A DNA stretch of 51,500 nucleotides, from contig JAFWXZ010000008.1 of the NCBI GenBank assembly GCA_017522795.1, positions 1 through 51,500 on the forward strand, read 5' to 3'. How positions within the stretch are numbered: position 1 is the stretch's first letter; the number at the start of each line of letters is the position of its first letter. Below the pieces are notes generated by a model. That model saw only the letters and a program-made list of their open reading frames with translations. It had not been told where the DNA came from and ran no database searches. The DNA is from Clostridia bacterium (GTDB lineage: Bacteria > Bacillota > Clostridia > Oscillospirales > CAG-272). Below, one piece after another: positions 1-51,500 of this stretch. The position numbers were made by a program, and so were the translations under genes.

Positions 1-33
1 GTATCCAACATATCATTTGAATGATGTGTTTAA

Positions 34-180
34 TTCTCTGAAAGCCATTATATCATCGACGTATGCTTCAACGAAGGTTATTTTTACGTAGAGATGATGG
101 GTCTCATCGGCGCAGGTAACAATCCTATGGTTGGTATGACTGTTGCGGTCGCTGTTGCTATTGAGGAAGCTAGTAAGTAA
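34..180 (+). pseudogene. 3' end of an unrecognised gene, possibly frameshifted
   Basis: The reading frame ending at the TAA at 178-180 has protein-like composition near its end (a Gly/Ala/Val-rich stretch around GLIGAGNNPMVGMTVAVAVA, then EEASK). The same frame has stops at 22-24 and 31-33. Another frame is open from base 2 to the TAG at 89-91, so this could be the tail of a gene that suffered a frameshift near position 90. No convincing start or ribosome-binding site is present in the window. I do not recognise the family; a membrane or small-residue-rich segment is all that can be said. Confidence 0.25.
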
Positions 181-267
181 TCCTTGATTTATAAGGCTTT
201 TTGAGATTTATAGAGCTTTATTCGAGCTTTGTAAAACTCATTTCGCTGAAAATTGAACAATAAAAAG

Positions 268-321
268 TTGGACACATCATAAACGTATTTTCGTGCGTGA
301 TGTGTCCAATATTTTTTTATT
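268..321 (+). terminator. Rho-independent terminator
   Basis: A perfect 12-base inverted repeat (TTGGACACATCA at 268-279 with TGATGTGTCCAA at 298-309) is followed by a T-rich run (310-325). It lies about 90 bases after the stop at 178-180 and would end that transcript. Confidence 0.8.
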
Positions 322-324
322 TTT

Positions 325-388
325 TAGGAGGATTTTTAAGGTGAAAAAGATCAAAATGTCAAGAGGTGTAGAGCTGCTCTTTTGTTAA
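325..388 (+). other. Orphan translation start: strong RBS and 15-codon ORF
   Basis: A full Shine-Dalgarno sequence AGGAGG (326-331) sits 9 bases before a GTG at 341 that opens only 15 codons (MKKIKMSRGVELLFC) and stops at 386-388. This stop overlaps the converging stop of the LRR gene. It may be the surviving 5' end of a gene whose remainder was lost when the LRR gene region was inserted, or a leader peptide. It also lies directly behind a terminator, so expression is doubtful. Confidence 0.3.
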
Positions 389-1686
389 TTGGTTTCTTTA
401 TATCCCCATACAACAGGTTGAGAACTATTCCAGTTTGAATCCCATGAGATAGGTTGGCTTTCTGCTTCACAATAAATTGTAAGATGCGGGCAATATGCGA
501 AAGCTTTGTTAGAAATATACTTTACACTACAAGGTATTATGATCGTTCTGAGTTTGGATGGTTGCTGAGGTCCTAATATGCCGGCGAGTCCCGCCGCTAT
601 CCCAACAGTGTCATCTCTTAATCTAACACCAACCTGCTCGCCAACGCTAACGACCCATTTATCAACGTAACCAACACCATTTTCGTATCGGATAGGACAA
701 TTCGACTCGCCAAAAACCAACGATCTTTTAGCAAATGCATCCTCGCCGATACTGATTACGCTGTTCGGAATTGCTACACTTGATAAATTGCATTCAGAGA
801 ATGCTTCACGGCTAATAATTTTTACAGAGTTTCCAATAATCAAGTTTGAGAGTGCGCTGCAATAGTTAAATGCATACGCTGAAATTTCTTCAACCCCGTT
901 ACCGATAATTACACTCTCGAGAGAATAACAATGGCGAAAAGCCTGAAATCCTATTGTTGTTACACTGTCGGGTATAACTATGCTTGTAACAGAAGAACCG
1001 TAAAATGCAGAATCTGCTATAGTCGTAGCACTGTCAGGTATAATTACTGTAGATATTTCCTTGTTTCTAAATGCCGCAGTGGCAATAGCCGTCACAGGCA
1101 CGCCTTCGTAAGTATCTGCAATTTTTATTCTTTTAGCTGCTCCGGTATAATCAATGACTTCAGCATAACTACCATCTGTTGATAAACTATATACGATTCC
1201 TTCGCTTTCGGTTATTGGATCACCGCACACAGTACACGCTCCATTGTATCCATCGATTATGTCATTGTGCCCGGTTGCTTCTATCTTAACCGAATCGATC
1301 TCTTTGAAGTACCCCTCATATAATAGACCGCCGTTAATGGTGTCCACATAGGCGAAATTCTTTTCGCATACAGGACAATGATAATGTCCAATAACACCCT
1401 CGTCCTCGCAGGTTGGTGGAGTTCCTTCAATCCAAGTCAAATCAGAGTGAGGGACGGTGTACTTTTGTTCACTATACATAAATTCGCCACATTCGGAACA
1501 ATATATAACTTCGTCATACGAGCCCTGCGACACGCAAGTAGAGGCAACCTCGTTTTCACGAACCGGATCTGCCGGAGTATGTACGTGATCATCTTTATTC
1601 TCGTTCTCATCATTACAAGCGGAAAGTGCAAAAATAACTGTTAAGCACATCAATAAAGTAAAAAATGATAAAAACAGCTTTTTCAT
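385..1686 (-). CDS. BspA-like leucine-rich-repeat surface lipoprotein
   Basis: This 433-residue protein begins with a lipoprotein signal peptide with lipobox LSAC (lipidated Cys24), then a short charged linker. Residues about 40-160 carry Cys-rich modules (an ATC/STC-type Cys, then a CxxC pair: YCSECGE, HCPVCEK, ACTVCGD). Residues about 195-400 carry BspA/TpLRR-type repeats with the recurring pattern of a hydrophobic strand, IPDSV or IGNGV, then ..I...AF. Such repeats usually mediate adhesion or protein-glycan binding at the cell surface. The Cys-rich modules match those in the 1869-residue lipoprotein starting at 27732, so the two genes share a domain type although they lie in different units. 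ATG at 1686 has the RBS GGAGGTT (1691-1697). The leader is unusually structured (1712-1920). Exact ligand unknown. Confidence 0.85.
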   Translation of the reverse strand: MKKLFLSFFTLLMCLTVIFALSACNDENENKDDHVHTPADPVRENEVASTCVSQGSYDEVIYCSECGEFMYSEQKYTVPHSDLTWIEGTPPTCEDEGVIGHYHCPVCEKNFAYVDTINGGLLYEGYFKEIDSVKIEATGHNDIIDGYNGACTVCGDPITESEGIVYSLSTDGSYAEVIDYTGAAKRIKIADTYEGVPVTAIATAAFRNKEISTVIIPDSATTIADSAFYGSSVTSIVIPDSVTTIGFQAFRHCYSLESVIIGNGVEEISAYAFNYCSALSNLIIGNSVKIISREAFSECNLSSVAIPNSVISIGEDAFAKRSLVFGESNCPIRYENGVGYVDKWVVSVGEQVGVRLRDDTVGIAAGLAGILGPQQPSKLRTIIIPCSVKYISNKAFAYCPHLTIYCEAESQPISWDSNWNSSQPVVWGYKETN

Positions 1687-1711
1687 AATGAACCTCCATA
1701 TAAATCAAAAA

Positions 1712-1735
1712 GTGCGACCACCGAAGCCGTCGCAC
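1712..1735 (-). terminator. Attenuator-like hairpin just upstream of the LRR gene
   Basis: Read on the minus strand, GTGCGAC and GTCGCAC (1729-1735 and 1712-1718) form a stem capped by a C(UUCG)G loop, immediately followed by TTTTTG. It lies about 25 bases before the start codon and after the promoter at 1928-1956, so it would stop transcription before the gene unless it is prevented from forming. Confidence 0.6.
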
Positions 1736-1761
1736 CGAAAAACGCAAACTACGATTAGTCG

Positions 1762-1920
1762 CCAAACTAATCCTTGCAAATCGGTATAAACTCAAACACA
1801 AAAGACGGGAATTTGCATTTTATCAAATTCAAGTGCCTTTTATGCTTTGCAAAGCGGAAAAAAGATATACTTCTTCCAAATGAAAAAATATACCGCATTT
1901 GCATTATTTGATTAGTTTGG
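1762..1920 (-). promoter_or_regulatory. Long foldable 5' leader RNA with alternative pairing
   Basis: The predicted transcript start (about 1921) begins with CCAAACTAATC (1910-1920). This pairs perfectly with GATTAGTTTGG encoded at 1762-1772, and a second 13-base-pair block with one bulge pairs 1889-1902 with 1776-1788. The same GATTAGT can instead pair locally with ACTAATC (1753-1759), just before the terminator-like hairpin at 1712-1735. Two mutually exclusive folds ahead of an attenuator are the usual layout of a riboswitch or leader attenuator. I could not match it to a known riboswitch class. A small inverted-repeat element (MITE-like) is the alternative reading. Confidence 0.45.
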
Positions 1921-1927
1921 CATACTT

Positions 1928-1956
1928 ATTATACCACCATTTTTTAGATTTGTAAA
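1928..1956 (-). promoter_or_regulatory. SigA-type promoter for the LRR gene
   Basis: On the minus strand TTTACA (1951-1956) and TATAAT (1928-1933) are separated by exactly 17 bases. The expected start of transcription is about 1921, where the foldable leader begins. Confidence 0.7.
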
Positions 1957-1973
1957 GATATTTTATAAAAAAC

Positions 1974-2002
1974 TTGTTTTACTCAGAAATATATGATATA
2001 AT
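1974..2002 (+). promoter_or_regulatory. SigA-type promoter for the VanZ-like gene
   Basis: TTGTTT (1974-1979) and a perfect TATAAT (1997-2002) with 17-base spacing, 40 bases before the start codon. Its -35 lies close to the divergent -35 of the LRR gene promoter. Confidence 0.7.
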
Positions 2003-2041
2003 ATGTACATTTAGAGAACTCTCTTGAAAGGGACTGAATTT

Positions 2042-2689
2042 ATGAAGGACAACTCGCAAGATAAAGCTGGAATAATAGCAAAGCTAAAGCAGTCGAGAGA
2101 AATGTATTTGCCATATAACGACAAAACCCTTCGCCGACTCGTTCTTGCAGCGACCGTTATGTATGCCTGGTTGCTTATCTGGGCGCTGGTGTTCAAGCTT
2201 GGCATCCCGGGTATTATGATTACAAACTATACTAACCTCAAGGATATGACTCTTGAGGAGCGAATAATGTGGGACATCATCCCCTTTAATTATCGAGGAG
2301 AGGGAGCGTATCAGGCAAGGCTGATTATGGACACTGTACTGAATTGCTTTGTATTTTCACCCTTTGGAATAGCGCTCTCCTACCTCTTTAAAAAGCAAAA
2401 TATTCTCCGCGATATATCAATCTGCCTCGGTTTTTCTTTATTTATTGAAGCTTTGCAGCTTCTCACCCTGATCGGCAACCCTGCCACCGAGGATCTCATT
2501 ACAAACACCGCAGGATACTTTATCGGTATCGGAATATATCACCTTACATTCAAACGCCTCTCTACAAAAGCAGCCGTTAAGTCCTTCGCGGTGATCATCA
2601 TTGTCTTTTCCATTGCTACCGTAGTTTCTCTTGTCACAATGGCAACATCGGCAGAGCTGATTTTTAAAATTATGACAAAAACCTTATAA
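2042..2689 (+). CDS. VanZ-like family integral membrane protein
   Basis: This 215-residue membrane protein belongs to the VanZ-like group. It has a hydrophobic helix at about residues 35-60, the conserved D..LN...F.PFG block (about 105-120), a further helix, then the diagnostic EALQL...... and D...NT.GY segment (about 145-170), and a final helix. VanZ-like proteins are small envelope proteins of poorly defined function; the founding member gives low-level teicoplanin resistance. ATG at 2042 is preferred because GAAAGGG lies 10 bases upstream; an upstream in-frame TTG at 2024 would overlap that RBS. The gene is monocistronic, with its own promoter and a terminator directly after. Resistance should not be inferred from family membership. 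Confidence 0.85.
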   Translation: MKDNSQDKAGIIAKLKQSREMYLPYNDKTLRRLVLAATVMYAWLLIWALVFKLGIPGIMITNYTNLKDMTLEERIMWDIIPFNYRGEGAYQARLIMDTVLNCFVFSPFGIALSYLFKKQNILRDISICLGFSLFIEALQLLTLIGNPATEDLITNTAGYFIGIGIYHLTFKRLSTKAAVKSFAVIIIVFSIATVVSLVTMATSAELIFKIMTKTL

Positions 2690-2692
2690 AGA

Positions 2693-2723
2693 AAAAGCCA
2701 CGGCTGCTCAGCCGTGGCTTTTC
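2693..2723. terminator. Bidirectional terminator between converging genes
   Basis: AAAGCCACGGCTG and its complement form a 13-base-pair stem with a 3-base loop. It has T4 on the plus side and T5 on the minus side, and serves the VanZ-like gene and the small membrane protein on the opposite strand. Confidence 0.9.
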
Positions 2724-2748
2724 TATGCATGCGGGAAGCCCCCGCAGG

Positions 2749-2952
2749 CTATTTTTTTGTGAAGCTCTCTATAACAGAGGAAATATCACTTACTATCGCC
2801 GACACAAACTCGTCGCCGCCGATCAGCGCGGCTGCGGCAGTAGCCAAAAATAAAATAAGTATAGCCGAGAGAATCCAAACAAGAATCCCTACTAAGCCTC
2901 GGCTGAGCATTCCGCGTCTCATTCTGCTTTTTATTATATTTATTCCTATCAT
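2749..2952 (-). CDS. Small single-helix membrane protein, unknown function
   Basis: A 67-residue product with a basic N-terminus (about residues 1-18, Arg-rich), one long hydrophobic helix (about 19-43, ending in an Ala run) and a short acidic or polar tail. It would sit in the membrane with the tail outside. The start is supported by an AGAGGAAG Shine-Dalgarno 6 bases before the ATG at 2952, a consensus promoter at 3004-3032 and a terminator after the stop. I recognise no family. It is a real gene rather than chance because all the expression signals are present. Confidence 0.65.
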   Translation of the reverse strand: MIGINIIKSRMRRGMLSRGLVGILVWILSAILILFLATAAAALIGGDEFVSAIVSDISSVIESFTKK

Positions 2953-3003
2953 ATTTCTTCCTCTCGATCTGATTTTGCCCTATTATATAAAACTTTTAGC
3001 TTA

Positions 3004-3032
3004 ATTATATCACTTGATTGATAACTTGTAAA
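3004..3032 (-). promoter_or_regulatory. SigA-type promoter for the small membrane protein
   Basis: Minus strand TTTACA (3027-3032) and TATAAT (3004-3009) with a 17-base spacer, about 50 bases before the start codon. Confidence 0.7.
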
Positions 3033-3049
3033 GATATTTTTAAAAAAAC

Positions 3050-3078
3050 TTGCTTTATTGAATATTTATTGATATAAT
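3050..3078 (+). promoter_or_regulatory. SigA-type promoter for the EEP-family gene
   Basis: TTGCTT (3050-3055) and TATAAT (3073-3078), 17-base spacer, 26 bases upstream of the start. The core between this -35 and the divergent -35 closely resembles the corresponding core at 1951-1979. Confidence 0.7.
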
Positions 3079-3104
3079 GTAGTTGAAAAAAAGGAGAGAT
3101 CTTT

Positions 3105-4004
3105 ATGAAAAAAGCATTAGCGATTATTGGAATTATTTTACTCGTAGCGATAATTGTATTTTTATCTATGATAACCTTCTATCTACCCGGTTATCTTGCA
3201 TCCGACAGGGTGATATCTCCCGCCGATCCTATAAGCGACGGCAGTATGACGATAATGAGCACCAACGTGCGATATATTGCATACGATGATTTCTTCAAAA
3301 AAGCCTGGTTCTACCGCGCCGACCTTATTGCTGACGATATTGAGGCAGTACATCCTGATATTATCGGCTTCCAGGAGGCTACCTTTGTTCACTATGATTA
3401 TTTGAAAAAGTTTATGGCGGGCTACGACTCCGAGATGGCATACCGCGACGACTTCGTTCTCTCCGAGGGCTGCCCGATATTCTGGCGCACCGACAGATTT
3501 GAAAAGATCGACAGCGGCTCCTTCTGGCTCTCAGAGACCCCTGAGGTAATGAGCAAGGATTGGGGCAGCGAGCATTACCGTATCTGCGTGTACGTAATTC
3601 TCCGCGATCTTGAAACAGGCAAGGAGTTTGCCGTATTCAATACACACCTTGACCATACCAGCGATCTCGCTCGTATAAACGGCATTCAAGTGGTGCTTGA
3701 TAAAATAAGCGAGTTTGGCGATCTGCCATCCTATCTTATGGGTGACCTTAACGCTAAAGAGGACGAGGATACCATTATCTTTACCAAGGATAGCTTTGAC
3801 GACTCCAAGATCATTTCCCCCATTACCGAGGATACCCCTACGTTTCACGGTTGGGGCGCGGCGGCTGATCCTCGTCGCATCGACTATATTATGATCAGTA
3901 AGGGCGATGCCGAGGTATACGAGTATCACGTGGTAAATAATCTTCACGGCGATATCTATTCCTCCGACCACGCGTCTATTTACATAAAAACAAAACTGAA
4001 ATAA
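3105..4004 (+). CDS. Membrane-anchored endonuclease/exonuclease/phosphatase-family protein
   Basis: A 299-residue protein with one N-terminal transmembrane helix (residues about 4-27) followed by an extracytoplasmic EEP (DNase I-like) fold. The family motifs appear in order: STNVR (52-56, the Asn binding metal), a GFQEA block with the catalytic Glu, NTHLDH, GDLNA, RRIDYI and the C-terminal SDHAS His-Asp pair. All catalytic positions look intact. The fold includes nucleases, sphingomyelinases and inositol-phosphate phosphatases. An exported single-domain form is more likely to act on phospholipids or sugar phosphates than on DNA, but this cannot be settled from sequence. The RBS AAGGAGAG precedes ATG 3105. 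It probably forms an operon with the acyltransferase starting 13 bases later. Confidence 0.85.
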   Translation: MKKALAIIGIILLVAIIVFLSMITFYLPGYLASDRVISPADPISDGSMTIMSTNVRYIAYDDFFKKAWFYRADLIADDIEAVHPDIIGFQEATFVHYDYLKKFMAGYDSEMAYRDDFVLSEGCPIFWRTDRFEKIDSGSFWLSETPEVMSKDWGSEHYRICVYVILRDLETGKEFAVFNTHLDHTSDLARINGIQVVLDKISEFGDLPSYLMGDLNAKEDEDTIIFTKDSFDDSKIISPITEDTPTFHGWGAAADPRRIDYIMISKGDAEVYEYHVVNNLHGDIYSSDHASIYIKTKLK

Positions 4005-4017
4005 ACGGAGCAATTTG

Positions 4018-4893
4018 ATGAGAGCATATCTTACCGATTTTTTCTTAACCTTTGAATATGATGAGGTCGATGCCGAATTCCTGCTTTTTACTTACGACAG
4101 AATAGCGAGCAGAACGGACACCCTTGCTGTCTGGAATGAGGCTATCGCAATATACGAGAGGGATATCAATTGCGATTACAATATGATTATATCTCTGGCA
4201 CAGGAGGTTGCCCAACGCCTTGATATGCACAGATACACTGCCGAGCTGCTCATTTTTATCTGCCTGTCAAAGCATTTAAAAGAACTGTACCGAGAGCGTG
4301 GAATAGACCTTAAAATATTCCACAACAGTATGCTGGATCTGAAGTACAAGCTTGCTGAGTGTAAGGCAGTGAAGGGGGTTATTGGCTCCTTCGTTGCCTT
4401 TTGGTTTGACCGTTTCTTTAAGCTCGAGCGCTTTGCCCTCGGTCGACTTCAGTTCGAGGTGGACGGCTTTGGTCGTCACTATGAAAAGAACGGTCACGTA
4501 ATGACTCCCGAAAGTAAGGCTATTAACGTGCATATCCCCCGCACTCTTACCCACCTCACTCCCGAAAGCTGTGATGATGCGTTTGCTATGGCAAAGGAAT
4601 TTTTTGCAGGTGAGGTAGGGCGGGATACCCCATTTATTTGTCACTCTTGGATGCTTTATCCCGCCAACAGGCACATTTTACCCGAAACGACCAATGTCCA
4701 TAAGTTTATGTCCCGCTTTGACGTCTTTGAGTCGGCGGACGATCCTCACCTTGACGACCTGTGGCGAATCTTTGACACCGATGAAAAGGATCCGAACAGA
4801 CTTACTGCCGATACCACTATGCGCAGAGCATATATAGACCACATAAAAAACGGCGGTACGCTCGGCTGGGGACACGGAATATTCTTTTTATAA
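4018..4893 (+). CDS. NAT_N/GNAT-like C-terminal domain acyltransferase
   Basis: A 291-residue cytoplasmic protein that resembles the two-domain 'acyltransferase domain-containing' family of Firmicutes. It has a helical N-terminal part (about 1-125), then a GNAT-like C-terminal domain with the family's conserved stretches: ERFALGRLQFE, an INVHIP segment, a helix ending AKEFF, and the HSWML....... segment. The substrate of this family is not established. ATG 4018 is chosen because CGGAG lies 9 bases upstream; an in-frame TTG directly before it is less likely. It is second in the operon with the EEP-family gene and is followed by a strong bidirectional terminator. Confidence 0.7.
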   Translation: MRAYLTDFFLTFEYDEVDAEFLLFTYDRIASRTDTLAVWNEAIAIYERDINCDYNMIISLAQEVAQRLDMHRYTAELLIFICLSKHLKELYRERGIDLKIFHNSMLDLKYKLAECKAVKGVIGSFVAFWFDRFFKLERFALGRLQFEVDGFGRHYEKNGHVMTPESKAINVHIPRTLTHLTPESCDDAFAMAKEFFAGEVGRDTPFICHSWMLYPANRHILPETTNVHKFMSRFDVFESADDPHLDDLWRIFDTDEKDPNRLTADTTMRRAYIDHIKNGGTLGWGHGIFFL

Positions 4894-4897
4894 ACGC

Positions 4898-4926
4898 AAA
4901 AAAAGGAGCCGCTTGGCTCCTTTTTT
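4898..4926. terminator. Bidirectional terminator
   Basis: AAAGGAGCC and GGCTCCTTT form a 9-base-pair stem with a GCTT loop, flanked by A7 and T7. It ends the plus-strand acyltransferase operon and the minus-strand DUF975/hydrolase operon, whose last stop overlaps it. Confidence 0.92.
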
Positions 4927-5548
4927 ATATATCCTGTGAGTATTCATTATGATAACCGCCGTCTTGCGCCAATATCTCATCGTAGAATATCGCGTTTGCG
5001 GTGTTCATATAGGCGGAAACCCATAAGCTGCCGAGACCGAGGCAGCAAGCGCCAACGATCATCCAACCTATAAAGGAAACCTGAAGCTGAAAATACTGCA
5101 TCTTGTGACCTTTCATCAAACGCTCGCTCTCCTTGATCGCCTCCCAGGCGCCAAGAGTAGGATTATCAAGTCTGACGAAGTAGATCATAGAGTAGGCATA
5201 TGACAGAATTATTCCCGGAACAACAAACAGAATAGAACCGAGAGCAATAATCAGATTTGCAAGTATTCCCGTGATCATCGAGCCTGTAAGATCGTTTCTG
5301 ACACAATCAATAGTCACTTCGATGTTTTTATGATCAACCTTGCCTCTTGCGCGTCCGAGGAAATATCCAGCTGACGCCAAGCCAAGTATACCTGCAAGCA
5401 CTATAGGTCCAACCCAGGTAAAGCCGACCGCGGCAGAGATAGCAGATATGATGAAAAGCACTAAAACGGGGTATAGCCACTGCGCCTTGAATATATCCCC
5501 ACCGAGATTTTCTCTCGCTCTTTTACGAATTTCATAATTAGAAAGCAT
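4925..5548 (-). CDS. DUF975-family integral membrane protein
   Basis: A 207-residue protein with a short basic N-terminus followed by about five hydrophobic helices. The N-terminal R.RARE.L.G....... block, the central PGII..YAYSMIYF segment and the downstream helix beginning AWEAIKESERLMKGHK are typical of the DUF975 family of Firmicutes. Members are about 200-250 residues, so this one is complete. Function is unknown. The RBS AAGGAG lies 7-8 bases before ATG 5548. Only four bases separate it from the upstream hydrolase, so the two are cotranscribed. Confidence 0.85.
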   Translation of the reverse strand: MLSNYEIRKRARENLGGDIFKAQWLYPVLVLFIISAISAAVGFTWVGPIVLAGILGLASAGYFLGRARGKVDHKNIEVTIDCVRNDLTGSMITGILANLIIALGSILFVVPGIILSYAYSMIYFVRLDNPTLGAWEAIKESERLMKGHKMQYFQLQVSFIGWMIVGACCLGLGSLWVSAYMNTANAIFYDEILAQDGGYHNEYSQDI

Positions 5549-5552
5549 CTTC

Positions 5553-6548
5553 TTACTCCTTGTTTTTATTTATTGTTTGTCTTTCGGCTCTTCTCGCTTC
5601 AATCACGGGGGCAAAGAAATCCCGAAGAACATTGATATATTTATCGCCTGCGTATATGTATGCAAGTCCGTGCTCAGCACCCTCAACAATATAGAGTTTT
5701 TTTACCTCGGCAGAACAGTCGGCATAGTTCTTTTCGCTCATCTCCATTGGAACGAAATCATCCTTGTCACCATGTACGAATATTGTGGCGATCTTAGACT
5801 TTTTTACCTGCTCGTTGGGAGAAAATTCGTCTATGTCAAAATGACCGAACAGTCTTGCACCAAGCTTGATAAAGGGGTAGAGAAGATCGGGCGGAAGCTT
5901 CATTTCACGCATAACCTTTTTGATTATATCCTTTGACGAGGTATAGCCGCAATCCGCAACGATTCCAACGATATTTTCGGGCAGATCGTCATATCCGGAG
6001 GTTATCATAGCTGTCGCACCGCCCATGGAAACACCCGACAGTATAATGTCGGCATCGGGGTTTATCTCGGTTAAAACATAGTTGATCCAGCGCCTGCAAT
6101 CGCGGCTTTCGTTAATTCCAAATGTAAGCACGTGACCGTCACTCATACCGCTTCCGCGGTGATCGTAGACAAGCACGCTATGCCCGAGATTAAGAGCTCT
6201 GAATATTCCTCCGCTCAGATCTCGTTCAAGATTTCCGTGGTATCCGTGCATCATAATTTCTATAGGCGCATCGGGACTTTTCTCATAATATCTTCCGCGG
6301 AGAGTCAGACCGTCAAAGGTCTTTATTTCCACCTTTCTGTGCGCCAGCGCTCTTGCGCGGTCGGTCCACTCCATCATCTTGGGATAATGCCGCTTATATT
6401 CCTCACCGTCAGGGAAATCATATTTTCCTTCACCAAAAACCTTTCTCTTCGGTGAATAAAACACCTTGAAAAAGCATATAGCAGACGTTATAAGAACTAT
6501 AGCAGCTATCGCGACTATACAAATCAGAATTATCCATCCAATGTCCAT
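5553..6548 (-). CDS. Membrane-anchored alpha/beta hydrolase
   Basis: A 331-residue serine hydrolase with an N-terminal transmembrane helix (about residues 5-28). The alpha/beta fold shows the oxyanion-strand motif MMHGYHGN, DHRGSG(M)SDG, a nucleophile elbow GVSMGG (Ser near residue 173), the acid in HGDKDDFVP and the catalytic His in EGAEHGLAY. The triad is complete. It resembles YqkD/peptidase S9-like esterases of Bacillota; a substrate cannot be named. First gene of a two-gene operon with the DUF975 protein, read from the promoter at 6577-6605. Confidence 0.88.
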   Translation of the reverse strand: MDIGWIILICIVAIAAIVLITSAICFFKVFYSPKRKVFGEGKYDFPDGEEYKRHYPKMMEWTDRARALAHRKVEIKTFDGLTLRGRYYEKSPDAPIEIMMHGYHGNLERDLSGGIFRALNLGHSVLVYDHRGSGMSDGHVLTFGINESRDCRRWINYVLTEINPDADIILSGVSMGGATAMITSGYDDLPENIVGIVADCGYTSSKDIIKKVMREMKLPPDLLYPFIKLGARLFGHFDIDEFSPNEQVKKSKIATIFVHGDKDDFVPMEMSEKNYADCSAEVKKLYIVEGAEHGLAYIYAGDKYINVLRDFFAPVIEARRAERQTINKNKE

Positions 6549-6576
6549 AAATAAACCTCTTTGTTTTTATAGGTAT

Positions 6577-6605
6577 ATTTTAGCACCAAATTCATCATTT
6601 TTCAA
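6577..6605 (-). promoter_or_regulatory. SigA-type promoter for the hydrolase operon
   Basis: Minus strand TTGAAA (6600-6605) and TAAAAT (6577-6582), 17-base spacer, about 28 bases before the start codon. Confidence 0.6.
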
Positions 6606-6643
6606 CTTATTATTACAAAATTCAATTAAATTTTAAAAATGTA

Positions 6644-6672
6644 TTGCTTTTGTTTACAAAATAATGTATAAT
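6644..6672 (+). promoter_or_regulatory. SigA-type promoter for the acyltransferase gene
   Basis: TTGCTT (6644-6649) and TATAAT (6667-6672), 17-base spacer. The -10 overlaps an upstream ATG at 6671, which shows that the ATG at 6695 is the true start. Confidence 0.7.
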
Positions 6673-6694
6673 GTACAGGATTGGAGACTTTATT

Positions 6695-7990
6695 ATGAAT
6701 AAAAATTTAACTGTTGACGTAAAGTACAAAAAGAATAAACGGTATAACACGGCAAAGTATCCTATAAGACAGCCAATATATCTTACCTGGCTTATTTGGG
6801 TTCTTTCCTTTTTTGCTACTCTCTTCAAAAAACATAAGGTAGAGCGCATTAATATGGAGGGCTTGAAGCCGCCCTATATGATGCTTTCTAACCATATGTC
6901 TTTTATTGACTTTGAGCTTGCAGCCCTCGGAACTTTTCCGCACCGAATAAATAACGTTGTCAATATCGACGGATATTATCAGCGCGCTTGGCTTATGGAA
7001 TGGATTGGAGCTATATGCACGAGAAAGTTCACTACCGATTTTCATCTGATAAAATCTATACGAAAGGTACTTTCCCGCGGTGATGTGCTTTGTATGTATC
7101 CTGAGGCAAGATATTCGCCCTGCGGTATTACGTCCTATATTCCCGAGTCGGTCGGTATGCTGGTAAAGATGAACAAGGTTCCCGTGGTTGCGGTGGTGCA
7201 TAGGGGAAATTATCTTCATTCTCCCTTCTGGGACTTCCGCCGAAAGCGCAAGGTTCCGCTTCATACCACTCTTACAAAGATCCTCACGCCTGAGCAGATA
7301 GAAAATATGACCGCCGAGGAGATCAACCTTAAGATAAGAGAGGCGCTTAGCTATAACGAATATAAGTATCAGCAGGATAACGGTATTCTTATTAAAGAGC
7401 CATACAGGGCAGAGGGACTTCATAAGATCCTTTACCACTGTCCTCACTGTAATGCCGAGCATAAAATGGACTCTAAGGGTGCCGAGCTTTTCTGTACAGA
7501 GTGCGGCAAGCGCTGGACTCTTAATGAGAACGGCACGCTTTCGGCATACGAGGGCGAGACCGAATTCACCCAGATCCCCGATTGGTTTGAGTGGGAAAGG
7601 GAACAGGTGACCGCGCAGGTCGAGCGTGGCGAGTATTTCTTCTCGGATGAGGTTGACGTGTTCTCTATGCCCGGATGCTATAAGTTTGAGGATCTCGGCT
7701 CTGCGAAAATTACCCATGACGCAGAGAACGGATTTGTCCTTGAGGGCAGATATAACGATGACGATTACCGAATTCATAGACTTCCTCTGCAGATTAATAG
7801 CCTGCATATCGAGTACGATTGGTACCGTATCAGAAGGGACGACTGCATAGATATCTCAACCGAAAACGACTCCTTCTACTGCTATTTCAAGAATGCAAAG
7901 AACGTAGTCACGAAAATGGCGTTTGCCACCGAGGCGATCTTCCATAAGGCTATGAGGGAGAAACGTCCTAATTCACTGGATGCAAAATAA
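6695..7990 (+). CDS. PlsC-like lysophospholipid acyltransferase with zinc ribbon
   Basis: A 431-residue protein. The N-terminal 220 residues form a glycerophospholipid acyltransferase domain: a membrane-associated hydrophobic segment (about 28-45), the catalytic motif as SNHMSFIDFE, a CTRKF segment and the acyl-binding YPEARYSP motif. A treble-clef-like zinc ribbon (CPHC ... CTEC, about 250-280) and a C-terminal domain of unknown fold follow. The usual PlsC length is about 200-250, so the zinc ribbon plus C-terminus is an added regulatory or binding module seen in some Clostridia. The expected role is transfer of an acyl chain to a lysophospholipid or related lipid at the inner membrane face. 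The RBS TTGGAGA supports ATG 6695. Confidence 0.83.
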   Translation: MNKNLTVDVKYKKNKRYNTAKYPIRQPIYLTWLIWVLSFFATLFKKHKVERINMEGLKPPYMMLSNHMSFIDFELAALGTFPHRINNVVNIDGYYQRAWLMEWIGAICTRKFTTDFHLIKSIRKVLSRGDVLCMYPEARYSPCGITSYIPESVGMLVKMNKVPVVAVVHRGNYLHSPFWDFRRKRKVPLHTTLTKILTPEQIENMTAEEINLKIREALSYNEYKYQQDNGILIKEPYRAEGLHKILYHCPHCNAEHKMDSKGAELFCTECGKRWTLNENGTLSAYEGETEFTQIPDWFEWEREQVTAQVERGEYFFSDEVDVFSMPGCYKFEDLGSAKITHDAENGFVLEGRYNDDDYRIHRLPLQINSLHIEYDWYRIRRDDCIDISTENDSFYCYFKNAKNVVTKMAFATEAIFHKAMREKRPNSLDAK

Positions 7991-8125
7991 TCTGTCAGAT
8001 ATGACTAAAATATGAGGCAGAAGCCTATTTTTCCTCACAAAATACAGAAAAATTTAAACAATTATCGGTCTTTTTAAAAATAATTTTAAAACATTACTTT
8101 TGTTCATACTTTGGACACAATTATC

Positions 8126-8134
8126 TGCTATAAT
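8126..8134 (+). promoter_or_regulatory. Extended -10 promoter in the 7991-8231 gap
   Basis: TGC-TATAAT (8126-8134) is an extended -10 element without a good -35. It would give a leader of about 90 bases before the gene at 8232. The rest of this 241-base gap is AT-rich; a weak hairpin AGGC-AGAA-GCCT followed by ATTTTT (8015-8032) may terminate the acyltransferase transcript. Confidence 0.5.
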
Positions 8135-8231
8135 AGTCGCCGCTATAAAGTGAGAACCTTTTGCCGATTATTTAATAAGATATGGATAAAAGCAATCGTT
8201 TCACGGAACAATAAAGCAGCGGAGGGGCGCT

Positions 8232-8579
8232 ATGATACTGGAAAATCTGGAAGTATTGCACAAGTCCTTTGGAAAGGGAACTATTATTTCTGCAAACGGC
8301 AAATATATTACTGTTAAATTTGAAACTGTTCAGAAGATCTTTGTTTATCCTGATATTTTTGATAAGTTTCTCACTCTCGCAGACGGCAGCGTCAGCGCAG
8401 AGATATCTGCAGATCTTGCGGCATCCAAGGCACAGAAGCAGAGAGAGCTTGATAAGAAGAATGAGGAAAACATTCGCGCAATGACTCGCGGTATCGTTAT
8501 TCCGGGTAAGGAGAACGCAAACGTAGATACCGACGAGGAAGAGAACAGATTTAAGAATTCCGATAATGAGGAGGCGTAA
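8232..8579 (+). CDS. Small conserved hypothetical with Tudor/KOW-like N-terminus
   Basis: A 115-residue protein. The N-terminal half (about 1-55) reads as a small beta-barrel: VLHKSFGKGTII, then ITVKFE and IFVYPDIF. It resembles the C-terminal Tudor-like segment of UvrD/PcrA helicases (VxHxxFGxGxVxxxxG). The second half is charged and probably helical or disordered (KAQKQRELDKKNEEN, then acidic). No enzymatic motif is present; binding of nucleic acid or a polymerase partner is possible by analogy only. GGAGGGG precedes ATG 8232, and a terminator follows. Confidence 0.6.
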   Translation: MILENLEVLHKSFGKGTIISANGKYITVKFETVQKIFVYPDIFDKFLTLADGSVSAEISADLAASKAQKQRELDKKNEENIRAMTRGIVIPGKENANVDTDEEENRFKNSDNEEA

Positions 8580-8591
8580 GCCTTCCGATGA

Positions 8592-8631
8592 AAATGAGCC
8601 GTCTTACGTTTGTATGGCGGCTCATTTTTTT
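8592..8631 (+). terminator. Rho-independent terminator
   Basis: AAATGAGCCG (8592-8601) pairs with CGGCTCATTT (8618-8627), followed by a T-run ending at 8631. It ends the small gene before it and lies directly before the next promoter. Confidence 0.85.
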
Positions 8632-8632
8632 G

Positions 8633-8661
8633 TTGACTTTGGCCTGTTTTGGAATTATAAT
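8633..8661 (+). promoter_or_regulatory. SigA-type promoter for the prenol-kinase-like fusion gene
   Basis: TTGACT (8633-8638) and TATAAT (8656-8661), 17-base spacer, about 34 bases before ATG 8695. This placement excludes the longer upstream reading frame that starts at 8566. Confidence 0.75.
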
Positions 8662-8694
8662 ATATGTAGGAAATATAAGGAAAGGGAAAAGCAT

Positions 8695-10149
8695 ATGATA
8701 CTTCAGGGATATTTTTACAGCATCCTATACGCTATTCTTTGCCTCGCTATAGGCTTCGGTCTGTACAAGCTTCGGGTAGATAAAAAAATAACCAGAAAAG
8801 TCGTTCATATCCTCGTAGGCGCAGAGTGGCTGATACTGTATCATTTCTTCGGCGGCGGTATTCATTTTCTTGTAGTTTGCCTGCTTTTCCTTGCGCTTTT
8901 GTTTGCTGCCCACAGACTTAAGCTTATGCCTATGATCTCTTCAGACGGTGAGAATTCTCCCGGGACGGTCTATTATGCCCTCGCTATGTCGATAATGGCT
9001 TTGATAACCCTCCTCCTTCCCGATATGATCCTACCGTTTGGTATAGGAGTATTCTGTACCTCCCTCGGTGACGGATTTGCAGGCATGATGGGGCAGATAA
9101 TGAATACTCCCAAAAATCCTAAAATATACGGCAATAAAACTATATACGGCACACTCTTTAATTTTCTTCTTTGCTTTATAACCGCTGGGGTGTTTAATCG
9201 ATACTTTGCTCTTGGTATGCAGGGCTGGCATATACTTGCGATCGCCCTGCTTGCCACCGAGCTTGAGCTGTTCACGGGTAGGGGGCTTGATAACGTTACC
9301 GTCACACTTGGAGCATCTATTCTGTCTTACTTTTTCATCCATTTTGACGGAGCTGAAAATTACGTTATCCCCATACTTCTGACCCCCGCAATTATTGCCT
9401 TCGCATACAAAAAACGGGCATTGACAGTTAGCGGAATAATAGCAGCGACAGTGCTTGATTTAGCTATCACAATTGGTCTTGGTAACCTTGGATTTGTAAT
9501 TTTGCTGTTATTCTTTGCAGGTGGCATAATAGTTGATAAAATCAAAAAACAACATAAAAAATCGAAGCAGAACGAACAAATTGGGATAGAAAAGCGCGGC
9601 GATTGCCGAGATCACATTCAGGTCTTAGCTAACGGAGCTGTGGCTACTGTATGCTCGGTTCTTTATCTGATAACGGGAAAAGAAGTGTTCGTGATTGCCT
9701 TCGTTGCCTCGCTTGCAGAGGCATTTGCTGATACCGCTGCATCGGGTATCGGAATACTGCAGGGCAGAGCTTTTGATCTGTTTCGTATGCGCCATTGCAC
9801 GCCCGGTGTAAGCGGTGGAATGTCGGTGCTTGGAACTGTCGCATCAGCCATCGCATCGCTAACTATCTCGGCTATATCTTTGCTCTTTGACAGCATCGGC
9901 ATAATCGCCGCACTGCTGATTGCAATATCCTCAATTCTCGGCGCTATCTTCGATAGCCTCCTCGGTTCTCTCGTTCAGGTAAAGTACCGATGTAAGAAGT
10001 GCGGACAGATAGTGGAGAGAGAAGAGCATTGCGGACAAGCCACCGAAAAGCAAAGCGGTCTCCGCTTTGTAAACAATGATACAGTCAATCTTCTCGGAAC
10101 CCTCTTTTCCGCGATCCTCGCCGCAATTCTATATACTTTATTAGCATAA
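8695..10149 (+). CDS. Fusion of dolichol/phytol-kinase-like and DUF92 (VTE6-like) domains
   Basis: A 484-residue polytopic membrane protein. Residues about 1-225 resemble the polyprenol/phytol kinase family (VTE5/SEC59-like): KITRKVVHILVG near the start, then FCTSLGDGFAGMMG and the KTIYGTLFNFL segment. Residues about 240-484 match DUF92: ALTVSGIIAATVLDL, ADTAASGIG, CTPGVSGGMSVLGT, DSLLGSLVQVKYRCKKCG with an HCG segment, and NNDTVNLLGTL. In plants VTE5 and VTE6 phosphorylate phytol and then phytyl phosphate. A fusion would in principle convert a free prenol to its diphosphate in one polypeptide. That role is inference; the domains are seen. The RBS AAGGAAAGGG supports ATG 8695. Confidence 0.8.
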   Translation: MILQGYFYSILYAILCLAIGFGLYKLRVDKKITRKVVHILVGAEWLILYHFFGGGIHFLVVCLLFLALLFAAHRLKLMPMISSDGENSPGTVYYALAMSIMALITLLLPDMILPFGIGVFCTSLGDGFAGMMGQIMNTPKNPKIYGNKTIYGTLFNFLLCFITAGVFNRYFALGMQGWHILAIALLATELELFTGRGLDNVTVTLGASILSYFFIHFDGAENYVIPILLTPAIIAFAYKKRALTVSGIIAATVLDLAITIGLGNLGFVILLLFFAGGIIVDKIKKQHKKSKQNEQIGIEKRGDCRDHIQVLANGAVATVCSVLYLITGKEVFVIAFVASLAEAFADTAASGIGILQGRAFDLFRMRHCTPGVSGGMSVLGTVASAIASLTISAISLLFDSIGIIAALLIAISSILGAIFDSLLGSLVQVKYRCKKCGQIVEREEHCGQATEKQSGLRFVNNDTVNLLGTLFSAILAAILYTLLA

Positions 10150-10157
10150 ACTTAAAA

Positions 10158-10184
10158 AAGTGCCGCACATCCCGTGCGGCACTT
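10158..10184. terminator. Terminator hairpin, identical to one at 50871
   Basis: AAGTGCCGCAC (10158-10168), loop ATCCC, GTGCGGCACTT (10174-10184). The A-run on its left gives a T-run on the minus strand, so it best terminates minus-strand transcription from the gene at 10332-12326. It can also act for the plus-strand gene it follows. Confidence 0.85.
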
Positions 10185-10237
10185 CTTGATTATATACTGC
10201 ATTTTAAGAAAGCGGTTGTAGATATTTAATAGTATTT

Positions 10238-10283
10238 AAAGATCCCCTTGAATACCAAAATCGGTATTCAAGGGGATCTTTTT
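10238..10283 (+). terminator. Strong 19-base-pair terminator
   Basis: A perfect inverted repeat of 19 bases (10238-10256 and 10263-10281) with a 6-base loop, followed by T5 on the plus strand. It would be a backup terminator for the gene ending at 10149 and can also form in the converging minus-strand transcript. Confidence 0.85.
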
Positions 10284-10331
10284 ACAGTTCGGAAATTTTA
10301 GTTTTGCGTAGTTGCATAATTGAAATACTCA

Positions 10332-12326
10332 TTAATATTCCCGACCAACCAGATATCCGGCATAGTTATTTGAAGAGCCAATGTCATTGGTAGCAGCAAC
10401 TCCACCGCCAACAACCTTGCCGTCATTGCTACAATTAGTGAGAGTAGCAGAAGCATATTTTTCTGAAACAATACCACCGGCACCGTTAAGGGTGGCGGTA
10501 ACTTCACCGTGATTTTTACATTCGGAGAAGCTTACATTCTGCCAGGAACCGCCGACAATGCCGCCTACAAGCTCTCTGCCTGTAATTGTTCCATAATTCT
10601 CACAGTTGATTATTTTTACGTCGGGGGCAGCAATATAACCGATAATTCCGCCAGCCTGGTTGTTACCTGCGGTGATGTTTACGTAGGAAATAACATTCTC
10701 TATTTTTGCACCCGCCATAGCCATGCTTGCAAGCGAGCCGACACGGCCCTTTTCTGTGTTGATCGTACCACGAAGAGTAAGATCGTGAACGTGACCTCCA
10801 ACCGCGCTGAACAAGCCCTTCGCCCAACTGTCGCCAGTGTAATTTCCGACAAAGGTTATAGTTTTTCCGTTTCCGTCGAAGTTGCCGTTGAAGCTCTTGG
10901 CGGTCTCCACCCAGCCTGCCTCAGCAGACGAGCATATAGGCTTCCAGGACTCAGAACTCAAGTCAATATCAGCTGTCAGCTTAAAGTATAGGTTGCCATC
11001 GCCCACATTCTGTCCTGCGGTAACATTGGAGAGGTTCCACATATCATCCGCCGACTGAATAAGGTAGGGATCGTTCTTTGTACCGCTGCCCTCGAAGTCG
11101 TCAAACATACCCTTCGGCGCATATTCGGATTTTGTTACACTATAAGGGTTTTTTATTGCGTTTGTATAGCTTTCCTTGCACACCGCTATCATTTCGTCAC
11201 TCATAGTAAATGCGAAACCACTGTCTGAGGGCTTCCAAGTTACCTTTGCCATATCACGGCCTGTAAGTGTGCCGACAAGTCCCAACGCTGCAATATAACG
11301 TCCCGCATCCTCCGAAAGATGGTCATAGTCGTCACGGGTAAGATTATCGCCTATGAAAGAGGTTCTTGCGTTTTGAATAGCAGTGCCGTTAGGAATAACG
11401 GCTGCGAAATCTTTGGAGATTATCTTGGATTTCACGCAAGATACGATAGAGTTGTACATTGTCATCTGGTCCTTGGCGTATGATGCAAAGCCTGAATTGC
11501 CGCTATTCTGCGCGTAAGCCCAGGTCTGATGCCAAACGAGCTTTACGTCGGGATTGGCGTTGGGATTGCTTTCGGTATCGGTTGCAACATCAAGAATGTA
11601 ATCCATAAGATCCTGCAGACAAGCGTAAGAGGTTGGCATACCGCTGACCGCGCTACCCTGTTGAAGAGTAATAAAGTCCCAATCGGTGTACTTTATAGCC
11701 TGCTCCATAGTCCAATTGTTGTAGGACTTTCCGTCGAAGTAGCCCTCACCCTCAAGTCCGAAGCGATATGCTGTAGCGTTGGATCTTGCATTAGACCAGT
11801 GTGTTTCAAGAGTGCATCCGCCGATGTAAATATCCGCAATGAAAATCTGCTCGGCAGGAATTCCTGCGTTTTTCGCTATCTCATAAGCATAATTGATAGT
11901 ATCGTCGGCGTAGGAATTGCCAATCATAAGAACCTTTAATCTGTTTGCGGGAGAAACGGTGACGCTATAATTTTCGAACACCTCTGCATCCTTTAGCTTT
12001 ACCGATACCTGATATGTACCTATCTTCATAGAATCAAAGTCCTCGCAAACAACGGTGTAATCATCACTTGTCAGCAACTGCTCAGAATTATCTGACATAG
12101 TTGCTATTACAGCGAGATCATCATAGCTGAAATTCTCGCCGAAGGCAAATTCGGTTTTCGCTTCATACAGAGCGATGCTTTTTACGGTTATCTCCTCATT
12201 CTTGTTAGAATCGTTGTTCGAGGGACCGTCTGTATCAGGGGGGAAGATCTGAGCAAAAAGATCACAGGATGAAAGGATGAACGCTACTGTGATAGCCAAC
12301 ATGATTAATAACAATTTCTTTCTCAT
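10332..12326 (-). CDS. DUF4886 SGNH-like esterase lipoprotein with GLUG repeats
   Basis: A 664-residue secreted lipoprotein (lipobox LSSC, Cys21). After an acidic/Asn-rich linker comes a Big_3-type Ig-like domain (about 45-125). A DUF4886 domain follows (about 130-385): MIGNSYADDTINYAYEIA with the Ser of the SGNH block, the ITLQQGS block, WHQTWAY, and the DYDHLSEDAGRY His. A DPYLIQSADD lead-in (about 430) precedes GLUG-type beta-helix repeats (about 500-664: VGGIVG and NCxNxGxITG units). DUF4886 proteins are predicted esterases or glycan-acting hydrolases. It lies downstream of, and in the same direction as, the AraC gene, and shares the GLUG architecture with three large proteins of the divergent operon, so it is probably part of the same regulon. 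The RBS GAAAGGGA precedes ATG 12326. Confidence 0.82.
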   Translation of the reverse strand: MRKKLLLIMLAITVAFILSSCDLFAQIFPPDTDGPSNNDSNKNEEITVKSIALYEAKTEFAFGENFSYDDLAVIATMSDNSEQLLTSDDYTVVCEDFDSMKIGTYQVSVKLKDAEVFENYSVTVSPANRLKVLMIGNSYADDTINYAYEIAKNAGIPAEQIFIADIYIGGCTLETHWSNARSNATAYRFGLEGEGYFDGKSYNNWTMEQAIKYTDWDFITLQQGSAVSGMPTSYACLQDLMDYILDVATDTESNPNANPDVKLVWHQTWAYAQNSGNSGFASYAKDQMTMYNSIVSCVKSKIISKDFAAVIPNGTAIQNARTSFIGDNLTRDDYDHLSEDAGRYIAALGLVGTLTGRDMAKVTWKPSDSGFAFTMSDEMIAVCKESYTNAIKNPYSVTKSEYAPKGMFDDFEGSGTKNDPYLIQSADDMWNLSNVTAGQNVGDGNLYFKLTADIDLSSESWKPICSSAEAGWVETAKSFNGNFDGNGKTITFVGNYTGDSWAKGLFSAVGGHVHDLTLRGTINTEKGRVGSLASMAMAGAKIENVISYVNITAGNNQAGGIIGYIAAPDVKIINCENYGTITGRELVGGIVGGSWQNVSFSECKNHGEVTATLNGAGGIVSEKYASATLTNCSNDGKVVGGGVAATNDIGSSNNYAGYLVGREY

Positions 12327-12360
12327 TTTTTGTATCCCTTTCGGTTTTAAATATCATAAA

Positions 12361-12389
12361 AGTGTATTTAAATGATGCGAAAATGTAAA
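12361..12389 (-). promoter_or_regulatory. Candidate promoter for the DUF4886 gene
   Basis: Minus strand TTTACA (12384-12389) and TACACT (12361-12366), 17-base spacer, about 35 bases before the start. The -10 is weaker than others here, which suits a regulated promoter. Confidence 0.45.
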
Positions 12390-12415
12390 TAAATATTTGC
12401 AAATATACATAAAAA

Positions 12416-13261
12416 TTACTTTTTCAGATTGGAAAGCTTTTCTGCCCTGTATTCCATAGGAGTTTTGCCTTTGATTTTTTTAAAGCTTTTTGACATATAT
12501 TTGACGTCGGAATATCCAAGCATCTGCGCTATTTGTGAAAGAGAATAATTTGTGGTGACCAGCATAGAGGCTACCTGTATTATTCGTTGGTTTGCCCAAT
12601 ACGCAATGGGAGTCTGATTATATTCTTTTTTGAAGACCCTTTCAATGTGAGATTTGCTTATATAAAGATTGTTGCTTATATCATCCAGTGAAATCTTTTC
12701 GGTGATATGTGCATCAATATAATTCTTTATCATCTCGGGAATATAGTTTGTGCTTGGCTTAATGAGATAAGGAGGAGGAAATGCTTGTTGGAAAAGCTCC
12801 AATACCGAGACTGCCAGCTTATCATAATTTACAGTATCATTTCGGCTCAGATGCTCGATTATATGCAGCATCAGACCTCTGAGATTGCAATCGTTGATAT
12901 ATACGCTGTCCGTAAGACGGTAGCTGGAAACAAGGAAGTCAACGAAGCTTCCCTTAAGCACAATAAAGACCTTTTCGTAAGGCTGATCGGGATCCGCATA
13001 ATAAATATGGTAGCGAAGCTTGTTCAAAAAATAGAAGTCGCCTTCCTTTACCGTGTACTTTTCTTCGGGAGTTTCAATATGCCCAACACCTTTTATTACG
13101 TATTCAAAAACATAATAATCGTAAGGGAATTTTTTAGAGATATTGTGCATTATTCTATAAGTTGGATTCGGGTGTGTTATACCCGCCATAATGACCTCAA
13201 GATAATCGTTTCCGAGCGTGTTGTGTACAACGATCTCTTCTCCCCAATTGCTGATGTACAT
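12416..13261 (-). CDS. AraC-family transcriptional regulator of the glycan locus
   Basis: A 281-residue regulator. The N-terminal cupin-like sensor domain (about 1-165) shows a VFEYVIKGVGHIE strand and a KEGDFYFLN turn. The C-terminal AraC/XylS double helix-turn-helix (about 180-281) shows SLDDISNNLYISKSHIERVFKKE in the first HTH and the signature SLSQIAQMLGYSDVKYMSKSFKK in the second. Such proteins bind sugars and activate catabolic genes. It is divergent from the operon starting near 13600, and four TTTGTGCA-type motifs lie in the shared gap, so it likely controls the transporter and hydrolases. GGGAGGGAG lies just before ATG 13261. Confidence 0.92.
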   Translation of the reverse strand: MYISNWGEEIVVHNTLGNDYLEVIMAGITHPNPTYRIMHNISKKFPYDYYVFEYVIKGVGHIETPEEKYTVKEGDFYFLNKLRYHIYYADPDQPYEKVFIVLKGSFVDFLVSSYRLTDSVYINDCNLRGLMLHIIEHLSRNDTVNYDKLAVSVLELFQQAFPPPYLIKPSTNYIPEMIKNYIDAHITEKISLDDISNNLYISKSHIERVFKKEYNQTPIAYWANQRIIQVASMLVTTNYSLSQIAQMLGYSDVKYMSKSFKKIKGKTPMEYRAEKLSNLKK

Positions 13262-13291
13262 ATTCTCCCTCCCTTCGTTTTATTCATTAAT

Positions 13292-13320
13292 ATTTTACCA
13301 TATTTTTTTTGCATTGTAAA
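13292..13320 (-). promoter_or_regulatory. Promoter of the AraC gene
   Basis: Minus strand TTTACA (13315-13320) and TAAAAT (13292-13297), 17-base spacer, about 30 bases before the start codon. Confidence 0.65.
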
Positions 13321-13348
13321 CCCACGAAAAGCGATTATTTGGTTATAA

Positions 13349-13697
13349 TGCACAAAAAACAAACTGACAATTGTGCAATATACAAAAAAATAGAACAAAA
13401 ATGAGAATATTTTACCCCTATTTGCATAATCTCATCAGTTCCCCCAAAAATCGTTCTGTGTTAGAATATTAATGGGCAAGTATAAAAATCTGTTATTAGA
13501 TTTTAATAAAAATTTTTTTATTATAAAATGCAGTTTGTGCATTTTTTACGACAAAACAATTAAATATTTAAATAAATAATTTAAGGAGGAAAGATTGGTG
13601 GTAAAAACGAAAAGATTTACACCGCTTATTTCAACGTTGATCTGCAGGGAGGAAAATATCAAAAAAAGATAATTTTAGACACTGCAAATTGCACAAA
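13349..13697. promoter_or_regulatory. Four TTTGTGCA-type motifs, candidate AraC operators
   Basis: The divergent gap holds four copies of a (T/A)TTGTGCA(T/A)T-like motif: 13349-13355 (reverse), 13371-13377 (forward), 13538-13544 (forward, inside an 8-base inverted repeat AAAATGCA-gtttg-TGCATTTT at 13525-13545) and 13688-13697 (reverse). The first two face each other as TGCACAA/TTGTGCA. Arrangement beside an AraC gene suggests binding sites, but no experiment is implied. I see no convincing -35/-10 pair for the plus-strand operon, in keeping with activator dependence. Confidence 0.45.
13598..13672 (+). CDS. Possible 24-residue leader peptide
   Basis: A near-perfect Shine-Dalgarno (TTAAGGAGG, 13581-13589) precedes a GTG at 13598 that opens 24 codons (basic MVKTKRFTPLISTLI start, ending KKR) and stops at 13670-13672. 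It could be a leader ORF governing the structured RNA that follows, or the remnant of a signal-peptide gene that was lost. No homology recognised. Confidence 0.35.
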   Translation: MVKTKRFTPLISTLICREENIKKR

Positions 13698-13765
13698 CGT
13701 ATAAGCCATGTATGGCATTTTACGTTAAGGTCGGAAGCTTGGGAGTCTTAATGACCTAAAGCTTC
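13696..13765 (+). promoter_or_regulatory. Structured leader RNA with hairpin and possible pseudoknot
   Basis: AACGTA/TACGTT (13696-13701, 13721-13726) enclose GCCAT/ATGGC (13705-13709, 13712-13716) as an interrupted hairpin. Next, GGTC (13729-13732) pairs with GACC (13753-13756), and GAAGCTT (13734-13740) pairs with AAGCTTC (13759-13765). The two pairings are interleaved, which is a pseudoknot topology. It lies about 100 bases before the first large gene of the operon, and no U-rich terminator tail follows. Function unknown. Confidence 0.35.
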
Positions 13766-13871
13766 TCTCGTTCACTTCTATTGTTACCCAAATGCTGTGT
13801 TGTACTCACAGCTTAAAACAAAAAAATAAAGGAGAAAATAATCAAAAGTACAATTGATTATCATTAAGATT

Positions 13872-14981
13872 ATGAAAAAAATTATTTCGACATTAACTAT
13901 ATGTCTTCTTGTGTGCTGTCTTTGCTTCTTAGCAACAGGATGTGAAAATCCCGACACTCCCAATAATAATGATGATAATAATAAGCAGCCCGTTATTGAG
14001 TCTCTGACCGCAACTGAAGCGTCTACTACTATAAAGATAGGTGACTCCATTCTTCTTACTAACTTTTATGAGATCAAGGGTACCTCGGCGCTTAGCGCAG
14101 CTCAGAGAGCCTGCACGTATGAATCGAGCAATCCTGATGTAGTTGAGATCAAGGCTAAGAGAGCAGAGGCCATCTCTTCCGGTACTGCAACTATTACCGT
14201 TACCTCTAACATAGACAATACTAAGAGCTGCTCTTTTGAGGTTGTGGTTGCGGGAGTATTTATTGACAGAGAGCTTTCTATGATTCCTTCCGAGGATGAT
14301 TTCTCTAACGAGTGGGATGATCAGACTAAGACGGGCTCCTTCAGAACCAGCTCGGGCATCACCAACTTCTATTACATCGCAGACGTTCTTTCAACTCAGT
14401 GGTATGTTGAAACCGATATCACTCTTAACAGTGTTAACTGGGACGATAGATGGCCTAAGATCGGTATCGTTGCTGCTAGCGAGAATTCAAACGGAGTTGA
14501 AACTATGGTTGCATTCTTCCTGAACGCATCCATCGGTCTTAACGATACGTATGACGAGGCGGGTAATCTCATCAAGGGTGAGGACAATAACGGATGGAAC
14601 GAGTTTGGCGTATGTGAGGTATCTCAGGGCGATCACTGGGCTTGGGAACCCGGAATTACCAATTCTCTTGCAAGACACCATGACTACGCTTGGAACACCG
14701 GTGACAACAAGATCACCTTCGGCACTACATTCAAGCTTGGAGTTGCCCGCGACGGTGCTAACTTCCACGTTTACGTAAATGGCAACTATATGGGCTCTTA
14801 CCAGTTAAGCTCCGATCTTGAGATCCTTTACGAGAACGGTCAGCCTATAGCAAGCCATATCGGTTTCTATCAGTTCAGCAGCGATGTAACCTTCGCTAAT
14901 TATTCTGTGACCTCAGATGCTGCAGACGTAGCGGCTAAGGTTCCTGCCGAACCCGTATACTGCGAGTTCCTTGAAGACTGA
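13872..14981 (+). CDS. Secreted lipoprotein: Ig-like plus LamG-like domain
   Basis: A 369-residue lipoprotein (lipobox LATGC, Cys24) with an Asn/Asp-rich linker. It has a bacterial Ig-like (Big_2-type) domain (about 40-125: TIKIGDSILL..., YESSNPDVVEI, SGTATITVTS). A C-terminal beta-sandwich domain (about 135-350) has a concanavalin/LamG-like pattern (WYVETDITL, FKLGVARDGANFHVYVNGNYMG). That last phrase is typical of carbohydrate-binding or DUF1080-like jelly rolls. No catalytic residues are obvious, so surface glycan capture is a reasonable guess. First large gene of the operon. The start is uncertain: ATG 13872 fits the signal peptide, but the nearest good RBS (AAAGGAG, 13827-13833) is about 38 bases away; TTG at 13854 is the alternative. 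Confidence 0.7.
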   Translation: MKKIISTLTICLLVCCLCFLATGCENPDTPNNNDDNNKQPVIESLTATEASTTIKIGDSILLTNFYEIKGTSALSAAQRACTYESSNPDVVEIKAKRAEAISSGTATITVTSNIDNTKSCSFEVVVAGVFIDRELSMIPSEDDFSNEWDDQTKTGSFRTSSGITNFYYIADVLSTQWYVETDITLNSVNWDDRWPKIGIVAASENSNGVETMVAFFLNASIGLNDTYDEAGNLIKGEDNNGWNEFGVCEVSQGDHWAWEPGITNSLARHHDYAWNTGDNKITFGTTFKLGVARDGANFHVYVNGNYMGSYQLSSDLEILYENGQPIASHIGFYQFSSDVTFANYSVTSDAADVAAKVPAEPVYCEFLED

Positions 14982-14983
14982 TA

Positions 14984-16207
14984 GTGAAAGCTTTTGAATC
15001 CAACATAGCCGTTCTGAAGCGCTCCTCTCCTGCTAAAATGAGCAAGCGCTTCGTCGGTTGTGTTATAGATTTCATTATTGTAGCGCTGTTTGCCGAGCTG
15101 GTTTTTATGGGACTTTTACAGATTACCGTGAATACATCGGCTTACAGTGCTGCTGAAGCAACCGTTGATGAGGAGATCGCTTTTTATGAGAAATTGACCG
15201 AAGAAACTCATATCGTAGAGTATGTGGACGGTAGTAGAGTATCTGCGGACGTTATAGTTCTCAAAAATCTGTACCGCGCCATATGCCTCTCTTATGAGGT
15301 TTTCGGAAACGATCAGCAGCCCGATTTTATTTTTGATGCGGACCACGATGTAACGATAAACGGCACTCATTCGGTAGAAAACGACAATCTGGCTTACTTT
15401 TATATCAAGTATCTAAGCGAAAACGCTTCTCTTAATATAGAGGTAAAGGACGATCTGTTTGAGATATATAAGCGAGCTTTCGGAAATGACGCATCGTTTA
15501 TGTTTTCCTTTAATAAAGAGCTTTCTGAAATCCCGGTGTTGAATACACAGGTTGCATACTATTTATTCCACTACCTCTTCATTGACGATTCTGACAACAT
15601 AGGACAGACAGGTGCAACCTATTATCAGTCCTATTACAGAGGCTACTCTTTTATGCTAGAGGAGGCAGAACAGCTTATACTTCAGAGCGAGCCATATTAT
15701 TCCACTCGCTATTTAAGATATAAGGAAGCCTATTGTGCAGAAGCGAGATATGTCAATATTACGTTGGTAATATCTGTTGTCATAGCCTGCTTGGTTGTAC
15801 TGCTGATGCCGAGATATTTGTTCGGTGACGGTAAAACCGTTGGATATAAGCTGCTTGGTCTTGGTGTGATAAGCAGCGAAGGTAAGGCTATCAAGTGGTA
15901 CGTGCCGCTTGCCAAAACGGTTCTCGCTTGCTTCGGAGCTATTACTATAGCGCTTGTTTTATACTTATTCCCACCGTTTAACGGTGTATATGACGCGATG
16001 TTTTTGCCTTTGACGGTCGATACTCACATATCCTTTGGTATGATTATATTGATAGTCGCTGTTATCACAGGCATAATTAACGCAATTGGATTGTTTACAA
16101 ACAAAAGACAAACTTTATTAAATTTGATCTTCGATGATATTGTCGTTGACGTTCATTATCTTGACGAGGGAGAACGTAATGACAACAATCAAGGAAGAGA
16201 TTATTAA
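14984..16207 (+). CDS. RDD-family membrane protein with large external insertion
   Basis: A 407-residue membrane protein. The RDD signature opens it (KRFVGCVIDFIIVALFAELVF, TM1 about 20-45). A roughly 200-residue soluble, probably extracytoplasmic segment follows (about 50-250). The rest carries three further helices (about 258-275, 308-332, 345-370), with the second RDD half FGDGKTVGYKLLGLGVISSEGKAIKW. Typical RDD proteins are 150-200 residues, so the insertion is unusual. Some RDD proteins transport ions, but most are uncharacterised. GTG 14984 begins two bases after the upstream stop, implying translational coupling to the lipoprotein gene; a later ATG is possible. A partnership with that lipoprotein is inference. 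Confidence 0.72.
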   Translation: MKAFESNIAVLKRSSPAKMSKRFVGCVIDFIIVALFAELVFMGLLQITVNTSAYSAAEATVDEEIAFYEKLTEETHIVEYVDGSRVSADVIVLKNLYRAICLSYEVFGNDQQPDFIFDADHDVTINGTHSVENDNLAYFYIKYLSENASLNIEVKDDLFEIYKRAFGNDASFMFSFNKELSEIPVLNTQVAYYLFHYLFIDDSDNIGQTGATYYQSYYRGYSFMLEEAEQLILQSEPYYSTRYLRYKEAYCAEARYVNITLVISVVIACLVVLLMPRYLFGDGKTVGYKLLGLGVISSEGKAIKWYVPLAKTVLACFGAITIALVLYLFPPFNGVYDAMFLPLTVDTHISFGMIILIVAVITGIINAIGLFTNKRQTLLNLIFDDIVVDVHYLDEGERNDNNQGRDY

Positions 16208-16224
16208 AAGAAAGGGCAACTACA

Positions 16225-17853
16225 ATGAAATTGTTAAAAAAAGGTTTTATCAAGGTCACAAGCCTTTTAATGATAGTCTCGCTTATGCTGGGACTTATCG
16301 GATGTGGAAACGACAACAATGACGACAATAAGAACAACGGCGGCACAGACAGCATTGTTGACGATCTTCCAAGAGATGAAAACGGCGAGTTCGTTGCCGA
16401 TTATCTGGAGGGCGTTCAGCTTAACGTGTGGAGCGTTATCGGTAATCCCGACCAGAAAATCCTGCTTGAACTCATCAAGGAGTTCAATAAGGAATACGCG
16501 GGTATGATCGAGATCAAGGTCACATCTGTCGGACACTACGATTACTATAACTCTCTTGACAGTACATACGCTAACGATTACGGCAATTTCCCTGATGTAT
16601 GTATTATGCATAATGAGAAGAATATTGAATATGCACTTAAGGGCTATTTCTATTCTCTTGACGATCTTATCACCACCGTTGGCGTAGGAATAGACTTTGA
16701 CAACGCATATGACAACATTGAGAAGACCACAATTCACGAGGGAAAGCACTATGGCATTCCCGTAGATGCCCACGGATATCTTACTCAGATAAGACAGGAT
16801 ATTATTAAAAAGAACGGCCTCGGCTTTGAGAATAACACTCGCTTCATACCCAATGATTATGATGAATATCAGACTCTTCTTGAGGGGCTCAGAGCGCTTG
16901 CTGACACAGGTGAGCTTTGGGTGAGAAACATCAATCTTGATGAGGATCACTCGTGGTATCAGCTCAAAAATGGCAATTCCAAGCTGGATGCCGCTGCGGT
17001 TGTCACTACCGATAACTTCTATCCCGCATTCTTCCACTCTCAGGAGAGTGATAACCTTACCGCTCTTTATGTAAATGGCGGATCTCTCCTTGATGCCAAT
17101 GGCGACGTTTCCTTCCACAAAAATGCAGGTATGACCCAGTATGTTACCGACCTTGTAGACCGCTACAACGCAGACTTGTACGGTGACGCAGGAAACAAGG
17201 AGGCGGCATTCCCAACCGGACAGATCGTAATGTTCTCCGAGGGACCTTGGATGGTTGCTAACACCTATGATATCTGGTGGAATAACAATCAGCTTTCCAC
17301 CGCGGGCAAGCTTGGCGTTACCGAGGAGGATGCCAGCGATCCCGTATACGCTAATCCTTACGCAGTAGCACGTCCTTATTATATGGCTGCTGATGGCGCA
17401 CCTACCGAAACTGCGTCTAAGTGGTATGGCAACGGACACGTTATCACACTTACAAAGAAGATAACCAGTATGCAGAAGGCTGCCGCCGCTCTTATCTTTG
17501 CCGAGTGGCTTACTCAGGGACAGAACGAGGATGGCAACTATAACCTTATCGATTGGTGTAAGTCGGGTCACGTTCCCGCTTGGAAAAATGTTTACGAGTC
17601 CGATGCCTATAAGGAGGCAGAGTCTAAGAGCATTACTCTTCAGGCTATGGGAGATCCCGAGCAGATCATCGCTCTTGAAAGCTCTCAGTATGCTACCACT
17701 CTTATTTCAGGTCTTACCACCGCTGTTGGAAACGTAAGCGCTCAGTTGCTCTCGGTAGACGGCTGTACGGTTGATAAGGCAAAGCAGACAATGAATGAGA
17801 TTGCAGCCTCAACACAGGAGGCGCTTAACCTTCTTAAGCTTGGAATTAAATAA
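16225..17853 (+). CDS. Sugar ABC transporter substrate-binding lipoprotein (family 1-like)
   Basis: A 542-residue binding protein. Lipobox GLIGC (Cys27), an Asn/Asp-rich linker, then a large two-lobed fold. LNVWSVIGNPDQKILLELIKEF (about 68-90), GNFPDVCIMH, YGIPVDAHGYL, and the FPTGQIVMFSEGPWMVANTY segment are the usual signs of CUT1 extracellular solute-binding proteins. It is longer than the common 420-450, as seen for some oligosaccharide binders. It delivers an oligosaccharide to the permeases encoded directly after. AAAGGG lies a few bases before ATG 16225. Confidence 0.9.
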   Translation: MKLLKKGFIKVTSLLMIVSLMLGLIGCGNDNNDDNKNNGGTDSIVDDLPRDENGEFVADYLEGVQLNVWSVIGNPDQKILLELIKEFNKEYAGMIEIKVTSVGHYDYYNSLDSTYANDYGNFPDVCIMHNEKNIEYALKGYFYSLDDLITTVGVGIDFDNAYDNIEKTTIHEGKHYGIPVDAHGYLTQIRQDIIKKNGLGFENNTRFIPNDYDEYQTLLEGLRALADTGELWVRNINLDEDHSWYQLKNGNSKLDAAAVVTTDNFYPAFFHSQESDNLTALYVNGGSLLDANGDVSFHKNAGMTQYVTDLVDRYNADLYGDAGNKEAAFPTGQIVMFSEGPWMVANTYDIWWNNNQLSTAGKLGVTEEDASDPVYANPYAVARPYYMAADGAPTETASKWYGNGHVITLTKKITSMQKAAAALIFAEWLTQGQNEDGNYNLIDWCKSGHVPAWKNVYESDAYKEAESKSITLQAMGDPEQIIALESSQYATTLISGLTTAVGNVSAQLLSVDGCTVDKAKQTMNEIAASTQEALNLLKLGIK

Positions 17854-17874
17854 AATTAAAGAAGGATTAGTTAT

Positions 17875-18942
17875 ATGAAAAAGACTGTTGTTTTAGAGGA
17901 GTATGCTAAACAAAGGTCTAAGCGTATAGGGGCACTGAAGAAATACGGAATTACGGCGCTCTTTTTATTGCCGTATCTGATAGCATTTATCGTTTTCTTC
18001 GTATTACCGCTGTTCTACGGAATTTACATTTCACTTACGAACTTTCAATATGGAAAGCCGGGAGTTGAGACCTTCAATTCATTCCTTTGGTTCAAAATGA
18101 TTTTTGACAAATCAGTTATGCCCGGCGTATTCAACAGCTTCTGGCTTTCCTTCACTCATACGCTTATATTCTCGGTGATAATGGTTCCGATAGCGATCAT
18201 TTTGCCCCTGTCCTTGGCAATATTGGTTAATCAGAAGCCGCCCGCTTTCAAGCTGTTCCGAGCTCTGATCTATATGCCATCAATAGTTCCGCTGACCGCT
18301 GCGGGTACTATCTTCACGCTGCTCTTTATGTCCAAGTCACAGCATGGCGTTTTAGCCGAGTTCTTTGGCATAGATATTCAGTGGTTTATAGATAATTGGT
18401 TCTCGTTTGATCTGTTCGGTCAGGAAATCGAAATTGCTTACGCTTGGATACCCATATTCTTTATGTGCTTATGGGGAGGCTGGGGAGGCAACTTTATCAT
18501 TCTCAGCGCCGGACTTCAGAACGTACCTAAGCATCTTTACGAGGCGGCTGATATTGACGGCTGCTCGCCAATGCGCAAAATAATGAACGTCACTGTTCCC
18601 GGAATTAAGCCTCAGCTCGTTCTGTGCTTGTTTACCACGATACTTGGATATCTGGGACTGTACGGTCAGAATTACGTGCTGTCGAGCGGCGGACCTTCAA
18701 TAGCTGCCATTGCAAGTATGCCCGCAGGAGGTAAGACCTCAACTATTATGTACTTTATTCAGGATATAGTAGCGAATAATCTGACCTTCAAATCCAGCCT
18801 TTACGGTCTTGGAGCTGCGGCGAGCTTGGTATATGCGTTGTTTGCGGGAGTTATTTCGGGTATTCAAATGTACCTTACCCGCGAGAAGAAAACCGGCACA
18901 AAAATTTCGGAGGCATATAACAAATGGCACGAAATAAGATAA
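17875..18942 (+). CDS. Sugar ABC transporter permease (MalF/UgpA type)
   Basis: A 355-residue inner-membrane permease with about six helices. It has a basic N-terminus, TM1 about 23-48, and the cytoplasmic EAA motif that contacts the ATPase: YEAADIDGCSPMRKIMNVTVPGIKP (about 222-246). ISLTNFQYG near the start is a typical CUT1 feature. It forms the translocation pore together with the next gene, whose start lies inside its last codons. GAAGGA precedes ATG 17875. Confidence 0.92.
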   Translation: MKKTVVLEEYAKQRSKRIGALKKYGITALFLLPYLIAFIVFFVLPLFYGIYISLTNFQYGKPGVETFNSFLWFKMIFDKSVMPGVFNSFWLSFTHTLIFSVIMVPIAIILPLSLAILVNQKPPAFKLFRALIYMPSIVPLTAAGTIFTLLFMSKSQHGVLAEFFGIDIQWFIDNWFSFDLFGQEIEIAYAWIPIFFMCLWGGWGGNFIILSAGLQNVPKHLYEAADIDGCSPMRKIMNVTVPGIKPQLVLCLFTTILGYLGLYGQNYVLSSGGPSIAAIASMPAGGKTSTIMYFIQDIVANNLTFKSSLYGLGAAASLVYALFAGVISGIQMYLTREKKTGTKISEAYNKWHEIR

Positions 18943-19874
18943 CATTAGAACAATACATAGGCTTTCGTAAAAAGAAAGAATTCGGAGAAAAAAGAAAAAT
19001 AAATGTCGGAAAGATAGTTTCGTTTACCTTTCTGCTTCTGTTCTGTATAGTTTGGCTGTCGCCGTTTATTATTATGTTCTTCGGATCTCTGAGGGGATAT
19101 TCGGATACAATGCTATATCCCAAAGAGCTTTTTTATCCCCATAGCGGATATACGCTTGAAAACTACGAGATGCTTCTTCTCGGAAAGCTTCCTGAGGGCA
19201 TAGGACAGGTTAATACGGTTCAGGATTATAAGATCGGCACTTGGTTTATGAACAGCTGCTTTAGCGCTATCGGCGGAACGTTGCTGTATCTCCTGGTAGC
19301 CTCGATGGCGGCTTACGCATTTACCTTTATTGATTTCAAGTACCGCAACGTTTTGTTTGCCATCATAGTTGCTTCTATGGTCATTCCCGGTGCGGCTACG
19401 TCCGTCGGAAATCAGTCTATGGTTTATTCGATGGGACTTAACAGATCGCTTCTTGCACTGATCATTCCGGGACTTGGCGGAGTTTACGGTATGTATCTTA
19501 TCAAGACCTTCTTTGAATCAATACCGAAGGATCTTATTGAATCTGCAAAGATGGACGGCTATAGCAATTTTAAAATTTTCTATAAAATCGTGTTGCCCTT
19601 AGGCAAAACCGTTCTCTTCGTTCAGGGGTTGTTCGGCTTTATGGGCGGTTGGAACGATCTTATATGGCCTCAGATGCTTTACGGAGCAAAGGATACTGAC
19701 TTGTGGACGTTACAGGTCGGTATGGCATACATCATCAACAATTCCAAGACCAGTAATTTGATAGGCTCGGCATTAGCGGGCGGTGTTATCTGCCTTCTTC
19801 CCGTGCTTGTAATGTATATTATTGCTCAGGATAAGATTATTGAAGGTATGTCCAGCAGTGGAATTAAAGGATAA
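18924..19874 (+). CDS. Sugar ABC transporter permease (MalG/UgpE type)
   Basis: A 316-residue permease with six predicted helices. The EAA loop is IESAKMDGYSNFKIFYKIVLPLGK (about 205-230), and the N-terminal helix ends with LSPFIIMFFGSLR. It overlaps the preceding permease by 19 bases. CGGAGG lies about 9 bases before ATG 18924, inside the upstream gene, so the pair is translationally linked, which suits a heterodimeric pore. Confidence 0.92.
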   Translation: MARNKITLEQYIGFRKKKEFGEKRKINVGKIVSFTFLLLFCIVWLSPFIIMFFGSLRGYSDTMLYPKELFYPHSGYTLENYEMLLLGKLPEGIGQVNTVQDYKIGTWFMNSCFSAIGGTLLYLLVASMAAYAFTFIDFKYRNVLFAIIVASMVIPGAATSVGNQSMVYSMGLNRSLLALIIPGLGGVYGMYLIKTFFESIPKDLIESAKMDGYSNFKIFYKIVLPLGKTVLFVQGLFGFMGGWNDLIWPQMLYGAKDTDLWTLQVGMAYIINNSKTSNLIGSALAGGVICLLPVLVMYIIAQDKIIEGMSSSGIKG

Positions 19875-19889
19875 TAGGGAGTGTATTTA

Positions 19890-21914
19890 ATGATTAATAC
19901 AGATAACAAAGCTGTGGACGGCGGCATGGAGATGCCGACGAAGGAAGCAGCCAAGATATTAAAAGAAAGCGGATATAAAATATCAAATAGCGAAGTTGAC
20001 GCTTTTGTATCCCTTAAGGATATTAATAAGATTTATCCTAACGGTGTTCAGGCTGTATATGACTTTAATATTGATATATCCAAGAACGATTTTATCGTTT
20101 TAGTAGGCCCGTCGGGTTGCGGTAAATCAACAACTCTTCGTATGATTGCCGGCCTTGAGGACATAACCAGCGGTTATTTATATATTGATAAAGTTTTATC
20201 GAATTACACGAGTAGCAAAGACCGCGATATTTCAATGGTTTTCCAGAACTATGCGCTGTATCCACAGATGACGGTGTTTGACAATATTGCCTTTCCTCTT
20301 CGGGCGCGTAAGTTCAGAAGGCCTATGGAAGCGAACGTTTCCAAGGCTTATAATCAGGCGGTCGATGTTATCGAGCACAGAAAAGAAGAGCTGACCGAGG
20401 CGCGTCAGAATGCTAAAGATAAGGCGCTTAACTTTGGAACGGCGGTTGAGTACGTTGCAACCAAACTGAAAATATGTGACGGTGCGGCAAAAATTCTTTG
20501 CAAGGCAAAGACGACTGATGTTGAAAGCATCAGAAGAATTGCAAAAATCAAGATCGAGGAGGAAAAAGCAAAGCTTACCTCCAAGGGTTATTCAATAGAT
20601 AAGGAATATCGCCTTACAAAGAATGGTGAGATTCAGTATCATTATGTGAAAATGAGCAACGAGGAAATACGCAGCAGAGTATTCGAGGCGGCTGAGATCC
20701 TTGACCTCGGTCCGTATCTTGACAGAAGACCTAAGGAGCTGTCGGGAGGTCAGATGCAGCGCGTTGCGCTTGGACGAGCGATAGTAAGAAACGCAAAGCT
20801 GTTCCTGATGGACGAGCCGCTTTCAAACCTTGATGCCAAGCTCCGTGTTCAGATGCGCAGTGAGATAGTAAGAATTCACGAGCAGATCGGAGCCACTACA
20901 ATTTACGTAACACACGATCAGACCGAGGCCATGACAATGGCAACCAAGATCGTTGTAATGAGCAAGGGATGGGTACAGCAGATCGGAACTCCCGGGGAAA
21001 TTTATCGCAATCCCAAGAACATATTTGTTGCGACCTTTATAGGTTCACCCGCGATGAACATTTTCGACGCGGAATATGATAACGGCAGACTCGTTTTCAA
21101 CAACGGATATGAGATTCCTTTACCCGATGAAACGATTTCGCGTCATAATAGCTATTACGAGGCGAAGATCAAGGATCTTAAGAGAATGCTGAGTACTCCC
21201 GATTTTAAGAAGATGCACGCCCTAAAGCTGCTTGATAAGCATTTATTCGGTGGAGAAAAAGCCTTTGACGTTTCCTCTATCTCCGACGATCTTGACGAGA
21301 TCCTCGGTATAACCGCAGACATCGAGTGCGCATCTGATGTAAAAAGTGCAGTTGAGCTTATCAGGGCAGAGAGCCGTACTGACAGAAAGGCTCTACTCAA
21401 GCTCAGAGAGCCGCTTCTTACCTTTGAAAAAATTCCTTCCTCGGATATTGGAACGCTTCATAACGCACAGGTGTTCAGCAAGGAGGAAATAGTCGTTGAT
21501 AATACGCTTTATTACCATAAACCAAAAAAGAAAAAGAAGAATACCAAGCTTAACATCAATTTGAATTCTACCGACATTGAATTTGTTAACAATCTTTACG
21601 AGGTAGCTAATGGACTTCTCGCTAAGTGCGAGAGCGCCCTTGTCGGCAGGCATCCAATAAGAGTCGGAGTCAGACCTGAGGATATCGTTCTGAATTCCGA
21701 GTTTGAAGGAAACAAGACAGAAAAATTTGTAACCACTGCAAATATAGTTGAGCTTCTCGGCAGTGAGCTGCTGGTCCATTCCGAATTTGCAGGATCTGAC
21801 ATTATAGCCAAGATATCAACCAACGTATTAATAAAGCCTCATACGGACGTTGAGCTTGCCTTTAACAAGGATAAGCTTTTGATCTTTGATGAAAGCTGTG
21901 GAGATAGGATCTGA
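19890..21914 (+). CDS. Oversized MsmX/UgpC-like sugar ABC transporter ATPase
   Basis: A 674-residue ATPase of the MsmX/MalK group. All nucleotide-binding motifs are intact: Walker A GPSGCGKST (about 73-81), Q-loop VFQNYALYPQ (about 117), signature LSGGQMQR (about 283), Walker B LFLMDEPLSNLDAKL (about 303) and H-loop VTHDQTEAMT. GSPAMNIF then opens the regulatory/TOBE part, ending with HPIRVGVRPEDI near 590. The usual length is about 370. Two insertions explain the excess: about 115 mostly helical residues between the Q-loop and the signature, and about 150 residues inside the C-terminal regulatory domain, including a KPKKKKKNTK run. The catalytic core should still power the two permeases. The RBS AGGGAG favours ATG 19890 over GTG 19881. 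Confidence 0.88.
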   Translation: MINTDNKAVDGGMEMPTKEAAKILKESGYKISNSEVDAFVSLKDINKIYPNGVQAVYDFNIDISKNDFIVLVGPSGCGKSTTLRMIAGLEDITSGYLYIDKVLSNYTSSKDRDISMVFQNYALYPQMTVFDNIAFPLRARKFRRPMEANVSKAYNQAVDVIEHRKEELTEARQNAKDKALNFGTAVEYVATKLKICDGAAKILCKAKTTDVESIRRIAKIKIEEEKAKLTSKGYSIDKEYRLTKNGEIQYHYVKMSNEEIRSRVFEAAEILDLGPYLDRRPKELSGGQMQRVALGRAIVRNAKLFLMDEPLSNLDAKLRVQMRSEIVRIHEQIGATTIYVTHDQTEAMTMATKIVVMSKGWVQQIGTPGEIYRNPKNIFVATFIGSPAMNIFDAEYDNGRLVFNNGYEIPLPDETISRHNSYYEAKIKDLKRMLSTPDFKKMHALKLLDKHLFGGEKAFDVSSISDDLDEILGITADIECASDVKSAVELIRAESRTDRKALLKLREPLLTFEKIPSSDIGTLHNAQVFSKEEIVVDNTLYYHKPKKKKKNTKLNINLNSTDIEFVNNLYEVANGLLAKCESALVGRHPIRVGVRPEDIVLNSEFEGNKTEKFVTTANIVELLGSELLVHSEFAGSDIIAKISTNVLIKPHTDVELAFNKDKLLIFDESCGDRI

Positions 21915-21931
21915 TGTTGGGAGGATTATTT

Positions 21932-23593
21932 ATGCGCAAGTTATTTTCTGTTTTATTGATTTTTGTTTTGTTATCGTCGGTGCTTTCGGGCTGCGATAGC
22001 CCCACTGATTATCCTGCAAATGTAAGCTCCAATCTGACCGACGGTGTTGACTATATCGACCATTCTTCAACCTATGACGGAGAGGGCATTAGCTATAATG
22101 AGAATATGTGGTACATCAATAATCTTGATAGCGTGCCTCTGCCAGATCCACACGTATACGTTGAGGATGGCGTTTATTACATCGTAGGTACCAGTGACCG
22201 CGACGGTAATGTTATCGATTGCTACTCTACAGAAGATTTTGTCACTTATCAAAGGCATCTGGCAATCTACAATCCCGCAAGCTTCGGCGGTTGGGAAGCA
22301 GCAAAGGCTGATATATATGCTCCCGAGCTTTATTGCTTTGACGGTGTCTACTATATGTATTACAGCGCTAATGATAAGAACGGTATTCGACGTAACAGCG
22401 TTGTAGTAGCAGATAATCCATTAGGTCCATACGAGCCGCTGCAGAACGATGAGGTGGACGGACTTGAGGAGCCGGTATTCCTTGATCAAAATCTGAATTT
22501 TGGCGTGCTTGATATTACAGTATTCGTTGACGATGACGAACAGATGTATATGTATTACAGCGTAGCCTGCAACGAGAATCAGCACATAGTAGGCGTTAAG
22601 TTGAAAAGTCCGTACAAGGCAGATTGGTCAACTTATACCAAGCTTGTCGTTCCCGGAGCACTCAATTCGACTAACAGCATACTTAAACCGCTCAGCTGGG
22701 AAATGCTGCGCGAGGGGCTGCCAATCGCAGAGGCTCCATTTGTAATAAAATCTAATGGCAAATATTATTTGACCTACTCTGTAAACGGCTGTTGGGATAA
22801 GTTCTATAACGTATGCTACGCCGTATCTAACTCGCCTCTTGGCAATTATGAGAAGCCTTATCAGACGGGTGAGACCTGGAGCAATCTGCTGCTTGGATAC
22901 CCCGGCACGAATATGCCCAGCTCCAAGGTATATCAGCAGTGGGCGGGCTTTGCCTCTGGTACGGGTCATCATTGTTTCTTTAAGATGGGAAATGACCTTA
23001 TGATAGGATATCACGCACATCAGAATCGTGATAATAATCAGAGATACGAGGAACGTTATTTTGCCTTTGATTATGTTAGTTTTGATGAAAACGGCGTTCC
23101 CTTCTGCAACGGTCCCACATATTCTGTTCAGCCTCTTCCTGAGGAAATAAGCGGATATAGGAATATAGCTCCGCTTGCTAAGGTCGAGTCAAAGAACGTC
23201 ACGAACGCAGAGGCGATTAATGACGGCTATATCGTTGACTGCTATAACCTGAAGGGAGAAGAAAACAAGGAAACGGTCCTTGGTTCTGATTACTCATTTA
23301 TCGAGCTTAAATTTGATAAAACTTATGAAATAGGCGGTGTTGCTATCTATAACAGCTCTTATTACGATAAGGCTTTGCTTGAGATAGAGTATATCGATTT
23401 CGGTGACGGAAATGCCGTCCTGTATCCTCAGTTCTGTTATGATAAATATATAAATGAGGAAACTGAGTTCATTTTCCCAAACAGCGCATTCACCATTGAA
23501 TTTCTAAATACGTTTGAGGCAGACCATGTAGTCATCTGCGTTAAAACAACCGACATGGCTTCGCTTAATGAGATCGTAGTATTGGGTAGATAG
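21932..23593 (+). CDS. GH43-family glycosidase lipoprotein with discoidin-like tail
   Basis: A 553-residue lipoprotein (lipobox LSGC, Cys21) with a five-bladed GH43 propeller. The candidate base is Asp72 in PLPDPHVYVEDG, the pKa modulator lies in VLDITVFVDDD (about 192), and the general acid is Glu267 in IAEAPFVIKSNGKYYLTYS. The IYAPELYCFDGVYYMYYS blade and LGPYEP are typical. Residues about 410-553 look like an F5/8-type (CBM32-like) module: NIAPLAKVES, AINDGY, FIELKFDKTYEIGGVAIYN. GH43 enzymes cut arabinan, xylan or galactan side chains, including galactofuranosides. The closest visible relative is the gene at 43126. GGAGG supports ATG 21932. Confidence 0.85.
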   Translation: MRKLFSVLLIFVLLSSVLSGCDSPTDYPANVSSNLTDGVDYIDHSSTYDGEGISYNENMWYINNLDSVPLPDPHVYVEDGVYYIVGTSDRDGNVIDCYSTEDFVTYQRHLAIYNPASFGGWEAAKADIYAPELYCFDGVYYMYYSANDKNGIRRNSVVVADNPLGPYEPLQNDEVDGLEEPVFLDQNLNFGVLDITVFVDDDEQMYMYYSVACNENQHIVGVKLKSPYKADWSTYTKLVVPGALNSTNSILKPLSWEMLREGLPIAEAPFVIKSNGKYYLTYSVNGCWDKFYNVCYAVSNSPLGNYEKPYQTGETWSNLLLGYPGTNMPSSKVYQQWAGFASGTGHHCFFKMGNDLMIGYHAHQNRDNNQRYEERYFAFDYVSFDENGVPFCNGPTYSVQPLPEEISGYRNIAPLAKVESKNVTNAEAINDGYIVDCYNLKGEENKETVLGSDYSFIELKFDKTYEIGGVAIYNSSYYDKALLEIEYIDFGDGNAVLYPQFCYDKYINEETEFIFPNSAFTIEFLNTFEADHVVICVKTTDMASLNEIVVLGR

Positions 23594-23602
23594 GAGGTTA
23601 AT

Positions 23603-25369
23603 ATGAAAAAGATATTGTCAATTATTTTAATTTGTTTTTCATTGTTAACTCTTGCAAGCTGTGTAAATGATAATCCGCCTGTCGAGGAAGATGAAAAGGT
23701 GCATATAATCGTTTTAGCGGGTCAGTCGGGCGCACGCGGAAAAGCGTTGGTTGAGGACCTTGGCGATGAAGATAAGGAGATCAATGTTGATGTTGACATC
23801 TTGGCAGATGGATTGCCAATGGCGGCGCTCGATGATATTCCCGGCATTGATGACTCTCTTTACATTGACGTATTAGAGCCCGGATACGGAGATTTCCCAT
23901 CTGAATTCGGTCCCGAGATCGGAATTGGTCAGACTATGGCATCCGTATATCCGAAGTTCGACGCTGAATATAAGACGGTTATCGTTAAATATACCGCCAG
24001 CGGTTCGACCTTTACGGATCATTGGTACTCAACCTCAGCAATAAACGATAATGATGTTGCTAAATATCTTAATCTTGATCAGGTCAACGAAACAGACAAG
24101 GGAGATGAAACAGGTCCCTTAACTAACAACCTGTATAAGCTGGTTGAAAAGGCTATTTCCGAATTGAATGACTTAGGCTATGAGACCGTAATCGACGGTA
24201 TGGCATTCGTTCACGGTGAGCAGGATGCAAAGTTCGATGAAAATATGGCAATTTATGAAAAAGCGTTGACCTATTTCATAAATGACTTCAGATCCTATTT
24301 TACGGATAACGATCTTCCCGTTGTTATCACCGAGGCGTTGACCAACAGCGCGAAATATTCCAACGAGCTGAGAGATATACAGAAAAACGTTTCTGCTAAT
24401 CTCAAGAATGTGTCATTCATCGAAACGAGCGATCTTTATACAAACGCATTTGAGCCTTGGCACTTCGGAGCAGAGAGCAACAATGTGTTAGGAAACAGAA
24501 TTGCGGCTGAAATAGCCTCCTATAACGAAACGAGAGTCGTTTCAAGCATCGATGAAGAGGTAATTAACGTTCCCTATGGAGTTAATGTGGATCTGCCGGA
24601 TTATGTAAGGGCAACCTTCACCAATTACTATGGCGGATATTTAAAGGTAGAAGAATACGCTAATTACGACTGTAATAAGCTTGGTCCTCAGAACGTTAGC
24701 TTTAAGGCTAAAACATCAGAGGGCATCAAGGAGTTTAACCTTACTATAAACGTAAGTGACAGCGTAGCATTTATCGACGGCAAGCTTACCGAGTATGCGA
24801 ATGCAAAAAAGAATAGCATCCCCGGCGGTCTTGGCGAGATATATGTAATAAAAGGTGACGAAGGTCTTTATATTGCCGCAAATATCAAGGACGGAGAAAT
24901 CTGGACAGACGGTGAAAACTGGCATCGCGGAGATATGGGTCAAAAGGGAAATAATGATGATTTCATTATTTATATTACAGATACCGATGCTGCTGAAAGA
25001 AAAACCGTTTGTTTAAGCTCAGCAAACCTGCTTAGAATTTATGACAGCGGAGTCAGCCTTGATTCCTCAGATGTGACTCTTGAGTTTGGCAACCTTGTAT
25101 ATAACAAAAAAGTGTCGGATTATAAGTATCACGTCTCTACAAGCGGACTTGCAAATTGTGGCGAGAGCGAGGGCATTACCCTCGAGCTTTACGTAAGCTA
25201 TGAGGATCTTGGAATTGAGGATCCCGAGCTCATCAAGCTTTGCTTCAATTATAACAATATTTCTTCCACCGGTGAAACAAGAGTTGGCGAAGATAATTAT
25301 CTTGTAAAGACCGATGGCACCGAGGAGAATATAGACTCTTACTTCTCAATCAGCGATCTTATTAATTAA
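23603..25369 (+). CDS. CE6/SASA-like acetylesterase lipoprotein with CBM9-like domain
   Basis: A 588-residue lipoprotein (lipobox LASC, Cys20). The N-terminal part is an SGNH-fold esterase of the sialate-O-acetylesterase/CE6 type: IIVLAGQSGARG with the nucleophile Ser in GQS (about 40), FGPEIGIGQTM, VHGEQDA (about 202-208) and the late EPWHFG His (about 286). A linker domain (about 305-385) precedes a C-terminal CBM9/DOMON-like beta-sandwich (about 387-588: AFIDGKLTEYANA, EGLYIAANIKDGEIWTDG, DDFIIYITD). It probably removes acetyl groups from the target glycan. The RBS GGAGG lies 7 bases before ATG 23603, and the next gene begins four bases after the stop. Confidence 0.8.
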   Translation: MKKILSIILICFSLLTLASCVNDNPPVEEDEKVHIIVLAGQSGARGKALVEDLGDEDKEINVDVDILADGLPMAALDDIPGIDDSLYIDVLEPGYGDFPSEFGPEIGIGQTMASVYPKFDAEYKTVIVKYTASGSTFTDHWYSTSAINDNDVAKYLNLDQVNETDKGDETGPLTNNLYKLVEKAISELNDLGYETVIDGMAFVHGEQDAKFDENMAIYEKALTYFINDFRSYFTDNDLPVVITEALTNSAKYSNELRDIQKNVSANLKNVSFIETSDLYTNAFEPWHFGAESNNVLGNRIAAEIASYNETRVVSSIDEEVINVPYGVNVDLPDYVRATFTNYYGGYLKVEEYANYDCNKLGPQNVSFKAKTSEGIKEFNLTINVSDSVAFIDGKLTEYANAKKNSIPGGLGEIYVIKGDEGLYIAANIKDGEIWTDGENWHRGDMGQKGNNDDFIIYITDTDAAERKTVCLSSANLLRIYDSGVSLDSSDVTLEFGNLVYNKKVSDYKYHVSTSGLANCGESEGITLELYVSYEDLGIEDPELIKLCFNYNNISSTGETRVGEDNYLVKTDGTEENIDSYFSISDLIN

Positions 25370-25373
25370 TAAA

Positions 25374-27650
25374 ATGAATAAAAACGAAAGATTTTCAAGA
25401 TACAAGTATCTTACCGGACTTTCCGCCTGGGAGATCGCAAGCTATAAGGAGCCCGAGAGCGTTCTTATTCTTAACGATGGTCCAAGCGGACTCCGAAAGC
25501 CGCTGAGGAATGGCTTTACAGAGCAGAACGAGGTTATAAAGACCGTCTGTATGCCAACGCCCAGCGCGCTTGCGGCATCCTTTGACAGAGAGGCCTGCTA
25601 TGAGTCTGGCGCACTTATCGCAAAGGAGTGTCTGCACCACGGGACAAACATTTTGTTAGCTCCCGGAATCAACATAAAGAGATACGTTATGTGCGGCAGA
25701 AACTTTGAGTATTTCTCAGAGGATCCATATCTGACGGGCGCACTTGCTGCAGAGTATGTAAACGGTCTTGAGCATAGTGGCGTCGGTGCTTGCGTAAAGC
25801 ATTACGCCTGCAATTCTCAGGAGCACGGCAGAACGGTAAACAGCAGCGAGGTATCTCTTCGTGCATTGAACGAAATATATCTCAGAGCATTTAAGTATAC
25901 CTTGAAGTACTCAAGCCCATCATGCATCATGACCTCGTATAACAGAATCAACGGAGTTTACGTAAACGAGTCGGAATATCTCCTTCAAAAAAAGTTGAGA
26001 GGAGAATACGGCTTTGATGGTCTTATTATGTCAGACTGGTGCGCTGTCAGTGATAAGGGCGCTAGCTTCAAGTGCGGTCTTAATATTGAGATGCCTCTTG
26101 CCAGGATGAGCTATGAAATGATGGACAGAGGCTATGGCAAGAGCTTTGATGACTCCGATCTTATCCGTCTTGATAACGAGATTTACAACACCGTATCTAA
26201 ATTTAAAGGTACAAAAAAGCTTCCCGAGCTTGATCTCGACAACCTTCATGATAAGGCTGTCGAGATAGCAAACAAGACTGTCGTTCTGGTGAAGAACGAT
26301 AATGATTATCTACCTATTAATAATAACGATAGGGTGCTGGTTTTAGGCTACTTTGCAAATCACGCTCGCTTCGTTGGCAAGGGTAGCGGTTGGGTAAATG
26401 CTTATAAGGACACTACCTTCCTTGACGTTCTTGATGCACAGGGCAGGGAATATGACTTCTGTGAGTGTTACGACGAGGAAAAGCTTAGCGTCACTACCGA
26501 AGAGCTTGAGAAATACAAGGGCAGGTACAATAAAGTGCTTCTTTTCCTTGGCCAGTATCAGAGTGATGAGACCGAGGGCCTTGACAGAAGTACAATAGAG
26601 CTTCGTCCCCATCAGATAGAGCTTATCCGTATGGTGAAGGATGTGTTCGGAAGCTTTGCTACCGTTTTGGTAAGTGGAAGCGTTGTAAACGTTAAGGATG
26701 CTTACGCTCTGTCGAATGCTATGATGATAACCTATCTTGCAGGAGAGGGACAGTCGGAGGCGATATACAATAATTTGTTCGGTTATCATAACCCGAGCGG
26801 CAGACTTCCTGAAACTTGGATATCCTCACTTGACCAGAACCCAATCAACAAGGAATATGCGAGAAGGGATATTTATCACACCTATTATTACGATGATATA
26901 TATGTAGGCTATAGATATTATGACTTGCATAGCGAAGGTTTTATCTTGCCATTTGGCTACGGACTCAGCTATTCCCAATTCTCATATTCGGATTTTAATT
27001 ATAGTATTTCCGATAAAATGATGGAAATATCTTTGAATATTACCAATAATAGCAATATTGACGGTGAGGACGTTATCCAGATCTATATAGGTAAAAAGAC
27101 ATCCGATATTTACAGACCTATAAAGGAATTAAAGGCATTTGGAAAAGCCTTTGTAAAGGCGGGAACTACCGAGCGGATCTCTGTTAAGGTTGATATTGAT
27201 GACTTGAAGTCGTATCGAGAGTCTACCGATTCATTTGAGCTCGAGGACGGCGAGTATGAGCTTTATGTAGCGTTAAATACCAATTTTATATTAAAGGAAG
27301 AAACCGTACGTCTTAACGGAGTCAAGTTTGAGAAAATCCTTGAACCCAAAAAATTAGAAAAAAGGGAAGTTCCTTTAAAATACACCTTGGATACTCCCGC
27401 GGGCATACTCTTTGAAAACGAGCTGTTCAAATCATACGTTCGCGAAAAGGGATTGCCCATTGACGTCGAGGACTTTGAGAAAAAGCTCTTTTGGATCGAT
27501 TCAAAAGCACTGAGAGTTACCATCTGCGACGGCGATATCAACATTACTTATGAACAGATGGAGGAGCTTGTAGATTATCTTAATTTACACTCCGAGATCG
27601 ACAGACGGCCCAACTTTGATTCGGTCGTCCAAAAATACAGACCCTGGTGA
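25374..27650 (+). CDS. Cytoplasmic GH3 beta-glycosidase
   Basis: A 758-residue GH3 enzyme without a signal peptide, so it acts inside the cell on imported oligosaccharides. The N-terminal TIM barrel carries NDGPSGLR, LLAPGINIKR, NFEYFSEDPYLTG, KHYACNSQEHGR, and the nucleophile Asp221 in GLIMSDWCAV. The alpha/beta sandwich domain contains VVLVKNDNDYLP. A fibronectin-III-like domain starts near LPFGYGLSYSQFSYSDFNYS (about 520-545), and a C-terminal extension of about 100 residues follows. Specificity in GH3 (glucoside, xyloside, N-acetylglucosaminide) cannot be read from these motifs. There is no clear Shine-Dalgarno; the start lies four bases after the upstream stop, so translation is probably coupled. 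Confidence 0.88.
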   Translation: MNKNERFSRYKYLTGLSAWEIASYKEPESVLILNDGPSGLRKPLRNGFTEQNEVIKTVCMPTPSALAASFDREACYESGALIAKECLHHGTNILLAPGINIKRYVMCGRNFEYFSEDPYLTGALAAEYVNGLEHSGVGACVKHYACNSQEHGRTVNSSEVSLRALNEIYLRAFKYTLKYSSPSCIMTSYNRINGVYVNESEYLLQKKLRGEYGFDGLIMSDWCAVSDKGASFKCGLNIEMPLARMSYEMMDRGYGKSFDDSDLIRLDNEIYNTVSKFKGTKKLPELDLDNLHDKAVEIANKTVVLVKNDNDYLPINNNDRVLVLGYFANHARFVGKGSGWVNAYKDTTFLDVLDAQGREYDFCECYDEEKLSVTTEELEKYKGRYNKVLLFLGQYQSDETEGLDRSTIELRPHQIELIRMVKDVFGSFATVLVSGSVVNVKDAYALSNAMMITYLAGEGQSEAIYNNLFGYHNPSGRLPETWISSLDQNPINKEYARRDIYHTYYYDDIYVGYRYYDLHSEGFILPFGYGLSYSQFSYSDFNYSISDKMMEISLNITNNSNIDGEDVIQIYIGKKTSDIYRPIKELKAFGKAFVKAGTTERISVKVDIDDLKSYRESTDSFELEDGEYELYVALNTNFILKEETVRLNGVKFEKILEPKKLEKREVPLKYTLDTPAGILFENELFKSYVREKGLPIDVEDFEKKLFWIDSKALRVTICDGDINITYEQMEELVDYLNLHSEIDRRPNFDSVVQKYRPW

Positions 27651-27731
27651 TTATTCATCGGGAAAAGCAAAAAACTTCTTTAATTTAGTTTGACGCAAAT
27701 TTCAAATAAAATTTTCAAAAGGAGAAAAAAC

Positions 27732-30700
27732 ATGAAAACAAGAAGCATTATTCTTTTAGTAGCAATGCTGTTTGTAGTGGTGCTTGCGGCAACCTCATGT
27801 AGTCTGTTCCATCAGCATACATGGCAGGACGCCACCTGTACTACTCCTAAAACTTGCACCGAATGCGGTGTTACCGTAGGTGAAGCTCTCGGTCACGCAG
27901 AGGAAGTTTTAGAGGGCAAGGATGCTACCTGCGCCGAGACAGGTCTTACCGAAGGTAAGAAGTGTTCGGCTTGTGGCGAGATCCTCGTTAAGCAGGAAAC
28001 CATTCCTACAACAGCGCACACCGAAGAGACTGTAGCAGGCAAGGCTGCGACCTGTACAGCTACAGGTCTTACCGAGGGTAAGAAGTGCTCGGTATGTGAC
28101 ACCGTGCTTGTAGAGCAGGAAGAAATTCCTATGAAAGCTCACACACCCGAGACCGTAGCAGGTAAGGAAGCAACCTGTACAGCTACAGGTCTTACCGATG
28201 GTAAGAAATGCTCCGATTGCGGCGCAATTCTTGAGGCTCAGAAGGAGATTCCCCTGAAGGCACACGCCTATGACGAGGGCTGGGACCCCGACTGTAACGT
28301 TTGTGGAACAGTACGTACCTGCGCTCACGACGGCGAAAAGATCGCTTTGACAGGTAAGGCTGCGACCTGTACAGCTACAGGTCTTACAGACGGTGAAAAG
28401 TGCGGTATATGCGGCGACATCACCAAGGCACAGGAGATTATAAAGGCTCTTGACCACGATATGTCCGAGGCAACCTGTACCGCAGCTTCCAAGTGTCAGA
28501 GAGAAGGCTGCGATCATGTTGAAGGCGAACCTCTCGATCACGATTACGACGAGGGTGTTATAACTACAAAGCCCGGTTGCGAGACTAAGGGTGTAAAGAC
28601 CTTTACTTGTAAGAGAGAAGGCTGCGGTCACTCCTATACTGTGGATGTAGAGCCCACAAAGCACGACTATAAGGAGACCGTTGTTGCTTCGACCTGTATC
28701 GCTCAGGGTTATACCCTGTACACCTGCGGCAACTGCGGAAACAGCTATAAGGACAACTATACCGCTCTTGCTGAGCATACCTATAACGAGGGTGTTATAA
28801 CCACCAATCCAACCTGCTTGGATAAGGGCGTTAAGACCTACACCTGTACCGTTGAAGGATGTGGAAAGACAAAGACAGAGGAGATCTCTGCAAACGGTCA
28901 CGCTGAGATCCAGCACGCAGGACAGGAAGCAACCTGTACTGAGGACGGCTGGAAGGCGTACGTAACCTGTGAGAACTGTAGTTATACTACATATGAGAAG
29001 ATAAACAAAACCGGACACAAGGGCGGCACGGCAACCTGTAAGGATCTTGCGGTATGTAGCGCGTGCGGCGAAAAGTACGGAACTCTGGACAAGGTAAACG
29101 GACATCACTACGGCGAGGCAAGCTGTGATGCTCCTGCAACCTGTATTCTCTGCGGAGAAACCTCGGGCAGCGCTATTGGTCACGCTGATAAGACTCCCGT
29201 AGACCACAAGTGCGACCGTTGCGGAGAAACCTTGACCGAGTGCGTTGACGACAACAATGATCACGCATGTGACAACGGCTGTGATAAGTTCTTTGGCGAA
29301 TGTGTAGATAACAACTTCGATCACAAGTGCGATTACGGCTGTGGCAAATCCGACTTTGGCACCTGCGCAGATGCCGATAAGGATCACGATTGTGATTACG
29401 GATGTGACAAGTACTTCGACGTTCATGCAGACGGCGACGATAAGGGTCACCTCTGTGATTACTGCGGCGAATTCGTAGATACCGAGGTTTGCGTTGATAC
29501 AAACAAGAACCACATCTGTGATGAGTGTGACGCAAGAGTAGGCGGCGACTGTCAGGATGATAAGAACGGCCAGGATGCAGATCACAACTGTGACTACTGC
29601 GGCGCGTCGGTTGGTGAGGCTTGCTACGGCGGTACTCCCACCTGTACCGAGAAGGCTGTTTGCTCTGAGTGCGGTCAGTCCTACGGCGAGTTTGCGGCTC
29701 ACGTTTATAATAAGACAAATGCGGTTGATAAAGCTCTTAAGTCCTCCGCAACATGTACTGCACTTGCAGTTTATTACAAGTCCTGCGTATGCGGAGAGGT
29801 AGATAAGTCCGAAGGCGCTGAGACCTTTGAGTACGGTGAGTATGCTCCTCATACCGAGGTTTCTGTACCCGGCAAGGACGCAACCTGTACCGCAACAGGT
29901 CTTACCGAAGGCACCAAGTGCGAAAAGTGCGGCAAGACACTCGTTGAGCGGGAAGAAATTCCTATGGCAGAGCATACCAAGGAAACCTTGAAGGGATATG
30001 CAGCAACCTGTACCGAGGAAGGTCTTACTGACGGCGTGATTTGTACCGTCTGTAAGGCAACTCTTACTAAACAGGAGACTATTTCCGCGCTTGGTCACGA
30101 TTGGGCAGACGCAACCTGCGATACTGCTAAGACCTGTAAGAGAGAGAACTGCGGTATAACCGAGGGTGATCCTCTCGGCCACAAGTACAACGTTACTTAC
30201 ACTTGGTCTGAGGATAACTCCACCTGCACTGCAAACGGCGTGTGCGAGCATGACGCGTCTCATACTTTCAACGAGATCGCGACCGTAACCAGCGTTAAAC
30301 TTAACGTTTCTGCATCTAAGATCACTTATACTTATAACGTTGAATTTGAAAACAATATTGATGCTTATACTAAGTCCGTAGAGGCAGATGTGACTCTTGA
30401 AAATGGTATCGCAACCGTTAATGCTCCTGCTATAGCGGGCAGAGTTGCATCTCACGATTATGTAAAGTTTGGTTTCTATAATGTAGAAGCAACCTACGAG
30501 TTCACCATCTATTATTCCGAGGTTGATGTTTGGGACGGCACTTCTGTAAGCGAGAGCCTTCAGGGCTCCGGTACTTTGGAGGATCCTTACCTCATTCAGT
30601 CCGCTGCTGACTTTGCATATCTTGCAGCTCAGCTTAACAACGCTGAAGTTGGTCAGGCACAAAACTTCGAGGGTCAGTACTTCAAGATGACAAAGTCCAT

Positions 30701-33341
30701 TGACCTTAACGGCAATCTTCTCATTGCAGGTAACCACAGCGGTTGGAATATGTACCAGGGCTTCGGCGGTACCTTCGACGGTAACAACTGCTCTATCAGA
30801 GGCATCAACGTTGAGCCTACCACAGGCAAATCAGCTGCACTCTTTGGCTGCATCACCAAAGCAGGTACTCTTAAGAACCTTATCGTTTACGGTAATGCAA
30901 AGGGCACTGAAACCGTAGGTGGCGTTGTAGCATATCAGCTTGGTGCTGTTGATAACGTAACAAGCTATGTAACAGTAACCGCAACAGCCGGCACTATTGG
31001 CGGCGTTGTTGCAAACCAGGAAGGCAGCGCAGGTGTTCTTTCCAACAGTGTAAACTACGGCAGTGTTACCACCACAAGTTACATCGCAGGTGGTGTCGCA
31101 GGCTCCGGAGGTGCAACAATTATAAATTGTGTAAACTGGGGTAATGTTCAGGGTGGTAATGAATCTATCGGCGGCATTGCAGGCACAACCAAGGACAAGG
31201 GAACTATATCCGGCTGTTATAACTACGGTGACGTTAAGACAACCGCAGGCGATAAGGGCATGATTGGTGGTATTGCAGGTAAGGCTGTTAAGCCGATCAA
31301 TAACTGCTACAACTACGGTACTATTACAGGAGCTAACACCACAGGCGGTATTGCAGGCAGCACTACGAAGGCTATTACAAACTGTTATAACTACGGTGCA
31401 GTTAATGCTACCAGCTGGAACATTGGCGGTATTGTAGGCTCCACTGATGCAAACATCAGCGATTGTACAAACTACGGTGATATAACAAGTACAGCAGACT
31501 GCGTAGGCGGTATCGCAGGCTCCTCCAAGGCTACTATTTCCGGCTGTACCAACTACGGCACAGTTAAGGGTATTGGCAGATCTGCAGGTATTGTATATTA
31601 CTCCAACGGCACTATTGAAAACTGTATCAACAACGGTGACGTTATCGGTGGCTGGGACCTTGGCGGTATTCTCGCTTGGGTAGGCGACGGTCAGTCTGCT
31701 ACAATTAAGAATTGTACCAATAACGGTAACGTTACAGGTACTTGGAACAACGGCGGTATCTTCGGTCTTGCACACGATAATGCAGGCACAGTTACCATCA
31801 CCGGCTGTACCAACAATGGTAAGATCAACTCCTACACCGGCGGGCAGATTACTATCGCGGTTAAGGCTGTTATTACCGATTGCACCGAAAACGGTTCTTA
31901 CGTTGTTCTTCATGAGCTTACTCACGTTAATGCAGTTGCTCCCACCTGCGATGCAGACGGAAACGTAGCATACGATAACTGCTCTGTATGCGGAAAGAAC
32001 TTTGACGCAGAGGGCAATGAGCTTAATTCTGTTAAGCTCCCCGCAGGTCATAAGGACGAAGGCGGCGACGGCAAGTGCGATGCCTGTGGCACAAGCATGT
32101 GTGACCACGTTTCCGAGATCGTTAAAGAAAATGAGAAGGCAGCTACATGTACCGCTGCAGGCTCCTATGACAATGTTGAAAAATGCACCAAGTGTGGTGA
32201 AGAGCTCGGCAGAGAAACTGTTACAGTAGACGCACTCGGTCACAAGATGACAAGTGCTGTTGAAGGCACAAAGAAGACCTACACCTGTGAGAACGGTTGC
32301 GGTCTTACTGAGATCAAGTATCTCGTAACTGTAAATCACCTCAATCTTGATGGCACTGTTGCAGCAGAGGCAGAGGTTTACGAGTATGACAACAATTACA
32401 TTTACACGATCAACGCAAAGACCATTGAGGGGTACGTTGCTTCTCACGATTACGTGAAGGGCCACATTCTCTCCACCGGCGGCACTGTTAACATCTACTA
32501 CTCCCAGGTTGATGTTTGGGACGGCACTTCTGTAAGCGAAAGCCTTTCCGGTACAGGTACAGAAGATGATCCTTACCTCATCCAGAGCGCCGCAGATTTT
32601 GCATATTTTGCAAGCGTTATAAATTCTGCAACTGTCGGTACAACACAGAATTTTGAAGGACAATATATTAAGATGACAAAGAGCGTTGATCTTAATAATT
32701 CTAATCTGATGATTGGTAGCCACAGTGCATGGAATAAATATCAAGGCTTCGGCGGTGTACTTGATGGTAATAATTGCTCTGTTAGAAATGTGAATGTTAG
32801 TCCTGCAAGTGGTTCTGCTGGTTTGTTTGGATGTATAACAGACAAAGGAACTTTGAAAAATCTGAGTGTATATGGTAGTGTAACAGGTACAGGAATTGCA
32901 GGCGGCGTTGTAGCATATGTAAGAGGAAATGTTGATAATGTAACCAGTTACGTAACTGTAAATGGTGCAGGTACAGTTGGCGGTATAGGAGCCGATGTAG
33001 CTAATATTGCTAGCAGATATATTTCTAATTGTACAAATTATGGCAATGTTACTGGAACGGGTACAAATGTTGGCGGTATTGCTGGCTCAGGTGGCGGCCA
33101 GTTCACAAACTGTGCAAACTTTGGTGCTGTATCCGGTGGTAATTACACTGGCGGTATCTGTGGAACAACTAAAAACATTGGAACATTTTCAGGCTGCAAT
33201 AATTATGCAACTGTTAATGGTGCTAACTATGTTGGTGGTATAGCAGGTAAATGTCTGAAGACTGTAGAGAACTCTGCAAATTACGGTGAAATTTCCGCTA
33301 CAGGTTCTGCATCTGGCGACATTTATGGTACGAATAAATAA
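27732..33341 (+). CDS. Giant Cys-module/GLUG-repeat surface lipoprotein
   Basis: A 1869-residue lipoprotein (lipobox ATSC, Cys23). Residues about 24-840 are a long series of Cys modules: H, then ATC(T) with one Cys, TGLT(E/D)GKKC, a CxxC pair and EIP, closing with a His about 40 residues later. Some modules lose this regularity and become Asp/Cys-rich (CDNGCDK, CDYGCGK). Next come a MucBP-like domain (about 853-930), a DVWDGTSVSESL lead-in with DPYLIQSAADFAYL, and GLUG-type beta-helix repeats (about 1050-1390). More Cys modules (about 1394-1530), a second MucBP-like domain and a second GLUG domain (to 1869) follow. No hydrolase motif is seen. Adhesion or glycan binding is likely. ATG 27732 has AAAGGAG upstream. 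Confidence 0.85.
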   Translation: MKTRSIILLVAMLFVVVLAATSCSLFHQHTWQDATCTTPKTCTECGVTVGEALGHAEEVLEGKDATCAETGLTEGKKCSACGEILVKQETIPTTAHTEETVAGKAATCTATGLTEGKKCSVCDTVLVEQEEIPMKAHTPETVAGKEATCTATGLTDGKKCSDCGAILEAQKEIPLKAHAYDEGWDPDCNVCGTVRTCAHDGEKIALTGKAATCTATGLTDGEKCGICGDITKAQEIIKALDHDMSEATCTAASKCQREGCDHVEGEPLDHDYDEGVITTKPGCETKGVKTFTCKREGCGHSYTVDVEPTKHDYKETVVASTCIAQGYTLYTCGNCGNSYKDNYTALAEHTYNEGVITTNPTCLDKGVKTYTCTVEGCGKTKTEEISANGHAEIQHAGQEATCTEDGWKAYVTCENCSYTTYEKINKTGHKGGTATCKDLAVCSACGEKYGTLDKVNGHHYGEASCDAPATCILCGETSGSAIGHADKTPVDHKCDRCGETLTECVDDNNDHACDNGCDKFFGECVDNNFDHKCDYGCGKSDFGTCADADKDHDCDYGCDKYFDVHADGDDKGHLCDYCGEFVDTEVCVDTNKNHICDECDARVGGDCQDDKNGQDADHNCDYCGASVGEACYGGTPTCTEKAVCSECGQSYGEFAAHVYNKTNAVDKALKSSATCTALAVYYKSCVCGEVDKSEGAETFEYGEYAPHTEVSVPGKDATCTATGLTEGTKCEKCGKTLVEREEIPMAEHTKETLKGYAATCTEEGLTDGVICTVCKATLTKQETISALGHDWADATCDTAKTCKRENCGITEGDPLGHKYNVTYTWSEDNSTCTANGVCEHDASHTFNEIATVTSVKLNVSASKITYTYNVEFENNIDAYTKSVEADVTLENGIATVNAPAIAGRVASHDYVKFGFYNVEATYEFTIYYSEVDVWDGTSVSESLQGSGTLEDPYLIQSAADFAYLAAQLNNAEVGQAQNFEGQYFKMTKSIDLNGNLLIAGNHSGWNMYQGFGGTFDGNNCSIRGINVEPTTGKSAALFGCITKAGTLKNLIVYGNAKGTETVGGVVAYQLGAVDNVTSYVTVTATAGTIGGVVANQEGSAGVLSNSVNYGSVTTTSYIAGGVAGSGGATIINCVNWGNVQGGNESIGGIAGTTKDKGTISGCYNYGDVKTTAGDKGMIGGIAGKAVKPINNCYNYGTITGANTTGGIAGSTTKAITNCYNYGAVNATSWNIGGIVGSTDANISDCTNYGDITSTADCVGGIAGSSKATISGCTNYGTVKGIGRSAGIVYYSNGTIENCINNGDVIGGWDLGGILAWVGDGQSATIKNCTNNGNVTGTWNNGGIFGLAHDNAGTVTITGCTNNGKINSYTGGQITIAVKAVITDCTENGSYVVLHELTHVNAVAPTCDADGNVAYDNCSVCGKNFDAEGNELNSVKLPAGHKDEGGDGKCDACGTSMCDHVSEIVKENEKAATCTAAGSYDNVEKCTKCGEELGRETVTVDALGHKMTSAVEGTKKTYTCENGCGLTEIKYLVTVNHLNLDGTVAAEAEVYEYDNNYIYTINAKTIEGYVASHDYVKGHILSTGGTVNIYYSQVDVWDGTSVSESLSGTGTEDDPYLIQSAADFAYFASVINSATVGTTQNFEGQYIKMTKSVDLNNSNLMIGSHSAWNKYQGFGGVLDGNNCSVRNVNVSPASGSAGLFGCITDKGTLKNLSVYGSVTGTGIAGGVVAYVRGNVDNVTSYVTVNGAGTVGGIGADVANIASRYISNCTNYGNVTGTGTNVGGIAGSGGGQFTNCANFGAVSGGNYTGGICGTTKNIGTFSGCNNYATVNGANYVGGIAGKCLKTVENSANYGEISATGSASGDIYGTNK
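27816..30190 (+). repeat. Tandem Cys-module repeats within the giant lipoprotein
   Basis: Coding repeats of about 120 bases, best preserved at 27890-28250 and again at 29850-30110, each encoding one ATC-Cys, one CxxC and one His. They diverge at DNA level, so they are old duplications rather than a recent expansion. They also create long spurious open frames on the opposite strand. Confidence 0.75.
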
Positions 33342-33383
33342 ATCACTTTAAACTACGGATTATTATTTTTAAAAGAAACAAAA

Positions 33384-33412
33384 GCAAGAAAGGGCATCTC
33401 GCCCTTTCTTGC
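33384..33412. repeat. Intercistronic hairpin without U-tract
   Basis: A perfect 12-base inverted repeat GCAAGAAAGGGC/GCCCTTTCTTGC with loop ATCTC in the 105-base gap between two operon genes. No T-run follows on the plus strand (ACAATTAAAC), so it is more likely an RNA-stabilising or processing hairpin than a full terminator. The first 40 bases of the gap and the part after the hairpin hold only the next RBS. Confidence 0.6.
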
Positions 33413-33446
33413 ACAATTAAACTCATCTAAAAAATGAGGTGAAACA

Positions 33447-36161
33447 ATGAAAAAAATTGTTTGTTTATTACTTATGATGCTTTTGACGTTCTCATTGGCA
33501 TCATGCTTCTTATTTACCCCTGATGGACCGGGGCCTGATAATCCTAATAAGGATCCCGGAGACGAAAAAGAAATATCGGAGAGTGAAAATATCATTAACG
33601 TATATTTAATTGCAGGCCAGTCCAACGCGGTTGGATACGGTATGGATACGGGCAAAGTTATTGCCAATTCGGATCATAGATTTACCGAGGGGTTTGAAAA
33701 CGTACTTTACTACGGCTCTCAGGAGCGTTGGAATGGCTCCTATCCTAACAAAAACTTTGCACCCGTAAAGCTTGGTATGGGAGTAGCCCATGATCGCTCC
33801 GGTGCAGAGATCGGAATTGCCTCTGCTCTTGCCGATAACGGAGAGATGAACGCAATAATTAAGTGCGCTGTTGGAGCTACACACCTTTACCCTGATACTC
33901 AGTACGAGGTTTCTATAAAGCAGGGCACATGGACGTCTCCTTCTTATATTGAAAACAACAACGTCGATCTCTCTGAAAACGAGATGATAGGCTATATGTA
34001 CAGTCGCTTTGAGCAGACTGTTAATGACGGCTTAAGACTTCTTATCGAAGATGGCTACACCCCAGTTATCAAAGGCGTGTGGTGGATGCAGGGAGAGGCA
34101 GAGATGTTTACTCTCGAAATGGCATCCGAGTACAGAGAGCTTTATAAGACTCTTATCCTTGATATGAGAAATACTCTAAGCGAGGTAACAGGATATGATT
34201 GCTCTGAGGTCCCCTTCATCTGCGGTTTACCCAAGTGGAATACAAAAAACAGCCCTCCTCCTGCATATCAGGGAATGGTTAGAACTGCCATGAAAACTGT
34301 TGCAGGCGAGCTTACCAACGTTGGCTACGTTGACTGCATGCCCCTTACTCAGCACGATGATTGGCACTTTGATGCCGCAGGTCAGAAGTATCTCGGCGAG
34401 CAGTTTATATCTTGTCTTGAGGAAATCGAAAGCAGCGAGATATTTGAAGAAAAAATCAGCATTGATAATGAGATTAAACTTTTGACTGCTGAGCGCAGCC
34501 TTGAGTTCAAGGCGGGACTTACAAATTACAGCAGCAAGAATAATTATGAGTACGGATTTATCATAGTTCCCACCTCAATATTAACAGAGAATAAAATTAA
34601 AGGTCAGTATATCGAAAAGCTCGACGGCATTGAATATATGAATATTCCCTGCGAGGTTACTGTAGAAAAAATAGATGAGGATTATTCCGACATCTACTTT
34701 GGCGCAAAGCTTTTGGACATCAAATACGAGAATATCAATACCTCATATACTGTAATAGCATATATCAAGAACGAGTACGGAGATTATCTCTACTCATCGT
34801 CTCATCTTTCAGCCAGCCTTGCAGAAATTGCAAGTGAAAGAATGTATGAGGAGAAAGAGGGCAGAGATGAGCTTCTGAAAATTGTAAACGAGGGTATAAA
34901 CTCTCTTGCCGGTCTTCCCGAGGGAAGCACGGACGCAACCTTTGACATAATGACGGAGGATAGAGTAGTAATCCGTTTCTCCGAGGCAAAAAGCGTACAT
35001 CAGCTTTCCGTAAGCAATTCTGTGGGTGCAGATTATTTTGTAAAATACACCTCCTCTGATCCTTCGGTTGCATCCGTTGACGAAAAGGGACTTATCACAG
35101 CTCATAAGCTTGGCGAGGCTGAGATCCTCGTTGAGTGTGCCGGAAGAAGCAAATCTGTCAGCCTTTTGGTTGAATCCGTAAGCGTCGGTGGAATTGAGCT
35201 TGACGGTATTATTTCTGATGGAGAATATGAAGGCGAGCTTATTTCGGCTAGCAACGGTAATCTGTCGGCAGACTTTAGCGGTATGATAAAGGATGGAATC
35301 CTCTATCTCGGCTTTACACTCACTCACGGTGAGTGGAGCCCCCTTAACAATAGCTGGTGGCTCAATGATAACATTGAGTTTAAGCTTGATAACGGAATAT
35401 CCTACACTGTAATATTATACGAGGGTGTCCCCGAGTATTCTGCGAATATCACCTACGGAATGTCAAAGACCGTTGAGGTGGATGGAAAGCTTGTTACTAC
35501 TACTGAGCTCTGTGTTGAGAATGTTGAGAGCGTACATCAGCTTAAGGTTGGTATGAACGGCACAAACTTCGGTTGGCTCGGTGCTATCTGGAACGATAAT
35601 TACAATCTTGGCATCATTTCCGAGGACGGCATCGTTATCAAAAAGCCTATTGATATCGGTAACGGTATAGTTCTTGACGGTAGCTTTGACGAGGACGTAT
35701 ATACCGAGGCAGTAAAGAACAACTCCATCTTTGCAAATGCAAACGGTGCTGATGTTACTATAATCGGTACACTCACCGATGGCGGCGTGCTTTACGGTGT
35801 TACGGTGGATCACACCCTTGCTCCCGAGTTGTCAACTAACGGAAGCAACGATTGGTGGACATATATGGGCATTGAGTTCCACTTTGACACTACCGATACA
35901 CAGTTTATGTTTCTTGCGAACAATCACACCTCAATAGGCAGGATGTTCGGCTACTGCACGTCGGTTGAGACCGACGGTGGATATAGATCCACTTTTGAAA
36001 TATTTATTCCTTATGAATCAATAGGCGTGAGCAAAGGAGTAAAATCTCTTAGCTTCACTGCGAGCGGTTGGTTTGAGAACGGTTGGTGTTGGATGCTCAA
36101 CAATAGCTGGAGTCCTTCTCACACCGTCACATCCAACGGACTCGCTGAATTAACAGAATAA
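33447..36161 (+). CDS. SASA-type (CE6) acetylesterase lipoprotein with Big_2 and CBM9-like domains
   Basis: A 904-residue lipoprotein (lipobox LASC, Cys20). The esterase domain (about 50-330) has NVYLIAGQSNAVG (nucleophile Ser in GQSN), GAEIGIASAL, the VWWMQGEAEM block and the DDWHFDAAGQKYLG His, so the CE6 motifs are complete. Middle residues about 340-460 form a domain I cannot name. A Big_2-like Ig domain follows (about 500-580: YTSSDPSVASVDEKGLITA). Two CBM9-like domains end the protein (about 585-715 and 720-904), each with an LDG(I/S) start and HFD/FKLD-type strands. It likely deacetylates the same glycan as the esterase at 23603, with a different domain build. AGGTG precedes ATG 33447. 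Confidence 0.83.
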   Translation: MKKIVCLLLMMLLTFSLASCFLFTPDGPGPDNPNKDPGDEKEISESENIINVYLIAGQSNAVGYGMDTGKVIANSDHRFTEGFENVLYYGSQERWNGSYPNKNFAPVKLGMGVAHDRSGAEIGIASALADNGEMNAIIKCAVGATHLYPDTQYEVSIKQGTWTSPSYIENNNVDLSENEMIGYMYSRFEQTVNDGLRLLIEDGYTPVIKGVWWMQGEAEMFTLEMASEYRELYKTLILDMRNTLSEVTGYDCSEVPFICGLPKWNTKNSPPPAYQGMVRTAMKTVAGELTNVGYVDCMPLTQHDDWHFDAAGQKYLGEQFISCLEEIESSEIFEEKISIDNEIKLLTAERSLEFKAGLTNYSSKNNYEYGFIIVPTSILTENKIKGQYIEKLDGIEYMNIPCEVTVEKIDEDYSDIYFGAKLLDIKYENINTSYTVIAYIKNEYGDYLYSSSHLSASLAEIASERMYEEKEGRDELLKIVNEGINSLAGLPEGSTDATFDIMTEDRVVIRFSEAKSVHQLSVSNSVGADYFVKYTSSDPSVASVDEKGLITAHKLGEAEILVECAGRSKSVSLLVESVSVGGIELDGIISDGEYEGELISASNGNLSADFSGMIKDGILYLGFTLTHGEWSPLNNSWWLNDNIEFKLDNGISYTVILYEGVPEYSANITYGMSKTVEVDGKLVTTTELCVENVESVHQLKVGMNGTNFGWLGAIWNDNYNLGIISEDGIVIKKPIDIGNGIVLDGSFDEDVYTEAVKNNSIFANANGADVTIIGTLTDGGVLYGVTVDHTLAPELSTNGSNDWWTYMGIEFHFDTTDTQFMFLANNHTSIGRMFGYCTSVETDGGYRSTFEIFIPYESIGVSKGVKSLSFTASGWFENGWCWMLNNSWSPSHTVTSNGLAELTE

Positions 36162-36172
36162 GAGGAATTACT

Positions 36173-39100
36173 ATGAAAAATAGTCTTTTAGTTTTAATTT
36201 TAGTTCTTGTTCTTACAGTTTGCTGCTCTTGCGGACTGTTTCACAAACACGCCTTTTCCGACAGCTATTCATACGATGATACAAACCATTGGCATGAGTG
36301 CGAGTGCGGAGAAAAGGCAGACGTTACAGAACACTCCTGGAACAAGGGTGTGGTTACCTTAAAGCCTACCGCCGAAAGCGAGGGCGAGAGAACCTATTTT
36401 TGTAATATTTGTCGCGGCAAGAAGATCGAGAAGATCGACAAGCTTGATCCCGGTCATACCCACGCATACGATAAGCTTAATAACGATGAGAATTATCACT
36501 GGTACGAGTGCGAGTGCGGCGAAATTAATTCAAAGCTCACCCACGCATTTGACAGCGGAGTTATCACTCAGCATCCCACCACCGATAGCGAGGGCGTAAA
36601 AACCTATACTTGTTCGGTTTGTAATTATGAAAAGACCGAGAAGCTTGATAAGCTTGATCCCGATCATACTACCCATGAGTATAGCATCAGCGCAAGCGAC
36701 GAGGAGAGCCATTGGCTCGAGTGCGTTTGCGGCGAAAGAAAGGATGTTACAGCTCATGCATTTGATGGCGGCGTTGAAACCATCCCGGCAGGTGAAAACA
36801 GCATCGGCATCAAGACTTTTACCTGTAGGGATTGCGGACGCAAGGTATCCGAGAATATTCCCGCGCAGCATGCAAACGGACTCTCCTTCCTTCAGTCCAC
36901 ACATTACAGAATTACAAACAAGCTTGCAAAAACTCCTCTGACGGTTGAGGCAGAAATTCAGGTTAGCCCCAGCGTTAGCGGCAGAGCAGGCGCTATTTTC
37001 GGCAATTACTACGGTATCAGACAGGATTGGCTGCTTGAAATATATGATAATGGTACGCCCAGATTCTATTTCTCTGATGCCGCAGGCAACGTTAAGGATT
37101 ACAGATTTGATCAGGTTGATGTAAGATCCAACGATTTTGTACATATCGCTCTCGTAGTTGACTATGAGAACCGCGGTGTACACTTCTACCTTGACGGTGT
37201 GCTTGAGCAGACCGTAGCTATGGACGTTGACCTTGCTGCCGATATTACAAGATATCAGTTCGTAGTCGGCGGCGACAACAGAAGCAACAATGGAATCTAT
37301 TTCAAGGGACAGATCCGTTCTGTTTCCGCATATTCCGATATAAGAACTGCCGACGAGATCGCTCGCTCGGCTGAGTGCGGAACTAATCTTTATGCCGATA
37401 ATCTTCTCCTCTCCTTCCTGCTTAATAAGGATTGCGCAGGCAATGATATCGAGGACCTTACAGGTAACGGCTATGACATTCCTAAGGAATGGCTTGACAG
37501 CCACAAGCCCACCCTCGATTATGCATATTCCTTCGCTGTCGTAGGCGATACACAGTGGCTCTCCAAGTATCAGAACGGAAAGATGGCGGGCATCTACGAA
37601 TGGATCCTTGATAACAAGGATGACAAGAAGATCGCTCACGTATTCGGTCTTGGTGACATCACTGAGGATTGGAATACCGCTGGCAAGGAGGCTGAGTGGA
37701 TAAAGGCTCAGGAGCACATCTATAAGCTCAACGGCATTATTCCTTACTCTCTCGTTCGCGGTAACCACGACGAGTCAAAATATTTCAATAAGTATTTTGC
37801 AACCGAGGAATATATGAGCCAGTTCGACGGCTTATATATGGTTGAGGGCGACATCAGAAACTCCTACAAGCTCTTTACTATCGGTTCCACCGATTATCTC
37901 TTTATGACTCTTGATTTCGGCGCAAGTGATGAGATGCTTGCTTGGGCAAACGAGGTAGTTCTTGCTCATCCCAATCACAGAGTTATTGTTACAACTCACG
38001 GCTATCAGGGCTTTGACGGAAATCATCTTTCTTATGACAATACCCCCTCAAACGGCGGTATGGCAGCTGCAAATGACGTCGATACCAGCGTTGGCAATAA
38101 CAACAGAGGCTATAATAACGGTCTTGCAATCTGGGAAAAGTTCGTATCTCTTCATCCCAATATCTTCCTCGTTCTGAGCGGTCATACTCCCGATGAAGAC
38201 GTTGTTGTTCTTGAGTCCAAGGGTGTTCACGGCAATACTGTAACACAGATGCTTATCGACGCTCAGTGGATGGATCCTCAGAAGGACGGCACAGGCATGG
38301 TTTGTATGCTTTACTTCTCTGAGGACGGTAGACAGATGGAGGTCGAGTGGATCTGCACCGACACAGGTAAGTATTATAAGGAAATGAACCAGTTTGCTCA
38401 TGACATTTCCGGCAGCTTTGACGTTCCCACTCACGTTTTTAAGAACGCTTATGATGAGGAAAATCACCACAAGGCCTGTGAGTGCGGCTACATTATCGAC
38501 GAGCAGCCTCATACCTTTGACGGCGGCGTGCTTAACTCCGACGGATTTATGGTTTATTCCTGTGAGTGTGGCTACAAGAGAGTTGCATCTGCAACAGATG
38601 ATCCCGTCGCAAAGGAGCTTCAGGTGCTTCTCGAGGAGTATTATAATAACGGAACATACTTTGTAGGATCTTATTTCTTCGGCGGTGACAGATTCTGGAT
38701 CGATGATGCTGAGGACTATAAGCTTACTGCTGATTATCTCACTCTTTACGATTTAATTATGGGGCGCTACGGCGATCTTAGACTTGACCTCGGCTGGAAC
38801 AAGTACGAGGGAGTTTACTCTTCCTCTAACGAAAGCACCGTCAAGGGCCTTGCTATGCTTACTCAGATGGCAAAGGCGGATGAGGTTAACGTAAGCGGAC
38901 TTACGAAGGTAAGCATTGAGGCAGACGGTGCGCAGCTTATTATTAAGCTTTATACAGGAGACAGCGTATCCTCCACCACCGCGGTAGGCCTTTATGCTAC
39001 TACCACCTACGTGACGCACGCAGGCGATACAGTTGACGTGATTTACACCAAGGTTGGCGCGGATCATTTGTGCGAAATAATCGCTCCCACTCTTGCAGGC

Positions 39101-41233
39101 TACGTTGCAGAGTATGACAGGATCATCATTGATTCCCGTCATTCCTCTCTTACAAGAACTGTTTACTATTCCACAGTCTCCATTTGGGACGGCGTATCTG
39201 TAAGCACTTCGCTTAAGGGATCGGGTACTGAGGAGGATCCCTTCCTTATTGAAAGTGGCGCAGATCTTGCATATCTCAGAGATGTTGTAAATTCCGCGGC
39301 AGCAAAAACACCCAATTTCTCCGGCAAGTATTTCAAGATGACACAGTCTATTGACCTTGACGGTATAGATCTCTTCATTGGCTCTTATCCCGGTTGGGCA
39401 GACCGCCGTGGCTTCTACGGCTTCTTCGACGGTAATCATTGCACCATCAGAGGACTTGATAACACAAGCTCGCTCTTCGGTACGATTGAGGGAGGTTGGC
39501 TTAAGGACCTTTCGGTTTACGGTAAGGTAAACGGTGGAGCTACAGTTGGCGGTATTGTAGGCTACGTCGCTAACGGAGGCAGACTTGAAAACCTTACAAG
39601 CTATGTTACCGTAAAGGGCAACAACACCCTCGGCGGCGTTGTCGGTAATGCAGAGAATCAGGCATCCACAGTTATTAATTGTACAAACTACGGTAGCGTT
39701 ACCGGCTCCAGCTATATTCTTGGCGGTATCGCAGGCTCTGGCGGACACGACTTCATTAACTGTGTAAACTTTGGTGACGTTACAAGCACAGGCAACGATG
39801 TTGTTGGCGGTATTATCGGCTCAACAAAGAACACCGGTACTATCTCTAATTGCTATAACTACGGTAAAATCAACGCAAGAGGTAAGGCAGGCGGTATTAT
39901 AGGACTTGCTAACAAGCCTGTTAAGAACTGTGTAAACTATGGTGACATTAACGGTACATGGGCGCTTGGCGGTATTGTAGGTTACGTTAAGCAGGAGGAT
40001 AACGCATCTATTTCGGATTGCGTAAACTTCGGTAATATTACGGCAACCTCCACCGGAATTGGCGGTATCTTCGGTATTCTTGAGGGTGGCGCAGCATCGG
40101 CGGGAAGAGTAACCGTAACAGGCTGTGTAAATAACGGCAACGTAAGCGGCACCTGGGGTATTGGAGGTATCGTTGGAGATGCTCCCGGTAGTATTATCGA
40201 TTGTATAAATAACGGCACAATTAGTGCTAAGGGAGACCTTGGCGGTATTATAGGTAAGGCTTACGGCGAGATCACAGGATGTGTAAACAACGGTGAGATC
40301 ATTGGAGCACAGACTATTATCGGCGGTATAGTTGGACGACTTCACGTTACGACTCACTATGTTGCTATTATGACAACAAACCGGCAGAACGGTAGTGTTA
40401 CAGGTCCCGACGCACAGCAGATCATTGGAAAGACCGAAGGCACGGTTGAGGAACTTATCACTGTTAACAAGGACGTTATTGGTATCAACCACCGCGGTTG
40501 GTACAAGGCACCTGAAAATACACTTTCCGCATACAGAGAATCTGCAAAGCAGGGCTTTAAGTATGTAGAATGTGATGTATTATTTACAAAAGACGGAGTT
40601 CCTGTGCTTTTGCACGATGATACTATCGACCGTACATCTAACGGTAGCGGTGCTGTCAGCTCCTTTACATACGAGCAACTTTTGCAGTATGACTTCTCCT
40701 ATGACGACAATGATAAAGACAATGATTTCAGCGCGTACAGAGGAGAGAAGATCCCTACCTTTGCAGAGTTTATCGCTCTTTGCAAGGAGCTTGAACTTCA
40801 CGCTTACGTAGAGATCAAGGGCAGCATAACTGCCGCGCAGGCAGATCAGCTTGTTAAGATTGTATCCGATGCTGGTATGCTTGATGACGTTTCATGGCTC
40901 AGCTTCTCGGGTGACGCCCTTGCCAAGATCGTAGATATCGATAGCGGCGCGCGAGTTGTTTGGGTTATGACCGACACCAACGCTGCAAAGATCGAGGCGA
41001 ACAACCTTCCCTTCGCTAAGGAAAACCTTATGACAGGCGAGAACGTTGTAGTATTCGACCTTTGGCACAGCCTCGCAAAGCAGGATGTTTGTGATCTCCT
41101 TAAGACAAACGGCATTCTCCTTGAGGTCTGGACAATGAACGACGCGTCTGGTATACTCAAGCTGAATCCCTACGTTACGGGTGTAACAAGCGATATGTAC
41201 GATGCATCTCAGCTTGCAAATTCGGCTAAATAA
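36173..41233 (+). CDS. Metallophosphoesterase-GLUG-GDPD multidomain surface lipoprotein
   Basis: A 1686-residue lipoprotein (lipobox CCSC, Cys20). Order: His/Cys modules (about 24-235, with CECGE, CNICR, CSVCN and CRDCG pairs); a LamG-like jelly roll (about 243-410); a calcineurin-like metallophosphoesterase (about 455-730) with FAVVGDTQW, GLGDITED, RGNHDE, TTHGYQG and LSGHTPDE; a short Cys segment; a lead-in VSIWDGVSVSTSLKGSGTEEDP (first 20 residues of a conserved block); GLUG repeats (about 1120-1395); and a C-terminal glycerophosphodiester phosphodiesterase (about 1438-1686) with NHRGWYKAPENT, ECDVLFTKDGVPVLLHDDTIDRTSNGSG-type blocks, EIKG and VWTMND. Both active sites look intact. It could cleave phosphodiester-linked glycerol or sugars outside the cell and dephosphorylate the products. 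AGAGGAA precedes ATG 36173. Confidence 0.88.
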   Translation: MKNSLLVLILVLVLTVCCSCGLFHKHAFSDSYSYDDTNHWHECECGEKADVTEHSWNKGVVTLKPTAESEGERTYFCNICRGKKIEKIDKLDPGHTHAYDKLNNDENYHWYECECGEINSKLTHAFDSGVITQHPTTDSEGVKTYTCSVCNYEKTEKLDKLDPDHTTHEYSISASDEESHWLECVCGERKDVTAHAFDGGVETIPAGENSIGIKTFTCRDCGRKVSENIPAQHANGLSFLQSTHYRITNKLAKTPLTVEAEIQVSPSVSGRAGAIFGNYYGIRQDWLLEIYDNGTPRFYFSDAAGNVKDYRFDQVDVRSNDFVHIALVVDYENRGVHFYLDGVLEQTVAMDVDLAADITRYQFVVGGDNRSNNGIYFKGQIRSVSAYSDIRTADEIARSAECGTNLYADNLLLSFLLNKDCAGNDIEDLTGNGYDIPKEWLDSHKPTLDYAYSFAVVGDTQWLSKYQNGKMAGIYEWILDNKDDKKIAHVFGLGDITEDWNTAGKEAEWIKAQEHIYKLNGIIPYSLVRGNHDESKYFNKYFATEEYMSQFDGLYMVEGDIRNSYKLFTIGSTDYLFMTLDFGASDEMLAWANEVVLAHPNHRVIVTTHGYQGFDGNHLSYDNTPSNGGMAAANDVDTSVGNNNRGYNNGLAIWEKFVSLHPNIFLVLSGHTPDEDVVVLESKGVHGNTVTQMLIDAQWMDPQKDGTGMVCMLYFSEDGRQMEVEWICTDTGKYYKEMNQFAHDISGSFDVPTHVFKNAYDEENHHKACECGYIIDEQPHTFDGGVLNSDGFMVYSCECGYKRVASATDDPVAKELQVLLEEYYNNGTYFVGSYFFGGDRFWIDDAEDYKLTADYLTLYDLIMGRYGDLRLDLGWNKYEGVYSSSNESTVKGLAMLTQMAKADEVNVSGLTKVSIEADGAQLIIKLYTGDSVSSTTAVGLYATTTYVTHAGDTVDVIYTKVGADHLCEIIAPTLAGYVAEYDRIIIDSRHSSLTRTVYYSTVSIWDGVSVSTSLKGSGTEEDPFLIESGADLAYLRDVVNSAAAKTPNFSGKYFKMTQSIDLDGIDLFIGSYPGWADRRGFYGFFDGNHCTIRGLDNTSSLFGTIEGGWLKDLSVYGKVNGGATVGGIVGYVANGGRLENLTSYVTVKGNNTLGGVVGNAENQASTVINCTNYGSVTGSSYILGGIAGSGGHDFINCVNFGDVTSTGNDVVGGIIGSTKNTGTISNCYNYGKINARGKAGGIIGLANKPVKNCVNYGDINGTWALGGIVGYVKQEDNASISDCVNFGNITATSTGIGGIFGILEGGAASAGRVTVTGCVNNGNVSGTWGIGGIVGDAPGSIIDCINNGTISAKGDLGGIIGKAYGEITGCVNNGEIIGAQTIIGGIVGRLHVTTHYVAIMTTNRQNGSVTGPDAQQIIGKTEGTVEELITVNKDVIGINHRGWYKAPENTLSAYRESAKQGFKYVECDVLFTKDGVPVLLHDDTIDRTSNGSGAVSSFTYEQLLQYDFSYDDNDKDNDFSAYRGEKIPTFAEFIALCKELELHAYVEIKGSITAAQADQLVKIVSDAGMLDDVSWLSFSGDALAKIVDIDSGARVVWVMTDTNAAKIEANNLPFAKENLMTGENVVVFDLWHSLAKQDVCDLLKTNGILLEVWTMNDASGILKLNPYVTGVTSDMYDASQLANSAK

Positions 41234-41242
41234 ATATTAATT

Positions 41243-41301
41243 TGGGCAATAGAGGATAGCATCCTCTGCCACCTGCACCTAGCGTGCAGGTGGCAGGCCC
41301 A
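41243..41301 (+). promoter_or_regulatory. Compact three-helix RNA element / intercistronic hairpins
   Basis: An outer 5-base stem TGGGC/GCCCA (41243-41247, 41297-41301) encloses two hairpins: GAGGAT-agc-ATCCTC (41252-41266) and TGCCACCTGCAC-ctagc-GTGCAGGTGGCA (41267-41295). ACAAGATTTTTC follows, so it may be a terminator or a processing site. It fills the first half of the 148-base gap after the 1686-residue protein; a candidate promoter occupies the second half. Confidence 0.5.
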
Positions 41302-41327
41302 CAAGATTTTTCTATAATAAAGCACAT

Positions 41328-41355
41328 TTGCTTAAAATGTATTTTCTTATATAAA
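41328..41355 (+). promoter_or_regulatory. Candidate internal promoter before the GH2 gene
   Basis: TTGCTT (41328-41333) and TATAAA (41350-41355) with a 16-base spacer, about 27 bases before the start codon. With the hairpins just upstream it suggests a separate transcript for the GH2-to-galE block. Confidence 0.45.
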
Positions 41356-41381
41356 AATCATACACGCAAGGAGTTTTTAGT

Positions 41382-43118
41382 ATGTTCATTTTAAGAAACG
41401 AGTATCCCAGACCTCACTTTAGAAGGGACAATTGGTTATCGCTAAACGGCATCTGGGAGTTTGAGTTTGACGATGCTCATAGCGGCGAGGATAGAGGCAT
41501 TCATAACGGAAATGTGAAGCTTAACAGGGAGATAAACGTTCCTTTTACATATCAGTACGCTGAGAGCGGAATTGGAGAGAGAGAGCATCACGATACCCTC
41601 TGGTATAGAAGAAGCTTTAGGTATGATCAGTCACAGGGGAACGTTATCCTCGGCTTTAACGCCAGCGACTACGTTACGACAGTATGGGTAAACGGCATCT
41701 ACGTTGGCTCTCATCAGGGCGGATTTTCTCCGTTTACTTTTGATATTACAAGACATGTTAAGACAGGGAATAACTATATCGTCATCAAATGCTACGATCC
41801 ACTCGATCCTACTATCCCAAGAGGAAAGCAGTCTTGGCTTAATGATCCCTTCAGCTGTTGGTACGTGCCCAACAGTGGAATTTGGCAGAGCGTTTGGCTT
41901 GATTTTGTCGGTGAAGATTCTATTGATGACTTTTCTATAACGCCCGATATTGATACGAATTCCTTTAGCGGTGAGATAAAGCTTCGCAATTCTCTTGCAG
42001 ACGTTATTGAAATTAAGGTATTATATGAAAACAGGCTTGTAAAGCGCCAGATGTTCTCGACCGATGGAAGATACACTCGCTATACTGTAAATCTTATGGA
42101 AGCGAATTTTGTCGATGAGATAACATATTGGGCGCCTGAGCATCCAAACCTTTTCTACGTAGACATTTCGCTTTATAAGGATAATGCGCTGCTCGACACA
42201 GTTCACACAAGATTCGGTATGAGAAAGATCAGCGTCCTCGACGGTCAGATCCTCCTTAATAATAAGCCTCTCTATCAGCGTCTTATTCTTGATCAAGGAT
42301 ATTGGAAAAATTCCGGTCTTACTCCTCCTTCGGTTGATGCCATAAGAAGAGACGTAGAGCTTACTAAGGAGATGGGCTTTAACGGAGCAAGAAAGCATCA
42401 GAAGTTTGAGGATCCCTACTACTATTATTACGCCGACGAGCTTGGACTTCTCACCTGGTGCGAGATGCCTTCGTCCTATAATTTCAATTCCGATGAGATA
42501 TCCTACGTAACGCGCGAGTGGCAGGAGATCGTTAATACAGCAAAGAAATTTTCCTCGATCATTACCTACGTTCCCGTAAATGAGTCTTGGGGAATAAGAA
42601 AAGTGCTTACAAGTGGGGAACAGCAGAATTTCGCAAGATCGCTTTACTATCTGACAAAGTCGCTTGATAAGTCAAGGCTTGTATCCACAAACGACGGTTG
42701 GGAAAACATTTCCGACAGCGATATTCTCGCTATTCATGATTATGCAAGCCTTGGAGCAGAACTTGGTGCAAAGTATAATGACTTTACATACAACGAGGGA
42801 TTCCAGACCTTCAGACGCGTGCTTGCCAATGGCAATGAATATATGGGTCAGCCCGTTCTTCTCACCGAGTTTGGCGGTGTTATGTTTGAGAGAGATCAGA
42901 ACAACGGTAATTGGGGCTATAACTCGGCGGCAAAAAGCGACGAAGAGTTCCTTGAGAGATTAAAGGAATTGGTTGACGGTATTTATAATGCAGACTTCCG
43001 GGGCTTCTGCTACACTCAGCTTACCGACGTTCAGCAGGAGGTAAACGGTCTTTTGGATGATATGCATAATCCTAAGCTTGATCCTGCCAACATCAAAGAT
43101 ATCCTTGATAAAAAATAA
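41382..43118 (+). CDS. Cytoplasmic GH2 beta-galactosidase/glucuronidase-like enzyme
   Basis: A 578-residue GH2 enzyme with no signal peptide. The jelly-roll sugar-binding domain (about 1-180: LSLNGIWEFEFDD, LWYRRSF, VWVNGIYVGSHQGGFSPFTFDI) and the Ig-like domain (about 185-285) lead into a TIM barrel. Its acid/base is Glu401 in PVNESWG and its nucleophile Glu496 in LLTEFGG. It is short for LacZ (about 1000) but normal for compact GH2 enzymes of gut Clostridia. A role on galactosides fits the galK/galE genes downstream, but beta-glucuronidase or beta-mannosidase activity cannot be excluded. CAAGGAG lies 9-10 bases before ATG 41382. Confidence 0.88.
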   Translation: MFILRNEYPRPHFRRDNWLSLNGIWEFEFDDAHSGEDRGIHNGNVKLNREINVPFTYQYAESGIGEREHHDTLWYRRSFRYDQSQGNVILGFNASDYVTTVWVNGIYVGSHQGGFSPFTFDITRHVKTGNNYIVIKCYDPLDPTIPRGKQSWLNDPFSCWYVPNSGIWQSVWLDFVGEDSIDDFSITPDIDTNSFSGEIKLRNSLADVIEIKVLYENRLVKRQMFSTDGRYTRYTVNLMEANFVDEITYWAPEHPNLFYVDISLYKDNALLDTVHTRFGMRKISVLDGQILLNNKPLYQRLILDQGYWKNSGLTPPSVDAIRRDVELTKEMGFNGARKHQKFEDPYYYYYADELGLLTWCEMPSSYNFNSDEISYVTREWQEIVNTAKKFSSIITYVPVNESWGIRKVLTSGEQQNFARSLYYLTKSLDKSRLVSTNDGWENISDSDILAIHDYASLGAELGAKYNDFTYNEGFQTFRRVLANGNEYMGQPVLLTEFGGVMFERDQNNGNWGYNSAAKSDEEFLERLKELVDGIYNADFRGFCYTQLTDVQQEVNGLLDDMHNPKLDPANIKDILDKK

Positions 43119-43125
43119 TTAACTT

Positions 43126-44787
43126 ATGAAAAAAATATTTTTGTTTTTACTATTGTGCATATCCGTTATTTCGATAATGTCATGCTCAGCTCCTGATGAC
43201 ACGAATACCGATCAAAATAAGAACGCTTTTCTTGTCGAAAACGAGGATTATGTAGACCTTGCATCGAAATATGACGGAGAGTCGTTCGACTATAATAAGT
43301 TGCTTTGGTATATCAATGATCTTGCCGAGGTTCCTTTGCCGGATCCTTTTGTATATGTAGAAGATGATACATATTATATTGTCGGCACTAACGATAGAAA
43401 TGTCAATACAGTCGATTGCTATGTGACAAAGGATTTTTCTACGTATACACATTATCGTGATATATACGATCCATCTAAATACGGCGGCTGGGAAAATGAT
43501 TCTGCCGAGATTTATGCTCCGGAAATATATTGCTTTGACGGTGTGTACTATATGTACTATAGTGCCGATGATAAGCAGGGAGTGAGAAGATGCAGTGTGA
43601 CTGTTGCTGATAATCCGCTTGGCCCGTATAAGCCGTTAGTAAATGAGAGTGTTGATGGACTTAACTATCCTTTGTTTATGAAGGATGAAAACTCTGAAAG
43701 AGCACTTGATGCAACGGTGTTCACTGATGATGACGGTAAAATGTATATGTACTTTACAGTCACGTCTGATACGCAGCACATTGTGGGCGTTGAGCTTATT
43801 TCTCCTTATGAGGCGGATTGGTCTACCTATCGCGATCTTGTGATTCCCGGAACCGTCGATTCCGAGAGCGAGGAGCAGATCCTTGAGTGGGAGATGTATA
43901 GAGATAATAAGGTCAAGATCGCCGAGGCTCCCATTATGATAAAAAGTGAGGGGAAGTATTATCTCACCTATTCGGTCAACGGGTGCTGGAATAAGTATTA
44001 CAATGTTTGCTATGCGGTATCCGATACACCTCTCGGCAATTATGTAAAGCCTTATGAAGAGGGGAAGTTATGGACAAATCTTCTTATGGGCTTCCCCGGC
44101 ACACCCGATGAGGATGAGCTGATATACGGTCAGTGGGAGGGGTTTGCCTCGGGTACGGGACACCACAGCTTCTTTTACGTGGGTGATCAGCTTATGATCG
44201 GATACCACGCTCACAAAAATAGAGGTTGGAATTCCAAGTATTACACCCCAAGATATTTTGCTATTGACTACGTTCATTTTGATGAAAATGGCACTCCCTT
44301 CTGCAACGGTCCTACGTACTCGATTGTTAATCTGCCGGAAAATATCAGTGGATTTTCGAATGTTGCGGTCGGTGGCGTTGCCTATGGCAACAATGTTGAA
44401 AATGCTGAAAAATCCAACGATAATTATATAGTTGACTGTTATAATTTGGATAATAAGAATAACGAGGTTGCTTTGGGAGAAGGAGAATCGTATATAGAGA
44501 TCAAGCTTGATGATTCATATGAGATTAAAGCAATTTTGATTTATAACAGCGCTTATTACGATAGTTACATAACTGAAATTGAGTATATTGATTTCGGCAA
44601 CGGAAATATTGTTTATTATCCTCAGTTTTGCGAGGACTTTTATGTTAATGATGAAACGGAGTTTATATATCCTGGCAGCTGCTTTAACATTGAATTTATA
44701 AAAAACTTTAAAGCAGAAAGCGTTAGGATAGGCTTTAATCTGCCAAATGGCGGAAGCATTAATGAAATAGTTGTTTTAGGAAAATAA
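43126..44787 (+). CDS. Second GH43-family glycosidase lipoprotein, paralog of the 21932 gene
   Basis: A 553-residue lipoprotein (lipobox MSC, Cys20), the same length and layout as the gene at 21932. The catalytic base is probably Asp73 in PLPDPFVYVEDD, the modulator lies in ALDATVFTDDD, and the acid is Glu267 in IAEAPIMIKSEGKYYLTYS. IYAPEIYCFDGVYYMYYS, GFASGTGHHSFF and the F5/8-like tail (VDCYNLDN, YIEIKLDDSYEIKAILIYN) are shared almost word for word, so the pair arose by duplication and both kept the active site. They may differ in linkage or anomer. It begins seven bases after the GH2 stop and has no strong Shine-Dalgarno. Confidence 0.86.
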   Translation: MKKIFLFLLLCISVISIMSCSAPDDTNTDQNKNAFLVENEDYVDLASKYDGESFDYNKLLWYINDLAEVPLPDPFVYVEDDTYYIVGTNDRNVNTVDCYVTKDFSTYTHYRDIYDPSKYGGWENDSAEIYAPEIYCFDGVYYMYYSADDKQGVRRCSVTVADNPLGPYKPLVNESVDGLNYPLFMKDENSERALDATVFTDDDGKMYMYFTVTSDTQHIVGVELISPYEADWSTYRDLVIPGTVDSESEEQILEWEMYRDNKVKIAEAPIMIKSEGKYYLTYSVNGCWNKYYNVCYAVSDTPLGNYVKPYEEGKLWTNLLMGFPGTPDEDELIYGQWEGFASGTGHHSFFYVGDQLMIGYHAHKNRGWNSKYYTPRYFAIDYVHFDENGTPFCNGPTYSIVNLPENISGFSNVAVGGVAYGNNVENAEKSNDNYIVDCYNLDNKNNEVALGEGESYIEIKLDDSYEIKAILIYNSAYYDSYITEIEYIDFGNGNIVYYPQFCEDFYVNDETEFIYPGSCFNIEFIKNFKAESVRIGFNLPNGGSINEIVVLGK

Positions 44788-44802
44788 AAAGGAGCAATGA
44801 TT

Positions 44803-47604
44803 ATGAAAAAACAGACAAATCGTGTTTTAACGTTCACCTTCGCGCTTGTTTTAGTTCTTTCTATATTTGCTGTAACTATTAGTGCCGCCGATCCTTTGTG
44901 GGTAAGTAGCGGCATTTCAGATCCTACGGATTATGATTATTCCTTTGCGGTTGTCGGCGATACTCAAAAGCTTGTTGCTCATTATGCGAACAAGCTAGTC
45001 TTAGATCGCGGAGATGCTGATGAAATCAAGTACAAGGTTAATTACGACCAGCACGAGTATCCCGCAAACGATACCTTTGTGATGCTCTACGACTATATTA
45101 TAAATAATAAGGATTCCAAAAATATAGCCCATGTTTTCGGTCTTGGCGACATCACCGAGCGCGCATCAGTTTGGGACTGGGTACAGAAGGGTTGTCCTTA
45201 TGCTCCCGATGAGGAGTTTTCTATTGCTATAGAGCAATTCAAGCGTATGAAGGAGGCAGGTCTTGACTTCTCCCTTGTGCGCGGAAACCATGAGTCGTGG
45301 GATACTTATAACAAGTATCTTGGCACGGGCGAAAATGCGAGCGAGCTTGATTATGCGAATATGGTTGATGAGGTTTACACTCATTCCAACGGAACTGTGG
45401 ATTACACGAATACTATCCACTATTTTTCCGCAGGGAACCTCGACTATATGGTTATCACCCTTGACTACGGTGCAAGTGACGCGGTTTTGACATGGGCAGG
45501 TGAGAGAATTGCAGCCAATCCCTATAAAAATGTAATCATTACAACTCACGCATATATGCACGATGACGGGACGACCATCGACACCGGTGACTCTGTTGCG
45601 CCTTCAAGAGATTCCGACAACACCGTTTACGATAAGACCAATATCAACAACGGTGACGATTTATGGAATAAGTTTATTTCAAAATATCCCAACATCGTTC
45701 TTGCAATGAGCGGTCATCAGGGAACCGATAACGTGGTAATGACTCAGTGGACAGGTGACGCGGGCAACGTAGTTACCAATATGCTTATTGACCCTCAGGG
45801 TATGGATAAAACCTATTTTAACAACGGCTGCTCCGGTGCTGTTGCTATGTTATATTTCTCGAACGGAGGCAAGACTGTTGAAGTTCGCTATTGGTCTACC
45901 GCAAGAGAGTGCTATATAAAAACCTCTAATCAGTTTAAATTCAATATAAATACCATTGACGCAGATTATACTGTAGTTAATCGCGGTGTGGCAACTCTTC
46001 CCGATGCAGAAAAGCTTAACTTGGGTGATTACGAAAAGGTAACGGAGCTTTGGAAAATATACAGCAATATGTCGGACGCAAACAAAGCAAAGCTTGACGA
46101 TGCTGCAAAGCTTGTGGAAGCTCATGCCAAAATTCAATCCTTGACTCCTTCTGAGAAGTACACGATCACTTGGAGTATCAATGGCAAGACCGAAACGTCC
46201 ATCCACTCCTACGGTGAGAATCCTGTATTCGGTGGCTCCGCATACAAGTACGGCCACGAGCTTATCGGTTGGGCGACAGAGGAGAACGGCAAGGTTGCAG
46301 GTATTCCTATCGTGACCGAGGACGAGACCTACTATGCGGTATTCTCAGACGTCAGCCTTTGGGATGCCTTCATTCCTGAAATTTCTGAAGACGACACCGC
46401 AGACACCCTATTTGACGGTAAAGGAACAAAGGATGACCCATACCTTATTCAGTCGGCGGACGACCTTGCAAGACTTTCCGCACTTACCAAGGGAAAGAAC
46501 TACGGAAACAGCTCGGTTTACTTCAAACAGACTATTGACATTGATTTGAGAGAAGGAAACTGGCAGCCCATCTGCTCGGACATTGAATATCCTGACAATA
46601 AGTGGACAAGATGGTTCACGTTCTCTGCAAATTATGACGGAGATAACCACACAGTATATCTTAACGAATCTTCGATGAAATTGGCGTTTGGTCTTTTCGG
46701 TGGACTTAACGGAAGTGTAAGCAATCTTATAATTGACGGTAATATTAAATCCCTCGGTTATACGGGCGCGCTTGTAAGCCAGGCACATAACGGTGCGATT
46801 ATTACAAACGTTGTAAATAAGGCAAATATTAACGCAAACGGCAATCAGGTTGGCGGACTTGTGGGCAATATCTCAAACGAGGCAACAGTAACTATTACAA
46901 AATGTAAAAACGAGGGTAATATTGTTGCTAACGGTACCTTTGTCGGCGGTTTTGTCGGCGGCGGATATGCAACTGCTAAGATTTCCGATTCCGTGAATAT
47001 AGGAAATATTACCGGAAATTCTTTCGTTGGCGGAATGACGGGCGAGATATGGTTTAGCGGAACGGTTATCGGATGCAAGAACCTGGGAATTATTACTGCC
47101 GGCGGTCTCACAGCCCAAAAAAATGTCGGTGTCGATAACAAATACGCAGGTAACCTTGTGGGAAAAAGTAATCAGTTCTATACAGTCACTTGGGAGATAG
47201 ATGGCTCGTATTACTATGTTGATCTACCCGCGGGCTCGGAGGCTTGTTATGAAAGTACTCCCGTAAAAGATGGATACTCATTCTTGGGCTTTACTGTTTC
47301 GGAAAACGGTGATCCTATGACAGAGGAGGATATGCCTCTTGTAAGCGCAAACGTAACGTATTATGCAATATTTGTAAAGAATACAACTACTCCCGATCCT
47401 ACTCCTGACCCCGGTCCTACTCCTGACCCCGATCCTACTCCTGATCCCGATCCTACTCCCGACCCCGATCCTACTCCTGACCCCGATCCTACTCCCGACC
47501 CGATCCTACTCCCGACCCCGATCCCGATCCTACTCCCGATCCGGATAAAAACGAGGAAGAAAAAGAGAAACTTAATTTCTTTGAAAAAATTTGGAGAGCT
47601 ATAA
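44803..47604 (+). CDS. Secreted metallophosphoesterase with InlB-like and GLUG repeats, frameshifted tail
   Basis: A 933-residue reading frame with a classical signal peptide (cleavage after TISA, about residue 30). It has a calcineurin-like metallophosphoesterase domain (about 45-370: FAVVGDTQK, GLGDITERA, RGNHES, TTHAYMH, MSGHQGTD) closely related to that at 36173. An InlB/Listeria-Bacteroides repeat (about 450-515), DPYLIQSADDLARLS, GLUG units (about 620-785), a second InlB-like repeat (about 790-860) and a PTPDPDP linker follow. The linker has one base too few in a C-run near 47499, which shifts the frame to a basic nonsense tail. The restored frame runs to 47645 and ends with FFEKIWRAIINFFRKLFG, an amphipathic tail common in secreted Firmicutes proteins. 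ATG 44803 suits the RBS AAAGGAG. Confidence 0.83.
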   Translation: MKKQTNRVLTFTFALVLVLSIFAVTISAADPLWVSSGISDPTDYDYSFAVVGDTQKLVAHYANKLVLDRGDADEIKYKVNYDQHEYPANDTFVMLYDYIINNKDSKNIAHVFGLGDITERASVWDWVQKGCPYAPDEEFSIAIEQFKRMKEAGLDFSLVRGNHESWDTYNKYLGTGENASELDYANMVDEVYTHSNGTVDYTNTIHYFSAGNLDYMVITLDYGASDAVLTWAGERIAANPYKNVIITTHAYMHDDGTTIDTGDSVAPSRDSDNTVYDKTNINNGDDLWNKFISKYPNIVLAMSGHQGTDNVVMTQWTGDAGNVVTNMLIDPQGMDKTYFNNGCSGAVAMLYFSNGGKTVEVRYWSTARECYIKTSNQFKFNINTIDADYTVVNRGVATLPDAEKLNLGDYEKVTELWKIYSNMSDANKAKLDDAAKLVEAHAKIQSLTPSEKYTITWSINGKTETSIHSYGENPVFGGSAYKYGHELIGWATEENGKVAGIPIVTEDETYYAVFSDVSLWDAFIPEISEDDTADTLFDGKGTKDDPYLIQSADDLARLSALTKGKNYGNSSVYFKQTIDIDLREGNWQPICSDIEYPDNKWTRWFTFSANYDGDNHTVYLNESSMKLAFGLFGGLNGSVSNLIIDGNIKSLGYTGALVSQAHNGAIITNVVNKANINANGNQVGGLVGNISNEATVTITKCKNEGNIVANGTFVGGFVGGGYATAKISDSVNIGNITGNSFVGGMTGEIWFSGTVIGCKNLGIITAGGLTAQKNVGVDNKYAGNLVGKSNQFYTVTWEIDGSYYYVDLPAGSEACYESTPVKDGYSFLGFTVSENGDPMTEEDMPLVSANVTYYAIFVKNTTTPDPTPDPGPTPDPDPTPDPDPTPDPDPTPDPDPTPDPILLPTPIPILLPIRIKTRKKKRNLISLKKFGEL
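47390..47546 (+). repeat. 18-base tandem repeats coding PTPDPD
   Basis: About eight imperfect copies of an 18-base unit (CCTACTCCTGACCCCGAT type) that encode a Pro/Asp linker. One unit has GACCCGAT instead of GACCCCGAT near 47497-47503, which produces the frameshift in the gene above. Such runs are prone to slippage and to assembly error. Confidence 0.85.
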
Positions 47605-47671
47605 TTAACTTCTTCAGAAAGCTCTTCGGTCTTGAGGAAATATAAAAACTAAAACGTTTGAGGTCGGGTGT

Positions 47672-48691
47672 ATGAAAAAATATCTTTTGCCCAATACAGG
47701 TGATTTTTATAAGGCTAACCTGCATATCCATAGTAGCATTTCTGATGGCGAGATGAGTCCTGAGGAAATAAAAAAGGCATATATGGAGAAAGGGTACTCT
47801 GTAGTCGCCTTTACCGATCATGAGGTGATGGTTCCTCATCCTGAATTGACGGATGGTCATTTTGTGGCTTTGACGGCGACGGAAATCAGTGTCAACCAAA
47901 AAAGTGACTGTGATTTTTGCTATACCAAGGCATACCATCTTAACATTTATTCATCGGAAGAAAACAAAAGCTGCTTTAACTCCTTCGATAGCTCTAAGAT
48001 ATGGTTGAATCAATCGTTTCCTTTTATTACTCCCGAACAGAAAAATATAGGTATTAAGCGAATATATACAACCGATTGTATTAACGAGATTATATATATG
48101 GCTAACCAAGAAGGGTGCATTGTTTCCTATAACCATCCCGTTTGGTCTTTACAGGATTACACCGATTATATTGATTTGAAGGATCTTTGGGGAGTCGAGG
48201 TATACAACAATTTATGTGCAAAGGACGGACTTCTCGATTCTCCAAAACCCTTCGATGATATGTTAAAAAACGGTGAATGCGTTTTTCCCTTAGCAACCGA
48301 TGATGCTCACCATCTGCAGGATTGCTTTGGCGGATTCGTTATGATAAAAGCTGAGGAATTAATCTATAGCTCTATATTCAGTGCATTGAAAAACGGAGAT
48401 TTTTATGCTTCGTCAGGTCCTGAAATCTATGAATTGTCAATAGAAAAAGGTGTGATAAACATAAAATGCTCTCCCGTGTCTTTTGCTTGTGTTTCTACAG
48501 ATTGTAGATGTACTTATACAAAAAGAATGGATGATAGTCCTCTTACAGAAATAACCATTGATATTGGCGATTATTTAAAACGTGTTAACACTGATATGAA
48601 TAAGCGCGGATATATTCGCATTACTTTAACAGATGAAGTCGGTAGATCCGCTTTTAGTCGCGCATATTATATTAATGAAATAATGGAGTAA
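47672..48691 (+). CDS. PHP-domain phosphoesterase-like protein
   Basis: A 339-residue protein without a signal peptide. The PHP metal-binding motifs are present: NLHIHSSISDG (about 16-26), FTDHEVM (about 47-53), a Glu in LTATEIS, YNHPVW (about 153-158) and the TDDAHH segment (about 209-214). These belong to the trinuclear-metal PHP fold used by histidinol phosphatase and by 3',5'-nucleoside bisphosphate phosphatase. A C-terminal beta-rich part of about 90 residues follows. The product could be a phosphatase for sugar or glycerol phosphates released by the surface enzymes, although the family is broad. GAGGTCGGG precedes ATG 47672, and the galactokinase start lies three bases past its stop. 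Confidence 0.75.
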   Translation: MKKYLLPNTGDFYKANLHIHSSISDGEMSPEEIKKAYMEKGYSVVAFTDHEVMVPHPELTDGHFVALTATEISVNQKSDCDFCYTKAYHLNIYSSEENKSCFNSFDSSKIWLNQSFPFITPEQKNIGIKRIYTTDCINEIIYMANQEGCIVSYNHPVWSLQDYTDYIDLKDLWGVEVYNNLCAKDGLLDSPKPFDDMLKNGECVFPLATDDAHHLQDCFGGFVMIKAEELIYSSIFSALKNGDFYASSGPEIYELSIEKGVINIKCSPVSFACVSTDCRCTYTKRMDDSPLTEITIDIGDYLKRVNTDMNKRGYIRITLTDEVGRSAFSRAYYINEIME

Positions 48692-48694
48692 ACA

Positions 48695-49837
48695 ATGACA
48701 GCAATAGAATCAATTTTTAAAGAGGAGTTTGGCGCAGAGCCGGAGGCGATTTTCTCCGCAGCGGGACGTGTTAATCTTATCGGTGAGCATATCGACTATT
48801 GCGGTGGAAGGGTTTTGCCGGCCGCGCTTTCTTTGAAATGCCGTGTAGCAGTTAGGAAAAACGGTACTAGTATTTTGCGTATTGCCGCCACAACGATTGA
48901 TGCTCGTGCTGAGATAGATCTTACCAACACCGGCGCATACCAAAATCTTCCTTGGGGAAATTATCAGGCTGGTGTTGCAGATGAGATGAAACGCGCAGGA
49001 TATAATCTTGTAGGGTGCGATATTTTATACGATTGCACCGTTCCTTTTGGTAGCGGATTGTCATCATCGGCAGCCATAGAGGTCGCAACGGCATATGCTT
49101 TAGCTAAAATGGGTGGAAATAAGATTGATAAGGTAGAGCTTGCAGTCATTTCCCAAAGGGCAGAAAACAATTACTGTGGCGTAAATTGTGGAATAATGGA
49201 TCAGTTTGCATCCGCAAATGGCAAAAAGGATCATGCAATTCTTATTGATTGTGCTACTCTTGAATATGAGCATATCCCCCTGAATCTTGGGGATTTCGTT
49301 CTCGTTCTTGCCAATTGCAATAAGCCTCATAACCTCCGAGAAAGCAAATACAACGAGCGACGCGATGAGGTTGAGGTAGCGCTGAAAATATTAAAAACTA
49401 AAATTTCCTCAGATAATCTGTCGCAGATTTCCTCAGATACAGTTGAAAGATACAAAGATCTCCTTGGGGAAACGATATACCGACGCGCAAAGCACGTCAC
49501 CACCGAATGTGAGCGAGTTGCCAAAAGCGTAGAGGCTTTAAAGAACAATGATCTTGCTGGCTTCGGGCGGCTTATGTACGAGTCCCATGATTCGTTGAAA
49601 TATGACTACGAGGTGACGGGCAGAGAGTTAGATACTCTCGTAGAGGCCGCTAGGCTTCAGAAGGGATGCATAGGATCAAGAATGACCGGCGCAGGCTTTG
49701 GTGGATGCACAGTCAGCCTCGTAAAAAAAATTTGCGTTAATGAATTTATAGAAAATGTAGGACAGCGTTACAGATCTGTTATAGGATACGATGCATCATT
49801 TTATGTTGCAGATATAGCGGATGGAATTGTTGGCTAA
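48695..49837 (+). CDS. galK: Galactokinase
   Basis: A 380-residue GHMP-family kinase that phosphorylates galactose to galactose 1-phosphate using ATP in the cytoplasm. The galactokinase signature GRVNLIGEHIDYCGG (about 23-37) is clear, with the ATP loop PFGSGLSSSAAIE (about 113-125), the catalytic-base region CGVNCGIMDQFAS and the C-terminal MTGAGFGGCTVSLV. The length is normal. It is three bases after the PHP gene and 12 before galE, in one transcript. galT is not present in this window, so the Leloir pathway is completed elsewhere or by another uridylyltransferase. Confidence 0.95.
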   Translation: MTAIESIFKEEFGAEPEAIFSAAGRVNLIGEHIDYCGGRVLPAALSLKCRVAVRKNGTSILRIAATTIDARAEIDLTNTGAYQNLPWGNYQAGVADEMKRAGYNLVGCDILYDCTVPFGSGLSSSAAIEVATAYALAKMGGNKIDKVELAVISQRAENNYCGVNCGIMDQFASANGKKDHAILIDCATLEYEHIPLNLGDFVLVLANCNKPHNLRESKYNERRDEVEVALKILKTKISSDNLSQISSDTVERYKDLLGETIYRRAKHVTTECERVAKSVEALKNNDLAGFGRLMYESHDSLKYDYEVTGRELDTLVEAARLQKGCIGSRMTGAGFGGCTVSLVKKICVNEFIENVGQRYRSVIGYDASFYVADIADGIVG

Positions 49838-49849
49838 GGAGGAAGTAAA

Positions 49850-50839
49850 ATGTCTATTTTGGTTACAGGAGGAGCAGGATATATTGGCTCCCACACCGCG
49901 CTTGAGCTTATTAAATCCGGTTATGATGTGGTTGTTGTAGACAGTCTTGTCACAGGCTACAGAAAGGCTGTTCCCGATAAGGCAAGATTTTATCAAGGAG
50001 ATATTCGAGATTTTGCTTTTCTGGATAGTTTGTTTAAGAGCGAAAAAATTGATGCCATAGTTCATTTTGCGGCCTTCTCTCTGGTAGGCGAGAGCGTTTC
50101 AAACCCTTTAAAGTATTATGAGAATAATCTCTGTGGAACAAAGATCCTTCTCGATGCAATGGTGGCTAACGGAGTTAAGAAAATCGTATTTTCTTCCACC
50201 GCTGCTACATATGGCGAGCCTGAGAATATTCCGATACTCGAGAGCGACAGAACCTGTCCGACCAACCCATACGGAGAAACCAAGTTGGCTATGGAAAAGA
50301 TGTTTAAGTGGACTAGCGAGGCTCACGGAATGAATTTCGTGTCACTTAGATATTTTAATGCATGCGGAGCTGATCAGTGCGGAAATATTGGTGAGGCGCA
50401 TAATCCCGAGAGTCATCTTATTCCTCTTGTGCTTCAGGTTCCTAACGGAAAGAGGGAATCAATATCTATTTACGGCACCGACTACGATACTCCTGACGGC
50501 ACGTGTATTCGTGATTATATACACGTGACCGATCTTGCCGAGGCACACATCCTCGCTGTAAGGTATCTTTTGGACGGTGGTAAAAGCGATATATTTAACC
50601 TCGGTAACGGGGTTGGATACTCTGTAAGAGAGGTTATTGATGTGGCGCGCAGAGTGACAAATCATCCGATTCCCGCAGTGGAAACTCCCAGACGCGCAGG
50701 TGATCCCGCACGACTTGTGGCATCGAGCGAAAAGGCAAAGTCGGTTCTCGGTTGGAAGCCTGCCCATGATACCCTTGAGGAGATAATCTCCAGCGCTTGG
50801 AATTGGCACAAAAATCATCCTAACGGCTATGCCGAGTAA
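49850..50839 (+). CDS. galE: UDP-glucose 4-epimerase
   Basis: A 329-residue short-chain dehydrogenase/reductase-type epimerase that interconverts UDP-galactose and UDP-glucose with bound NAD. Present are the NAD-binding VTGGAGYIGSHT (about 5-16), the VHFAAFSLVGESVSNPLKYYENN region, SSTAATYG with its catalytic Ser/Thr, the Tyr-x3-Lys pair in NPYGETKLAME, and GTCIRDYIHVTDL. The length is normal. AAGGAGG lies before ATG 49850. It closes the 37 kb array and links galactose release to central metabolism. Confidence 0.95.
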   Translation: MSILVTGGAGYIGSHTALELIKSGYDVVVVDSLVTGYRKAVPDKARFYQGDIRDFAFLDSLFKSEKIDAIVHFAAFSLVGESVSNPLKYYENNLCGTKILLDAMVANGVKKIVFSSTAATYGEPENIPILESDRTCPTNPYGETKLAMEKMFKWTSEAHGMNFVSLRYFNACGADQCGNIGEAHNPESHLIPLVLQVPNGKRESISIYGTDYDTPDGTCIRDYIHVTDLAEAHILAVRYLLDGGKSDIFNLGNGVGYSVREVIDVARRVTNHPIPAVETPRRAGDPARLVASSEKAKSVLGWKPAHDTLEEIISSAWNWHKNHPNGYAE

Positions 50840-50870
50840 AAAATGTAATATTTAATAATAATGTGAAAAA

Positions 50871-50897
50871 AAGTGCCGCACATCCCGTGCGGCACTT
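50871..50897. terminator. Terminator hairpin, same sequence as at 10158
   Basis: AAGTGCCGCAC (50871-50881), loop ATCCC, GTGCGGCACTT (50887-50897). A seven-A run on the left becomes T7 on the minus strand, so it is best placed to stop the spore-protein transcript; it can also end the plus-strand galE transcript. Confidence 0.88.
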
Positions 50898-50953
50898 CCT
50901 AATTCTATATTATCTTAGAATTATAAATCGGAAAGGAAATGGTTTTGGCAAAA

Positions 50954-51154
50954 TTAGCCGTTGTTCTTAATAGAGTTCTCGTAAGACTCTACCATCTTCT
51001 TAACCATCTGACCACCTACAGAACCTGCCTGCTTGGAGGTGAGATCGCCGTTGTAGCCCTGCTTAAGGTTTACACCAACCTCACTTGCTGCTTCCATCTT
51101 GAACTTATCAAGTGCAGCTCTTGCTTCGGGAACATTTACTTTGTTCTTAGACAT
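50954..51154 (-). CDS. Alpha/beta-type small acid-soluble spore protein
   Basis: A 66-residue SASP that binds and protects DNA in the dormant spore. It has the family features: a short basic N-terminus, the helix ALDKFKMEAASEVGVN with the conserved germination-protease site region (E-A/V-A/S), the GYNGDLTSKQAGSVGGQMVKKMV core, and a short tail. The RBS AGGAG lies about 10 bases before ATG 51154. It is expected to be read in the forespore by sigma-G; I could not identify a sigma-G promoter with confidence. It shows the organism is a spore former. Confidence 0.93.
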   Translation of the reverse strand: MSKNKVNVPEARAALDKFKMEAASEVGVNLKQGYNGDLTSKQAGSVGGQMVKKMVESYENSIKNNG

Positions 51155-51195
51155 AAGAATTTAATCTCCTGTTTTTATTAAAATCTATATTAATC

Positions 51196-51225
51196 GAGCC
51201 CGCGGAATTAAACCCTTGCGGGCTC
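51196..51225. terminator. Hairpin upstream of the spore-protein gene
   Basis: GAGCCCGC (51196-51203) and GCGGGCTC (51218-51225) form an 8-base-pair GC-rich stem, followed on the plus strand by ATTTTC. It may be a second terminator insulating the rRNA operon to the right, or a leader structure of the spore-protein mRNA. Confidence 0.55.
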
Positions 51226-51347
51226 ATTTTCGCTTGCTCTGTTATTATTGTATCACAAATTCTACATAATATTATATGAAAAAAATGGTAGTTTTTGTAG
51301 CTGATTGAACAAATTTTAAGAAAAAAAGATTTTTTTTGAAAACCCCC

Positions 51348-51376
51348 TTGACAATTAAGGAACAGTATAGTATAAT
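51348..51376 (+). promoter_or_regulatory. Perfect-consensus promoter of a probable rRNA operon
   Basis: TTGACA (51348-51353) and TATAAT (51371-51376) with a 17-base spacer, preceded by A- and T-tracts (about 51312-51343) like an UP element. This is the strongest promoter in the window. Confidence 0.75.
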
Positions 51377-51410
51377 AGAAAAGCTTACAACCTTGTGAGC
51401 ACTTGATCAT

Positions 51411-51500
51411 TGAAAATTGAACAACAAGAAAATGAGAAAACATTGTGTTTCGGGGGAGACTCCGAAACGGTGTAAGTTCTTGTCAAAACACATTGAGAAA
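51411..51500 (+). other. Probable 5' leader of a pre-16S rRNA transcript
   Basis: TGAAAATTGAACAA (51411-51424) is typical of the antitermination/leader region before 16S genes in Firmicutes. A hairpin GTTTCGG/CCGAAAC (51447-51453, 51462-51468) follows. The 16S gene itself would begin beyond the window, so this is a contextual call. Confidence 0.5.

Follow-up and report, generated by a model that had tools for sequence, protein, structure and literature searches.

The window analysed here, i.e., a stretch of 51,500 nucleotides from a Clostridia bacterium (contig JAFWXZ010000008.1), carries a glycan utilization locus in which two phosphodiesterase-like domains, a metallophosphoesterase (MPE) and a GDPD, stand among glycosidases and esterases, and this unit is kept in four genomes of two genera. 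We consider the chances even that the locus uses an acetylated, galactofuranose-containing microbial glycan bearing (glycero)phosphodiesters, e.g., a phosphoglycero-beta-galactofuran. A narrower and more tentative proposal, with the chances leaning against it, is that the two domains are glycerophosphodiesterases of unrelated folds (a GpdQ-like MPE and a GlpQ-like GDPD), fused on a LamG surface lipoprotein and dedicated to galactofuranans that carry phosphoglycerol and come from other gut microbes. Many microbes make galactofuranose, mammals are not known to do so, and to our knowledge few galactofuranose-removing enzymes have been characterised. If true, this would show gut Clostridia using the charged coats of neighbouring microbes by coupling furanosidases with phosphodiesterases, provide enzymes for cleaving phosphoglycerol galactans, and suggest a candidate function for the secreted LamG-metallophosphoesterases, a large family whose members are uncharacterised. 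No description of a locus of this kind was found in those parts of the open-access literature that were searched, where the papers listed dealt, judging by their titles and abstracts, with other subjects. The features are:

10332..12326, minus strand: DUF4886 (+ Big_3) protein, left end of the conserved unit (PF16227, 231.6 bits)
12416..13261, minus strand: AraC-family regulator, divergent (PF00165, PF12833, PF02311)
13854..14981, plus strand: Big_2 lipoprotein, possible glycan binder (PF02368, 21.1 bits, below the cut-off of 22.8)
14984..16207, plus strand: RDD-like membrane protein (PF06271, 24.0 bits, below the cut-off of 24.1)
16225..17853, plus strand: putative ABC sugar-binding lipoprotein, 542 aa (by eye, from lipobox, size and position; no match in Pfam or NCBIfam)
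17875..19874, plus strand: two ABC sugar permeases, the second from 18924 (PF00528)
19881..21914, plus strand: ABC ATPase of MalK type, 677 aa, with inserted segments (PF00005, PF17912, PF08402)
21914..23593, plus strand: GH43a lipoprotein, predicted furanosidase (PF04616, 116 bits)
23603..25369, plus strand: SASA/CE6-type esterase lipoprotein 1 (PF03629, 63 bits)
25374..27650, plus strand: GH3 exo-glycosidase, no signal peptide seen (PF00933, PF01915)
27690..33341, plus strand: giant Cys-repeat lipoprotein, 1883 aa, with Gly-rich repeats (no Pfam or NCBIfam match)
33384..33412, plus strand: intergenic hairpin, 12 pairs
33447..36161, plus strand: SASA/CE6-type esterase lipoprotein 2 (PF03629, 65 bits)
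36173..41233, plus strand: fused LamG, Metallophos and GDPD lipoprotein, 1686 aa (PF13385, PF00149, PF03009)
41290..41359, plus strand: promoter-like site overlapped by an A/T dyad
41382..43118, plus strand: GH2, nearest subfamily GH2_19 (furanosidase group), no signal peptide seen
43126..44787, plus strand: GH43b lipoprotein, predicted furanosidase (PF04616, above cut-off)
44797..47604, plus strand: second secreted metallophosphoesterase, with repeats (PF00149, weak at 22.4 bits, cut-off 21.5)
47672..48691, plus strand: PHP-domain protein, CehA/McbA-like (PF02811, 31 bits)
48695..49837, plus strand: galactokinase galK (NF003705, 455.5 bits, cut-off 385)
49850..50839, plus strand: UDP-glucose 4-epimerase galE (TIGR01179, 446 bits, cut-off 262.3)

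All domains named in an earlier note on this DNA (AraC regulator, ABC transporter, two GH43, GH3, GH2, two CE6-type esterases, phosphoesterases, galK and galE) were recovered by Pfam scans within one co-directional cluster. Its inventory had missed the DUF4886 gene, the Big_2 lipoprotein (13854), the RDD-like protein (14984) and the 1883-aa protein, and the span that it gave, 12416..50839, stands as a cluster but moves slightly leftwards to 10332, as the DUF4886 gene, whose product is probably esterase-like by its fold, belongs to it too. From 13854 to 50839 the spacing of neighbouring genes ranges from a 19-base overlap to a 148-base gap. Polysaccharide utilization loci of Gram-positive bacteria combine an AraC/LacI regulator, an ABC importer and GHs, and here too a regulator, an importer and several carbohydrate-active enzymes lie in one cluster, with the SBP-permease-permease series, several GHs, esterases, downstream sugar catabolism and use of one strand seen in such loci. 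What sets this locus apart from them is the conserved pair of MPE and GDPD, a single protein in two genomes, together with an ATPase of its own and the giant Cys-repeat surface protein.

Three further Clostridia genomes (G230, G187 and G022), which with the window represent two genera, have these genes in the same order; such conservation is expected of a glycan utilization locus and suggests that the clustering is more than chance. A fourth relative (G697) shows part of the locus, a readable 5.6-kb piece from the first permease to GH43a. Across three relatives, identities are 71-77% for the AraC regulator, 72-75% for the Big_2 lipoprotein, 68-72% for the RDD-like protein, 77-81% for the putative sugar-binding lipoprotein, 68-70% and 59-64% for esterase lipoproteins 1 and 2, and 61-63% for the PHP-domain protein; the permeases reach 89-95% in relatives, GH43a 74-75% in four relatives and galE 92% in G022, and the ATPase measures 677-680 aa in four relatives. 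The DUF4886 gene adjoins that of the AraC regulator in 3/3 relatives (61% in G230, 66% in G187, 61% in G022), and the homologues of the 1883-aa protein are just 846-850 aa long in G230 and G187. The hairpin (11 pairs with one mismatch in G022) and the promoter-like site with its A/T dyad are found at all four loci, whose genes may be jointly regulated. Purifying selection is seen, with MPE and GDPD both constrained. Close GH43b matches occur in 3/70 genomes of the genus (window, G022 and G697), 3/196 of the family sample and 1/394 of the order sample, i.e., the window's own, and most genus-mates are without the whole locus.

The fused lipoprotein consists of Cys repeats, LamG (about 36920-37363), MPE (37520-38425), Gly-rich repeats and GDPD (40490-41197). 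This fused form occurs in the window and its genus-mate G022, two neighbouring genes take its place in G230 and G187, and at all four loci, in both genera, MPE and GDPD sit between esterase 2 and GH2. The absence of the phosphoesterase genes from close relatives, which the earlier note would have counted against its reading, is thus not what is seen, as they are retained in the same locus of the three relatives where that part is readable. The "unusual load of phosphoesterases" that it described has nevertheless to be trimmed: one MPE and one GDPD are kept in 4/4 loci, but the second MPE, 44% identical to the first, is absent at this place in three relatives, and the PHP protein scores below cut-off as a CehA/McbA metallohydrolase (NF038032, 57 bits, cut-off 80), which reduces the core load to two phosphodiesterase-like domains.

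The GDPD scores 113.5 bits with PF03009 (cut-off 23.6), its HRGW, ECDV and LLHDDT fit the HR..E.D..H active-site pattern of GDPD/GlpQ enzymes, and it is matched by PDB 5t91, which we take to be B. subtilis GlpQ (E 1.1e-12). PF00149 exceeds its cut-off in both MPE proteins, with 32.4 bits in the first. For a model of the first MPE (m29fe4de52b22), GpdQ (3d03) ranks first at 15% identity, but purple acid phosphatase 2bq8 (21.1) ties with it, the Z scores differing by less than 1, and SMPDL3A comes close (20.8), in a ranking where a family missing from the VIA list proves nothing; searched as a profile against PDB sequences, the MPE gave only weak SbcD matches. The canonical calcineurin-like metal set is DxH, GD, GNH, H and GHxH. 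In an alignment of 50 MPE rows, drawn from 45 of 51 named LamG-MPE loci, the window and G022, residues D10, D46, N82, H83, H160 and H222 occur in 50/50, but the full set is not present: Gln12 stands in DxH in 50/50 rows and His at 224, the second position of GHxH, in 0/50. From GpdQ the MPE thus differs in its low identity, two replaced metal ligands, the LamG in front and the purple acid phosphatase tie. PhoD and GlpQ of B. subtilis form a teichoicase pair, and the analogy drawn with them earlier holds for the combination of a metallophosphoesterase with a GDPD matching 5t91, but not for PhoD itself, as neither MPE protein matches PF09423 at E<=0.001, the first has its nearest fold (within the tie) in GpdQ, and both domains share one lipoprotein inside a glycosidase locus.

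Among PDB sequences the GH2 is nearest to 7xyr (E 5.6e-91, residues 4-577 of 578), a GH2_19 member according to passages of PMC12243196, and it also matches 9j6n (E 8.1e-58). With GH2_18/19 enzymes, e.g., the beta-D-galactofuranosidase 9j6m/9j6n, it has in common a whole-length similarity, seen with 7xyr, and the NE acid/base motif: VNESWG and LTEFGG bear this motif, aligned with that of 9j6n, and the Glu nucleophile, whereas 7xyr itself has TV at the NE position (passages of PMC12243196). CYTQLTD aligns, in an approximate column, with YTQ/YTE of 7xyr, 7sf2 and 9j6n in the region of the -1 subsite Thr-for-Trp. The GH2 of the locus differs from the GH2_18/19 examples in that no signal peptide was seen and its activity is predicted from sequence. 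Its position nearest to GH2_19 agrees with the furanosidase side of the galactose-polymer interpretation; relatives in GH2_18/19 include arabinofuranosidases.

GH43a and GH43b share 59%. Their D73, D195 and E267, presumably the catalytic Asp, Asp and Glu of GH43, are invariant in 17 rows. For a GH43 subfamily, the literature offered HoAraf43 as a lead. The GpdQ tie, the two missing canonical ligands and the arabinofuranosidases among GH2_18/19 and GH43 relatives are points against the reading that we prefer.

The likely end sugar, judged from gene content, is galactose, given galK and galE in the window, galT in 4/4 locus-bearing genomes (adjoining the locus in G187), and araA, or xylA over cut-off, in 0/4 of these 74-80% complete genomes; in three genomes, genes of galactose type lie next to the locus. 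The galactose part of the earlier interpretation is thus supported, and of the co-occurrence for which the note proposed a search, MPE and GDPD beside GHs recur in 4/4 readable loci, whereas the window's is the one locus that showed galK. Under the galactofuranose reading, surface lipoproteins (both GH43, both SASA-type esterases and the LamG/MPE/GDPD protein) would free the polymer of its furanosyl units, its acetyl groups and its phosphodiester substituents; the narrower proposal adds that the fused MPE/GDPD would remove the charged decorations before the furanosidases act. The ABC transporter would take up the trimmed oligosaccharides, presumably cytosolic GH2 and GH3 would release galactose (perhaps glucose too), and galK, galT and galE would lead galactose into the Leloir path. 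We infer a phosphodiester substrate of Gram-positive origin; the phosphoglycero-beta-galactofuran of the gut bacterium Bifidobacterium bifidum (passages of PMC12413058) is a candidate only, sharing galactofuranose, glycerophosphate and gut origin, and we know of no producer of it in the ruminant colon.

The main rival, which we regard as doubtful, is a plant arabinogalactan or acetylated pectic side chains, with incidental phosphoesterases, e.g., for phosphorus scavenging: GH43 and GH2 would then release L-arabinofuranose, GH3 arabinopyranose or galactose, and the esterases acetyl groups, galactose alone being fermented. By its model GH43b resembles an arabinofuranosidase, with 4qqs, reported to have alpha-L-arabinofuranosidase activity (PMC4356313), as the nearest structure. 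The best NCBIfam model of the GH3 is the alpha-L-arabinopyranosidase NF041610, far under cut-off (495 bits against 1300), and its nearest PDB entries carry the name beta-glucosidase. The relatives' hosts are ruminant or horse wherever the record title names one. A dockerin on a sister MPE protein (L044) also points to plant-fibre settings. However, the absence of araA from the four genomes, though it is above cut-off in only 23/118 genomes of the family, the lack of Pfam matches to GH53, GH30 and GH16 in the window's locus (the gene after galE in G022 is GH16-like by eye) and the retention of a constrained GDPD and MPE at 4/4 loci argue against a plant glycan.

It is improbable that MPE and GDPD form a module for phosphorus scavenging that has become attached to a sugar locus, acting on free lipid-derived glycerophosphodiesters and sharing no substrate with the GHs. 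Many other Clostridia MAGs carry secreted MPEs of the LamG-MPE family among mixed neighbours, mostly outside such glycan loci, as this idea would have it. At L082 an MPE that is close to the window's, with 76% over the domain, adjoins a GDPD of about 50%; no gene in the 20.9 kb there matched a GH, so that the two are coupled without a glycan locus, and the next-nearest GDPDs (45-46%) stand alone amid housekeeping genes (G182 and G262). The fixed place of MPE and GDPD between esterase 2 and GH2, their fusion in two genomes and the fusion of MPE to a SASA esterase in sister proteins speak against it. A family-wide link of LamG-MPE to GDPD or GHs was also considered and is unsupported: a GDPD lies within the fetched flanks of 3/51 named loci (L034, the ortholog, L066 and L082), close to the roughly 2 expected by chance, by our arithmetic from 3 GDPD in 1.65 Mb. 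The commonest neighbour family, among the first 25 of 90, is ABC_tran with 4/70 neighbours; 74 genes qualified (same strand, gap <250 bases, up to two per side, no longer than 1200 aa), and the 4 of L034 were excluded. The scarcity of GDPD or GH43/GH2 beside LamG-MPE genes, L082, the L044 dockerin, the window-only galK, the incompleteness of the genomes that gave no araA or xylA, and glf in G000 and G022 are further points against the preferred galactofuranose reading.

Turnover of the bacterium's own galactofuranose surface glycan, from which galactose, acetate and glycerophosphate would be salvaged, is the least probable alternative: glf, which encodes UDP-galactopyranose mutase, has galT and a family-2 glycosyltransferase gene beside it in G000 and lies about 5 kb from galT on one contig in G022, which makes a self-made Galf glycan possible, but it was not found in G187 and G230 (full locus, 74-76% complete), and the dedicated importer, the AraC gene and the sparse spread within the genus look like an optional nutrient trait.

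The locus (10332..50839) is a real unit that recurs with the same gene order in other genomes. The window is itself a complete contig of 51,500 bases from a 1.65-Mb genome that is 78% complete, and profile scans of it confirmed every domain listed in the earlier note (AraC regulator, sugar ABC transporter, two GH43, GH3, GH2, two CE6-type esterases, two calcineurin-like metallophosphoesterase (MPE) domains, GDPD, PHP, galK and galE). All genes from 13854 to 50839 lie on the + strand, no more than 148 bases apart, and the AraC gene is divergent, upstream of this run. The genes discussed here are:

From 16225 (+), putative binding lipoprotein (SBP)
19881-21914 (+), ABC ATPase
From 21914 (+), first GH43 (GH43a)
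From 23603 (+), first esterase (SASA1)
From 25374 (+), GH3
27690-33341 (+), giant repeat lipoprotein
From 33447 (+), second esterase (SASA2)
36173..41233 (+), fused LamG/MPE/GDPD lipoprotein (MPE-GDPD)
From 41382 (+), GH2
From 43126 (+), second GH43 (GH43b)
44797..47604 (+), second MPE protein
From 47672 (+), PHP

Orthologous loci were found in three further genomes, i.e., G022 (the window's genus, split over two contigs both broken inside the giant gene), and G230 and G187 from another genus of the same family (G187 and G060 are one assembly, containing L034 (RGIG5332, sheep colon), as checked by sequence identity). Their common order is DUF4886, AraC, Big_2 lipoprotein, RDD, SBP, two permeases, ATPase, GH43a, SASA1, GH3, giant, SASA2, LamG-MPE, GDPD, GH2, GH43b and PHP, with 57% to 95% identity (best alignment) for all genes except the giant (36-56%). 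In a fifth genome, G697, the only piece of the locus read is a 5.6-kb contig that spans permease 1 to GH43a (75-93%).

Of the phosphoesterases noted earlier, one MPE and the GDPD are retained at the same locus in relatives, with both domains in all four readable loci. Both reside on a single protein in the window and G022 (1686 and 1689 aa) and on two neighbouring genes in G230 and G187 (1297 or 1317 aa, and 549 aa). The second MPE has no counterpart at the same place in the orthologous loci; in G022 a further LamG-MPE gene lies upstream. Selection acts on the unit: pN/pS is 0.09-0.28 for MPE and GDPD (four pairs each), 0.10-0.30 for GH2, GH43b and PHP and 0.22-0.36 for LamG, at high pS (0.44-0.86). 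What is new is the fusion, within a sugar locus, of two phosphodiesterase-like domains of unrelated folds, and targeted searches of the open-access literature turned up no earlier description of a locus of this kind.

Lipoboxes were recognized by eye on the two GH43 proteins, the two SASA esterases, and the giant, MPE-GDPD, Big_2 and putative binding proteins, and no signal peptide was seen by eye on GH3, GH2 or PHP. Residues expected to be catalytic in GH43, GH2 and GDPD are present. The giant (1883 aa, Cys-rich and Gly-rich repeats) has no Pfam or NCBIfam match, and related repeats also occur in MPE-GDPD. The ATPase, 677-680 aa long in the window as in four relatives, bears, by eye, a ~110-residue insertion before the signature motif, and a second long insert near its C-terminus. 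Towards its 3' end (47460-47604), the 44797 gene has a Pro-Asp-Pro-Thr repeat that seems to shift frame, the tail looking odd in the gene's frame and more natural in another, through either repeat slippage or assembly error.

An acetylated, phosphodiester-bearing galactofuranose (Galf) glycan is the best supported substrate, a reading to which we give an even chance; plant arabinogalactan, the main rival, we consider rather unlikely. Candidate polymers would be the phosphoglycero-beta-galactofuran of Bifidobacterium bifidum PRI1, a known gut polymer (PMC12413058) that fits the locus; Lactobacillus johnsonii EPS-1 (phosphoglycerol, O-acetyl) and EPS-2 (Galf, O-acetyl), as a table in PMC7174666 lists them; and pneumococcal 35B, with an acetylated Galf and phosphodiester-linked repeats (PMC12371886). 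Contig 75 of G000 holds a second galactose cluster (L130:2487-14304) of GH3, GH2, MFS sugar transporter, UDP-galactopyranose mutase, glycosyltransferase and galT; glf and galT likewise share a contig in G022.

A hairpin at 33384-33412, between giant and SASA2, is present in 4/4 loci (12 pairs, or in G022 11 pairs plus one mismatch). The GDPD/GH2 gap (41234-41381) contains, in all four loci as well, a G/C hairpin whose sequence varies between genera while pairing is kept, and 3' of it an A/T dyad spanning the invariant TATAATAAAG. A promoter-like pair lies here too (GTGGCA-17-TATAAT in the window and G022, TTGACA-17-TATAAT in G230 and G187). Such sites are not enriched over 33300-51500 (44 vs 37.8 in shuffles, sd 7.4), and the case for this one comes from its conservation in four sequences. 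This suggests that GH2 and the cytosolic half can be transcribed separately from the surface half; hairpins and promoter-like dyad could possibly serve RNA processing or as an internal promoter, dividing the operon into these halves. Upstream of the first operon gene, the block AAAAATGAGAATATTTTAC (13397-13415), common to the window, G230 and G187, is a candidate AraC binding site.

Within the genus, 3 of 70 genomes (window, G022, G697) contain a close match to GH43b; a family sample gives 3/196 and an order sample 1/394. Searching 36 same-genus genomes for the MPE pair gave any match in four (G018, G022, G027, G029), and GDPD domain matches of at least 70% were confined to locus-bearing genomes (295 searched). 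At L082:8660-16190 a gene for a close MPE and one for a GDPD stand convergent, ~1.5 kb apart, among housekeeping-looking genes without glycosidases. Elsewhere (L044:2901-7793) a LamG-metallophosphoesterase protein carries a dockerin, so this phosphoesterase may belong to a cellulosome-like complex.
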